Shown here in pieces: positions 1 through 64,000 of a stretch of 64,000 bases of DNA; position 1 is the first letter of the stretch, and every line of letters starts with the position of its first letter. The position numbers and the translations under genes are program-made. Source of the stretch: Tribonema minus (lineage: Eukaryota; Sar; Xanthophyceae; Tribonematales; Tribonemataceae); assembly GCA_017506865.1 (NCBI GenBank), contig JAFCMP010000184.1, positions 38,799-102,798 on the forward strand, read 5' to 3'. The notes under the pieces are model-generated. The model worked only from the letters and a program-made list of their open reading frames with translations, did not search any database and was not told where the DNA came from.

Positions 1-899
1 TTGCAGAACAGCTCCAGGTATGCAGCTTGCAGGCAGATGTCACATGTCAACAGAAATGCGACTTCGAAACTGGGCGAGTCCGCATGAACCCAACTGCAGG
101 TGTAGTCACCTACAAGCTGTGATTGCAGAAGGGGAACAATGAAAAGCAGAACAAATGCAAAGAGAGTACTGCTGGTATGCATTGTGACATCTACGGGCGA
201 GGCAGCGATCATTGCCATCCCGCACCACCTTTGGAATGACGTTCGCACACGAAAGTGCCAGAACACTAACGGTACCTGTCGAAGACGCGGCAGGGGTACG
301 TCCTTTCCTGTTGACCTGCAGGTCTCACAGGCACCGCCTTCTTCTGCACCTGGTGTGCGAGCTCCAGCTACTTGTCCACGCAGAACGTCCCACAGCATGT
401 GTCAATCATCCCACCTCAAACGCCCCTCGGGCAAGCACGATGTCCTTGACTGTAGCACATTGTGTCCGTGTTGACTGTACCACAGGCTTGTCCAACTCGC
501 CATGCACAAACATGAACCTGTATCCAGCGATCAAAGACACCCCTTCTTGCGACACATCCGGTGATGCCAGCAACGCACTGCGCCACGCGCCAAGAGTGCC
601 ATCGTGTGGCCCGTGCCCTCCCTTTTGAGATGTATCATCACCTGATTGCGGCCTGCTTCTGACGGCAAGCACTTGTGGCATCGTGCGAAGCCTTCCTTGC
701 TGGTGCCAGTCCTCTCCGCATGCTCACGATGGGGGGCGTCATTCTGCATACTGCTGCTGCCGCGTTTACGGCTGACTTCTGCGCAGCATTCTGTGATGCG
801 ACTGCGGCTGCTGCTGCCGACGCCTTGCTGCTGTAGCCAGACTGCCGAAGACGTCACCGCTGCCCCCGCCAGCTGAGGCGACTGCACAGACCTCCGCGT
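1..899. other. no supported gene
   Basis: Short open frames exist on both strands, including a 118-codon minus-strand frame at 531-887 just downstream of the 900-1433 gene. None has a recognisable domain, convincing splice borders or a start context, so I annotate none of them. The minus-strand frame could be decayed 3' sequence of the neighbouring gene, but nothing proves it. Confidence 0.5.
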
Positions 900-1433
900 T
901 TACTGGCTGAGGGAGTGGTTGGCACTCTTGGGGGCGGGTGGAACGTAGCCGTCGCGCTTAAACAGGCACGTGGCAAACAGGGGGGCATCTGTTTGGCCTG
1001 GCTCGCCGATGCCAACTGCATCCAGCGTCCACCCGTTGTGTGACGCTGGCGACGCCTGGCCCGCGCGCTGCCACCCCATGAGGTCGAGTAGTTTCGAGCT
1101 CATAAAGAAATCCGCATCTCGCCAGCTGCCCAAGAGGGGAAACCTGTTGGTGATGGCCACCGAGCGCACCATGAAAGGCAGCATGTCTCCTGCGACCCAG
1201 TCAAGCGTGTAGTGACCGCTAGGTCTATCTGGAGTCCTCTGCCACGCCCCACGCAGCTCGACGCCGTCGCCGAGGGGTGACCACACCACGAAGTAAGCTT
1301 TGGCACTTTCTTTGCTGTAGGCAAAGATTAAGGCCGGCTCCCAACATCCAGACTCTTCATTGTGACGGGCACTAAATCCGATCGTAGTCAGAGCGTCCGC
1401 GATGAGGCTGATGTTGGCCGGGGAGTCAATCAT
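900..1433 (-). CDS. hypothetical protein, intact 177-codon ORF
   Basis: I do not recognise this protein. The frame runs from an ATG at 1433 to a stop at 900-902 without interruption. Its composition is balanced, with dispersed hydrophobic and aromatic residues, several Trp (for example in the motifs CWEPALIF and VVWSPLGDGVELRGAW) and few low-complexity runs. That is unlike the Ser/Arg/Cys-rich chance frames elsewhere in the window. There is no signal peptide, no membrane segment and no catalytic motif that I can name. It is either a single-exon gene or one long exon of a gene whose other exons I cannot see. The composition is the main reason for calling it coding. Confidence 0.45.
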   Translation of the reverse strand: MIDSPANISLIADALTTIGFSARHNEESGCWEPALIFAYSKESAKAYFVVWSPLGDGVELRGAWQRTPDRPSGHYTLDWVAGDMLPFMVRSVAITNRFPLLGSWRDADFFMSSKLLDLMGWQRAGQASPASHNGWTLDAVGIGEPGQTDAPLFATCLFKRDGYVPPAPKSANHSLSQ

Positions 1434-2754
1434 TGTTCCTTTCGCTTGTGTCGGTCAGCACTGCCGAAGTTCAATTATCGATTGAAGTTGAACTCTTACA
1501 AGGTGTTTGTTTTGCAAAAGTTGTGACGACTTGATGGGCTGGTGTGCCTCAGGCATCGGGGTCGTGAGCTTCAGTCTCCTAATACTTCCTCGGCACACTG
1601 AGTGCTTTCATTTTGCCACTGGAGGACAGCTCAGGAGATTCACTACAATCATGCCAGCAGCTGTGGCAGTGCCAGTCGGGACCGCTGTGTGCTCCGAGCT
1701 TGCCCAGGTTCGACTCAATGTGCGTTTCAGCAATGGTTTGCTCCTCGTTGCAACTCATGTGCTGTGCTTGGCCGAGTCGATCGAGGAGATCCTTTGTTGG
1801 GCACGCAGAGCGTGAAAACCTGGCAGGCATGCAGCCAACTCGCCAGTAGTGCATCTGACATTGCTACTGCTGATTATTTGAAGCGGTTCAACATCTGCCA
1901 CTTGCCTCTCAGGAGGTGCTAGATGGAATGGCGGCGCCTGATTGGCGGAAGAATGCACATGGACAGGTGTGTCACATAAATTACGACTAGGTACCTGTTT
2001 CACAAAGCCATGGATCCATAAAAGTATAACGTGTTTGTTGCAGGCTGCTGGCCACTTTTACTGGAATGCTAAACAGGCTGGCTGTTGCTGCTTTTGATTT
2101 CGACCAGGTTATCCTGTGCAGACACCACGATCATGATCTAAGGAGTCAGCACTTGAGGTCAGCAGGCATGAAGCTTTGTTGCATTGCATGTCCGTGCCTT
2201 ATAGTCAGACAGCCACGCTGCTAGTCTGTTCAGGCCACAAACATGGGGAATCACGATGGGATCCATGTCGAGACTGTCTTCAGACTTCCGTGCAAGTTCT
2301 GGATCTCTCGGCAAATCTCATGTAGAGCTTCTCATGCAAACCTGCACGGCGCTGACTGTGCTGCCTGGTGCTCTTAGGGGCGGGAGGGGGGGGGCGGGGG
2401 GGGGGGGGGGTGTAGCCATTGTAAGTCATCAGTGTGACCAGTTCTGGCTACTCAGCTTCGCAGCCTCTTGACACTGCTCAGCCCATCCGCCGCGGCACCT
2501 GCACTGGGTGGCGCTTATGGGCGAGCCGGGGGCAACAGTCAGTGCTCAGATGCTATGATCAACTTGTCGTGGCAGCTATGCAGCCGCGCAGCCTGCTGAC
2601 AGCAGCGCTCAACCCGGCCGCTGCCGCATAGGCACTGGCTGGCGCTCGCGGCTCGCGCCGGTGTGTTGGAAAGGGAGTAGGTATAGCCATTACAACGTCA
2701 GTGCTCAGCCTTTTGACTATCCTCAGCTTTGTCTTTATCCGCTGCTGACGACAG
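1434..2754. other. intergenic or 5' region of the kinase gene
   Basis: No exon could be placed with confidence. Exon 1 of the kinase begins after an acceptor at 2751-2754, so at least one further 5' exon should lie here or further upstream. A frame starting at 2256 is one candidate, but it runs into a poly-G tract at about 2389-2410 and shows no family resemblance. Two degenerate copies of the exon-1 acceptor edge are annotated separately. Confidence 0.4.
2500..2665 (+). repeat. two degenerate copies of kinase exon-1 acceptor edge
   Basis: The true exon 1 opens with ACTGGGTGGCGCTGGCAGG near 2756. Related strings occur at about 2503-2535 (CACTGGGTGGCGCTTATGGG, then a GAGCCGGGGGCAACA-type stretch) and at about 2633-2660 (CACTGGCTGGCGCTCGCGGC). 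Both are followed by sequence recalling the exon but lose the Walker A coding. They lie upstream of the real exon, as do all acceptor-edge copies in this window. Confidence 0.55.
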
Positions 2755-5700
2755 TACTGGGTGGCGCTGGCAGGCGCGCCGGGGGCGGGGAAGACCACAG
2801 TCTGCGCGGGCGTCGCGGCCGCGCTGCTGTCGAGGGGGGTAGGTACGGCCGTGGTGGGTATGGACGGTTTTCATCTCTACCGGCGGGAGCTGGACGCGAT
2901 GCCGGACCCAGCAGAGGTGCGTCTACTTCAAGTTGAAGGAAGTACTTGCGAGTATCGTCTTTGAAGCAGGTGTGCGTCCATGTAGCTCTGCTTCTGACAG
3001 GTGCTGTGGAAACCCTGGGCGCCAAGCGATGGTGCTTTGTTGTGCGTCGTTCGTTATCGCATTGTAGAGTTGTGTTGGAGGGGGGGGGGGGCACAGCTGT
3101 ACACGACTGCCGTTCTACTGCATGCATGCGGAGCCAAAGTTGGTGTGTCAGCATCACAGTGCTCAGCGTCACAGTGTTTGCATTTCTGCTTGTACAGTTC
3201 GAGGTTCGATTGCGGTTCAGTGAGTGCTATGTACCAGATTGGTTTGCGCGCTGACCCTTCCGCGCTCTGGCTTTCCCGAGCACGTCATAATTCCTGGTCG
3301 TTTGGCCGCGCATGTACAAAGCTTGAGCACTGCCATAGAACTCCGGGCCACCATGGCTCAGTGGCGCGATGATGGTGCACATGCCGCCGCAGCCACAAAA
3401 GTTCAAAAGTGAAGTACGCAAATGTTTTTTGCCAGACTGAGCCGTGCGCAATCGCACCCCACAAGGGCGCATGCATGCAGTCTCACTGTTGGACTATCAT
3501 TATTCCATTATGAAGTAGATGCTTCCAAGTATTGCTACGCATTGTTGTGGAAAGTGCTCTCAACAAGCGTATCCGACACGACGCTCACCGTCACGGCATG
3601 CATGCCGCCACCGCTACTGCTGCCAGGCGCACCGCAAGCGCAGCGCTCACTGAACGTTCGATGCCTACAAATTCGCGATGTTGTGAGAGGTACTGTCAGT
3701 CAGTAAGCATCGCCGCCGCTCACTGTCGTGGCATGCATGCCGCCGCTCGCTACCGCTGCCAGGCGCGCCGCGAGCGCTACCGCTGCCAGGCGCGCCGCGA
3801 GCGCTGCGCTCGCTGGACGTTCGATGCCCACAATTCCCGATGTTGCGAGAGGTACTCTCAGTCAGTAAGCATCGCCGCCGCTCACTGTCATGGCATGCAT
3901 GCCGCCACCGCTCCTGCTGCTTCCAGGCGCACCGCAAGCGCGGCGCTCACTGGACGTTTGATGCCCCCAAGTTCCTGCAGCGGCTGCGTGAGGTGCGCGC
4001 AAATGGCAGAGGTGCTTTTCCGTCCTTTGACCACTGTGTGGGAGACCCAGTGGAGGACGACATTGTGGTGGGGTAAGTCACACTTGAACTTTGGCTTGCG
4101 CTAGCTCCAGTCCATGCTGTGCAAGCACCGTGCAGACAGCAGTGTGATGGCGGGGCAGCTATGAAGTTGCAGGCTTAGTAGTGAGAAGTTTCAAGTGGTA
4201 TTCTCTTCGTTTCCTTTGGCCACATGTGTGTGGTAATAGTGACTCTTGAAACTTCAAGCAAGTTTGGCATTGCAGCACTAGCCACAAAACCATGTCGTTC
4301 ACTCATATTGTGCGAATATTGTGCAGACAGCAGTGTGACAGCAGGGCAGCTATTTTAAAAATACTTTCAAAAGATGCAGGCGCAGAATGAAAAGCTGTAA
4401 CTGGTATGCTCTTCGTCTCTGTTGGGCACTGATGGGACGTTGTGGTGGTAAGAGTCACTCTTGAAGTTTGGCATTGCAGTGCACCACAAACCACGCATCC
4501 CGGCATCAAATGTTCCCTGTTACTGGTTTAGCAATGTGACACATGCTATGTCACAGCGGTGCGCACGGTACCCCACAAGTAATGTGCTTCAGCAGAAGCA
4601 AGTAGACTGCACACTTGTGAAGCACTCAGGATACTCGTCGCTTTCCCTTCATGGCACAGTTTCTAGCGTCGCGTGCAGCTGAGCAGTGGTCTTGCGCACA
4701 CATTGATCCAGTTACTGCCGCCATTGCATGCACTGACCTTCACTGTCGGCTGGCCTATTCAGTACCGCTGTAGCAGGCATTTCAGGGTAGGCATTCCATC
4801 AAACGTTCATCATGCATAAGGTTGAGGGCCAGTTTTTGCTTCGTGGCACTAGAGTAGAAGCTACTGGCTGGATGCTTTCCGCTTCCCGGAATGCAAGCAA
4901 TATATTGCAGCTTGTCGGCGTTGCCAAACAGCGGTGTCTGTGCTTGCCTGCCCTGCTTTCAGCCCAGAGCGCCAGGTGGTCATCGTAGCACATCAACCTT
5001 TCTTCTATGTGTCTTCCAATGGCACTTTCCTTCACTCACTGCAGGGAGCGCTATTTCAGCATCGTCAGGCAATTCAGTGTTGGCACGAGTGTCTCGGATT
5101 CAACTGAGGACCGATGTTGTGAAGCTAGGCGCAAGGACCGAAGCTACGGTGTTCACGAGGTCGCATGCTTCAACGGTTTCGGCTTTCATAATGCAATCTC
5201 TCGCAGGTTGCACGCGTTGCTCACCAGCGGTGTCCCCGTTTGCCTTCCGTGTACTCAGCCCAGAGCACCAGGTGGTCATCGTGGAGGGCAACTACCTGCT
5301 GCTGAGCGGTGATGATGCGAGCCCGTGGAACGAGATTCGGCCGCTCTTCGACCAGGCGTGGTTTCTGGACTGTCCGGAGAGCGAACGGCGGTTGCGGCTG
5401 GTCAAGCGGCACATGCTAACAGGGCTCTCCAAAGAGGTACAGTGGCGCATCTTGTGCGACGCATCTGGTGCAATGTTCAAAATGAACGGCGATTACGGCT
5501 CATCAAGCGGCACATGGTCATTGGGCTGTCCGAGCAGGTTTGTTCACAAGTCTTGTTCTGTGAAGGATAGACCATACTTAAATGGCGGTTGCGGCTGGTC
5601 AAGCGGCACATGGTCACTGGCCTCTCCGAGCAGGGTTTGCGCGTCTTTTTTGTCAAGGATCGACCACACTTGGATCGGAATGAGTCAAAGATTGTAGAGC

Positions 5701-6819
5701 TCTAATAAGTGACAAGGTGTGGTGAGCCATCGAGTTAAATACCTTCCACCAATGACCATGGTCGCCGCTGCTGCGGCAATTGGACACGCGTCAAACAGTG
5801 CCACCACGGTACGGCTGGTCAAGCGGCACATGATTACTGGGCTCTTCGAGCAAGTGTGTTCACGCGTCTTGTTCTGCTAGTAGGATTGTGACCATATAAT
5901 GTTGTCTTGGCAAAGATGTTTCACAGATGAACCAGCACCGTAAAATTGTGCGAGTGAGTAGGTGAAATCACGAACTGGTGCCTGATTGATGGGAAACTGT
6001 GCGACTGCGGTCGCTTTGTAGGGCAGGTGGCGAATGGCGCACATCAAAGCAGACATCTGGACGCTTCTGAGCATGTAGTGTCTGCAGGATTCACCCGAGA
6101 GCCTCATTGTGAGTACAAACAGCAGATTTTTCATGAAACTCTTGGTATGTTCAGAGAGCTTTCACAGCTGCTTGTTGATGAATGGGTTGCGACGACGCAT
6201 GCAGTCTGGCTGGGCTTCACAAGGAGGATCAAAGCTTTTACGCCAGTGAATGTGAACCATTGACCTGTTGTGTCACGCTTGAACAGACCATGCGTGGGGG
6301 GAGTCAAAGCGCAGGTAGGTATCCAGACCAAAAGCTGATGTGCAACACATCTGGAAGAGCACGTGCTTTCAAGCAGCTGAACTCTTTGAAGCTACAATGA
6401 AGCCGATGAAAGTCCCTGAGAAGTACGGCAGACCGAGTGCAAGCTTGCGTCACTGCAGCAGTAAAGAACAGAATGCAGTACTAGTGGCAGCACAGGTGCG
6501 CCGCTGCTGCCCCATATGGCACGCAGCAGCATGCCTCAGCTGAGCAGTGATGTGCATCGCTGAGCCATGCCGCTGAGTACTGGAATGCCGGACTACTGGG
6601 TAGTATGCGCTGTACACCTTCTGAATGATGCTGTTGTTTCAGAACAAGTCAACGGCCCGTTATGCTGACACCACATTTGCCCCTCTCGCTGCTCCGTGCG
6701 CGCAGGCCGCTGAACTACGAACTGAGGACAACGACCTGCCCAACGGCGCCTTTATAGTCAGCCACCTCGACAGGGCGGCTGTGGACAGAGTCATCAGCAG
6801 CAGCAGCGAGGGACCCTGA
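2755..6819 (+). CDS. P-loop nucleoside/nucleotide kinase family protein (YFH7/uridine-kinase-like), spliced
   Basis: Four exons read continuously: 2755-2916, 3927-4072, 5259-5436 and 6706-6819 (TGA), 200 codons with stop. Exon 1 carries the Walker A motif GAPGAGKTT and then MDGFHL, the acceptor-site motif of this family. Exon 2 carries RGAHWTFD and SFDH..GDPVEDDI. Exon 3 carries VIVEGNYLLL, followed by a DCPE..RRLRLVKRH lid segment. Exon 4 carries NDLPNG near the C terminus. These are the successive signatures of the fungal YFH7/bacterial FrcK-like branch of the uridine kinase/PRK superfamily, which phosphorylates small hydroxylated substrates. The true substrate cannot be told. Donors are GTGCGT, GTAAGT and GTACAG, and all phases match. 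A 5' exon with the start codon is missing, since exon 1 opens after an acceptor CAG. The introns are filled with copies of the flanking exon edges. Confidence 0.85.
3590..3926 (+). repeat. tandem copies of kinase exon-2 acceptor edge (pseudo-exons)
   Basis: The real acceptor at 3921-3926 is preceded by GGCATGCATGCCGCCACCGC and followed by GCGCACCGCAAGCGC. The same block recurs at about 3594-3680 and 3731-3860. In the second block a 24-base acceptor segment (CGCTACCGCTGCCAGGCGCG plus flank) is itself doubled near 3757-3802. Each large copy carries acceptor, exon start (CGCTCACTG.ACGTTCGATGC) and then intron-like sequence ending GTCAGTCAGTAAG, so each looks like a decoy exon with both an acceptor and a possible donor. 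None keeps the full exon-2 frame. Confidence 0.8.
4196..4482 (+). repeat. copies of kinase exon-2 donor edge in following intron
   Basis: The true donor region reads ACATTGTGGTGGGGTAAGTC followed by ACACTTGAACTTTGGC. Related strings occur at about 4222-4275 (GTGTGTGGTAATAGTGACTC, then TTTGGCATTGCAG) and about 4435-4480 (GACGTTGTGGTGGTAAGAGT, then CACTCTTGAAGTTTGGC). They are part of a larger imperfect duplication of about 180 bases that also repeats GCAGACAGCAGTGTGA at 4131 and 4323. Confidence 0.6.
4954..4998 (+). repeat. copy of kinase exon-3 acceptor edge
   Basis: The string TTTCAGCCCAGAGCGCCAGG at about 4957 repeats the true acceptor CTCAGCCCAGAGCACCAGG at 5255, followed in both by TGGTCATCGT. 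The copy then diverges into a non-coding stretch. The upstream flank (GCGGTGTCTGTGCTTGCCTG against GCGGTGTCCCCGTTTGCCTT) is also shared. Confidence 0.75.
5490..5880 (+). repeat. three copies of kinase exon-3 donor edge
   Basis: The last coding bases of exon 3 (CGGCTGGTCAAGCGGCACATG and the following GGGCTCTCC) recur three times downstream: at about 5497-5560, 5582-5655 and 5808-5880. Each copy has the same exon end, an acidic or Gln codon and a GT-containing intron start (CAGGTTTGTTCACAAGTC, CAGGGTTTGCGCGTC, CAAGTGTGTTCACGCGTC). Translated, they would read LVKRHM..GLSEQ or similar, which makes them decoys for the true donor at 5437. Confidence 0.8.
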
Positions 6820-7679
6820 TCATTCTGCTGGGTGCCACTGCCGCTGCACCTCTGCTTCACAGGCAAGCCAGATGCAGCGGCAGGTTCTCATCAAATGAGC
6901 TGCATGGCATTGATGATTTGCCTGGCTTGATTCGAGGTACATACTGTCACCTGCGACTTATTGCTGTCACCACCATCAGTGTGAACAAGCTTCGGTGCGT
7001 TTACTATCGCTATTGCAATCTGAGCAGACGACACTGCAGCTATGTACAGATGCTGTGACAGTGTGACTGAACGGTTGATTGTGGCTGTAAGTAGTTTGCA
7101 TTGCTAACGGCATTGCTTGCTGCACCTCAGACTCTCCCACAGCAGTTGCTTGTACTTCAGCAGCCACCTTGTGCACTCAAGTATGACATCAAGTCCTTTT
7201 CAAAGAATGCTCAACGGATGCTGTTACGCCACCTGCTTGATTGGCGTCATTGTGTGCTTCTAATCCAGTTAAAATTGATAATGCGAATCATGTCATGTGC
7301 TGCGTGCCACTCACGTATTGGTTCTCGAGAAGCAGTGACATCAGCAACCGACAAACAAACATTCCATTTCATTCTTGAAAAAAAGTTCAATCACCTCAAC
7401 TTTTTTTAAGGCAGTCGATGACTTTCTCAAAAGAGGCTGGCTGACACAACAGAAAAATGGATGCAGTGCACTAGCTCTCTCCCGTTGCTCCACTGTTCAA
7501 CAAGCCCGGTGCACGTGCTCACACAACAGTGTGACGCTGAAACCCTACTGACAGAAATCCCATTGTCAGTCAGTTGACATTAATACGTCGCTGTGGGTTG
7601 TCACATAGCTCGCCCACCAGCCCTTGCCCTGACTTTCATGTATACCGTACCTACCTCTCTGCCCCTGCGCCGCTGCAGA

Positions 7680-8013
7680 TTGCGGGCCTGGCCGCCATGC
7701 GCGCAGTGCATGCCCAGTCCAGCAGTTGCTTAAGCCGCCTGCAAAGCGCGGCCGCAGCAGCGGCTGCGGCGGCGGCGACAGCACTGACTCCGGCAGCGGC
7801 AGCAGCGACTACGACAGCGACGTGGAGTCTTGCAATTCAGCCAGGAAGGCGCCTAAAAACGCGCCGGTGGCATCGGCAAAGGCGCAGGCCACGGCGCGAA
7901 CCGTGCAGCGGCGGCGGCGCTGGCCAGTGGCGACTTCGGAAAGAACGCGCCCGATGCCGTGGGCGCATTCGACCCCTCCGAGCGGAGCGACTAGAGAGCG
8001 CGTTTTTGCATAA
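7680..8013 (+). CDS. candidate exon, low-complexity acidic/Ser-rich product
   Basis: After a polypyrimidine-CTGCAG acceptor at about 7672-7679 the sequence turns GC-rich. One frame ends in a stop at 8011-8013 and gives a Gly/Ser/Asp-rich stretch (GSGSSDYDSDVESCNS) followed by a basic tail. A second frame ends at the TAG at about 7991-7993 with the globular-looking end FGKNAPDAVGAFDPSERSD. The two cannot both be read. I recognise no family, and I keep this as a candidate only because the composition differs from the surrounding sequence. Confidence 0.2.
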
Positions 8014-8076
8014 GCTGGCCGACAGTGTCGGCACTCCACTGCTGTGTCCAGGGGATTGCGATGTAGCGTCGTCGGC

Positions 8077-8082
8077 ACACAC

Positions 8083-8114
<32 letters not shown>
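8077..8114. repeat. (CA)n microsatellite
   Basis: An almost uninterrupted CA dinucleotide run of about 36 bases, with one TT interruption near its left end. Confidence 0.95.
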
Positions 8115-8116
<2 letters not shown>

Positions 8117-9190
8117 TGCGGTGCGACTTCAAGTTGCGTGTGTTGAGGAACAACTTCCCCTCTCCTCCGAGTCCTGCGGCACATGCTATGCGTCGTGCAG
8201 CGACTCGTGCTGCCCCGGCGCGTGTAGACTGCGCGAGCTGAGCGGAATTTTGCGGGTACGGACCGCCAAGTGTTGTTGCGGTCAATGAGACGTGGCACAT
8301 TAGAGTGGCCCAGTGAGGCATCATCATTGACATAGAATGGTTGTGTGCCATTAACGGCCTTGAAATACCATCGACTTGACTGCAGTGGGGTCTGCTGCTC
8401 CACTGTGCCCAAATGACAATGCTTTTCTCACTCCCTCTCTGTTTAGTGACACTGCTCCAGCAGCTGTGCAGGCATCGCACGATCCCAGATGAGATATCAT
8501 ATGGACAGACAAGGCTTGATCAACAACGCCGCAGACCGTACTCCTGCATGTCAAGGAATAACTGTATAGTATGGTGTGTTTTTTTGCGTCCTCGCTTTGG
8601 GTTCCGAAGCCAAAAGACAAAGTGCTCAATCAACACTGCCATATATTAGGTCGTACGTCTGGTTTAGTCTATAATTTTCTAACGAAATGCGTTGAATACA
8701 CCGCCGCGTTGGATGATCTTTCTGTAGATCTGAAAAACTGAACACTTCAAAGCCTGGGGTGTAACTTGACGTTAGACATGCTCAGTGGGACAAGTGAAAC
8801 GTTTCAAAAGATGTGCAGCTATACCGCAATCTGAGATCAGACGGCATGACATTTGTCAGGCACATTAAAAAAAACACACATCGCCGCAGACTCCTTTATG
8901 TCAAGAAGTACCCGTACAGCCGCGTATGCTTTGTGTTCGACCTCACTGAAAACATTTGCCTAATCGACGCTGTCATGCTAAGTCTCGCCGCCTGGTCAAG
9001 TTTTACCTAATTTCAACTTCCTTCATCCTTTTCAAACTTCAAACTGATAAGTTGAAGTTGAATAAATTAAAGTTTGATGAGAAAACAGGAAAAGTGTCAG
9101 TCAGTCAGTCAGGGCAGGGGCAGGCAGGCTGGCAGTGGCAGTCCCGTACTCGTCCGAGTCAGCGAATTGGGCGTTCAGAGTGGTTGACAA

Positions 9191-10642
9191 ATGATGCAGC
9201 CCTCAAAGCAGCAGGACGAACAAGCCCGCCGCACCAGATCGTGCAGCAACGACTGCAAGCCATCTACCCTCGTGGAGGTGTTCAAGGCCATGGCGTCTCT
9301 ATCGCTCCTTCCGAAGTGCGCATGGGGCTTGAACAAGGAGCTGCAGCGAGACGTTAAGCTAACAGTCAAGGTGAACGCCACAAGAGACACGCCGTGCACC
9401 GTACTGCGAAAGATTCTGGAGAGCAAGCTGGTCAGCTTCCTCAGGGCGTATGACCCGCTTCCGCAGCTCGATCTCACCGGGAGCATTCGAGTGCTGCAGC
9501 TTTGGCGCATTCGTGGCGTGTTGGTGGCGATGCCCAGTCAACTACACTCCGTCATGCTCGAGGCGTTGCCGGACGCAGCAGCTGAGGACCTGGCGGCACT
9601 TCTAAAATCGCTGCCGGGCAGCGTGCGCAATCTCAGCTTTGGCAGCTTTGGCTCCAGCTGCAGAGTTCACGCGGTTCACATGACTGGTGTGGACGTTGCC
9701 CTGCCGCCGCACCTTGAGACGCTTGAGCTGGGCGGGGTGGAACTTCAACGCTGCAAGTTTCCCGCCTCGCTCACCAGCACCACCTTGACGTGGTGCTCTC
9801 TGCCAGCTGCACTACAGCTGCCGGAGCCCCTCACGACGGCGCGCTTTGAGCATATCGAGTGGTCGCCTCCCCCAGCAGCAGGTTCCTCGTTCACCCTTCC
9901 CGACGGGCTTCGAGAGCTGAAGCTGGAGTGGTGGGGCCCTGACTGGGCCATAGCGCCGCTGCCGCACGGTCTTGTGCGCCTCAACATCACCTACTGCCAG
10001 TGGGCCACACACGGTGGACTTATGACGCCCGCCCTTGCGCCACTGCCGCATGCCCTGGAGGTGCTCACGGTGTCAACAGGGGGCGACGCAGCCGATTCGG
10101 TGCATCCCATCCTGGGCCAGCTACCGCAGTGCCTAACGGTGCTCGACCTGCGCAGCATGAACACCTTCAACAGTGCACTGGGCCTCCTGCCTCCGAGCCT
10201 CACTTCCCTCCGCCTTGGGTCAGGCTTCACGCAGGCACTGGGGGAGCTGCCAGAGAGCCTCACAGAGCTGCGCTTGGCACGCAATCCGTATGTCATTGAT
10301 GAAGACGAATACAGCCTCTTTGATCAGCCGCTGGGGCGGCTGCCTCCTGCGATGCAAGTGCTCGATCTGGACAGCAACCTCAACTTCAACCATACCCTCG
10401 GCTGCCTGCCGGTGACGCTCCGTGAGTTACGCCTCGGAGAGGCCTTCGACCACCCCTTGCAGAAACTCCCACCTGCGCTGGAAGTGCTCGAGCTCGGTGA
10501 CGCATTCCGGCAGGAGGTTCAGCCGGAACTGCCAAGCACGCTGCGCATGTTCCGCATGGGTGCACGCTTCAACGTGCCAGTCGCGCTGCCCGCGTCCCTC
10601 GAGAAGGTGTACATCGTGCTGCTGCTCGAGTGCGGTGGCCAG
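9191..10642 (+). CDS. FNIP/leucine-rich-repeat protein, long first exon
   Basis: The frame opens at ATG 9191, directly after an in-frame TGA at 9185-9187, and runs 484 codons to a strong donor CAG/GTGAGT at 10643. After an N-terminal segment of about 110 residues come roughly 12 repeats of the form LPxxLxxLxLGxxFxxxLxxLP. Clear examples are NSALGLLPPSLTSLRLG, QALGELPESLTELRLA, DHPLQKLPPALEVLELG and NVPVALPASLEKVYI. This is the FNIP-type variant of LRR, known from amoebae, algae and some giant viruses and thought to mediate protein-protein contacts. No signal peptide, membrane segment or kinase domain is visible. The frame runs on to 10846 if unspliced, but the donor argues for a further exon that I cannot place. 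A possible one starts near 10949. Confidence 0.75.
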
Positions 10643-12583
10643 GTGAGTAGCAGGTTCAGCAGGAATGCATACGTTCCCTGCTACCTAGTGCAGTGCCCTT
10701 TTTTTGCGAGAGCGCATCTTCGCAATCTGGAGGTCACTGTACAATATTGCAGTTGGGACTTTTGCATTTGTCTGAGCGCACGCATTGCTCTTCGTGTTTG
10801 TGCTTTTCTGCGCATACACATGTTGCTAGTTCATATGCATGCATAAGCTCATCATACGCAAGCGCTTGCGTCTGGTGTGTCACTGTGTGTGTCACACAGT
10901 GGTGAGCTTTAGCCGCAGTACCGCTCGAGTTCTGACAAGGACACCCCAGGTTCAAGTTGCAGCTGGTGGAGTGGACCATCATTGCCCCTACACGTCAAGT
11001 GCTGACTCGCAGTTGCCATTGTGGATGCAATGCATTTCTGTCAGCTCATGCGATAGATCGTATGGGCAGATTAGGAGTTGAATGGATGGAGGTAATCGCC
11101 GATGCTGCATCACACAACGTCAAACGGGCACCTCAAATGCAAAATCTACTGTGAGTGACTCGCGGTCACGAGTCGGATGCAACCGAAAATGTGAGAACTC
11201 AGGCGGCTTTCCATCGCAACTGGCATGGCCATGGAGGGGTCGAGAGCATGGACAGAGACTGAGCTGCAGTGCGGAGAGCTATACGAGTGGCCAGTAGCAG
11301 GTACGCGCAGCATCATCGCCTGGCGAGCTGGTACCGCTTTTTTTAGCTGCTAGACGCCAGCAACTAGATAGGGTCGCAATAGAGCACAGAGGGCACTCTG
11401 AAGAACAGCAGAAGGCCGTGGCTAGTTTCAGAGAGTTGTCCCTGAGGCGGCTGCGGTCCGCGACCTCCTGCCCTGCGAGCTTGAGGTCTGTGGTGTGCGT
11501 GCCCAGGGCGATGCAACAAATCCTCGAGATGGCATGACGCACGCCCCAGACGCTGCAGAACTGTCTGACAGTGGCACCACAACGCTAGGGCGCTGGCACC
11601 AGAATCAGCCTGGGTTCGCCAGAAGAGGCAGGCACTCGTGCTCTCCTCTTGAGGCAGCATCACACATGATGGTACCTGCCCCAAAGCGCCCTCTGCTGTT
11701 CGGACAGTAGTGCCCTTTGTGCTCTACTAACATAGTAGATGGCGGAAGTAGAGCCCAGAGGTTCCATGGAGCCCGCAAAGTGGACGATGCTGAACAATCA
11801 TAGGCACAATTAGACCAACAGCCAGCTGCAGAACGCTATTTGCTCTTACTACACAGGGCGGTACCTTGGCCTGGGCTTGTAGTGAGACAACAGCATTCAT
11901 GCATGTCTCAACCAAACCTTAGCTGGCATCGGACATGGGCAGGTTATGCCTGATCTTGAGAACCCCCTGCGACGTGGAAGGGGAACCCGGGTGCTGTCTC
12001 TGGTGGCCCCCCCAACCCGCTGCTCTCGCAGAGGCTCTGTGTAGAAAGCGTGGTTGCCTCTCGATAGTACACTAACACTGACGGCGGTTGGCGATGTGCA
12101 TGCAACACTGAATCGCGGGAGGGTAGCAGTTGTTGTTCGCCCTCCCCTGGGGGCGTGGGGGTATTCCGCTGCCTCCATGCTTCCCGGTCCGTCCCCTTGT
12201 CCAATGCCAGCCGTAGATCAGACGAACTGCTTCAAAGTACTGCAAGTATGTGATAACCTAGAACGGCATGTGTAGCTGTGTTAACCCCCCGCTACGGTCT
12301 CGAACTTGTTGTGGTGCGGGGGCTTGGTGGTGGGCCTTGGGCGAGCTCACCGCTGCACCGCTGTACAAAGGGAGACTCGGGTAAGTGCGTGGCCCTCGTC
12401 TTTGCTAGGATGACCTGAATACACATGTGTGCCTACCTAGTAGTCTGCATGTCAACTCATGTCAGACACCACCTATTGTGAGAGCTGTGCGTTGTTGTAG
12501 CCAGTGCATATGTCGTTTTGTACCGTAGCTGAACGTCACCACTTTTGGCGAATCTCCCTAAAATGTGGATGCTCTGAGCTCAG

Positions 12584-12685
12584 CACAATGTGCCATATCG
12601 CTCTACACGGAACACTGGCACACCGTGCTTCAATTGGAGCGGCGGTCGCAGCAGGACATTATTCGTCTTGAGAATATCCCCTCAG
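12584..12685 (+). CDS. candidate isolated exon
   Basis: The segment lies between GAGCTCAG and CCCTCAG/GTGAGC, both good splice consensus. One frame reads as an amphipathic helix (YTEHWHTVLQLERRSQQDI), recalling the start of some SF1 helicases. Another open frame keeps phase 0 at both ends. Without neighbouring exons the frame, the gene and the function are all uncertain. Confidence 0.25.
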
Positions 12686-13118
12686 GTGAGCAAGAGAGCT
12701 GCACAGCAGTGCTTTGTGTCACGGTCTTACTGTTTACAGCAGCAGTACATGCCAAGCTGTGCCATCACTTGCACAGCACATGAGTTGACTGCTTCGACAA
12801 ACGCGTAATTTCGCATCAGACCCTTGTACATGGTGGAACGTTGATGCTACTGTGTTGTCGATGCAGCCTTTTTCCAACTGTGTACTGACTGCAGCAACGT
12901 AGCAGACTGTAGCACTGCTCGGTGCTTGCAGTAGACCTAGACTGATGCTGCTTCAGTCATTTAACAGCAGGCGATGCACTGCTCTGGTCGCTATTTGCCT
13001 GTGTCCGGCAGCAATATGAGCATAACCAGCCCCTGAAACCCTATCCCGCTCGCGCGCATGATGTGTTGTGCTGGCTACACTACCTGCGTTCTTGTGTTAC
13101 ATGACTGCTGTAGGATGC

Positions 13119-13184
13119 TCAGCGCGTGTTTTGCGATTCTCCAAGTACTAACCAGCGCGTGTTTTGCGATTCTCCAAGTACTAA
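13119..13184. repeat. 34-base tandem duplication
   Basis: The unit GCGCGTGTTTTGCGATTCTC followed by CAAGTACTAAC occurs twice in direct succession, with only the joining CA differing. No gene context is known. Confidence 0.9.
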
Positions 13185-14460
13185 CTTCAACCGCTCGCCG
13201 CGTTGTGGCCTTGTTGTGCACAGGTGACAACGCTCAGCATACCACGCGCCTCACATTATATGTCAGCAGAAATGCAGCTCAGCAAGCAAGCCAAGTTGAG
13301 GCAGCACCAGCCGTTTGTCCTGTCGGCTTGAAGCTCTCCGGCGGCGCTGCCGCCCAGAGATTGCAGTGGTATACATTGGCACAGCTGGCTGCCCATTGTC
13401 AGTTTGACCATGGGCGATATCACTGGCAGCGCTGCAAGTACATGGACGTATGCGGTGTTCATGGCCACATGTTTGATGTAGGCCATCGTTTCAGTCTGAT
13501 GCTGCGCTTTTGCTATGCGCTCTCCAGCGATACTTTGAGGAAAATGGTGACTGTCCATTACAAAGCATGTGTTTTTTGCTACCATGGTTTCATGGTGGTG
13601 TTGTCTGCTGTGCGTGGCCTCTGCTAATACGGTACGATGGTGGTAGTGTTGTGTCGTGCACAAAGTGGGTGATGTTGTGTTGCAAGAGGTCACAGAAGCC
13701 ATGATGGTTTTGTTGCAGGCCTATCGGCTCTGCTAGTATGCAATGCTGTGCTGAAGTGGCTGCGACTAGCACCAGGTATCACTTGTAATGCAAGATCATC
13801 ATCTATGATGCCGACAAATGCCCATTGTGTATGTGCATTGAGCGCTGTCATAATTGTGACTTGAGCAGTTGAAAGTTATCATCACAACTGCATTTGCAGC
13901 AGACGCAAATGTGTCAAACATGTAGCCTCGTGCATGCTCGCCTGATGCAGCGGCGATAGGCTCCAGGTGCCCTGATTTGTTGTCGCAAGCACCACAGTGC
14001 GCAGACTGTAGCACAAGCTGATGTGAATGCTGCAACGGCGCACGACACGCTGGCCGTGCAATCCTGTGTACTTCGAAGTACTTCAAGATATATATCGCCT
14101 TAAAGCGGTTCCTCAAATGTCTTTTTGGCGAAGTTGCACTCGAGATGACCTCTCACCACTTCATACGCAGGTCGGTGATGCACCGCGCCGGTTTAGCCGA
14201 AGACGAGTTACGTAGTGTTGAGCAAAAACGGGTCGTCGCACACCGTGAAAACGTGCACAGCTCTCTGGCTGATCAGGTTGTAACAAACAGGCCACACCTC
14301 TGTCCGTGCTCTGTCGCATGCGTCAGCAGATCACACGAAACGTCCAACAGCCAAGAGAAGCATGAGGCGCAAATTCGCGCCATTTTTAAGACAGCCATGC
14401 GCAGCGCTTGGAACACTGTCAGGGTCCGCAGCACACGTTCAGATTATCACTGGTCCCATC

Positions 14461-17400
14461 TCACAGCACCCCCAACGACGTGCGCTCCGCGACGCCGAGC
14501 AGCGCCACGGCCGCCTCCCTATCCCCCTCGCCCAGCCCCCCTCCCCCTGCCATCCCCCTGAGCCACTTGACAACCTCCCCCCCGCCGGCGTCCCCCAACT
14601 CCCCCCCCGCCCCCGGGCTCCCCAGGCAGCACACCAGCACCGCCAGCACGGCGCTGCGGATCTCGGCGTGCGCGCTGTGTTTAAATGTCCACGCGAAGGC
14701 GAGCGCGTCGCCGGGCACGGGCGGCGGCGCGCCGCAGTCTACGAAGTGCGCGAGCGCGAGCAGCATGCGCGCCAGCAGCAGCGCCGAGTCGGAGTGGCCC
14801 CAGAGCTCCTTGCTGCAGTAGCGGCGGCGGCGGCGGCGGCATCAGTGGCGGCAGCGGCGCACGCATAGTGAGAGTGGGTGCGTGCGCTTTCGTGACTGTG
14901 GTGAGATGATGTATTGCTGCCAAGATGTGCTGGGGGCAGCGGCGCGTGAGCATTGGGGGGAGGGCCAAGCCAAGGCCCCAGCTCACTCTCTCCTGCAACA
15001 GCGAGAGTGATGCAGAAGCCTGGTGCGCACACCGATGACATCGAACAAGACAAGCTGGAGCAAGACAGGCCTGGCAGTTAACAGAACATACCATTGCCAG
15101 CATCGTAAGGACAGCAGGGGGGCGGCGGGGGTAGTGGGGGGCTGGAGAGGGGGGGGGCTGAGGGGAAACTCACCGTGTCTGAGTGGCTGCAAACCCCTGC
15201 ATGAGTGGGTACGCAAATGCCGCCGCCACGGCGCAGAATTTGTTGGGCACTGCAGACGAGGCACAGTAGGCAAACAATTGGGCGTACGTCAGAAAGGCGC
15301 TGCAAGAGGCGTATAAGCAGTGAATGTTAAATGCATCTATGTATATGCTGCACACCAGCGGTTTATGTCGACAACATTGGGGCCATGCAAGTCCAACGTG
15401 GTCTGCGGCGCATTGACACACAAAAGGCTGCACTGTCACAGGTTATTGACTGGCTGCCACTGCGGTACTTGTTTGACATGTCACGTACGCCGTCGGCAGC
15501 GCATGCTTCGCGACGCAGCTCACCTGGTTTTGGGCCCGCCGATCTGGAGCTCGGTCCCCACCGCCGCGTCCTGCAGGCAGTCGGCATACGGCAATGGCAC
15601 CAAACAACACATGCGCACGTGACTGATGGCGCGGAGTAGCAAGGATTTGCGAAGCCCAAATCATTGGCAAATTGCCGGAGCTGACAAGGGTACAGCGCAC
15701 AGCGCACACACCAGAGCGCTGCCACCTTTTTGCCAAAGTTCAGCAGCGCTCGCGAGCATGGTCACCATGTCGTACTCACTGCCTTGCTGTGTGCTCGGCG
15801 CACAACCGGTGTCACCGCGTCTCACTCACCGCCCTGCTGCTGTCTGCTCTGTGCGCTTCTATGCATGGAAGAAAGGGCGTACATCTGCATGAAAGAGGCA
15901 CATTTTAATGGAAGTGCTTTCTGCTCAGCGCAATGCGGTCCTCAGTCTGCCCTGCACAGCAGGTTTTTTCAGCCTTCACTTCACTTCCAGCGCGCTTTTA
16001 CCGCCACACTCACCTCTCTGCTGACGTCACAGCAGTCCCTCCGTTCGCTTCGCGTCGCGCCTGCAGCCGTGAGCTGACGACGCTGTCGCCCGCTTTGCGA
16101 CGGGAAGTTGAAGATTCAAGTTGAACTTGCGGTGGTCCGCCGGGAGCACCGGGCCTGGCCCTCCCTGCGAGTTCTTGGGCAGACAGCGACAGCACCTGAG
16201 ACGAGGAAGAACAAAGAGAACGAGCCATGGTTCAAGTCAGTCTTGGCACATCATGCCCCTTGGCATCGTCTTGTTGAGAGTACATGTAAACTCGGATCAT
16301 GTACATGTAAGATTGAGTGCATTGGTGTTGGGGTGTCAAAAGCGGTACGCGCCTGGTCAAAGTGCAGAACGCGTGCAAATCTGTAGGTCATGGTTGAGGT
16401 GCACATGCGATAGCTCGTCGCACTCGCACAAGCCCCGTTGACTCAAAGGCTTTGCCACCTCTGAGTTTGAGTTTTCTTCCAATCTTGACATGGGGAGGCC
16501 ATGTGCATGCATACCGTAACACTCACACGCGTGCATCCCGCCCCATGCATGACACGCTTGCAGTTTGGAATGGGCGTGGTGCGGCTGTCCAATGTCTATA
16601 ACCAAAGTGATGATGACCGTGCAGCAACTTCACAGGCGTTGCGCTCTTGACAAATATTGCGCCGCTTGGTCGCCTCTGGTAGCTTCAGCAGGCGGCTGTG
16701 TGAAGCTGTCATCAGACAGCTCTTTGAACACCATTTTTTCAATTTGTAGCACTGCACAGAACCAGAAACAAACAGAAGATACACTGGCTTCTTGACAGCT
16801 GCCATGTGGAAGTTTCTCCCTCTGTCCGCGCCAATGGCGCAGCAAACAAATTGCCAAATCCGAATTATATTGTACATCAAGCCTGCATGCCATGCTCTTC
16901 CCTGTAAAACTGATTTAAACTTAAAAGAAGCAGAGGCGTGCCAACTTCAAAGATGACGTGCCGCGTAGGAGACTCGCACCTGCAGTATCTGCCGCTTGGC
17001 ACCAGTGGTGGTGCAGCTGTCAAACAGCTATGAAAATGATTGAAACAGATCAGAACAGAGGCGTGCCAACTTCAAAAATGACATGCCGCGCATGACTCGC
17101 ACCTGCAGTATCTGCAGCTTGGCGCCAGTGGTGGTGCAGCTGTCAAACAGCTGCTCGCACAGGAACTGCACCGCTGGCAGCGGCGCGCACGCGCATGCCG
17201 CCACCATCGCTCCCGTCTGCAGCTCCTGGAAATCCTGCTTGCCGATACGTGTTGGCAGAAGCAGGGAGCAGGCGGGAGAGAGAGCGCTCAAACGTATAGC
17301 TCGCTTGGAGGGGGGGGGGCGGGGGGGGGACCCCTGCCAGCACCACAAAATTCTTATACCCTAAATGGGTGAGAAACCAGCAACGCAGCATGCATGCACG

Positions 17401-20400
17401 TAGTGAGCATCCGGCGCATCCATCACATCTGGTTGCGGACGGAAAGGACTGGCCTCACATTCAGCATAGGCACAGCAGGATTTGAACGCTCGTACAGTTG
17501 TTTTGGCTGCACTGATGTCTGAACATGTCATGACATTTGTTCAGCAGTCTCCTGTACGTCCGAAAAGTGTCCGACAGTATCGATCAGGGGCTCCGATGCG
17601 CACTCTGCCTACCTCCATGAACAAACAGCGTCGCAAAAAGGCATCTCCCCCCCCGACTACACCCTCGTCCATCTGTCCCCCCCCTGAAGACTCTGCCATG
17701 TGTGTCATCACAAGCCAGGTGTACGCCATGTGGAGCGCTGCCGAGAGCGCTGAGCGTACGCGCGCCAGTGCTATGCCTTTCAAACTGCTACAGTATGTAC
17801 CGCCATGGCGACGCGATCTAGGGACTGTTACCCATTGACACCCTAAACGGGTGAGAAACCAGCTACACAGTATGCATGTACGACAACAGCAGCGGTGCAG
17901 TCCCAGCCAGCGCATGCGCTCCCGCCGCGCTGCTTTGGCTGAGCACTGCATCCTCTGAGCGTGGCTATATACACACCAGAGCCTACGCACTAGAGACCCT
18001 AGTCGATCGATAGCCACTCGAAGATTGGATGTGGTCGTTCGGTTCACCCCCGCTTTGGCCGAGCGCTGCGGCCTCTGAGCGCTGCTGCGCGCACGCCAGA
18101 GCATACGCACTAAGTAGAGGCACTGGTCGATCGATAGCGACTTGAACATTTGATGTGGGCGTTCGGTTCACAGCACTCACTTGCGTGCAGCGGACTGATG
18201 TCGCAGTGTTTTTGGTTGTGTATGGGTGTTTTGGCTGTACTTGTGTCCGAACCATCCGCACATTTATTGAAAACTCTCCTAGTTGTCCAAAGAGTATCCA
18301 AACAATTCAATCACGGGCTCCGATGCACACTCTGCTTACCTCCATGGCGAAGCGATCGTCGAGGTACAGCAGCTCGCGGAGCAGCTCGGGCGTCCTCTCA
18401 AAGAGGTCCGCGGGGCGCAGGCGCGTCAGCCGCTCGACGCTGCGGAGCGCTGCCGCGTGCGAGTCGTAGTCTGAGTCGTCATCGCGCCGCCGCAGGACTG
18501 TGCGCGCGGGCGACGAAGGACACAATGCGAGTAACAGGTGGTGAAGATTATTGACAACAGTGTCGAGCGCTAATGGGTATAAGGATGGCGAGTGTTATGA
18601 GCCGCTCGATGCTGCAGAGCGCTGCTGCGTGCGAGTCGTAGTTGGACTCGTCGCCGCGCCGCCGCAGGACTGCGCGACGCAATGGAGGAATATGTCACAG
18701 GTGTTGAGGATTGGTGGCCACAGTGTTGAACGCACTGTTGGTGACAAATACCAACAGCGATACAGGGTGTGCTGTGTGGGACCATAGCAGCTGCGCCATT
18801 CAGCACCGCTGATTGATAATCAGCACACTGGAACACTGCTGCACAGAGTGAGCCAGATGCGCTATTCATAAGTATGTACTCCACAAAGTCCGTATTGCGC
18901 AGTAGTGTGTAATGTTAAACTCAACGGCAAGCGACAGCACGTGACCGCGCTGCGCATCTCTGTGTTGGCGCAAGGGTGAACGCCGCCAGACCGAGGGCAA
19001 CAAACGAGACAACGGCTTTATGCATTGGCCCATTGTGCGCGGTATCAAGTCGGAACACCGCTTGCGGCTCACCCTCAATGGCCTGGTGCAGATACAGCGG
19101 CGCCAGCGGCTTGCCCTTGACCGCCGTCGCGCTGTCCTCTGTGATGTCGTAGGGGCGCAGCAGGCCGTCGCCGCCGCTGTCGCCGTGCGCAGCGCCGTTT
19201 GTGTCTGCCCCTTCCGCCGCACCCGCCGCCTCTGGCACAGCGCCAACATGCTGGCAGCACGCGTGACACGCACAGTGTCGGGTTTCAGTACGCGCAGTGG
19301 TGCATGTGCCTGAGGCCACGGAGCATGCTGGCGACATGCGCGACGTGCATGGTGTGACGCGCACAGTGTCGATGGGGGTTTCAGCAGGTGCAGTGGTGCG
19401 TGTGCCGGAGGTTACAGAGTAGTCACCGGCACGGTGATCTCGAAATAGGCTGAGCACTGTGGACTGAGCGCGTGGCTCACTGCAATGGTGAAGTACCGCA
19501 CTTATGATCACAGCGGCGCGTCATGAGGGTGTGGCCTTGTGCAGCTGCAGCCCCGGCCTGCAGTAGCGATGGACGGCGAGGCGGCAAGCGCGTGACACGC
19601 GAAGAGCAGCGCCACCTACAGCGGGTGCGCGCAGTGACGGTGATTTGGCCACGCCCCCACACGCTGCCGCCGTCACCCCCTGCGTGGAGCTCTGCCTGGC
19701 CATCACAACATCCCGCCACCATCATGGATCGTGCACAGCAAATACAAAATCAGATCTACAATCCACTGCACCATGATACAACTTCGACCTTGCCGCGTTT
19801 ACCCGTGAGCACCGAGCACTGCTGTCGCTGTTGCACATGCAGTGTCATGCACGAGCTGGCGGCCCGTACACGTTTCATGCGCACACTTTGAGCGTATCTT
19901 TTAACTTGTGACTTGTTTTTTGTGTGACATGAATCGCTGCGTAAGCCTCGAGTGCACAATGTCACATCACATTGAATCGAGCACTTCTCAGCCACAAACC
20001 AGCATCGCAATCACCTGAGCGCTGCAACTGTCGTAGTCGGCGAGGGGTCCCTCTGCCTGCACCAGACCAACCCGCAGAATAGATCTTGCAGTGGTGATCC
20101 TGTGGTCTCTGAGCATCAATGTTCACTCTGCAGCTGCAGAAGCATGCTGCAAGAGTACCTGAACGCGTCCACTGCCATCACCCCCTAGGGAGCCCGCTGC
20201 CTCAATATGGTCCACGAAACGGAGCTTGCCGTGGTGATTTCTGTGCTCGCTGAGCACAAATGTCCATTGTGCAGAAGCATGCTGCTACTGAGCACGAATG
20301 ACGGTTGTGCAGCTGCGGAGAGGGCGTGCTGCAAGTGTACCTGACTGAGCGCTGCCACTGTCATCTGACCGCGAGGGGCCCTTCTGCCTTGTATCTTCTA

Positions 20401-23400
20401 CATGAATACCGTCGTTCCCCAGACCGCCTCGCAAAGTGGAGCTTACCATGGTGATCCTACATGTACCCTGGAGTATGTATTTATGAGCATAAATTGTTCA
20501 ATGAGCATATGTATACATCTGATATGCAGCTGCAGTGTCGTGCTGCGCAAGTACCTGAGCACTGCCACTGTCATTGCCTGCGGGGAGTCCCTCTGGCCTC
20601 AACATGGTCCACACATGAACAACGCAATGCGCCCGACCACCTCACAAAATGGAGCTTGCCATGGTGATGCTGTGTTCACTGAGCATTGCTGTCGCTTTCG
20701 CGCATGCAGTGTCATGTGGCACAAGTACCTGAGCGCTGCCACTGTCATCTCCCGCGGGGGGGCCCTCTGCCTGCCCTCGCCGAGACTCCTCTAGCTCATC
20801 AAAGTGCACGGGTTCGCCGACGATCTGGGACAGCGCCTCGCCGACGCGCATGCCCTGCGGTTAGGGTTTGAGATTTGTAGTTGAAGTTGCGGTCAGCTGC
20901 GCGCCATGCGGAGCGTCACATGAGGTCGCGCCTGCGGTCGCGCTGCTGTGCTTTGCCCACGTGTCAACAGCAGCCAGAACGCGATGTTATTTGTATACTT
21001 CAAAGTATGCAACTTGAAATGAGACACCTACCAGTGCTTCAAAAAGCTCTGACGTGCCCTGCAGGCACGGACTCCCAGCTTCAACTTCAACGTCTTTGTA
21101 CCACGTTCCTCTTTCCAAACATTCTTGGTGGGTCACCTGACAAAGTAAAGCTCGAGGTTGGATTATGCTGCGCAATGTTTTGGACTATTTGATAGTATCG
21201 TGCGTGCCGGTTGTGATTGAATTGCGCCAGCAACACGTGCCCCTAGTCGTGGTTCATTGTACGCGGACGTCGGACTGCAACATCAGCAGTGCTCAGAAAC
21301 GTATTGCGTAACCCCCTGCGGGCGCTGGGCCTCAGAACGAGTGCCAGTTTTTTTAGCAGTAAGAGTAGGGGTACTACTCGTTCCCACAACAAGGAGTACA
21401 TAGTATTTTGTCACTCGTGTCGTCATTCAATGGTCACAGGAGTAAATCAGTAGTACTCTTGTAATTTTTCAAATTTTTCGCGAGTTATTCTTGAAAACTC
21501 GTGCACACTTTGGATGTCTCAAAGGAGCACTTCATGAGTACTATTAGTCTGACGGTGAATCATTTCGAGTGCTGTAGCTTGCCGTGCACGATACATACTG
21601 GCTCCAGCAATAGGGCATGTGTCAGATGCTTCAAAACAGCATTTTTTCAACACTTTGATTACTCTCGGCTCTCTTTGCTTGTGAGACTCGTGGTTCACTC
21701 AGGTACTCGTCAAGTACTCGAGCACAGTACTCATGTTTGTTTTGAATGTCAGTTCCAAGGGGAGTAGTCCTCTAATACTTGTGTGGATTTTGGCTTTTCA
21801 CCAGGGCAGTGCCATGTAGTGAGTGAAACTCGATGACTCGTGCACACATTGGACCTTCCAAAAGGAGTAGTTCACAAGTACCACTTGAGCCTGATGGTGA
21901 ATCATTTTGAGTGCTGTAGCTTGCCATGCACAATGCTGCTGACATAATACACATGCTTCGAGCCCTTTTTCGATATTCTACTAAAGTACTGTTGGCTCTC
22001 TTCGCTTTTGAGACTCAAGGATTGCTCAAGTACTCATCAAGTACTCAGAGTACTGGAACTTGTTCAAAAATTCAGTGTGGTTAGGAAATAGATATTCCAA
22101 TAGTAGTGTGTTTTTTCTTTTTGACCGGGAGTAGTACTCGAGTACTCGTGTACTTCTCATGTTTTTTGGGAGCAGTACTCGAGTACTCGTTACTCGCACT
22201 CGTCCTGACTGTGGAGCACAGATAGGCCTGTACGGGCGCAACACGTACTCTTTGCGTAGTCAGAGCGCCTTTCTTGTCAAAGCAGCTCCTGTTCATTATT
22301 TGGAGTGGTGGCTAGGGTAGGGTTGAAGTATACCTGCAGGCGCTGAGCCGTGGCGGTAACTTCAAGTCGCACGCCCACGCCTCGCACCAGCAGCAGAGTG
22401 AGGTCGCCAGTGGCCATCTGCTCTGCGGTCACCCTGCTGGAGCCCGGGCGAAGTGAGCAAGCGAGTGGTGGAGTAAATGAGTGAGTTGATGCGCCCATGC
22501 CTCAGTAATGCTATAAAATGAAATGGGAGGGGGGGGAGGGGGGGGCGTTGCAGGGGGGGCAAGTTGGTGACCGAGTGACTGAATGGAGAGTCAATTATCC
22601 TCAAAAGAATTGAGTGACTGAATGGAGAGTCAACATTTCTCAAAAGAAGCACTGGCGTCGTTGGTAGCCATATGCTCGGCAGTCGCTGATAGGGGAGGTT
22701 GCGTCAACCAATACGAGATCGTTCCTGACTACTGTCACATCACCAGTATTAGTTGCAGCAGGCTGCTGCACTGTCTGTTGCAAGGTGTATTGCAAATGAC
22801 CACCAATGGCTGGTCACCATCCAATAGAAATGCTTCCAAGGTGTGTTAGACTACACTATAATCAGTAATCTGAATAAAGAAATTATGTATGACGGCGCGA
22901 TGGCTGCGTGATGGCAGAATGCATGATTAGAAACCTTGAAATGAGCTTCTGTGCCTGCATAACAGTGTGCGACTCTCGGAACGAGGGGTCGTCATGCCTG
23001 GCGATTCACTCGAGGCAGCGTCGCTATGCGTGGCGAGTCCGTCCAACAGTCGTCACGCGATAAGCTCCCGCTGCATGACGTTGCACTACAACTGGGACGA
23101 ACGATCCTCATGCCTGGTAACACCATCAAGGCACCATCACCATACCTGTCGAGCCCTTCCAGTAGGAACCGCTTGATGAGCTCCTGCTGCGTGACAGTGC
23201 ACATCTGTACTTCAAGTACTTGAAGTACAACTGAACCAAGGGATCACTGTGCGTGGTGACTGCCTCCAAGGCACCATCGCCATACCTGGCGAGTCCTTCC
23301 AGCAGGAACCGCGTGATGAGCTCCTGCTGCGTGACAGCGCACCACCATACAACTTTTAAAAACAAGGGATCACTTCTCGTGGTGCCTGCCTCCAGGCACC

Positions 23401-26400
23401 ATCGCCATACCTGGCAAGTCCTTCCAGCAGAAATCTGGTGATCAGCTCCTGCTGCGCGGCGGCCGCGCGGTGCACGAACGCGGCATCGCACCACTCGCCC
23501 GCCGCCGCGCGGAGCGCTGCCATCAGCAGGCTGGAGGGTCTCCTGCCGCCGTTTGCAACTGAAACTTCAACGCTGGCCAGGACGTGGGCCAGGACGGGCG
23601 CGGCGCTTGGCGGCAGCGGCCGCCGCAGCAGCAGTGCTCTGCGCGCATGCGACGCAGCAGCGGCGGTGGGGTTGGGGTTTACCGTCTGAGGCCGCGGGGG
23701 GATGTGACACCAATTACCCATCATGCACGACACCCTGGATCGCAATTACTGATGCAGATCAAAAACCTGTTTCTCATTCTGCTTGGTGCATGGTACATGG
23801 CATACCGCTGGGTATAATGATCATGCATAATTATTTCCCATCTGAGTCCGAGTGAAATGGGACATTGTGTGGTAATTTAACGCAGCTAGGGCGTCACAGC
23901 GGCATGCGTGCTGCGGCGTGGGACGCAGCATGCAGCGTCAGTGCTGATGTGATGTATTGAACGTCTAACTGAACAAGGCCGGGTCTGACAGAGGTAGCCC
24001 TGCAGCTGCTCGTTAATGAAAAAAAACAAGGTGCATGTTTGCTATGAGCCAGCCGCCTCGCACGTTGACACAGGCTGATGCAGCGCAGTGTAAATTTGCG
24101 TATGTGTGTGCGGATTGTGTGCTTGATTTGGTCAATGGGCGCGGCGACGTGCACGTACAAGACGCTCTATGTTAACAACTGCAGGTCTTTGTGTGATTGA
24201 TTTAGCCAACGAGTGCGGCGACGTCCACGAATAAGACACTTCATAAATAAATATAAGCAGTTGCAGGTTTTTAAATGCAGTGACACATCATACATGTATC
24301 TGGTACGAAGTAACATAAAAGGGACCTCCTCGAGATGTTGTGAGGGGAAAAAAGAGTACAGCACGGAGGCTTCCCACGTGGTCCCCCACCGTAGTACTAG
24401 CTCCGCTCAAGGGTGCTTAACTTCAGCGATCGGACGAGAGCTGGTGCTGTCACCATGATATGGCCGTACCCATTGTCTTGCTCAAATCAAGCAATGTAGT
24501 GCGCCATTTCTCCAACATGGGGTTTTGTCAGGCAACTAACTGCAACCGTGTGGAGTGGACCTAGAAACCTGTGCATAGTATCATCCACTTTGCACACGCA
24601 TAATGGGTGTCAAATGGGCGTCCATACTTTCTGCATGAATGTCTGGCTTCGTTTAGTCTCCTATCTACATACCAATAGACTTCGAAGTAGTGGAGGATCT
24701 GTTGCGTCAACATGAAACGACGCAGAGAGATTGCTCAAACGGCGCTAACTGATTGATGTCGTCCTCATATGGTGCCTCGCGCTCCACAGCAGCATTGCCG
24801 GCCTGTCACCCTTGCTCGACTCCGCCGTGTTAGCGACCATTTTGTCCACAGAAAGAATGACATTGTGGACTGCTGCGGACGAACAGGCGTACTTCAAGTA
24901 TGCACGACAGTGCAGCCATGCCCGCCTGACCATTGCAGGACGAAGTCGTGTTGCCCCTGAGGCTGCTTGCGCTGCTACACAAGCTGAGCACTGCTGCTAT
25001 TGAGCGCGACGATGCACCGGTCGTTGCAGCGGTGAGATGAGCTGTGCGACTGCCAAATTGGGTCATCCGTTGGTTGCACGGCGCAGCGCAGCTACTGGTC
25101 GCAGTCGTGTTGCCCCCGAGGCTGCTTGCGCTGCAAGCACTCGTGAGGCCATGCAGTGCGGGCGGGCGAGACCTCTAGCCTAAAAGTACTGCCTGTCCTT
25201 TGCTGAGGGTTAGGATCAGGGCCGCCCTAAGTGACCCTAGCGCTCACCCTGTGAGCATGCGCTGCAGGATTGGGCCAATGGGCCCCAAGAGCACTAGCCT
25301 AACGGTTGCACCCAGTGTTGTACACAGAGAAAAGAACTGAGACGCAGCTTTAACTATGAACTGATCCTAGCGTGCTTACCCTGTGAGCATGCGCTGCAGG
25401 ACAGGGCCAACGGGCCCCATGGCTTGTGAACTGCCCGCCTGATGCTGCGCGTGTATGCTCAGTGGCGATCCCAGGATGAGCGCTGCCAGGCTCAGAATGC
25501 GCTGGGCCCCGTCTTGACCAGCTGCATAGGGGATTCCAAAGGCAGCGACGACATCAGTAACCTTATTATGTGTGTGTTTGTACTCATATTCAAAAGACAC
25601 ACAGAGTTCGCGAAGTATTCAACAGCCCATAGAAGTATATACTTCGAAGTAGTAGAAGCTGCCGAGTAAAAAGCAGCTCAAATTTACAAAAAGAATCAGC
25701 ATGCGGTGCGAGCACTTGCGGAAACTCCGCGCTTACTTCGCTGAGCAACCTATCCAGCAGACACAGATGAGCAGGTGACGTGTACTTTGGAATCAGCGAG
25801 TCATGAAGCTGTACAATGATGACCAGCTGCGCCTTGTGATTGTGTGAGTGGCCCAACAGCAGCTCACGGGGGTGAGGTGGCCACGATCAACAGGCGATAC
25901 ACGGCAGGACGCCTTGAGAATTCACAGGCGCAGCGCCTTCGCACCTGCAGAGAGAGCGTGGGAAATCTGTATGTACTGGAATGGCGTCGCAGCGCCATCA
26001 GAGCACACTCTTGAAGTTGAGAAGTGCGCTCACAGGGACTGAAGCGCGCGCTGCTCCTCTGCGCAGCGCACAGTGGCGCAACGGGGATGTCCATAGATGC
26101 ATAGGCACGGGTCAGACATCACGGCGGCGGCAGCCGTCGTTTCTTGCTGTTGGTCATCACCATCATCAATGACGTATAGTCGATCCTCACAGCACACTAG
26201 GACAGCGACCGCAATGGCCTGAAGTGTGCGCTTTGCACAACCCAGCATCCACCACCACCGCAGCTGAAAACCTCTGCTACCTCATGGAGGGAACACGATG
26301 ATTTGGACATGTCTAATATGCCATCTTCGAGCGACTTGCGCGTTTCAAACCAGCAGCATTGCACCGCTTTCCGCCTATTTCTGCTTCAAGCTCCGGCTGC

Positions 26401-29400
26401 AACCGGTGCCGGCTGCGCATGCCTCTGACTGCACCTGCGCTCGCCGTCCCACCCCCCACCTAGAGCCTACCACTCTTCGTGATACTGAGAGCCTACACAA
26501 TCTCTGCAGTACCAGCACCAGCAGGCGAACAGACAAGACTCGTGTGCATACTCGCAGACAAGACTCGTTTACATACTCGCTTCACCTTGAGTGAGTCGTC
26601 GCGCCAGCTCCGCCACGAGCGCCTCCGCGACCCTCGCGGCGCTGGCCGCGGGAACGCCTCGCATCAGATCCGTGAAGACGCGTACCGTGACCGCACTATC
26701 TCGCACCTGCACACAGCGCTCAGTGCAGCGTGACAGTGCTCAAATTAGTGGGGCCTGGCCGCGGGCACGCCTCGCATCAGATCCGTAAAGACACGCGGTG
26801 TGAGAGTGCCGTCGCGCACCTGCACACAGCGCTCAGCACACGTGTGACAGTGCTCAAATCAGTGGGGCCTGGCCGCGGGCGCGCCTCGCATCATAACCGT
26901 GAAGACACGCGCCGCGGCCGTGCCATTGTGCCTGCACAGCGCTCAGCACATGTGTGACAGTGCTCAAATTAGTGGGGGCCTGGCCGCGGGCACGCCTCGC
27001 ATCAAATCTGCAAAGACACGCGCTGTGAGAGTGCCGTCCCGTGCCTGCACACAGCGGTCAGCACATGTGTGACAGTGCTCAGATCAGTAGCCTGGCCGCG
27101 GGCACGCAGCGCATCAGATCCGTGAACACACGCGCTGTGAGAGTGCCGTCCCGCGCCTGCACACTGCGGTCATCACACGTGTGACAGCGCTCAAATTGGC
27201 GGGGCTTGGCCGCGGGCGCGCCTCGCATCACATCCGTGAAGACACGCGCTGTGAGAATGTCACATGCGGCGCCTGCACACAGCGCTCAGCACAAGCGTGA
27301 CAGTGCTCAAATTAGTGGGGCCTGGCAGCGGGCACGCCTCGCATCAGAACTGCATGCGCTGTGAGAGTGCCGTCCCGCGCCTGCGCACAGCGCTCAGCAC
27401 ACGCGTGACAGCGCTCAAATCAGTGTGGCCTGGCCGCGAGCACGCCTTGCCAAGGAAACATTACGCCTTGTAGATCTACTAACTTCAGATCTGCAGAGAC
27501 ACGCGCGCTGAGAGTGCCGTCCCGCGCCTGCACGGCGTTCAGCACACATGTGACAGTGCTCGTATCAGATCCGCGAAGACACGCGCCACGGGGGTACCAT
27601 CCTGCGTCTGCGCAATGCTCAGCACACGCGTGACAGTGCTCAAGTCGGTGGCCTGAACACGCGACAACAACGATAGTTATAGCGTTAACTAGACTGGCCG
27701 CCTTGACAAAAACCGCCTCCATGCCGTGAGTGTCACGTTGCAATGTATGTAGAGTGCGGTCTCTGGGAAGCCATGCAGTCCATCACAGAAGATGATGCGC
27801 CAAAAGTCGCCAAGCCGTAACCATCTGTCAGGTTGGCGGCGCAGCGCAGCAGTTGAGGTGCATTGCGATTATGAGCTTGAAGCAGCGCGCGCACGACTCG
27901 GCCCACGCGGCTGCCGCACATGCGCACTTACTTCATACTTGAAGTACATATACGCACCTCCGTCGCAGCAGCGCTGTCGCACCACGCGCGCGCCAGCGCC
28001 CCCGCCTCGCCTACCGCCACCAGCTTCACCACCATGCTCCTCCAAACTGCGCCGTCCGCACAGGACGGCATCAGGCGGCCACCCTCCGCCGCTGCCATGG
28101 CCGCCGCCACTGCCGCCACAGCCACACCGGGGAACCACTGCCGCGGCAGCAGCGCTGCGCGGTGAGGGCGAGGCAGCGCGGGCAGCAGCGCTCAGTGGGA
28201 GAGCTTGCGTGCGGCATACGACAGAGACTTCTGGCGGCAAGCACCGGCCGCAGCATTGACGATGTAAACGCACGGCATGTGATGGAGACTTCTGGCGGCG
28301 AACGACGGCCGCAGCGTCGAGGATGTGAGTGTGTTTGCGCTGGGGCATGCGCTCAGGCAGTTGGCGAGGCAGTTGGCGAGTCATACTATAGGTCGCTGGA
28401 GGCGGAGGCGGACCGCGTTCGATGCGAAGACCGCTCAGAGCTGCGCAAATTTTTCTGTTTGATTTCAAAGATTTTCTGGCTACGACATGGGTGAGGGAGA
28501 GACAGCGCGTAGCTGCGCCGCCGCAGACGCGCGGCGGCTGCTAAACCACGCTGATGAGGACAGAGTTGCTCCACTGCCGCAGCGTAGCTCAGCGCCGGCG
28601 TAGCATCGCTGGTCTTGAAGTGCACAGACGGGCTGGCGCTGGCAACATGCGCCCAGCCAGACACGTCAAACCACAGGCACTCAAGGGGCACCCAAAGCAC
28701 ATGGTGGCAGCGCCCGCATGGTGGTTGGGGCGCGCTGCTGCCAGCGGGTATGTGACGACAGAGCACTGTCGCTGACCACACAGCCTGAGCACTACCAGCA
28801 GCAGGGGCAGCCCTCAAAGCATCAAAAAAAGGCGGCCGCGCCATCGTGCTGCCGAAGCAGTCCATACACGACAACCACCGCTGCTGGACGATGCAGCACC
28901 GTATGACTCGTGGTACATCGTGTACTTGAGGTACTCAAAGTAACCTCACAGCATGCTGATGACTGAACGCTTCAAACAGGCACCTGCGTGCAGGCCAGAC
29001 CGACAGCAAAGTGGCAGTCGCCCACTTGCCTGTGGGCACGTCGCTGCCGAGCTGATTGGCGCCGGCACGCGGCACGCCCGCAACCGCTGCCGCCAGACGC
29101 TCCGCAGTCAGCGGCGGCTGTGCACCCTCGCCACCGCCCGCCGCCGCTGCCGTCCACGCCCCCGCCCCCGCAAACACGCTCAGCAGCGGCAGTGCTGCCG
29201 CACCGCCTGTGGCTCCAGCTTTGGCGGCAGCGTTGACGCCAGCGACATCTTCGCTGGCCGCGGCGGCAGCAGCGGCGGCGTCGCTCAGGAATGGGCCGAT
29301 GAGCGCTGCCATGTCGAGCGCGTGCTGGCGGCTCCCGCTGCGCTGCAGCGCCTCGCACAGCGCCGCGAGCGCGAGCGTCGGCGGCGCCGGCGGCGACGAC

Positions 29401-30079
29401 AGCAGGCGCGCCATGGCCGGCGGCCGCGGGCATGTGGGCGGCCATGCGGGCCAGATGCGCGTGCTGAGCAGTGCTGCCAGAGTGAGGTAGTGCTCAGCAA
29501 AGAAGGCCGAGCGGGTCGCGGCGGTTGAAGCTTGCAGCGCGTTGGCGAGGCCGTCGAGGGACGCTTGTAGGGCTGGGAGCGCGTTGCTCTGCAGGAAACG
29601 TAACCAACAGTGAATGGCGATGCGAAACTTCAAGGTTAAAGAATGATTGTAGATGTCAGGTCACGTGGTGGCAGCACGGGGTGGGTCGTTTCATGTCGAT
29701 CAGACCATGCCCTAGGTGGGAACCGATGCTGTGACAGCTAGCAAGGCACCTGCGCACCTTACAGCAACATGAGAATGGAACTGCTCCTGGTAAGCTAATA
29801 ATGAGAGAGGCCTGGACATAGTAGATGCGGCATTGAAGCCTTCGGTAGAAATCAAACGTGTTCAGTAGTTTCAGGTGCTGAGGCAGCCTGAATGAGACAC
29901 GGATCCGTACTGCGATCATCATGTGATTGAAAGTCTACATGCTCAGCTGCAAAAACCAAAGGCACCGTGCTGTGATTCACCTGCTGCTGGTTCACTGGCA
30001 GCTGCAACGCAGCTGTATCCAGGAGTAGCTCTGCCTTGTGCCGCAGGTCTTGCAGAGCGACCTCCAGAGCGCCATCCAT
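14461..30079 (-). CDS. TELO2: telomere length regulation protein TEL2 homologue, about 16 exons
   Basis: Exons, in transcript order: 30079-29981 (ATG), 29588-29030, 28154-27958, 26706-26586, 25832-25737 (less certain), 25561-25380, 23638-23411, 22433-22334, 20854-20729, 19250-19073, 18497-18340, 17234-17103, 16195-16131, 15570-15524, 15249-15174, 14812-14461 (stop). They code for about 900 residues. All phases agree except 26586 to 25832, where a small exon or another acceptor is missing. The order of motifs matches TEL2 along its length: FFAEHYLTLAALLSTRIWPAW, then NQLGSDVPTALLPRQWF, GMRVGEALSQIV, LLRPYDITED, DLFERTPELLRELLYL, AQELAG, TRRWG and AAAFAYPLMQGF, then LLLARMLLALAHFV. TEL2 is the TTT-complex scaffold that matures ATM, ATR, mTOR and other PIKKs. 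Two introns (after 29030 and 16131) use GC donors. The introns are packed with exon-edge copies. The divergent hydrolase lies upstream. Confidence 0.88.
16950..17036 (-). repeat. copy of TEL2 exon 17234-17103 donor edge
   Basis: On the plus strand CTCGCACCTGCAGTATCTGC, then CGCTTGGCACCAGTGGTGGTG and CAGCTGTCAAACAGCT, at about 16972-17030. It repeats 17097-17155, which holds the real exon end and donor. The flanking AGAGGCGTGCCAACTTCAAA is shared too, so the unit is about 125 bases. Confidence 0.85.
17575..17832 (-). repeat. copies of TEL2 exon 18497-18340 donor edge
   Basis: The block GGGGCTCCGATGCGCACTCT, followed by GCCTACCTCCATG, at about 17586-17620 repeats 18315-18347, the true exon end and GTAAGC donor. 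A shorter copy (TACCGCCATGGCGACGCGATC) lies at about 17799-17820. Both are downstream of the exon in transcript sense. A LINE tail fragment is inserted between them. Confidence 0.7.
17620..17792 (-). mobile_element. 3'-end fragment of RLE-type LINE in TEL2 intron
   Basis: On the minus strand this encodes GIALARVRSALSAALHMAY and then VMTHMAES followed by a Gly run. It is almost the same as the C-terminal protein of the LINE fragment at 50230-50340 (GIALASLRSALSAPLHMAY, VMTHMAES). It is therefore a 5'-truncated copy of the same element family, in the same orientation as the host gene. Confidence 0.8.
17925..18172. repeat. about 123-base direct repeat, two copies
   Basis: The segment running from GCTTTGGC(T/C)GAGC through ACACCAGAGC.TACGCACTA to GTCGATCGATAGC and ATG TGGnCGTTCGGTTCAC occurs at about 17930-18048 and 18052-18171. 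It includes GAGCGCTGC-rich sequence similar to the nearby TEL2 exon. Both copies are intronic. Confidence 0.75.
18592..18692 (-). repeat. copy of TEL2 exon 18497-18340 acceptor edge
   Basis: Plus-strand GAGCCGCTCGATGCTGCAGA, then GCGCTGCTGCGTGCGAGTCG, and GCCGCCGCAGGACTG.GCG. This repeats 18424-18505, including the acceptor. It lies upstream in transcript sense. The acidic DDDSDYDS stretch of the true exon is shortened in the copy. Confidence 0.8.
19262..19405 (-). repeat. copy of TEL2 exon 19250-19073 acceptor flank
   Basis: GTGTGACGCGCACAGTGTCG plus GGTTTCAGCAGGTGCAGTGG at about 19352-19400 repeats the acceptor flank GCGTGACACGCACAGTGTCG and GGTTTCAGTACGCGCAGTGG at about 19261-19305. A weakened exon start (GGAGCATGCTGGCGACATG) is included. 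It is located upstream of the exon in transcript sense. Confidence 0.65.
20010..20600 (-). repeat. ladder of four copies of TEL2 exon 20854-20729 donor edge
   Basis: The true edge on the plus strand reads AAGTACCTGAGCGCTGCCAC followed by TGTCATC and a GCGGGGGGGCCCTCTGCCT block. Copies are at about 20545-20605, 20330-20395, 20155-20200 and 20018-20068. In each, the reverse strand offers a GCTCAG/GT or similar donor. Spacing is about 180-220 bases, and the flanks (CTCACAAAATGGAGCTTGCC, ATGGTGATGCTGTG) are also repeated, so the unit is larger than the exon edge. Confidence 0.85.
21340..22240. repeat. AGTACTCG-rich region with a 335-base direct repeat
   Basis: The block from AACTCGTGCACACTTTGGAT at about 21498 to AAGTACTCGAGCACAGTACT at about 21732 recurs at about 21834-22060 (GACTCGTGCACACATTGGAC to AAGTACTCAGAGTACTGG). 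Inside and around it the short palindrome AGTACTCGAGTACTCG and half-copies are repeated many times, for example at about 22132-22195. It is all within a TEL2 intron and has no coding potential that I can support. Confidence 0.85.
22640..22692 (-). repeat. copy of TEL2 exon 22433-22334 acceptor edge
   Basis: Plus-strand CTGGCGTCGTTGGTAGCCAT, then ATGCTCGGCAGTCGCTG. It resembles GAGGTCGCCAGTGGCCATCT and GCTCTGCGGTCACC at 22400-22433. It is located upstream in transcript sense. Confidence 0.6.
22985..23335 (-). repeat. ladder of three copies of TEL2 exon 23638-23411 donor edge
   Basis: The real edge (plus strand CATCGCCATACCTGGCAAGTC, CTTCCAGCAG, AGCTCCTGCTGCG) recurs at about 23270-23335, 23140-23200 and 23025-23080, each about 125-130 bases apart. 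The copies keep ATACCTGGCGAGTCCTTCCA, whose reverse is a GCCAG/GTATGG donor. The nearest copies are the most similar, as expected for serial tandem duplication. Confidence 0.88.
25232..25292 (-). repeat. copy of TEL2 exon 25561-25380 donor edge
   Basis: Plus-strand GCTCACCCTGTGAGCATGCG, then CTGCAGGATTGGGCCAATGG and GCCCC, at about 25240-25290. It repeats 25373-25422 (GCTTACCCTGTGAGCATGCG). The copy keeps a GGGTGAGC donor on the minus strand. Confidence 0.85.
26735..27655 (-). repeat. ladder of about nine copies of TEL2 exon 26706-26586 acceptor edge
   Basis: The unit is about 105-113 bases. On the plus strand it reads GGCCTGGCCGCGGGCACGCC, TCGCATCAGATCCGTGAAGA, CACGCGCTGTGAGAGTGCCG, CACCTGCACACAGCGCTCAG, then GTGACAGTGCTCAAAT. 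In transcript sense every unit holds polypyrimidine-TGTGCAG, a short exon start (GTGCGCGACGGCACTCTCAC) and about 50 more exon bases. The true exon lies at the downstream end at 26586-26706. Only that copy continues into the full exon and a donor. This is the longest ladder in the window. Confidence 0.9.
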
Positions 30080-30513
30080 CGTCACCAGGGTCTGCAGGAT
30101 TTCTCGGGAAAAGTTGACACGCCAACTCAAAACTTCAACTGTGAATGACGCGGAAGATCGAAGGCGTGCAGGCACGGAGGCAGCTCTTGCATTCGCCTAG
30201 AAATCGACTTGCAAGCATGGCCACCTTGGTACGTCACCTCCGGTATCTCAAGAAGCAGAGTTCTTGCCACTGCTTTCTTTGGTACATCGACTTTTTGGCT
30301 TCCCCTCTGCATCACGTGCGAGCATCCAAGAACTCCTCGAAGTGTTCGTTGCAGCACCAATCTGTCATTCTGATCATTTGCTGGCGTGAATACGTTTTCA
30401 TTCAAGTCGTTCATCCTGCTTCCTGGCATAGACACAGAAGCTCAGAACCTATGCAAAATCTATGCAAAATTTTGCGCCATCGCCTGACGCGCCTGTCTTG
30501 CTTCATTCGGCAG
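30080..30513. promoter_or_regulatory. divergent intergenic region between TEL2 and hydrolase
   Basis: TEL2 starts leftward at 30079 and the first recognised hydrolase exon starts rightward at 30514. The interval must hold the TEL2 promoter, and probably the hydrolase start or a short 5' exon. An ATG at 30452 is in frame with exon 30514 without a stop, as is one at 30145. I see no clear TATA box or other named element. Confidence 0.45.
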
Positions 30514-33500
30514 GAGAACGAGGTCAATGCCACACCATCTCAGCAGCTGGCAGCAGGCAATGACGTCGATGGCGTTCCCATCGTCACTCACATCAACGGG
30601 ATCCTAATTCCGCTGGACGAGGACGGCAAGCCGGTCACGGCCTACTATTACAATGCGCCGGACTCAGGGCACTGGTGAGCCCACGCGATACACTTTGGTA
30701 CACTTAGACCTTCGTTGACAAACAATGGCACTCTGCAGCAACTCTCCCCATTCTCTGTTTCATATGGAATGTCTTGACTGATTGTCTGTTGAATTTACGA
30801 TGCCTTGACTGAATTCTGCTATTGCGGACTTGGCTCTGGCTCACTTATCGTATGCCGCCGCGCTGCCGCAACAGGTTCACGAGCACGCGCGGCGAGCGGC
30901 TCCACGTGCGCCGCTTCTTGCCGGACAGCCCCGCGGACTTGAAGTGCGTGGTGCTGTTTCTGCACGGCTACGGCGCCCACGTCAACAGGTTACGCGCCGC
31001 TGCAGGAGTAGCGGGCGGCAGTTGACGCCAAAGCAGCCTTGTGTGCATGCTTTCAACAAATGCAATTGGCATGCTGCGCTGCTCAGGGCAACTATCGTGC
31101 TGCTGCTGTCAACCTCAGGCTTACAAAGCGACAGAGCTCGATGCATCGTGTGCGTACGCCCTCCGTGCGTGTCGCCGCCTCTCATCACGATGGCCTTACA
31201 GCAATTTTTCTCCTCTGACTGGCGCCTGTCATGACTGGCGCCGCATCATGCCAAGATCGTTAAAATCATCTGCAGTGACGCCAACGCCTCTGTGTACATA
31301 TGTGCACAGTGCCGCACGCTGCGGCAGACACTTGATGCTGCGCATGCGGCCGGACACGTTGGCGGCGCCGTCGACCACTATGACGACATAAAATTGAATC
31401 AAATCGTTCACGGAATGACTTGACAGTGCTGCCAGTTTCGCTCCAAGCAGTCCATTGCCTCAGTTATGATTTCTTCAATTTTCAACCTCTCCGTGTTGAC
31501 AGCAGTCCATTAAATTATGTTATATGAGTTCTTCAATCTGCATTTCGCTCCGTGTGTGCCGCACCACGCCGCACGCGTTCGTCAAGGCGATGGCGGCAGC
31601 GCCGTCGACCGCAAAGACAAGCAGGCAATCAAACCCATCACAGAATGACTTGACAGAGCTGCAAGTTTCGCTCCAAGCAGTCCATTACCTCTGTTGTGAT
31701 TTCCTCAATTTGCAATTCTCTCCGTGTGTGCAGCACCACGCCGCACCACGCCGCGCGCGTTTGGCAAGCGATGGCGGCAGCGCCGTCGACCACCAGACAG
31801 CAAATAGTCAATCAAATCCTTCACAGAATGACTTGACAGTGCTGCGACTCGCGCTTCAAGCAATCCATCACCTCTGGTGCGGTTTCTTCAACTTGTGACC
31901 TCTCTGTGTATGCAGCACCACGCCGCGCGCGTTCGGCAAGGCGATGGCGGCGGCGGGCGTGGGCGTGTTCATGTACGACTACGTGGGGCACGGACACTCA
32001 CAGGGGGAGCGCGCGTACGTGGCCAACTACCTGGACTGGGTGGAAGATGCAGTGCTGGTATGTATATACTGCTCATTAATGTTTCGCTTTGATGTGACAG
32101 TGCTGGTATGTGTACTGCTCACTGTCCATCTGTTGCAACTTGTACGCATGGCCTGGGTTTGCTCAGTGCGCTCCTGGGTCAGCACTGCTCATCCACCTTC
32201 TGTTGCAACTTACACGTATGACCTGGGTTTGCTGGTATGTATACTGCTTGTCAATGTTCCGCTTTGACTAATGCGAATGGCCTGGGTTTGCTGGTATACG
32301 TACCGCTCATCAATGTTTCGCTTCGACTGATGCGAATGGCCTACCTGGACTGGGTGGAAGACGTGGTGCTGGTATGTATGCTACTAATCAACCATCTGTT
32401 GAAACTTACGTCTAGCATCATGAGGAATGCATTAGGAGGCAAAATGGTGTTGAAAATAGTATACTTGGAAGTATGTCAAAAAAGCATGTTGAACCATTTA
32501 AGGAATCTTACATGCGTATCTGTGGTGAAAGCACCTTCAGATATGTGTCAGGGAACATGAGGAATACAGCAGAGTGGATAGAAATGTATCTTAGATGCAT
32601 TTGCTTCTTGGCAACCGGCAATTCCAAGAAATAGAAGTAGCACTAGATGAAATTCCTCAACTTCATCTGCTGACCTATCTAGGCGCATGCGCATGGTGTG
32701 CGACTGCTCAACGCGCTCCTGGTTCAGTATCATAAATTTGTGCTGTGAATTGTTTCATTGAAGGGCGGCCATAAGTGTGCTCGTGGGCAAGGAAACTGGC
32801 AAGTTGCATAGTTCAGGTAGTCTTGTGTGGCCTGACATTGTAGCTCTATGTTTCTTCAATTTGTGTACTTGGGGAATTCAGTGGCGCAAAAATGACATGA
32901 CGATGCATTTTTTCTTCTTCTTTAAGTGTTGTAAAAAGCTGCTTGTTTAAAAGCATACTATAAAATATTCAATTGCATCCACTCCCACTGGCAGTCTGCA
33001 ATGAGCACACTTGTCATGGGCGCACTCTGCAATCGTGCTCTGATATTTGCCATTTTAGGACATAGGTCCACGCGTGCATGTACGCGTTGGTTTAGCGGAC
33101 AGTGACCCCAAATGCGGCGGCACTTCATGTTCACGTTTCCGTCACACGATGACAGTATCGAGAGCTTCAAGAGTGCGCTTAGGAGTCCTGGGAGTGCCTG
33201 TAAGACCCCTGAGACATTGTTTGGGCAATAAAATACTGAAGGTGCATCATCTGCTGGTTCAGCTTTTGGGCGCACGTACCCACTCTCGTCCTGCCCATGT
33301 ATCCCTGCCCGACATACCATAGTCATGTCTATGCAGTCGAGTCATGTACACATTGCACAACCCACTTCCAAGGGCTATCTGCCGTGCTGCATCTGCTACA
33401 CCTTGGCTGCTTCAAGTGTGGCTTCCCGCGCTAGCATGGTCGCCGCACAGTGCGCGCCTGCGCGCAGCTGCTTCAAGGGTGACGTCCCACGCTAGCACAA

Positions 33501-36500
33501 TCGCCTCATTTGTGAGCCTTCACGCCTGCGCGCTGCATCGCCTCGGCGCTTGCCTGTGCCCCTCAGCTGTTGAAGATGGTCGTAGAGAGCGGGTGTGACG
33601 TGCCGGAGTCGCAGGCGTGCCTGGGGGCGGACGCAGCGGAGTGGGGGCCGGCGCTGAAGGCGGTGCCGTTCGCCATCATGGGCCAGTCGCTTGGCGGCGG
33701 CCTGTGCGTGCTGCTGGGAAGAAGGCGAGTCATTTCACGTCGTTGAAGATGATGCGCTGAGCACTGAGCTGCGCTGCGGTCATGCATGGTTGCAGTCCAG
33801 CAAGGGCGGTTGGAATGATGCTGGCGTGCGCAACATGAGGGGAGTTTCACACCGTTGGCAATGGTGCAGTGCAGCAAGTGTGGTAGCAGTGGTTCTGGGG
33901 TGCCCATCATGGGGCCAGTCACTCGGCGGCGGACTGTGCGTGCTGCTCGGAAGAAGGCGAGTTTTTTCCCGTCATTGAGAATTGATGCAGCGTAGCAAAT
34001 GCGGTGGCAGTGGTTCTGAGGTGCTCATCATGGGGCCAGTCACTCTGGGCGGTAGCCCAACTGTGTGTGCTGCTCAGAAGGAGGCAAGGTGCGGCAGTTT
34101 AGCCGATGAAGTAGATCAGTGAACCGCTCGAAAGACGGTCATATGCGGCGCTGTCTGCCATCATCGGCCAGGTTGGCAGCGGCCTGTGCGTGGTGCTCGG
34201 AAGAAGGCGAGTCTCACCTTGCTGAAACTGTCTGAAATACCTTTTTTTTTATGTAGCTTTTTCATTTGAATGAACTTTGTTGTCTAGTACTGTTGGGATT
34301 TTTTGAAGACCAAGACTACGTTCATTTCTTTTTTGGGGGTGCTGGGCATTTGCGCTCACAGCAAATTCAATTCAAATAGTATCAGGACGGCGCGCTGCAG
34401 TGCTGCGGTCATGCATGCTTGCACTATCGCAAGAGCGTTGAAAACGATTCTGGTGTGCTCGCATGGGGCCAGTCACTTGGTGGCGGCCCATCTTCGTGTG
34501 CTGCTCGAAAGAAGGCGCATTGATGTTGATGAAGGGTGGTGCGCTGAGCACTGTTGCAGCCACGCACACATGGTGTCTTGGATCCTACACGCATCACAGT
34601 AGCAAGAGTGCAGGATCCGCTACAAATGACGCTGCTCGAGTACAAGGCAGACAGACCTCCTAGCCATGGGCGCGCCCTACTACATTTCAGTGCCACGATT
34701 AGTTTGACGGCAATTGCATGGTCACTGCCTCGACCCCAAGTTTAGGCTAGCCCTAATACTTGAACAGCACTGCATTACTGAAGCTGCAAAGCTGGTGTGT
34801 AGCACCACCAGCAGCTCAAAGCTGTCGCGCTGCTTATCTCATCCCCTGAGCTCAGCAGCGTTGCGTGTTGTCTGCAGGCCTGCAGCCTCAACTGTTGCCA
34901 AACCTGATGGACCCCAGTTTCAGGAGAGCTGAACTGCATCGCTGAAGCGACAACCCTGGGGTATCCGATGACCCCCAGTTCAAGGAAAGCTGAACTGTAC
35001 TGAAGCAGCAAAGCTGGTGTATCCCCCCCCCCCCCCTCCCCCCAAGGTCATCAGGCTGCGCACATCATCTCATCCTGGGCACTGCTGTGTGTTGCTGCAG
35101 GATCGCACAGGGCTCGGCGCTGCCAACCTCGCGCTTCCTGGGTGCGCTGCTGCTCTGTCCGGCAATTGTAGGTGAGCGACGCGTCATGGGCCAACTTTGA
35201 ACATGCTTTGGGCACGTTTGTCAGGCGTCTGCGGCACCGGGGGGCTGTGTGACTTGCCAGTTGAAGCTTTGAGGCTGTGGAAACAATGAAATCGTGTCTG
35301 GTGCTGCGGCGCCTCTCATGCGTATGCTTGGTGACATGCAGTTGCTGCTGATGCAGACCAAGAACTGAGTGCGTGTCGCAGCTGCTATGTAACGCCATAT
35401 GCGCGGTCCCAGCATACGCTACTGATATGTATGGAGTTCTTGGACCTGTTGTGAGCAGTACTTCTTGACGGGTGTTGCAGTTGGCATCCTCGCGGTCATC
35501 ATGAGACAACGTGTAACTGTTTGCAGTGTCGCCAATGTGACGTGAATGATGCGGCCGTGCCCACACATTGCCCACGACACATGATTGTGTTTTTGGAGTG
35601 CGAGTCGCAAACGCTGGCCACTTTTGATTTGAAAGCATCAGCTATGATGCAGCTGTGCCGTTGTGTATTTAGTGTGGCTGTAATTGCTGTGTTGACACGT
35701 GGCGATGCTCAGAGCCGTTGCCGCCTATGTGCGCCTTCTGCTCTGCGGGGGACCGCTGCCACCATTGCACAGCAGTCGTTGTGACTCAGCGCATACATTT
35801 GTTGCATGACGTGTGCATGCACAGAATGTGACGGCCCTGCAACCTTGTTTTACTTCCTCGCGCGCCCATGGCAGGCAACACGCCGCATCCCGTGGTGCTA
35901 TTCTTTCTGCGGAACGTGGCTGCACGCCTCTTCCCCCTGCGACAGCTGCCAGAGTGAGTGCTGCGCGCGTTGCGTATCGTTCGTGTCCATGCAAATTGTG
36001 TAATCTTGCAGTACACGCTGACTGTCAAGCTTCGTCATGGTGTTCGTCATGGTCGCTTTCTATGCAGTGCGTTCTTGACGGTTCATGCATGCTTTTGTGC
36101 ATCATGTTTTTTTTAAGCTCCATGCATATCCTGGCGCCGTGTGCTCAGAAGAGTCAAACATGCGCTCATCAACTTTTATCAGTTTGCACGTTTAAGTGCT
36201 GTTTGTTCTTCGCGTTGGCCTTATATGTACTTAAAAGAAGTATGTATGTATCTTTCACCTGCATTGCTATGCTGCAGATTTCATTGCTTGCATTGTCAGC
36301 GAACCTGATCCGCATCACAGTGCCTGTGTGTATACATGCGGGTAACCCGCGGCAGTCGTGGCGTACCAGCACCATAGAATTACTTGTTCAATGGTGATTT
36401 GCGCCGCGTGTCTTGGTTGGAGTGTGCTGGCATTCACAGCAATGTGTTGGTCACTACTGCTTGATGGCCACTTTTTGCTGAGGTCAAATCACCTGCTTGC

Positions 36501-39500
36501 TGATGCTAATTGCCGGTGGCAGCTCGCAATCCATTCAGTTGTCACATAAATCCGTATTGCGCTTTGAAGACTGCGCGCCAGACCCCATCGCTCAGCCAAC
36601 AAATTGCGTCAGAGCCATGCGTCGCCCAGTAATTCACAGCTGCGTACTTTGGGCCTCCACACTCAATATGTGCGCAGTTCACCTGTCCCTGGATGAATTC
36701 AGGGGTGTGCTCGTAAGTCATCCATGTTTTCAATGTAAACATGCCCCCCGCCGCGCAGCTCACCTTGAGTCAATTTGTGAGTCGTGCAAGCAGCTCACAT
36801 CTGATTTTTCCACTACACCAGTTGTGTTGCGTCCTCTGGAAAAGAGACCCCTCCACAACTTCAATGTGGGACTTGCCCTCCCCCTTCCCCCGTCCACGCA
36901 GTTCCCCTGGAGCGCGTGCAGATCCCATCGCTCCTCTGGGATGCCGTTGCTCAGGAAAAACAGACCGCGTCAGCACTCTCCCACCCAGCGATCCATGCGC
37001 TTGAATCTGAATCCTCGTGTTGATCACATAAGCAGGTCACCGGTACCCCCAATCAGTCGATTGTGGTGCGTCCTCTGGAAAAGATCCGTCTACAACTTCA
37101 ATGTTGAACTTGTGCCCCTGCCGTGCAGTTCCCTGGAGCGTGTTCAGATCCCATCGCTCATCTGGGTCAGCGAGGCCGACCAGGTCAGGACCAAGCTGGA
37201 TCAGTGGGGGCTCCCGGGGGGCCTCGGCTGGGGGCACAACATGCGCCTGGGTACCGGATTGCAGCTTTTGGATATGGTGCGCTAACACCTGTACCATATA
37301 GCAACGGATACTATTAGTCACATATCATGCGGTACATGAACTCATAGAGGTTATCTTTCAACAAGTGTTACACCAACTAATGCAGCTTCTGGATATGGTG
37401 CGCCAACACATGTTCTGTACAGCAACTCATACACTATTAGTCGCGTGGTACATTTCCTCATACTATTAGTCATGTGGTATATTATTTGCAGACTTCATTT
37501 GCTTCGATTGCTTTGACTTGGCATCAGGTGGGCACTTTAGGCGGTACATAAGCGCATGGCACAGCACTTTCTGAGCGTTTCCAGTTCATGTCATTCTCGC
37601 CGCATGCTCACACCTGCGCTAACCTCTCACATAGTCTCTTGTCACCATCCTCCCTCGGTGTTCTGGAGACCTCCTTTTGACAGCGCGTTGTCATTGACTC
37701 TGCAGCACTTGAATCATAGATCAAATGTATGCGCGTCTCTGGTGTTTTTTGCTATGTAACCATGCAGCCGCTCCCTGCATGGTGTCATAGGATGCTGCTG
37801 CTTAGGCTGTCTTGAAGTGTATTGTGAAAATAGCTACCAAGACAAAAAAAAACTGCCTTTCAAACAGATTGGACATCCACTGCATTGAGCCTTCAAGTCT
37901 CAGGAGTTCGGCGCTGTGCATGTCGACTGCGCCTTTGTGTCGAAAGGCCGCTGCCCGACTGACTGTATCGCCCGCTTCTTTTTTTCGTGTTGCCTCATGA
38001 CTCACGATTGGAGACAAAACAAAGTCCGGGTCACGGTTGTTTGACGCTGACCTGAAAAAGTAAAGTGTCACTGGGGCACGTTTCGTCCACACCCTTTTTG
38101 AATATAAATGACAGTCTTTACGGTTAGGATTAGGGTGTGTAGCTTGCTGCAGCCCTCAGGCTCACTCAGTGTGCCACTGCTGTTCAGTCTTTGACTGCAC
38201 AAACTGTCGCGACTACCCTGGTACATCGCCTTTGCCCCCGGACGTGCTGGGGCGCGGTGGTGCCCTGGGGATGCTACCACCATTCACGCTCGGCCTGCCC
38301 GAGCTGTTGCGACCACCCTGGTACGTACTTTTCCCCTTGCCGCCAGTTGTGCTGTAGCGGGGAAGCTATCACCAAAGACCTCCCATGTACGCTTGCAAGC
38401 TTGGAAGCATATGCAGTCGACAGTGCTCTTGAAGGCCAATAGCTGATGCTGTTTTTTTTCCTCACGCCAGGAACAACATCGACTTGCGTTTATAACATCC
38501 TGGCTTGTTTTTTCACGGCCAACAATAGAACTGGTTTTTGACCTCTAAGCCAAACCACCACTAGTGCTGACACCGTCTTGCGTGTATTCTGTTGTCACTT
38601 CCCTGGTGCAGCTGGACGACATACGCTCCAATGTGGAGAAAGTGGCGTTCCCGTTTGCTGTGATCCACGATCCCGAGGATGGCGTGGTGGTGAGGACACC
38701 ATATTTATTCAGTGCAATAGTTGTAACGTAGTTATGGCTGGTGCGCTTTACAGCCTTGCAAGCATGCACTGTGCGCCCAAATTATGCAAAGCGGCAGTCT
38801 TCATGAAGTGTCCATCATACTCAAATTTGGGAGGGTGTGAGCCTGTGGCAGATTCTTGATGCCTGCCGACTGTGATGTGCAACGAAATATTTCATGAGCT
38901 TTTTCCACCAAAACAATAGAGACCTGGGCACCTGTGTTAGTGGTACTGATATTGTATTATAATTTAAACTGTTTGTAGTAGTCCAAATACTTCTAGGAGC
39001 CAAGCGAGTGCGTTTGCTGCTCAGCTTTAGCCTGATGAGCCCAGTCGCTGGCAAGCTGAAACTGTCCAACCCAAGCATGGATCAGGAATGAGACACACTG
39101 ACCAATGCAGCAACCATATTTGTAAGTGACAATGTAAAAACCGAGAAATCAGACCATCCAGCACACCACTTTTTATCGCAACTCTTGCTGCGGTTCTCAT
39201 TCATCAAACACCAGTTTCCATATCATGTCCTGTGCTTGAATTGAGCGGCACACTCTGTAGGTGGTTAAAGCCTCTGGCCATCCTGCGCATTAATTTAGGA
39301 TTCAGCGTTTGCAAGCGTCCCAAGATGTCTTCTTTGGTTACAGTACGTAAAAGCCAAGTGACGTAAAGGCCATCCATCACACGATGCGATTGAATCACTC
39401 AGGTACACTGCAGCACCACACAAAGTCACAGCAACTGCGCTGCTTCGCTACAGTGCACTCCCAACAATCGCAACGAATCTGATTGCTGCCCATTTGTTGC

Positions 39501-41166
39501 TATGTGCGTTGCAACCCATGCAGCTTTTTGAAGGCACGCAGCTGCTGCTCGCAAGGGCGTCTACCGCGGAGGGCGTGTACAGGTGCAAGCTTCAACGACT
39601 TACTCCAATGACTCGACTCGCCGACTCATGACAGCGCACTCAAGTATGAATAGCCATGTCCCTGACTATCACAACACATTCAAACAAAAAACGATGACAT
39701 CGACCATCAAGAAACCAGATGCACATGAACATATTTGTGTAGCAGCTCATGGTTGGCCCCAGCAGCAACCTCCAATAATTCAACAACGTGTTCCGCTAAT
39801 TCATGAATCGACGACGAGAAACCAAGTTGCTAATTCATTTGCAAACATTTGCAAGGAGGCATTGAGCATATGTGTCCCGAACTCAGCGGGCCCACAACAA
39901 GTCGTTTTGGTATGTCAGAGAGCAGTTTTGTGGATACTGGTCAGATGCGCCAAATGCCTGACTAGTTTGAACAAGTTAGTATTTCGAAATAAATTCCAGC
40001 AGGGTCTCTGTTCTACTCATCTTTTCATGTATGTAATTTATGGCCTCGGAGACAACAAATTTGCAGGCCGTGTGCTACAGGAAACAAAAGTGCCATTCAA
40101 ACTGGACCGGTCGTCGCCGCATTGAGCCTGCGCCACTCAAACGTCAGCACTTGTGCGCCTTTTTGTCTCGAAATGTCCTTGCCCGATTGTGTTGCCTGAT
40201 TTTTGTCCTTGTTTCGAGGCACAGTCCAGGTTGATGCAATAACGTTGGTGTGTACAAGTTAGTGCCCTGTCAGCCTGCGATCTTCCATGTAGCCACTGAG
40301 GTCACTTTCCTTCAAGGTTGCATGGAAAACAAGAGGCGTTGGGCCCTAATTCTTCAAGCCTGATTTGAACGTTAAAAATACTGCCTGAAACATGTGTGCG
40401 GAATAACCTTGATGGACTCGCAATGGTATGGGCATGAACTACACATGAGCATTATGTGAAGCATGGCAATGTTCTGAGGAAACATTTATCAGGAATTTCC
40501 TGGTACTACCAGTGCCAGCCGGGCAGATGCAGCAGCATACTTTTAGGTCAATGGTCTGTACTTGACCATTTCCTGAATCAGGCCCGACACCTCTATGTAC
40601 ACATTATTGTCCGCACAGGGGGTGTTGGCTGTACAAGGATTTGAGCCTATAGCATGCTCCTCCAGCGGGGCACGATGCTTGAGTTGGTGTGCTCACCTCA
40701 GTGACACGCTGTTAGACTGGACAGCCTGTGCTGATTGTGAGCTGCTTGCCATCAGCGCGCCTTCGCAACAAGCAGCGCCTGCCGTACCTCGCTCATCCTG
40801 GCGAACCGGCCAGTGCCTGCGCCTGTGCCGACAGTGAACTCTGTGTCCTCGGCGTGTGACAGCCGTAGGAGTGAAAACAGACATGTGGGCGCCTGCGATC
40901 TTACCCCCCTCTGTCAGATCAAGACACTGCTTGCTTATGCCTGTGCCATTTGAGGCGCTTGTTGCCCTTGTCCTCACACAGCACACATGCAACCTGTCGT
41001 CGCGCGCAGGGGGCGCGAACTGTACGAGCTGCGCGGCCTGAAGCACGACCTCCTTACCAACGCCGGCCCCGCCGTCGTCGACTTTGTGACGCAGTGGCTG
41101 CGCGACAGGCTGGAGCACAGCGCCAGTGACCTGGCGCTGTGGCAAGGGCAGGTCGCCTCGCAGTAG
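30514..41166 (+). CDS. alpha/beta hydrolase, monoacylglycerol lipase-like, ten exons
   Basis: Exons 30514-30674, 30875-30988, 31916-32057, 33567-33724, 35101-35171, 35875-35953, 37129-37276, 38612-38689, 39524-39582 and 41010-41166 (TAG) join with matching phases into 389 codons. The product shows the order of the Hydrolase_4/MGLL family: an N-terminal strand pair (FTSTRGERLHVRRFLP), the oxyanion motif LFLHGYGAH, DYVGHGHSQG, the nucleophile elbow MGQSLGGGL (Ser in GxSxG), a helical cap (HNMRLGTGLQLL), the Asp strand PFAVIHDPEDGVV and the catalytic His in LKHDLL. It should hydrolyse acyl esters such as monoglycerides, though the natural substrate is unknown. There is no visible signal peptide. 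The intron after 33724 uses a GC donor. The N-terminal start is not resolved and may be the in-frame ATG at 30452. Exon-edge copies surround several exons. Confidence 0.87.
31340..31802 (+). repeat. copies of hydrolase exon-3 acceptor edge
   Basis: The real acceptor reads CTGTGTATGCAGCACCACGC, then GCGTTCGGCAAGGCGATGGC. Copies at about 31552-31612 (CCGTGTGTGCCGCACCACGC, GCGTTCGTCAAGGCGATGGC) and 31722-31800 (CCGTGTGTGCAGCACCACGC, partly doubled), plus a weaker one near 31345-31380, share the following GCAGCGCCGTCGACC. The intervening spacer (TGACTTGACAG, CGCTCCAAGCAGTCCATT) is repeated with them at a period of about 170-180 bases. Confidence 0.85.
32095..32400 (+). repeat. copies of hydrolase exon-3 donor edge
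   Basis: The true donor CAGTGCTG/GTATGTATAT is followed by ACTGCTCATTAATGTTTCGC. Copies occur at about 32099-32130, 32230-32275, 32288-32330 and 32341-32395. The last also repeats the exon end CTACCTGGACTGGGTGGAAG, so it is a perfect decoy coding edge followed by GTATGT. Confidence 0.85.
33895..34525 (+). repeat. ladder of four copies of hydrolase exon-4 donor edge with its GC donor
   Basis: The exon end CCATCATGGGCCAGTCGCTT, then GGCGGCGGCCTGTGCGTGCT and GGAAGAAGGCGAGT, recurs at about 33903-33965, 34026-34085, 34155-34212 and 34460-34520. Three of the four keep GAAGAAGGCG. Two of those also keep the GAGT of the non-consensus GC donor of the true site at 33725. The nucleophile coding region GQSLGGG is thus partly duplicated in intron sequence. 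Confidence 0.88.
34815..34905 (+). repeat. copy of hydrolase exon-5 acceptor edge
   Basis: CATCCCCTGAGCTCAGCAGC, then GTTGCGTGTTGTCTGCAGGC at about 34840-34880, resembles CATCCTGGGCACTGCTGTGT and GTTGCTGCAGGATCG at 35072-35105. The similarity is weaker than in other ladders. Confidence 0.5.
36560..36965 (+). repeat. copies of hydrolase exon-7 acceptor edge
   Basis: GTGTTGCGTCCTCTGGAAAA at about 36823 followed by ACAACTTCAATGTGGGACTT, CACGCAGTTCCCCTGGAGCG and AGATCCCATCGCTC repeats 37064-37160, the true acceptor and exon start. A fragment CAGACCCCATCGCTCAG lies at about 36580. The unit length is about 240 bases. Confidence 0.85.
37380..37412 (+). repeat. copy of hydrolase exon-7 donor edge
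   Basis: TGCAGCTTCTGGATATGGTG, then CGCCAACAC, repeats the exon end TGCAGCTTTTGGATATGGTG and CGCTAACAC at 37260-37288. It includes the GTGCGC donor. Confidence 0.85.
38195..38345 (+). repeat. imperfect tandem duplication in hydrolase intron
   Basis: ACTGTCGCGACTACCCTGGT followed by ACATCGCC at about 38200 is repeated as GCTGTTGCGACCACCCTGGT and ACGTACTT at about 38303. An open frame between them (PPDVLGRGGALGMLPPF) looks exon-like and ends at a CTG/GTACGT donor. It has no acceptor, and adding it would break the join of exons 7 and 8, so I treat it as intron. Confidence 0.5.
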
Positions 41167-44100
41167 GAGCGTCTCTGCTCGCGTCGCAAAACTGCAAACG
41201 CAGGCACAGTGTATATGCTGCCCCGCATGCAAGGAACCGCGTGCGGGCCCGCTAAAGCTGCAGTGCTTTTGCGTTTACGGAACCCGTATTGCAGGCGTGG
41301 GGCAGCGTATATACTGCGGGTGTCTTTGCGGTTTGCGGCACGAGTGGGGATGCTCGCACTGCGCATTCAAAGTGCTCGTCGCAGTGCTCAGATGCACGTC
41401 AAATTGAAGCACCGGTTGCGTGAAATGGCACCGCAGCGCGCAACTGCCTGGTGCAGCGCCAGAGCAGTGCTCGGTGATTGTCGCCGACCTCGGCGGAGAT
41501 CCGACAGTGGTCAGCGGTGACAGCGGCACCGCTGAGTAATGCGCTAGCTGCAGCGCTATTCAGCAGGCATGCCGTGGGCCAAGAGCCCAGAGCCCGTGCT
41601 GCCAATAGAAGCTGCCGCTGCGAGCTCGCGCATTTAGCGGCAGCAGCGCCAGCACACAGGCACAGCGATGACAAGCGGCAACTGTTTCGGCCGAGGCAGG
41701 CGCATCGGCCGTCCCCTGGTTGGCGGGAGCTGTACGAGCAACTGCCGCTCTGCCGGTGTTGTTGCATGGTGATTCTCATTGATGGCGGTGGCAGTGCTTT
41801 GCTTGTGTCAGAGCACGGGACGGCGGCAGCAGCTCTGCAGCATCAGCGGCAGCCATCTAACTGAGTCAGCAGCAGGCCTGTAGAAGGGCAGTACTGGAGG
41901 AACCTGCTGGTACAAGATCCTGTCCAAGGAACTTGTCACTGCAGCAGCAGGAGCGGGTCCCTTGCTGCAGACTATGAACAGGTTCTGGCAACACTGGCGG
42001 GGCAACTGATGCTGCACATGTGCAGCACTTTACAGAGGTGTTGGTATAACAGCAGTTGCAGCAGCAACAGAGGTGTAAGTTGGACATGGCAGACGCATCG
42101 GCGTTTGTGTTGCAGCAAGCTGAGTGTCTGTATTGGGGGGTTTAGTTCACGAAGTGTATCCTTGTGCTGCATGCGTGCGCCCCTCGGCGCATGCGAGTTT
42201 TTACGTGAGTTGGTGAATAGACTGCAGTTTTTTAAACCCGTCTTCATCATGGCGGTACGCCTTGTTGTTGCACTTTCCTTTCCTGATGCTGGTGTCATTG
42301 CAGCGTGGGACAGCCCAAACCGATGTCTACTGCCCTGAAAGCGTCAAATTACAGCAGCCTGAAACACCTGTGGCACCTCTGCAGCAGATGTTATCTTCAG
42401 CTTATAGCTCTTTGGCTTGGTGATTAGGCTTGTTTTCAGACAATGACCAACATTTTGTTGTTCATTTTCTGATGGCAGCAGACCGGCAGACCATTTGCTT
42501 TATTTTCTGTATGCAAATGACACCTACTTGGACAGGCATGGTTGTCGCGCATGACGACACAAGACATGCAGTGACCGTCACAGCAGTTGGTGTCAATGCT
42601 CAGCATCAGACAGCGATGTATCGAAGGCCAACATCCAGATTGCAACACATACGCCGGTCTGCGCTCTTCTGGTGCCCGTTCTACACCAGCAACCGGGGCA
42701 CAGCAAGTTTAGTAGACAGCAAAGCTGCCTTCCCGTTGTAGCTTCTGCATTGTATGCGGTACCCATCACCACCTCTGCACAAAGGGGCTGCCACTGCATT
42801 GCGCTCTGTTGTGTGCTGCTTTTTTCTAGAGACAGAGCGTGCGGGAACCTCTGTTGTGCCCTGAAAGATGGGATGCCATTTTCTCCAGGTGCTTTGAATT
42901 GCTGAGATGTCAAGCTGCGACAATGCATGTCTACAAATACAAAGTTGTGATGGTGTGATGGGGCGGAGTACTCAGTGACGCCACGTGGTGTGCTCCCCCG
43001 GGCGGCTTGTTGAGGACTGGCGTGATCAACACGTGCGCAGTTGTTGCACAGCAGGTGTGTGGAGTACGGATGTTGGAGTGAGTGAGTGAGTGAGTGAGTG
43101 TTGTTGCGCTGTGCTAACATTTGCTACTTTTGCATCAGATCTACATATTCGTGCATTGCGCACGTCGGAACCCAACGATTTGCCAATGCATTGCACTGTG
43201 TCCCGCAAATCTCTCATTGAGGTCAGTCATGGCGATTGGTGCAAGGCAGCCTGAGCAATAAACGTCGGCGGGCATGCAGTAGAACTTGAAGTGCAGTCAA
43301 CTGACGGAGCACTGCATCCAGCATTGACAGTGTCATCAATGGCGATTGGCGGCTTGCGGCAGATTGGTGTGGAGCAATGATGAAGAACCTCCAATGAACT
43401 TGTGAATGTCGACTCAAGGCATTTGCACCAGCCTGATCGACTAGAGGGGAGCAGTGACGTTCCAGATTCAATGTTACTCGAGTCTCTGTGACAGACACCA
43501 ACTAATAAATGAATGCACATGTGCAGAAAGTGCAGATCCACTCACTCCACTGTAATTTTCTCTCAGTCTTTTGGTCGTCTTTTCTTGCTCGAGCACACCA
43601 GTGATGCGGACTGACAACGCCGTTGAACGCGTTCCCAGCGGTTTGCACCTAGGTGGGTAATCATTTTAGCAGTCATAGAGTTGAACATAAGGCTGAAGCT
43701 GCACGCAGAAACTCTGTGCAAATAAATCAACTGGGAAGCTCATATTCAAGTTTAACTGGTTTTGTTCAAACCTGTGTGCTTGACGCAGCGGCATGTGACG
43801 AGCATGCGTGGTGACCCGTGAGGAACGTGGCATCACTGTGACAGAGGTCTAAATCATTCACTTTGCGGCTCAACTGCCAAACGGTGTATCAACACATTCA
43901 GCGCTGCGGCTGTAGCTGCACATGCCCAACTTTTGCTGAGCGCTCATGAGCACTGTCGCGCAGCAACGCTGCACTCAGTAGGCTGCGAGTGGTACAAAAA
44001 GCCGCATGATGTTGTGACAAAGACGCCAACGTCATATTTTGGTACCTTTGGAACATTGAATTCAGAGCACTCACTGACAGACTCTCAGACTTGATTCAGT

Positions 44101-44812
44101 GTCCTCTCTGAGCTACAAACTATACCTGCCAGTGCCCTTGCCATGCTGCACGCAATGACTGCTTCAAATACAGCATGCAAACATCACCATACTCTTAGCA
44201 TCTGATGCCTGACGTGCAAATGTTGACATGACAATGGCCACAAGATTCTGCTGATGCCCTTGCATGCTCTGCAGATTGCATGTAGAAAAACTTGAGCCTA
44301 TGATCATTGAACGCATCCAGGGCCTTGCTCGATGATATTCTCAAAGAGTCCATTGGCATCATGACCATCTATGGGTGCACTGAATGTCACCGGCTCAGCA
44401 CACGGTTCTAAAATAGCTACATGCATGTAGCAATGATGCAAGAACAGCTGCAGCCGGGCCACTCAAAAGTAGCCCATGTGTACGATATGGCAAAGGCTGC
44501 ATTCAACAAGGGAAAAAACCAGACATATCAAATGAAGCATGGAAGACGTGCAGCACAAAACCCTTAAAACATCAAATCATGCGATCCAACAATTGTGTCA
44601 AAACCCATTTAATTGTTGAAATGCAAAATACTGCGTGTAAACAACCCTGCCGTAAATGCACGCCGTAAATGCACAAACAACCCTGCCGTAGATGCACGCC
44701 TAGGCTGTCTATGTCAATTTCACCCTCGCACCAAGCATATGGCCAACATAGCATATTGCCGCTTGCCCCCCCTTATCCTGTCGCACCTCCTTGCAGCATT
44801 TTGCTGCTTGCC
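41167..44812. other. no supported gene
   Basis: Open frames at 41399-41864 on both strands are Ala/Cys/Arg-rich without a domain. Nothing between 43500 and 44800 looks coding. The main landmark is a (GAGT)n run. Confidence 0.45.
43076..43100. repeat. (GAGT)n microsatellite
   Basis: Six consecutive GAGT units. Confidence 0.9.
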
Positions 44813-45064
44813 TCAGCAGCACCTCCTAGCTCCGACAACCTTCTCCTGAGGGCCGATGTAGATGAAGACCACGTTGGGATTAAACATTGATGACATGGGT
44901 GGAAGTGGGTCGGCTGGGTCATCGCTACTCGTATCGACGGGCGTCAGTTGAGGCGAGTTGAACCCCTCCCCCTGCATATCCTTCGCAATGCTTTCTTGAG
45001 CGGTCTCGAGATCCTGTCCGATCAGCTCAGGCCACGCCTTCTTCATGGCATTGTAGTCGCCCAT
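44813..45064 (-). CDS. potato inhibitor I (chymotrypsin inhibitor 2) family protease inhibitor
   Basis: The frame has 83 codons, from ATG 45064 to TGA at 44813-44815. It contains KKAWPELIGQDLETAQESI, the family's WPELVG..xxAxxxI helix start, and ends with FNPNVVFIYIGPQEKVV, matching the final strands (typically RVRxFVDxxGxVV). Members are small proteins that block subtilisin or chymotrypsin with an exposed loop. Here the loop region between helix and strand is about 20 residues longer than usual and Pro/Ser/Asp-rich. By alignment, the Met before FNPN sits near the usual P1 position. There is no signal peptide in this ORF, so it is cytosolic or an upstream exon is missing. A second, diverged start-like copy lies just upstream. 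Confidence 0.7.
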   Translation of the reverse strand: MGDYNAMKKAWPELIGQDLETAQESIAKDMQGEGFNSPQLTPVDTSSDDPADPLPPMSSMFNPNVVFIYIGPQEKVVGARRCC

Positions 45065-45099
45065 GTTCTACGGGAGCAGAGAGGGAACAACGGGACAAC

Positions 45100-45140
45100 G
45101 ATGGCGTTGAAGTCGCCCATGATGATCTACGGGAGCACCA
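45100..45140 (-). repeat. copy of the inhibitor gene's start region
   Basis: Plus-strand GTTGAAGTCGCCCATGATGA, then TCTACGGGAGCA, at about 45103-45138 repeats TTGTAGTCGCCCATGTTCTA and CGGGAGCA at 45053-45081. On the minus strand it gives another ATG-GGC-GAC start whose frame differs after six codons. Confidence 0.7.
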
Positions 45141-46951
45141 GAACAACATGAGTCAGCTGCGACATCATTCAAACCTATCAGGCAGGTACAGAAGGGCAAT
45201 GATATGCAGATTTACCATAATCACATCTACCGGCCGTTCGCGGCTGAGGTAGCTGAGGTGTGGAGGTGTGTAGGAACTTTAAGAGAGAGCGAAACGTGCC
45301 GAGCGCGCCATTACTCAACGCCCGCGCAAGATCATTTGCTGCGGTCAAGCCTACACAACAAGCCTGCAGCTGCACTAGGATGCCGTTCCTCACCTTTGCT
45401 CGAAGACCCAGCCAGCGATCCGCAAGAGTGGTTTCAGGAAGCTGTCTTGGCGCAAACGATTGATCTGCGGGCATTTAATGACTACAGGTGAGGTGACATC
45501 TGCAACTACAATCACGTCACTTCTTCGCGCGAGGCGCAGAGACTGTGTAGCTATGTCACATTGCAATTTGCGGGATGATGGTTTTGACTGATCGTCCGCC
45601 TTCTGCCCAGCGCTCCGAGATTCCTTCCGCCCCCTGGAGCCGTCGATGGCGGCGATGGCGAGGAATTGCATGTCTGCAAACGCTCTAGGGTCCTGCGATG
45701 CCTGCAGTGTCGCATTGGATATGCGTCCGCGGAGCAGGATAACATGATAAGATTCCGACGGTTACACCCCCGGAGGGAGGGAATTCCTTTAAAGCGAAGG
45801 AAAGTTAGAGGGCATTCACAAGCGGTTGGGGAAAGGGGGGGTGGTGGCAGCCAGCGAGGGCCGTCTGGTGCAGCGGCGCTCCTCGTCGAGCATCGCCTCG
45901 CACGCAGTGCGCAGGCACTGCATGTCCAGTCGCGCGGGGCCGCGCATGCGCCGAGAGAAGGGGGAGAGTCGCAGGGGGTGTGTGTGTCTCAGTTCTTGCC
46001 GCTAATGCGTGCTCATGTCTGGTGATGCATGGCGGTGCTGGCGGACAGTGATAGCCCTGCAGTAGTGTGCGCAACCATGAACGTACCTCATTTGTCCCCC
46101 CAGGGGGCCCCTCCCCCCCTATATTTTTGGCCCTTTGAGAGGTATGTAGAGTGGGAGTCCCAGCAACAACTTGAAGAAGGGCTGGGGAGGGGGGATGTGG
46201 AGGGGGGGGGGGGGCAATGGGTCCAGTTTTACAACTGAACATGGTCACATAGAAGTAGTAGAGGCAACTTGCAGCACCCTGTGCACTAATAGTGTGGATG
46301 CGCCGTGTCAGAAGTTCAGAACGTGTCCTTTGCTTCGAAATGCATTGCCTTTTTGTTGTTGGTTGGTCAGTTGCCAGAGTGATGTGTTATTAGCCACCTT
46401 CTCGCATGCTCCACCACCTGCGGCCGCGACGTTGCGATGCAGGAAGCAGCGATCATCGGGACCAGCGATGCCAATAGAAATTGAGCACTGTAAAAAAAAT
46501 CTATTTCACGTGCACAAGCTGCGGCATCAACCGCTTGCTGAGGCTGCATCAACAGCAGGTGCACTCATGCACTACAACTGCCTAGGTAGCAATGACACGT
46601 GCTTCTCAAGAAGGCACCTGACAATCACTGCCGCCGGCCATGTGGAATGCGGACCAGAAGAACATGCCATTTGGTGATGTCGTTTGAAAGCAATCGACAA
46701 TGCGCACTGAGACACTTACAAAACACTTAGAAGCGATCCAATGCACTGTTTGACAAAAGTGTCACTTTCAAGTATTCACAAGACATATTATGTAGATTCT
46801 GGTAGCAAGCTGGACATCTACATGCCATCTGGGCGCTTGCGCGCCAGAGCGAATTGTTTTTTTTTAAAAGTACGTATGGACTTGTATTTATAAAGTCCCA
46901 AGGGAGGCCGGGTTGCCTATGCAATCGAAAAGCTTGCGTCAACGCAGCAGC
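45141..46951. other. no supported gene
   Basis: Several open frames on both strands (for example 45204-45491 plus and 45390-45671 minus) lack recognisable domains. A poly-G run sits at about 46201-46214. I cannot separate these from chance frames. Confidence 0.4.
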
Positions 46952-49698
46952 CTAGTCTGCGCTGTGCCCTAGGAGCTTGGATACCGGCGCTGCAACACAG
47001 CCCAGCATTCGCGCTCCGCGTGTGTACGCCATGACGCGCTCCGCCAACTCCCGCGCCAGCGATATGCTCAGCTCAATGAGGATCTGACGCTTAGCTAACC
47101 CGGCCTTGCGTAACACATCTGCCTCCCCCCCCCCTGAGCACAGTGCTGAGTGCATTGCCAACTCCTTAACCAAAAAAACTTGTCTGCGTAACAAAAACTT
47201 GTCTGCTTGCCCAGCTGTCCGTACGACTCCTGCACGAATGGCACAAAAGCCCAAGATGACGTCAAGGTGCCGGTGTGGTCACCGTGCCTGACCTTCGCGT
47301 CCTCCCCCACCCCAGCAGCATAGCCGTCCGTGTTCGAGGCATTTGTTTTGCCTGTCAGGTACGAGCTCGCTGTGGGCGCGCGCACACTTGTGTCTAGCAC
47401 TATTCCCTTGTTACAGTATGCACTGCTAAAAGTGCAGACACCCTGGGTCAATGACTGTGTCCGCCCGATAACCCGGTACCTTGAAGACGCTAGCGTCCTC
47501 ATTGCGGACAATAGAGACGTGGTGCTGTCTCAAGATGCGCTGCAGGCACCGCTTTTGGGCAGTGTGTGTCGCGTTGTGCCCCCGTATGTGCTGGCTGGGG
47601 CAGCTGATCGCATGCGTGGAGGTGGGGCTCACGTCACTGCACCGCCATGGGCACACCTCGCCCTGTATGCCCCACCCGTCTATGAAGATCGCAACCAAAA
47701 TCATCGTGGCTGCTGCCGTACTGGACATGGGCGCCGCACCCGGGCGGTCATTGGCAGCGGGTGGCACGCTCATCCACGCCATTGCCCCGAACGCACGCTG
47801 GCTGCGCAGCTGCGCCAGGACCCGCGCGCTAGCCTGTTGGCGGCGGCGGCTGGTGTCGCGCGAGTCACCAATAAGTGCAGCCTGCGTCGGCTTGCCCACG
47901 GCACCAGCCGAGGCAGCCTCTAGGTCCTTCACCAGGCAATCCTCGTATTGACGTCGAAGAACATTTGAAAGCCCGGCTTGTAGTCCTTGCGTGAAGTGAC
48001 CGCGACGGCGGCGGGGCACTACCTTCCTGCAGATCTCGTCCGCATAGGCCTCCCGGTCGTCGTCGTCGTCCTCCTGCCCGCCGCTGCAGCTGCTTTCTTC
48101 CGCGTTGGTTTGTGTTTTAGCGGGCGTGGAAGAGGCAGCCGCGGCAGCGGCTTGAGGGCCACTGGCAGGTACGGTCGCCGCCGCAGCGGCCGGCTCGGCG
48201 CCAGGCACAATGCCGTGGGTGTGTGGGGCTGGCTCAGTGGTCACCGTCTCCGTGACGACAGTTGCGGCGTAGATCGCTTGCACCGCAGTGGGGAGCGTCG
48301 ACGCTGCGGCCGTCGTATCTGCTGCCCACCATAGCAATGATGCTGGGAGCTGCTCCGAGCCGGCCACAGCTGTGCGTGATTTTTCGCTGCCATCAGCTGT
48401 CAGCGCTTGCGTAGAGCGTCGCACGGCCTCGATGATTGGCGGCAGTCCCTGGTCCTCGCATATTCAAGTTGTGCATGAGTGCTGCGCGAACCAGGTGACT
48501 GCGCCGTGTTCGTCAGTACCGAGCCTCAGGGCCGCTGCTGCCACAGTGGCATGAATTATTGCCGGCCGCAGTGTTGTGCATGCCTGGGCCGTGTATGCGG
48601 CTGGTGCCAGTAGCCCCAAAAGCGGCATGCCCAGACCGCCTCGTCGCTCCGGCAACTGTGACGCCCGCAGTGGCACTGCGATGTCCTTGAGTTCTGGCCG
48701 GCCCAAGCGCGGCAATACCAGCACGCTGCCACTGCTGGCTTCCTCATTGTCACCAGCAGTGCAGGCGGCCAGCAGGTGTGACTTCATGACTGCTGCGGTA
48801 GCACAGCCGTGCAGGCGCAGCATGCGTTCGAGCGTCCATGCACAGAACCCGTCAAACGCGTGCAACCATGTCTCACTCAAAGCCGTGTCAACGACCCGAG
48901 CTAAGAAGCCCATGCGCTTCGTCAGTGACCTGCGCAGAATGAACTGTACGTGCTGCCTGCAGGTGATGCCGCGCCATTCCAGCCAGCTGCCACGACAATC
49001 GCCATGTCCCTGCGTCAACAAGATGCTTGCTCATGGCAGCATGCACATAGGCTGGGTGCCCTACCGGTACCACGACCGACGTAAAGCCCTGACTGGATTC
49101 TGGCATGGTGGCGTCCACAAACGGTATGTCAAGGGCGCGCAGGCGTGCTCTGGCCGCTTCATCAAACACTGTGCCGCGCATGGCGATGGCCAGCGACTTG
49201 TCTGGTCGAACGCGCAGGCCCCCTGCCGCCAGCCGGCGGATCACCTCTGCCACCCCAGCGGCCGCTGCATCGTCGAAGTAGGCAGCTTGCAGCACGTTGA
49301 GGTCATCCAGGAAAGCGCAGTGCGGGGCTGGCGGTTCCGCTGTGCTGTGGCCGTAGGCCGGCATACTGCCGGGCGTCGCATTCACTCCATCAGGGTAGAA
49401 GAGTAGGAAGGCCGCTGCCACTGCAAAGTACAGCGGCCGTAGAGGGTCCCCTTGCTGGCACCCTCAGGCTAGGTGGGAGCAGATAATGCGAGCTTCACCG
49501 TTCACCTCCACTCGCATCTCTGGGGCATGTCACCACAGTATACGGACTCAAAGTGCGGGTCCTGGGGCAGCTCCGGACAGAAGAGCATAAGCCCCCGCAC
49601 AATGGCGGCGCGATCCACACTGTTAAATGCGTTCTCACAGTCCAGCTGGATTGTGGTGCCATACAGCTCGTGCCACACGCGCGCGCGCGCTGCCACAT
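46952..49698 (-). pseudogene. decayed non-LTR retrotransposon (LINE), RT plus restriction-like endonuclease
   Basis: Read on the minus strand, the fragments follow LINE order. RT motif A is LDCENAFNSVDR near 49640. Next is the GCQQGDPLRPLYFAVA motif near 49430-49460, preceded by an in-frame TGA. The catalytic FLDD of the YxDD box is at about 49302-49313. A connecting region with PERRGGLGMPLLGLLAPAAY lies near 48640. A zinc-knuckle-like C..C...H stretch with RGHNATHTAQKR comes next, then the endonuclease core (GYRADTVIDPG, KGIVLDTSVRAPTASSYL, FVPFVQESYGQLG). The element is broken: stops near 49465 and 48464, and frameshifts near 48970, 47450 and 47220. Its 5' end is lost at about 49698. Type is inferred from the C-terminal RLE domain rather than an APE endonuclease. 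Confidence 0.82.
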
Positions 49699-49699
49699 G

Positions 49700-50530
49700 C
49701 TCGACGCCGGACTGGTATCATACTATGATGATCCTACGCCAAGTACATGGAGCGCCATGCATCAAGGCGCACGACACCATCGTCCACAACAACGTCAAGA
49801 GGCCACGCAGCGCATCCTGCGGCAATACCTTGAATCAGGACTGGTGGACGAGGACTACACGCCGTTTCTGCGGTCCGCCGGACCGCCGGTAAGTCTCAGG
49901 ATGGACATCGTGCTGCCTGCGGACGCCTTCTCGGCGACCGGCTACGACGATTCGACACGTCACCTACCGCTCATGGTGGACATCACCTGCTTCGAGGCAC
50001 AGGTGGCGCCGCGGGCAGCGAAGACTGCAGCAGACCCCGAACGCTGCTGCCGCGACCAAGAGGCCGCCAAATACACCCACTATTCTGGTTATGATCAAAA
50101 TTGCTACAAACTTGCCACTTTGGCAATCGAGTCATTTGGCAGCATCGGAGAGCAGGGGCGGAAGCTGCTGGAGGCTGTGGCGACGGAGTATGCCAGCAGG
50201 ATGTCAGTGCCCGGAGGAGTGCGCCCTACAGCTCTTCAGGGCATCGCCCTGGCGAGCTTGCGCTCGGCACTGTCGGCACCGCTCCACATGGCGTACTCTG
50301 GCCATGTCATGACACACATGGCAGAATCCGGGGGGGGGGGGGGACATGAGGAGGACGTAGGGGAGGATCCCGAGATGCCATTTGGCGGCGGCGGCGTTTG
50401 AGTGGTTGTTGTTGAGACACTTTCAGACTGTCACACGACATGTTGATTCCGTACAGCAAGCTTCAAGTTGGATGCCATTCATCTGGGCTTTTTTGCACCC
50501 TGAGGGAGAATCAATAAAAACTACATGGAG
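49700..50530 (+). mobile_element. 5'-truncated LINE fragment, endonuclease domain and 3' tail
   Basis: Plus-strand coding to the TGA at 50399-50401 gives a C-terminal RLE-type domain (HDTIVHNNVK, then after a frameshift near 49800 EATQRILRQYLESG, MDIVLPADAF, HLPLMVDITCFEAQ, KLATLAIESFGS). The tail is GIALASLRSALSAPLHMAY and VMTHMAES. The 3' untranslated tail runs to about 50527 (AATCAATAAAAACTAC). It abuts the 5' end of the minus-strand LINE, making a head-to-head junction at about 49700. Copies of its 3' part occur at 17620-17792 and 61780-61945. Confidence 0.8.
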
Positions 50531-52385
50531 TACATCATTACAGCGAATTGCATCATCTGCTACAAACTGTAGGCACAAAATTCCGCAGCTTGGCCTACGC
50601 AGCCACCGCGTGCACACAACAAAGAATCACGCTGGTGCAGTGACAAATGCAGTATGGTACTATGACATTAGGTCAGGTGCGTGAACAAGGTTGCATGGCC
50701 CAAGCAAGATATAACAGAAAAAGTTGGGCTCCAATTCACATGTGCGCTTCATGGCAATTTTTTTGAACTTTCTCTCGCTGACAACCGCGGCAAAAGAGTT
50801 GGCACGGCCTGACACTGTCGACTGCGCGCAAGGATACATGGGGCAAGCACACGGCATACTGCACACTCACAAATCGTGTGTGGCGACTGATGCAGAACGC
50901 TGTGTCTATTGTGGGCAATGTCAGAGGCGGCCGTTGCGGGCCATCCACACTTACATCTCGCACACACATTGCAAAAAGACATCGAGTGCCCCACGCGTGC
51001 AGCCTGACAGCAATGGGATGAACCACACGGCGCCGAGCGTGCTGTGGCCACTCGCAAGTGCCGCCAGCAACTGCGACGCCGCGTGCCCTACACAGGCAAC
51101 GTTGCTCAGTGAGCAGCACAGGAGAGACCCTGGCACGGCAGGCAGCAGAGGTGCCTCGCTCACCCCCCTCTGGCGCTTGTGCTGAACCGTGTTGAAGTCT
51201 CTGTGCGTGCCTCCCCGTGTAGGCGTCTCTCCTCTCTTATATATATATATAACGGCGTGTGTCCTGCCGTGCAGGAGTGTGCATCTGTACCTGAACCCTC
51301 GCAGTTGCCCCGCGAACCGAGGCACTGAGGGCAAAACGTAATTCACATCCCCGGGGGCTCCCACGAAAGCGGCACTCGCGCGCGCATTAGTTGCGCAGCA
51401 CAGCATGGCTCGGCAGCAGCAGCAGCAGCACTGCTCAGACACGTGTCACTGCTCCACGCGCCGGCGCAAAAGCAGCGCTCAGCTCAGCAGCACTGCTCAA
51501 CCAAGCAGCGGCCGCTGCGACAGGCCCAGCGGCTCGGGCGCGTTGAGTCGCTGAGACCACAAAACACCCCCCCCTATCACACACACACACAAGCGCGCGC
51601 GCGCGCGCGCGCACTCACCCCATCCCCCCCCCCTCCTAAGCCGCACCGCTGCGAATGCTGTGCTGCCCGCAATTATCCCCCCCCCCCCCCCCCATCCCAA
51701 TATGAATCTCAAACATCTTATTCATGGTCGCAGCACCGCGTGTGCTGCATGACGGCACCATCGAACATGCAGTTGTGTTTGCGTGTGCATCCCGCGTGTA
51801 CTCTCCGCACCTCAGGCTGTAACCCCTTCCCCCTTTCCTGTACCCCCCTCCCCCCTTTCCCCGTTTCGTGGCCTGTCTCGACTGCACATTCCCCCGCCCA
51901 CTGCCTCTCTGGCGCGCGCGCTGATCGAAGCGGGCAGTTGAAGCACGCGCGCCGCGACGCCTGCTGGCCTGGCCGCCCGCTGCTGCAGCGACGATACCTA
52001 CCGCATGCGACAGCACAGCGCTCAGCATGCGCCCCAGCGCTCCGCAGTCGTGCGCATCGCGGCGTCAGCATGCCGCGCCACGCCAGCGCGCGGCACCGGC
52101 AAGCATCGCAGTGCTCTCCGGCGTCCTGTCGCCGCGCACTGGTGGCGCCCCCTTTTACGCCTCACAACTTCAACGCGCCCGCGCCGCGTGGCAGCGCGTG
52201 ATGCGGCGCACTAAGACCCCGTACACGTGGCAGCGGCGCCGCGGCTCGGCGTTGCCGACCCTGCCCCTCAGCCAGCGCGAGAGGCGCCGCGGCCTCGCGC
52301 CGCACCTCCGCAGCGGCGGCAGCAGCGCTCGACCGCCACCCCCGCGGCGCTTCGATTGCGCCTCGCCCCCTGCCTCCCCGTCTGT
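50531..52385. other. intergenic, low-complexity rich
   Basis: A short (TA)n run at about 51238-51251, a CA/GC alternating run at about 51580-51613 and a poly-C tract at about 51678-51693 stand out. A minus-strand frame near 51310-51410 (AFVGAPGDVNYVLPSVPRF) ending at a GTACAG donor might be an exon. It has no partner, so I leave it unannotated. Confidence 0.4.
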
Positions 52386-55300
52386 TTAACTGCGGAGCGA
52401 CGTGGGCGCCGCGGCAAAGGCAGCAGCGCTCATCTTGCAGCTGCCGCGGCCGCCTGGCGCAGCAGCGCCTCTGCCGCCGCCGCTGCCGCTGCTGCCGCCG
52501 CCTGCAACCCCGCCCCTGCCGCCCCCGCTGCCAGCAGCTGTGCCCCTGCCGCTGCTGCCGCCGCTGCTGCCGCTGCAGCCGCCGCCGCTGCCACCACCGC
52601 TGCAGCTGCCACCACTGCAGCCACCGCCGCCGCCGCCGCTGTCGTCAGACCCTATGGGCGGCTCTGTGAACGGGGCGGGGCGAGGGTCGAGGCCCAGCAT
52701 CCTGCGCGCCTGTTCCAGCCTGTGCTGCGTCCTAGGGCAGGGCCTGGCGTGGGGGCGGCGCGGCGGGGGCGTTTGCACGTCAGCAGTGCTCAGCACCCAA
52801 GTATGCACTTTAAAGGGGTTGGTGTGGCACTGTCTCTGTCGCTCTCGCTGTTTCGGAAACGACACGGCGAATGTCGCACGCATGCAAGCTCTGGCGTCAG
52901 CGCGATGCTCAACGCAGCGCTTTTTGCACGGCGCGCGTCCGCCCTGCCGCCTGTGTCTCAGCCGTGTGCCACGCGTGCGCCGTGGCCGCTTGGCGCGAGG
53001 GGCATGCAACAGTTGCCGCTGGTGCTGCCAGTGCGGTGATGATGGAACAGCGCAACGGTACACCATTATGAATGTTGGCATGCTCTGCGATGCTCGCATC
53101 TAGATTCAGAGGCATGTCGGACATGTGTTGTCTTGAATCACGCATGTATTGCCTGGCACACCGCGGCCGACACAAGACACGCCCAGACGCCACGATGCCC
53201 GACACTGATGCTGCGTGCTTCAACCTTCAGAATGAAGCCAAGGGAGGCATCCCATCATATGCGTGTGTGTATGCTAGAAGTATTTACATATAAATGTACA
53301 AATGTAAGTGCCCTTGCTGGTCGGTGCCACGCAAGGAGTGCTGCACACGCTGCTGCCTTTCCCAGACCTTTCCCAAAAACCTCAAACTCTCTTAAGGAGA
53401 CCTGTTCCCGTTTTGATGCAATGCATACATACCTGTTGCTGGGGTGTGTGCAGACTTGTAAGAAAACACAGCTCAGCTCTAGCTCTACGATCTTTTGATT
53501 CGTTTCCATATATATACATGAGTACATACATATACACTACGCTGTATAAAATGCACACATACCCGTTGCTGGGGTGTGTGCAGAGCCGTATAAACATGTA
53601 TACACACATACATGTATGCAATGCATACGTACCTGTTGCTGGGGTGTGTGCAGATGCCCTCAGGGACGTCGCAGGCGCCATACGGCTCCTCCGAGTACGT
53701 CCCAATGTATGCTTGCGTGTAGAAGCGTCATACTTCTTAAAGGCCGGTTCCCCTTTGAAACTTCCTACAGGCCGGTGTCCCTTTTTAATGCAGAGCATAC
53801 ACACCTGTTGCTGGGGTGTGTGCAGATGCCTTATCAATGTTTATGTATGCATACATAAATATATATAGACTACGCCGTATGCAATGCATACGTACGTACC
53901 TGTTGCTGGGGTGTGTGCAGTGGCCCTTGGGGACGTCGCAGGCACCGTACGGCTCCTCCGGGCAGCCATGCTCAACGGCCCAGTAGTAGCAGTCCCACTC
54001 GCCCATCTCCCACGCCGCGCTGGCCGTGGAACTATCCCATGGGCACCCCTGAGCGCATTCATGAATGAGTGAATGGATGAGTGAATGCATGAACTAATGA
54101 ATGAATGAATGAATGAATGAATGAATGAACGGTCCAGTGGTACCGGTCTCACTTGCCCATCTCCCAGGCCGCGCTAGCCGTGGAGCTGTCCCACAGGCAC
54201 CCCTGAGCTCGCGTTCATCGATGAGTGAACGGATGAATGCATGAATGAATGGATGAACACAGGGCGACATGCGTCAAAAAGTGGGGCATCTCTCGAGTGA
54301 GAAGAAGGCCTGCTTCAGGCATTCATGAGTGGGTGAATGGATGGGTGAATCAATTGATGAAGGCAAGCACGCGCGGATGCTGGGCACAGCGCGCAGGAGA
54401 CGTGAATGCGGGGGCTTAGCACGCACGCCGCGTGAATGCGGGGGCATAGCGCGCACGCCGCGTCCAGTGCCTTTGTTGTGTGCGCCAGTGCGCACAATAC
54501 AGCGTAACCGCTTAGTACACCTTGAGCCACCATGTCTGGAACCTGCACTGTGGCGTACATCATCACAACTTCGCGCTGTCAGCACAGCCGCTGCGGCGGT
54601 TACGGCCGCATGCTGAGCGCTGCATGTACGCTCGCAGCAGCGCTTGTACTCGCGTACAAGTACGTCAAATGCCCCTGCTGCTGCACGCATGCTGCTTTGT
54701 AAAGGGGGGGCTACAGCGCAGCACTTGAGTTTGTCAACGTCACACACATGTGCAATGTGAAGCACCGTCACACATATGCAACTACCTCCTGAGGTAGTAC
54801 ACGAAGCAAACCGCACCTGGTGGCGCAGCCACTGCAGCGCGTACAGGTGGCCGCGCAGCGCGGCGTGCATGCTCGTCTCCGCGCTCCACCCGCAGCCAAT
54901 GTCGTGTAGCCACTGCAGCACCTCCAGGTGGCCCTCCGCCGCGGCGATGCAGCAGGCGTGCGGGTCCCAGGGCGCCCTAATGACGCAGATGAAGAAGACA
55001 GAGTGCCAGCCAAGCAGCAGCACGCCCGTTGTATTGTGAGTGTGAATGACCAAGGTGCTCTGATGTACCAAAAACGCTCTCTGTTGTCGTCGGTCAATTG
55101 CAAAGGTACGGTACTATGCTGGCAAAGCAAATCTGCACGCCGGCAAAGCCAGTTGTCACGTCGGTGAACATGCACAATGCCGGTGCACATATCGCTCCGC
55201 CGCGGCGAAGCACACGCACACACACAGGCACTTGACTTGCACTGGGGAAGCAAATTTGTGCGCTGGGGAAGCAAATTTGTGCGCTAAGAAAGCAATTTTG

Positions 55301-58300
55301 TGCGCCAGCTGAGCAGCAATGCGCCCCTTGTACCATCAGTGTGCATGGGCATGCCGGCGGAGGCGCACTTCGCCGCGGCAGCCGCAGCACGCGTGTAGCA
55401 GTTGCCGAGGACCCTGGCAAAGCAGGTCGCGCACCAGACACATTGCGCTCCCCGGCACGCGACATACGCTGGATGAGGGGGAGATCACAACTTGCAGCGC
55501 GTGCCGCAGATGCCATCGTCATCATCTCAGCAGAGGATGACACACATGAAGAAGCATACTTCTACTTCCATATGTATATATATGCGCGTACGCGCTGCTT
55601 CGTGGGCATGCGCCGTGCTCCCTTGCGCATGCATGAATACCCTCGAGGGCGTTTGCACGCCGCTTGCCGCGCACGGTGACGGCGCGCAGCCGCCGCCCGC
55701 AAGCACGTGCCCAAAAGCGCTTGCCATTTGGCGTCCTTCGCCACACCGTTTCACAAGCTGCCTCGCACTTTGTCTGAGCATGCTACAGCTGGTGGTAAGC
55801 ATGCGCCCACACGCTTGTGGGTGCGTGCAGCTGCTTTGAGGTTTCATTCAAGCACACTTGAAGTTATCGTTTGAAGTTATGTATATACGTGCACTCACCC
55901 TTGTGCGTGCAGGTACTTGAGGACGTCTAGGTGGCCCTCCATGACCGCGGCCTTCACGGCCTGCGAGTTCCACGGGCACCTGCCAAGCGAGGGTCACAAA
56001 ACATTAATTCGTTTATTGTAGAACCGTAGCGCTGCGATTTGGGGTCGGCTGGTGGCTCGGCTAGGGTCAGGGTCAGTGGCATATGTTGCTTAGTGTTGAA
56101 CAGGTGGCAATCCACAATGGCAGCCTTTCACGGCCTGCAACTTCGACGGGCACCTGCCATGCGAGGGTCACAATGCGCTTCTATATGCTGGCTTGGCTAG
56201 GGGTAGGGTTGGCCACATAAGGCTAAGTACAGTTCCGAGCCGGAATTGGCTTAGACGATTCCGGCTCGTCTAAACGGAGAAGACGAAAAGACGGAATGCA
56301 CCGTCTTTTCCGTCTTTTTCCAAAACAGCATTTATTGCCTGTATAACACTCCAGCAGACATATGGCTCACGTACGATGCCAAGGCAAGAGTGCTGATGCA
56401 CCGCTACTACGTGCTGCCTGTTATTTTCACTTTTTCGGTCTAACTTCACTTCAAGTTTGAAGTGCAAGTGTGGTGCCGTTACTGTTATCGCGTGCAGGAG
56501 TGTGTGATTGGCTGTGTAGGTACCCACGAAAGCTGTGTGGCCCCTACCCGAAGTAATCAGTTGGTTCACGGTCAAAATGAACTAGGTGAAGTAGGTGAGT
56601 CGGCGTGGCAAGGCCGTCTTACACGGAAAAGACGGTCGAAGACGGTACAGCCCGTCTAGACGGAAAAGACGGACGGCGGGCTAAGCCGTCTGCAATTAAG
56701 ACGGTTTGTGGGACCGGCTCGGAACTCTAAGGCTTAGAGTCAGCCATGTGCAGCGCTCAGCACCCGGCCACGCGTCCATCACACGCCGCCACCACACTGG
56801 CCAGAAACGAGGTACACTGATTTTGAAGGAAGTACACGCTTGCCGAGAGCACATGCGATGAGCATACCGTAGATCACGGAGTATAAAACCCCCCCGTTTT
56901 AGCAAGTTGTGAGGCTCGTGTTCGGAATACGGGGGGTCTTATACAACGTACCCCCCGTCTTGCACGCGCGTGTGTGGCTGCGGTAGCATGATATCGCATG
57001 ATATAACTGCAGCACACAGCTACTCAAGCAGCAGGCCACGGAATGAACGTTCTGCAGCTCCTATTCTAGCACGCCTGGTTCAAACACGCCCTCAGCACTA
57101 CATTTCACGGCTGCAGAGGCATTGCGCAGCAACACAGCTCGCCCACCTGCTTTGGCGCTGCACCACAACTTTGTCCCTCGCGCTGAATTATGCCGAAACG
57201 ACTTGCAGTTTGCATAACTGCCATGTTCCTCTGTCTACAACCCCGGTCTTATACACCACGTGCTTACCCCGGTCTTATACAGCGTACCCCCGGTCTTGCG
57301 CGCACACACAAACCTCCCTAGGCGAACGGGGGGTCTTATACTACAGTATACGATGGGGGGGTCTTATACAAGAGGGGGGTTTTATACTCCGTGATCTACG
57401 GTAGGCCGGCAGGGTTCACACTGTTTTCTTTTTGCAGATGTGAACTTGAAGTTGAAGTTGAAGTGCATTGCGAGCGCTCACCCGTGGCTATGGATCCACA
57501 CGAGGAGGTCCAGGTGCCCCTCGGACGCCGCGGCGTACGACGTGCGCTCATCCCACGGGCACCCCATGGAGTGCAGCCACCTGCAGCGGCGAAGGCGATG
57601 ACGACAGCGGCAGCGGCGACGCAGAGCGAGCATGCATCAGCATTCTATCTGCAATACAGAATGATGCAATAGCGATAGCGACGGCAGTGTGTATCTGGGC
57701 GGCTGCTTCAGGGGCTAGCGCCGGGCACCCCATGGAGTGCAGCCACCTGCAACGCGGCAGGGGGCGATAGAGGGCCACACGTCAGCGCTCAGTACAGCGT
57801 GTGCGCGACAGCAGTTGCGCTTGAAGCCTCATGAGGAAGAGCTCCACATCCAGAAGGCTCGACGGCCAGGTGCAGTCGACAAAAGGCGATGACGGCAGCG
57901 GCAGCGGCAGCGGCGATGCAGAGCGAGCATGCAGTGGGTCAGATCCACTCTGGAGTTGACATGCGACAAGGGCAGAGTGTTGGCGCGCGGGCGGCGGCAG
58001 TGCACCCGGGGCTTGAAGGGCAAGCGCCGCCCTAAACGCCTTGCGTTTTGCTGAATTCCAAGCGCGACATTGCAAGCAGACTCAAACGTGGTGTGTCATG
58101 ACTGATTCCAATTGGCAAATGACAATGTAGGTAGTCGGGCGACGGGATGGCGTGGGGGGGGGGGGGGGGGGGGATGAGGGGGGGGGGGGGGTCCAGGTGC
58201 TCGGCATCCAAGTGCATTCGAGCATTCGACACAATCTCAAGCAGGGCCTGCTGAGGTAGGCTGCGAGAACGTTTGTCTGACAAAGCGACCTGTGAACAGC

Positions 58301-61300
58301 AGGGGTTCAGGTCTGCGCATGGCAGTGCGCAGAGTCCACGATGGCGGCATCCATGTCTCCTCATATACCTACATCAACAGGAATGTGTACAGGTCCCCAG
58401 AGGTATTTTATATTTCGCCTCAAAGCACGTTTTTCTTGAAGTGAGAACTTCTACAATCAGATCACAGGTCGCGTCACGCTGAGGCTCGAGTGAAGGGTCT
58501 GTGCTAGGGTTAGGGCTACACAGGTGATGGGGTGCGTACTCACTCGAAATGCGTTCACTCACTCACTCACTCACTCTCTCACTCACTCACTTGATCACCT
58601 CCAGATGCCCCAGAAACGCCGCGGCTTTCGGGGACCATGCGTCCCACGGGCAGCCCTCCCTGCGCAGGCGGAGAGAGCACGGCAGTGCTCAGCTTGTACG
58701 CATTGGGAGGAAAGACGGGGCCTTCATCGCGTGCGGCTAGCAGACAGCGAACGCCGCTTCTGTTTCGTATCAAATGGTGAAAGAGCCGCAGAGTGACTTT
58801 GGAGTCACTTCTGCTCCATCGAAAAAATAGCAAAGTAGCTTTAAGTTGGGAGTGAATGAAAGTCAATAAATGCATGGAATGACAGCAGCACCAGCGTGCG
58901 CATGGAGCCACTGAAGAGTGTTTAGCGCATGCTGCCTCTCAAGCATCGAGCTCAAGGCAGCGCAGGAGCTGACGCACCCGTGCAGCCACTGCAGCGCCTT
59001 GAGGTGCGCGCCGGACACCGCCGCCTCATACATTCACGTAATGTACAGGCGACATATAGAGGTAAACATGACTATCAGGTACACTTCACTTTTTTGAAGT
59101 ACTTCAAGTATATGAAGTTACTTCACGAGTAACCCACCCGTGCAGCCACTGCAGCGCCTCCAGATGCCCGCCCGATGCCACCCCCTCGCACGTCCACGTT
59201 GTCCACGGGGCACTATACGAAGTTGAGTAATTCCGGTATAATGAACCTGATCAAGCAACTATAAACGCATACTCGAAGCTGCTTCAGAAGTGCACGTGGT
59301 GACTCACCCATGCAGGCACTGCGGCGCCTCCAGGTGCCCGCCAGACGCCGCCGCCTCGCATGTCCACGTCGTCCACGGGCCGTATACAGAGTATCACGTT
59401 ACTACTGTATCAGGTATACATGCATACTTCAAGTACATGCAGTTACTTGACTCACCCGTGCAGCCACTGCAGCGCCTCGAGATGCCCGCCGGACGCCGCC
59501 GCCTCGCAGGTCCACGTTGTCCACGGGCAGTCGGCGCGCAGCGCGTCGCGCACCCACTGCAGCACGGGGATGCAGCCCCTGAGTGCCGCCGACCTGTTGG
59601 GGTAGGTAGGTAGGATACAGGGCGCAGCGGTTCCAGAGCGTTGACACATTGTGCGGGCATCTCGACGAGTCTGCGGCTGCGCAGTCTGAGAGGATGGTGG
59701 CAACACGCCGAAGACAGTGTTGTTGGCTGACTGCTTGATCAGCGTTGAGCTCTGAGGCTGTGACCGCAACTGCCGTTTGACTGGCGTCATTGAAGTGCTG
59801 AGCTTACTGCCACTGCAGCGCGGGGGGATGCAGCTCCTGGGCGCTGCCCACCTGCCGGGATAGGTACGTAGGGTACGGGGCGCAGCGCTTTCAGAGCGTC
59901 AACAGATTGTGCAGGCATCTCGACGTGTCTGCGACTGCGCACTTTTGTGCAATGACGGCAGCGCGACGCAGCCACTGATGGCTGACCGCTTGATTCAGCG
60001 TTCGGCTCTGAGGCAGCGACGGCAACTGCTGTTCGACTTCCGTCGCGGAGGTGCTGAGCTTACTGCCACTGCAGCGCAGGGATGCAGCTCGTGAGTGCTG
60101 CCCATCGGCGTAGGCATGTAGGGCAAGAGGCGCACCGATCAACGTGCGCCGGAGAGTGTTCTAGAGGCTTGCTTCCGCCGTGAGGCGCACGTACTGAGGG
60201 CTTAGGTCTACGGTCAACGCGAGGCCTGCAAATGATGAGTATTACAGAAGTATATATGCATGGAGGCCGCCCAGCTCCCTACAGATCTTCAGCATTTGAG
60301 CGTGAGACAGAAAAACTCCAACTGCAGCGGCGCTCCGCCTGCACACGTCCTCCGTGATGCGCACGCCGCGCGTGCCACTAATTTATAACTGACCTCGCCA
60401 TCTGCAATATGTGCAATATGCCCACCAACAAGAAGTAAAAAGGAGCCTACGATAGTTCTACCAACCTTCTCGGTCACGCATGGTGCAACTTCAACTGACA
60501 GTAACATGCGGTAATGCTAGGACTTCAACCGCAGCAGCAGAGCAGCAGCGCTCACCTGTATACGTCCTCCGTGATGCGCACGCCGCGCGCCACCAAAGCT
60601 TTGCAGTCATGTAGTGCAACTTTCACATGCTGCAACTTCAACTGATGTAGCACGCGCTCCATGCTAAGAACTTCAACAGCAGCAGCAGCGCAGCAGCAGC
60701 GCTCACCTGCACACATCCTCTGTGATGCGCACGCCGCGCGCGCGCAGCCACTCGCACATGTCCACGCTCCCCGCCTCCGCCGCGGTGCACAGCAACTTCG
60801 TATCGAGCGCCAGGGGGCGCCCCCCGCGCGCGCTGTCGAGCCACGCCAGCGCCGCCAGCGACCCCCCCTTGACCGCGGACCGGGCGGCCTGGGGGTCCCA
60901 GGGGAAGTCGTGCGCCTGGGGGTGGGGTGGGGGGGAGATAAGGGATGGATCGTGAAGAGGGGGACGATGCTGCGAGGGGAGCGCTTGGGGGGCTGGTGAT
61001 GTGGGGTGCGGTTGCAGAGGGGTGAAAGTGGCCTGCTGATGGTGTTATGATCCTTAACCGCCGACCGAGCGGCCTGGGGGTCCTTGATAACGGTCCCCGT
61101 AACCGCCTGTAACCGCCCCACCAGGCGTCTCAGCCCACCAAGTGGAGCTCACGCTTCTTGGTTGCGCAAGAGAGCTGTTGTCACCCCGGTGCATTGTGCC
61201 ACACAAGGCTTGCAACACCCAACGCTGCGTGCACCCCCTGTCGAATGTGACCGTAACCCTCAGTCGCGTTCAGGACGCCTGCAGCCGAGGCACGCAGCCA

Positions 61301-62453
61301 ACGTCTGTACGCACCGCTGTCACAGCACATGCTGCAGCACAGGCACACAGCCAATGTCTGCACAAACGCTGCAAAAGCAGACGCTGCAGCACAGGCATAC
61401 AGCCAATGTCAATACGCACCGCTGCGAAAGTGGACGCGGCAGCACAGGCACGCAGCCAATGTCGAAAGTGGATGCGGCAGCACAGGCACGCAGCCAATGT
61501 CTACACGCACCGCTGCGAAAGCAGACGCTGCAGCGCAGACACGCAACCAATGACTATACGCACCGCTGCACAAGTACATGCTCACGGCTGGGCGACCGCA
61601 AGTAGGGTTTAGTCGTGGGGTGTGGTGGTAGTGTTTTAAGAGCGGGAAGCCTGGTTGCGTTTGAGTCTCTCTGCGGAGGAAGGAGTGCTGCGGCATCGAG
61701 TGCACTCCGAGATGAGTGAGATTTTCGCGCCCGATCGGCAAGCGAAATGAATTCATAACAGTACATGCACATGCAGGGGGGGATCTCGAGATGCCATTTG
61801 GCGGCAGCGGCGTTTGAGTGTTTGTCAGTGAGAAACTTTCAGACTGCCACACGGCGTGTAGATTCCGTACAGCAAGCTTCAAGTTGGATGCCATTCATCT
61901 GGGCTTTTTCGCGCCCTGAGCGAGAATTAATGAAAAGTACATGCATACCTGCAGCCACTGCAGCACCGGCACGTGCCCGCCGAGAGCGGCGAGGCTCATC
62001 GGCCCGGGCTCCCTGCAGCTGCTGCGGCGGCGCCAGAGCTGGCGCAGCTCGCCCGATGTGTCCTCCGACTCAGAGTCAGAGTCGGACTCCACGGGTAGTT
62101 CGCCGTCCGCAGTGTCGTCGTCGTCGATCTCGCCCTCGGAACTGTCCGTGCCGTTCTGCGCGCCGGCGCCTGCGTGCATATAATATATGATTAATGCAGC
62201 TTATTATGCATGTTGGTGATCATCAGCTGCAATGCGCATCATCGTCAGTGTAGTACACGTGGTGCGCGGAACGCGCGCCGGAACGGCACATGCACCAGCG
62301 TACACTTCGATATGGCGTGGGGGTGAACCCGCTTGAAGTGTAGGTGCATGTGTGCAATCAGGGCATCTCCGTAGCGTGTGCTGACAGAGATCAATGCATA
62401 CTCTTATGGGAGCAGCGCCGCCATCAGCATTGTCGCTGTCCCGCTGATGTTAG

Positions 62454-62486
<33 letters not shown>

Positions 62487-63581
62487 CGCCGCTTCCCAAA
62501 TCCTGATGCCCCCCGCCCCCCCACCCCACCCCCCAAACCCCCTCCCCCCTGTCTTGTTGCCTCCCCCCACCCTCCCCCTCGCCTTCTTGCCTCCCCCCCG
62601 CCCCCCCCCTCCCCCGCCCGCCCCCCTTCCCCGACAAGGTTAGTTCATGCCAGTGTACCCGAGCGTTCAGCGACACCGAAAAGAGCCTGCAGAGACGGCA
62701 CTTGCCGCACCGAGCAGGCCGTGAGCAGCATCACCACCAGCGGGCGGAGTGGGATGCGCCGATGCTGAGGTGGACAGTTCCACTGACCCTACATGAGACC
62801 AAACCATAGCTCGCACGCACAAAGGCAGGCTGCGCTGCAGCACCGAGTCAGATTTCCCCAACGCGGTACCGTTGGGATCGCGCTACTGACACCGCGAATG
62901 CCTGTACGGTTCGCGCTGCTGCGTTGCGCACAATCTGCAATGATACAATCCGTGCTCTGTGGGGCCGCGTCACAGTGATAAGGGCCGACAAGGCTGGCCC
63001 CACCTCTAATCTTTACCCTCACCTACCCCTCATCTGGTCCTGATTTAAACCCACACTCAGCACAGTATCATCAGAAGTCAAAGCCGTTTCAAACCCGCAA
63101 CCCCAACCTCACCTACCTGAGTCGAGCCCTTGCCCTTGCCCTACTCCTGACCTTAGGCGCCAGTCGCAGTATCAATGGGCGTCAACAAGTAAACCCAGCC
63201 CCAACCCCCAAACCCTCGATCTAACCCGCCCTCGCCCTAACCCTAAGTGTCACCCGCAGTAGCCGGCCTCCTGCTTTGTCAACCTCAAGAAGCCCTTCCT
63301 CTACCTACTGTGATTCTGACAACATGGCTCCCAGCCCTGACCCAGTTCCCAATGTGTATAAAACCCTGGGTATGTAGGTATGTACCGCGCGGGGACCGTG
63401 GCACGCCGCGCCGCAGCGCCCACTCCAGAACGTCCACCCTGCCCGCGCGCGCGGCGGCGCGGTAGATGATGCTGCTGCTGCTGCTGCCGCTGCTGCCGCC
63501 ATCGCCGCTGAGCTGCGCAGCGTCCACGAGCACGGCCAGCACGGGCAGGTGCCCACAGCCCGCCGCTGCCGCCATAAGGAC
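52386..63581 (-). CDS. ankyrin-repeat protein with Gly/Ser-rich C-terminal tail, ten exons (5' partial)
   Basis: Exons, in order: 63581-63386, 62169-61949, 60915-60707, 59593-59456, 58659-58591, 57580-57482, 55979-55899, 54976-54817, 54048-53900, 52719-52386 (stop). They join in phase into 552 codons with stop. Repeats have the degenerate ankyrin form with conserved core GHLEVLQWLH followed by GCPW: GHVPVLQWLQAHDFPWD, GGHLEALQWLHGEGCPWD, GHLEVIKWLHSMGCPWDE, GHLDLLVWIHSHGCPWN, GHLDVLKYLHAQGAPWD, GHLEVLQWLHDIGCGW. Exon 2 adds an acidic Ser/Asp/Glu linker (DSDSDSESED). The last exon encodes RLEQARRMLGLDPRP and then a roughly 70-residue Gly/Ser-rich tail. Ankyrin repeats bind proteins; the partner is unknown. 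The first exon starts after an acceptor, so the N-terminus lies further 5', perhaps outside the window. Introns carry two MITE-like elements, a LINE tail, a minisatellite and many exon-edge copies. Confidence 0.85.
53422..53838 (-). repeat. ladder of four copies of ankyrin exon-9 donor edge
   Basis: The true edge on the plus strand is TACGTACCTGTTGCTGGGGT followed by GTGTGCAGTGGCCCT. The 26-base core CCTGTTGCTGGGGTGTGTGC-AG recurs at about 53429-53455, 53561-53585, 53632-53657 and 53800-53826. The third copy extends through GGGACGTCGCAGGCGCCATA and CGGCTCCTCCGAG, that is through most of the exon end. Most copies keep a reverse-strand ACAG/GT donor. Confidence 0.9.
54055..54262 (-). repeat. 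ATGA-type microsatellites and copy of ankyrin exon-9 acceptor edge
   Basis: GAATGAATGAAT-type runs (about 54097-54128 uninterrupted) flank a copy of the exon acceptor region. CTCACTTGCCCATCTCCCAG, GCCGCGCTAGCCGTGGAGCT, GTCCCACAGGCACCCCTGAG at about 54150-54210 match 53996-54053. The GAATGAGTGAACGGATGAA flank is repeated after each copy. Confidence 0.85.
55235..55310. repeat. short tandem repeat of about 22-24 bases
   Basis: Unit GGGGAAGCAAATTTGTGCGCT, three imperfect copies, with related single copies at about 55125-55145. Confidence 0.8.
56105..56172 (-). repeat. copy of ankyrin exon-7 acceptor edge
   Basis: CCTTTCACGGCCTGCAACTT, then CGACGGGCACCTGCCATGCG and AGGGTCACAA, repeats 55951-55996 (CCTTCACGGCCTGCGAGTTC, CACGGGCACCTGCCAAGCG). 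It is upstream of the exon in transcript sense. Confidence 0.85.
56231..56726. mobile_element. MITE-like element rich in CCGTCTT/AAGACGG inverted repeats
   Basis: It begins AGTTCCGAGCCGG and ends with the exact reverse complement CCGGCTCGGAACT. Inside are several nested inverted repeats, for example AAAAGACGG-AATGCA-CCGTCTTTT at about 56287-56315 and ACGGAAAAGACGG repeats at about 56622-56670. There is no coding sequence. It lies in an intron of the ankyrin gene. The target-site duplication is unclear; CTAAG/CTTAG-like flanks are present on both sides. Confidence 0.7.
56865..57403. mobile_element. MITE with perfect 30-base terminal inverted repeats and TA ends
   Basis: Positions 56865-56894 (starting TACCGTAGATCACGGAGTAT and ending in CCCCCC) are the exact reverse complement of 57374-57403. 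The outermost TA on each side may be a TA target duplication, as in Tc1/mariner-type elements. The 480-base interior holds many repeats of GGTCTTATAC and TACCCCCGGTCTTGC but no open transposase. It is a non-autonomous element in the same ankyrin intron as the previous one. Confidence 0.88.
57712..57770 (-). repeat. copy of ankyrin exon-6 acceptor edge
   Basis: GGGCACCCCATGGAGTGCAG, then CCACCTGCAACGCGGCAG, repeats 57557-57590 (GGGCACCCCATGGAGTGCAG, CCACCTGCAGCGGCGAAG), including the acceptor. It is upstream in transcript sense. Confidence 0.9.
58146..58193. repeat. poly-G tract
   Basis: Two long G runs (about 18 and 13) separated by GATGA. A candidate G-quadruplex or slippage site. Confidence 0.9.
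58550..58592. repeat. (CACT)n microsatellite touching an ankyrin exon donor
   Basis: CACT units run into the donor of exon 58659-58591, so the minus-strand intron starts GTGAGTGAGTGAGTGA. The splice site is embedded in the microsatellite. Confidence 0.85.
58968..59380 (-). repeat. ladder of three copies of ankyrin exon-4 donor half
   Basis: The real exon end on the plus strand, CACCCGTGCAGCCACTGCAG followed by CGCCTCGAGATGCCCGCCGG and CGCCTCGCAGGTCCACGTTG, recurs at about 59308-59380, 59137-59210 and 58975-59035. Each copy keeps about 70 coding bases and the donor side. A spacer with ACTTCAAGTA motifs lies between copies. The farthest copy is the most diverged. Confidence 0.9.
59805..60130 (-). 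repeat. two copies of ankyrin exon-4 acceptor half
   Basis: CACTGCAGCGCGGGGGGATG, CAGCTCCTGGGCGCTGCCCA and CCTGCCGGGATAGGTACGTA at about 59815-59870, and a second set at about 60065-60120, match the real acceptor side CACTGCAGCACGGGGATGCA, GCCCCTGAGTGCCGCCGACC and TGTTGGGGTAGGTAGG at 59552-59608. The unit of about 240 bases includes intron sequence (TGGCTGA.CGCTTGAT, GACGGCAACTGC). Confidence 0.9.
60322..60608 (-). repeat. two copies of ankyrin exon-3 donor edge
   Basis: CAGCGCTCACCTGTATACGT, then CCTCCGTGATGCGCACGCCG and CGCGC at about 60546-60593, and a second copy at about 60333-60380, match the true edge at 60699-60745. The period is about 160-210 bases. The intron part (AACTTCAACTGATGTAGCA-type) is duplicated as well. 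Confidence 0.9.
61291..61588. repeat. minisatellite of about 50-60 bases, five or six units
   Basis: The unit contains CAGCACAGGCACGCAGCCAA, TGTC, CGCACCGCTGCGAAAG and GACGC. Units vary in length, and one lacks the CGCACCGCTG part. Open frames occur on both strands because the unit is stop-poor, but I do not consider them coding. Confidence 0.85.
61780..61945 (+). mobile_element. LINE 3'-tail copy
   Basis: GATCTCGAGATGCCATTTGG, TTTCAGACTGCCACACGGCG, CCGTACAGCAAGCTTCAAGT and TGGATGCCATTCATCTGGGC follow in the same order as at 50367-50527 of the plus-strand LINE fragment. It ends AGAATTAATGAAAAGTACATG. It is a 5'-truncated insertion in an ankyrin-gene intron, just downstream of exon 62169-61949 in transcript sense. 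Confidence 0.88.
62455..62636. repeat. poly-C and C-rich tract
   Basis: It begins with about 29 consecutive C and continues as CCCC-rich pyrimidine sequence for 180 bases. On the transcribed (minus) strand of the ankyrin gene it would be G-rich and could form quadruplexes. Confidence 0.9.
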
Positions 63582-64000
63582 CTGCGCACAATGCCGAGGA
63601 CACAGGCGGCGCGCCGGGGGCATGGGGGGGGAGGGGGGTTGAGGCCAGGGGTTGCGCACCGAAGGGCGTTCGGGGGGGCGGGGGGGGGGGGCATGAGGCC
63701 TTTCTCCAAAACCACTGGGGAAGAATCTAGGCATCGCCACGCCACCCCATGCCCAAACCACTCAATCCCTCCTGAGAAGCGGCTTTGCTGCGAGGAGCAG
63801 GCGAAATGTTACGCACGTCCTTGATCTGGCGACACGTGGCGGCATGCGTTGGATATCGCAACAAGCGCAGCGCTCAGCATGACGCTGCCCCCCCCCCCCC
63901 CCCTTTTCGCCCCCCCCCCTCCCACCCCCCGCGGCGCGGCCAAGCCTTCGTAGACCGCTGCTGCCGCCGTCGAGGAGACCTGACCCACACCCCATCCTCT
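63582..64000. other. 5' side of ankyrin gene, no exon resolved
   Basis: It contains poly-G/poly-C runs at about 63677-63691 and 63890-63904. A minus-strand frame near 63960-63990 starting after a CAG could be a further exon, but it reaches the window edge and shows no ankyrin motif. Confidence 0.35.

What the first reader, a model, noticed from the sequence alone, without database searches (positions are those of the whole stretch)
2500..60610. Window-wide system of exon-edge copies: acceptor edges multiply upstream, donor edges multiply downstream
In all three genes with many exons and in the kinase, I find about twenty sets of imperfect tandem copies of an exon-intron junction, totalling roughly 40-50 copies. 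Acceptor-side copies are in the preceding intron and donor-side copies in the following intron, without exception among those recognised. Each copy carries some tens of exon bases, the splice site and adjoining intron. This would arise naturally if segments straddling a junction were repeatedly duplicated in tandem, since the outermost intact copy stays functional. It gives introns built from decoy splice sites. It could be a genome-wide mode of intron growth, and the decoys might be used or must be suppressed. I know of no standard feature type for it.
Basis: partly seen in the sequence, partly recalled or inferred. Interest (0 to 1): 0.9.

Follow-up and report, generated by a model that had tools for sequence, protein, structure and literature searches.

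The report
Exon-edge tandem copies inside algal introns
In this alga, short stretches of DNA spanning the border between a gene's coding and non-coding parts have been copied head to tail many times; the spare copies pile up inside the introns, lengthening them and leaving decoy splice sites.

Summary
Copies of exon edges lie upstream of acceptors and downstream of donors: in the window (14 of 52 gene-finder edges, 22 alignments to 0), in 20 unselected 10-kb samples (35 of 191 edges; the 4 with wrong-side hits belong to two copies miscalled as exons) and in chaperonin and kinesin genes. I count 18 edges and at least 29 copies in the window, not 40-50. They belong to a wider process: direct head-to-tail duplication of about 70-230 bp, also inside introns and far from exons. 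The side rule follows if only the splice site touching the exon body keeps the protein intact. Copies evolve nearly neutrally, yet 42 of 56 keep GT or AG. Introns with edge copies are twice as long (975 vs 481 bp); the difference vanishes once repeat-covered bases are removed. Edge preference is unsettled: 26 of 38 repeat clusters touch an edge, against 35-56% in random-duplication simulations. Tandem duplication across junctions is known; this density, with introns partly built from decoy edges, I did not find in nine searches. No RNA was available.

The parts
2774..5436 (+). PRK/uridine-kinase-like gene, exons 2774-2916, 3927-4072, about 5259-5436 (more exons outside)
   Evidence: gene finder, sequence read, weak Pfam PRK match below cut-off
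3591..3837 (+). acceptor-edge copies (3591-3674, 3726-3777, 3767-3837, the last two overlapping) upstream of the acceptor at 3927
   Evidence: three; two
4897..4986 (+). acceptor-edge copy upstream of the exon at about 5259
5484..5876 (+). donor-edge copies downstream of the donor at 5436
30514..41138 (+). monoglyceride-lipase-like alpha/beta hydrolase gene; exons 30514-30674, 30875-30988, 31916-32057, 33567-33724 (GC donor), 35101-35171, 35875-35953, 37129-37276, 38612-38689, 41010-41138
   Evidence: some borders by eye; Pfam Hydrolase_4 E 1e-23 on the joined exons
31361..31915 (+). array of acceptor-edge copies upstream of the acceptor at 31916, period about 180
   Evidence: no copy elsewhere in the genome
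32101..32400 (+). donor-edge copies downstream of the donor at 32057 (clearest at 32341-32379)
33904..34546 (+). four donor-edge copies downstream of the GC donor at 33725
   Evidence: four; three; no copy elsewhere in the genome
36852..36940 (+). acceptor-edge copy upstream of the acceptor at 37129
37381..37439 (+). donor-edge copy downstream of the donor at 37276
14465..29588 (-). TELO2-like gene (exons include 29030-29588, 27958-28154, 23411-23530, 19073-19229, 18340-18497, 17103-17225, 14465-14812)
   Evidence: gene finder; Pfam Telomere_reg-2, 23.8 bits against a cut-off of 23.6, on four joined exons
23013..23331 (-). donor-edge copies downstream (lower coordinates) of the donor at 23411
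16907..17029 (-). donor-edge copy downstream of the donor at 17103
18600..18733 (-). acceptor-edge copy upstream (higher coordinates) of the acceptor at 18497
53946..63581 (-). ankyrin-repeat gene (exons 53946-54019, 54817-54976, 55899-55979, 57482-57580, 59456-59593, 60707-60915, 61949-62169, 63386-63581)
   Evidence: gene finder; Pfam Ank_4 E 3.2e-19 on seven joined exons
53553..53693 (-). donor-edge copy downstream of the donor at 53946
54128..54257 (-). acceptor-edge copy upstream of the acceptor at 54019
56102..56173 (-). acceptor-edge copy upstream of the acceptor at 55979
57722..57768 (-). acceptor-edge copy upstream of the acceptor at 57580
58959..59383 (-). three donor-edge copies downstream of the donor at 59456
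59810..60137 (-). acceptor-edge copies upstream of the acceptor at 59593
60324..60590 (-). two donor-edge copies downstream of the donor at 60707

Best explanation
This genome undergoes frequent short tandem duplication: a stretch of about 70-230 bp is copied head to tail in direct orientation (shown: orientation, unit size, head-to-tail layout of young cases). The molecular cause is inferred; repair of staggered breaks or nicks with fill-in, or slippage, are the candidates. When the unit straddles a donor or acceptor, the protein stays intact only if the splice site touching the exon body is used, so the other copy is trapped in the adjoining intron (side rule shown; cause inferred). Further copies come from new duplications at the live edge and from in-register expansion of the array (supported statistically: nearer copies tend to be more similar, and steps within an array are more alike than between arrays). 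The trapped copies then drift almost neutrally, losing GT or AG at about the rate of their exon part (shown). Introns grow by this (shown as correlation) and carry strong decoy donors that splicing must bypass (strength shown, bypass inferred).
For: Direct above inverted: 193 vs 19 pairs within 1 kb in 20 random 10-kb samples, 0 in one Markov shuffle of each; 99 direct pairs and, self-palindromes aside, 0 inverted in 42 curated introns. 66 independent arrays in 318 kb (window, 20 samples, chaperonin and kinesin loci), unit median 123 bp (IQR 92-165), unit length mod 3 spread 24:21:21. Head-to-tail in young cases: L054 alignment 151 columns at offset 146, 90%; L053 166 columns at offset 173, 86%. 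Side rule; with whole exons as queries, 33 downstream copies reach the donor, 24 upstream copies reach the acceptor, 8 are internal, 0 of 65 carry the far edge or the whole exon in one alignment. Near-neutral decoys: decoy-lineage singletons N79:S51 (spectrum expectation 90:40) against N2:S13 on the real-exon side; GT kept in 24 of 32 and AG in 18 of 24, against about 25.5 and 19.1 expected from the exon-part identity of 2558/2866. Age order: nearer copy more similar in 74 pairs against 38, permutation p 0.003. Array steps: within-array sd 31 against 49 overall, p 0.00005, on 35 of the 39 multi-copy edges. Intron length: 975 vs 481 bp median, p 0.0004; after removing repeat-covered bases 425 vs 442, p 0.73. 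Two arrays searched genome-wide are local only.
Against: 26 of 38 clusters touch an edge, more than random-placement simulations give near the measured unit size (35-44%), so edges may be favoured. Exon parts of copies stay more similar than their intron flanks (0.876 vs 0.551, null 0.452; exon part higher in 26 of 26 edge groups), more than the simplest neutral model predicts, although copies were chosen by exon similarity. Decoy N:S is slightly below neutral (p 0.037). The nearest copy is the most similar at only 20 of 39 edges (15.8 expected). BLAST pieces suggest one near-whole-exon copy in C51 (2798-2866 of the block). No HSP70 gene shows a copy visible at protein level (0 of 80 matches, judged by eye; 73 of 98 candidates scored), so the density varies. 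All exon borders are predicted; no transcript was seen.
Confidence: 0.8

Rival explanations
1. Edge-directed duplication: something tied to splicing or transcription (R-loops, nicks, chromatin at the exon border) makes junctions hot spots, so introns grow mainly from their two ends.
For: 26 of 38 repeat clusters in curated introns touch an edge; simulations with unit median 140 give 35-44%, with Fisher p 0.025 and 0.0027 in the two such sets (no test was run on the three sets, 37-40%). Copies tend to be age-ordered outward from the edge. In part of the copies similarity ends near the splice signal: the flank beyond it exceeds the null 95th percentile in only 33 of 56.
Against: With unit median 200 the simulation gives 56% and Fisher p 0.26. 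12 of 38 clusters are intron-only and repeats occur far from exons. Better preservation of exon sequence inflates edge detection.
Confidence: 0.25
2. The copies are functional alternative or regulatory splice sites kept by selection.
For: Decoy donors that keep GT score like real donors (median 6.03, n 24, vs 6.07, n 51; other intronic GT -0.53; the matrix was trained mostly on real sites, with a few copies among them); 42 of 56 keep GT or AG; decoy N:S slightly below neutral; exon parts better kept than flanks; only 3 stops in 914 copied codons.
Against: GT and AG are lost at the rate expected from exon-part identity; decoy changes are near neutral while real exons are constrained; 13 of 59 copy alignments shift the frame; decoy acceptors are weaker than real ones (3.74 vs 5.94).
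Confidence: 0.12
3. Tandem alternative exons, or a dispersed repeat or introner family.
For: Copies carry splice sites and open reading frames; the gene finder sometimes calls them exons; one near-whole-exon copy in pieces (C51).
Against: No copy carries both exon ends in one alignment (0 of 65); two window arrays have no relative elsewhere in 158 Mb.
Confidence: 0.03
4. Assembly or sequencing artefact.
For: Tandem arrays are prone to misassembly; the assembly is a draft in 554 contigs.
Against: Median identity of arrays is 78%, only 4 of 66 reach 90%; same pattern on many contigs.
Confidence: 0.02

Closest known systems
[quoted passage not shown] passages read)
   Same: A tandem duplication that includes intron end, splice site and exon start, so that splice signals are inherited from the parental junction.
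   Different: There a new intron and extra exon sequence entered the transcript, in one gene; here the inferred exon structure is unchanged, the copy is trapped in the old intron, and about a fifth of predicted edges are affected (35 of 191), some with multi-copy arrays.
Rogers AGGT tandem-duplication model and internal gene duplication (Gao & Lynch 2009, Hellsten 2011; only as cited in PMC4974935)
   Same: Short tandem duplication within genes as a source of intron sequence.
   Different: Rogers: an exonic AGGT segment creates a new intron. Here existing introns are lengthened by junction-spanning units.
Short tandem duplications from inaccurate break repair in rice (Vaughn & Bennetzen 2014; seen only as described and listed in passages of PMC7407515)
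   Same: Tandem duplications in the 10-1000 bp range attributed to offset nicks and end joining.
   Different: The passages do not mention exon edges or intron growth; the mechanism is not shown here.
Minisatellite arrays
   Same: Head-to-tail arrays with nearly constant step, in-register expansion.
   Different: One end of the array is a living exon edge under selection; unit sizes are mostly longer than the classical 10-60 bp (that range is recalled).

Membership tests
Short tandem duplication (patch-repair type) | direct orientation, adjacent copies | tested here: met
   193 direct vs 19 inverted within 1 kb; 99 vs 0 in curated introns; L053, L054 head to tail
Short tandem duplication (patch-repair type) | unit tens to hundreds of bp | tested here: met
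   median 123, 10-90% 69-228
Short tandem duplication (patch-repair type) | junction with little or no homology at birth | tested here: inconclusive
   only 12 arrays at 85% or more: overlaps of 5 and 2 bases in two, -3 to -28 in five whose ends have blurred, five multi-copy arrays not informative
Rogers AGGT intron gain | new intron made of duplicated exon, bounded by the two copies' AGGT | tested here: not met
   copies lie inside introns and carry the old junction with intron sequence; absence of the introns in ancestors not tested
Tandem alternative exons | copy with both splice sites, whole exon | tested here: not met
   0 of 65 copies in one alignment; one near-whole-exon copy in pieces, with a broken acceptor (C51)
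Introner / dispersed element | similar sequences in unrelated genes | tested here: not met
   two arrays searched against the whole genome, only themselves found; other arrays not searched
Minisatellite | constant step within an array | tested here: met
   steps more alike within than between arrays: sd 31 vs 49, p 0.00005 (35 of 39 arrays)
Functional alternative splice sites | use in transcripts | not testable with these tools
   no RNA data

The most novel reading that the evidence does not exclude
Introns in this alga grow at their two ends by duplication that is favoured at exon borders, so that an intron is a roughly time-ordered stack of dead exon edges, newest next to the living edge. 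Splicing here must then choose, among several donors of equal strength, the one that touches the exon body.
Probability: 0.25. Interest if true: 0.8.

Novelty: new variant of a known kind. Interest (0 to 1): 0.62.

Why it matters
How introns lengthen is mostly credited to transposons (recalled). Here, in a curated set of 42 introns, those with edge copies are twice as long as the others and the difference vanishes once repeat-covered bases are taken off; 29% of intron bases lie in local repeats, 8% recognisably copied from the flanking exon. Because the exon is constrained and the copy is not, each such intron holds datable pseudo-exon edges, which makes rates of duplication, decay and splice-site choice measurable within one genome. 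Equal-strength decoy donors at known places are a natural test of how the spliceosome picks a site. They also mislead gene finders.

Tried and rejected
Intron-specific process: in the window the local pairs looked gene-bound, but over 20 samples plus the window the coverage is 15.9% in predicted introns against 9.9% far from exons (2.7 kb of the latter's 6.9 kb is one sample, L011), so I dropped it. Selection on decoy splice sites: the first, biased count (31 of 32 GT kept) looked like conservation; the unbiased count (24 of 32) fits neutrality. Exon-restricted conservation: striking when copies are chosen by exon, but when chosen by flank many repeats carry no exon part (recognisable in 20 of 48, exon at least as similar as flank in 10 of 48; many of the rest are low-complexity or shifted by gaps), so choice explains part of it. 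Edge preference: left open after simulations. Coding selection on copies: pN/pS 0.27 against the real exon dissolves mostly when changes are assigned to lineages. HSP70 as a second family gave no copies; light-harvesting genes gave two ambiguous partial repeats (C1, C79), not counted. Pherophorin search for volvocine kinship: nothing found, and no control genome rang either, so uninformative.

Weak points of the counts: exon borders were set by me from the gene finder and by eye; several were off by 1-3 bases and corrected, and the lipase exon at 33567 was still set 2 bases short (its 3 donor copies are left out of the GT count). In one search one chaperonin intron was left out because an exon is probably missing in it. 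Random-sample exons were those scoring 10 or more; the two miscalled exons (4 edges) are still in the 35 of 191, without them it is 31 of 187. The splice matrix behind the strength test was trained on sites that include a few copies. Simulation sets had two replicates each, and those are sparser (1.0-1.4 pairs per kb) than the data (99 pairs in 32 kb); the densest set (3.8 per kb) gave 37%.
Full report
What the window is. The window is part of a 158-Mb eukaryotic assembly in 554 contigs. Light-harvesting genes are abundant (92 exon matches). One such protein is closest to chlorophyll a/c proteins in solved structures, best to 9jj8_G and to the iFCPI-4 chain of 8z11 (that iFCPI stands for a haptophyte is recalled); another matches best the long LHCI chains of 9vfj, then several kinds of algal proteins. 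So it is probably a chlorophyll-c type alga, perhaps a haptophyte; the species is not known to me. Genes recognised in the window: a PRK-like kinase (2.8-5.4 kb, weak match below the cut-off), an FNIP-repeat ORF (9.2-10.8 kb), a TELO2-like gene (14.5-29.6 kb, minus), a monoglyceride-lipase-like hydrolase (30.5-41.1 kb) and an ankyrin gene (53.9-63.6 kb, minus).

Noticed in passing
window 24353-24471 (-): A full-length 5S rRNA gene (105.9 bits) lies inside a predicted intron of the TELO2-like gene, on the same strand.
   Followed up: no
window 47426-50401: Long ORFs with reverse-transcriptase-like motifs (recognised from memory); the four scanned have no Pfam match; no local direct repeat pair there.
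   Followed up: partly
window 33725: A GC-AG intron (inferred from the reading frame) in the lipase-like gene; its donor motif recurs in several downstream copies.
   Followed up: partly
chaperonin loci: 16 of 33 acceptors used in training are followed by GT (AG|GT, often a phase-0 valine), as if introns sat in AGGT sites; may bear on how the introns arose.
   Followed up: no
G000 contigs C1/C79, C70/C489, C296/C490, C90/C179: Pairs of matches with equal or nearly equal scores, some in mirrored order: haplotigs or recent segmental duplicates.
   Followed up: no
L011 (C1:1500001-1510000): 33 direct and 8 inverted near pairs with no predicted exon: a different, perhaps transposon-rich repeat landscape.
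   Followed up: no
L014 after 5848; L017 after 3702: Donor-edge arrays with very regular steps of about 89-98 bp, closer to minisatellites than the other arrays.
   Followed up: no
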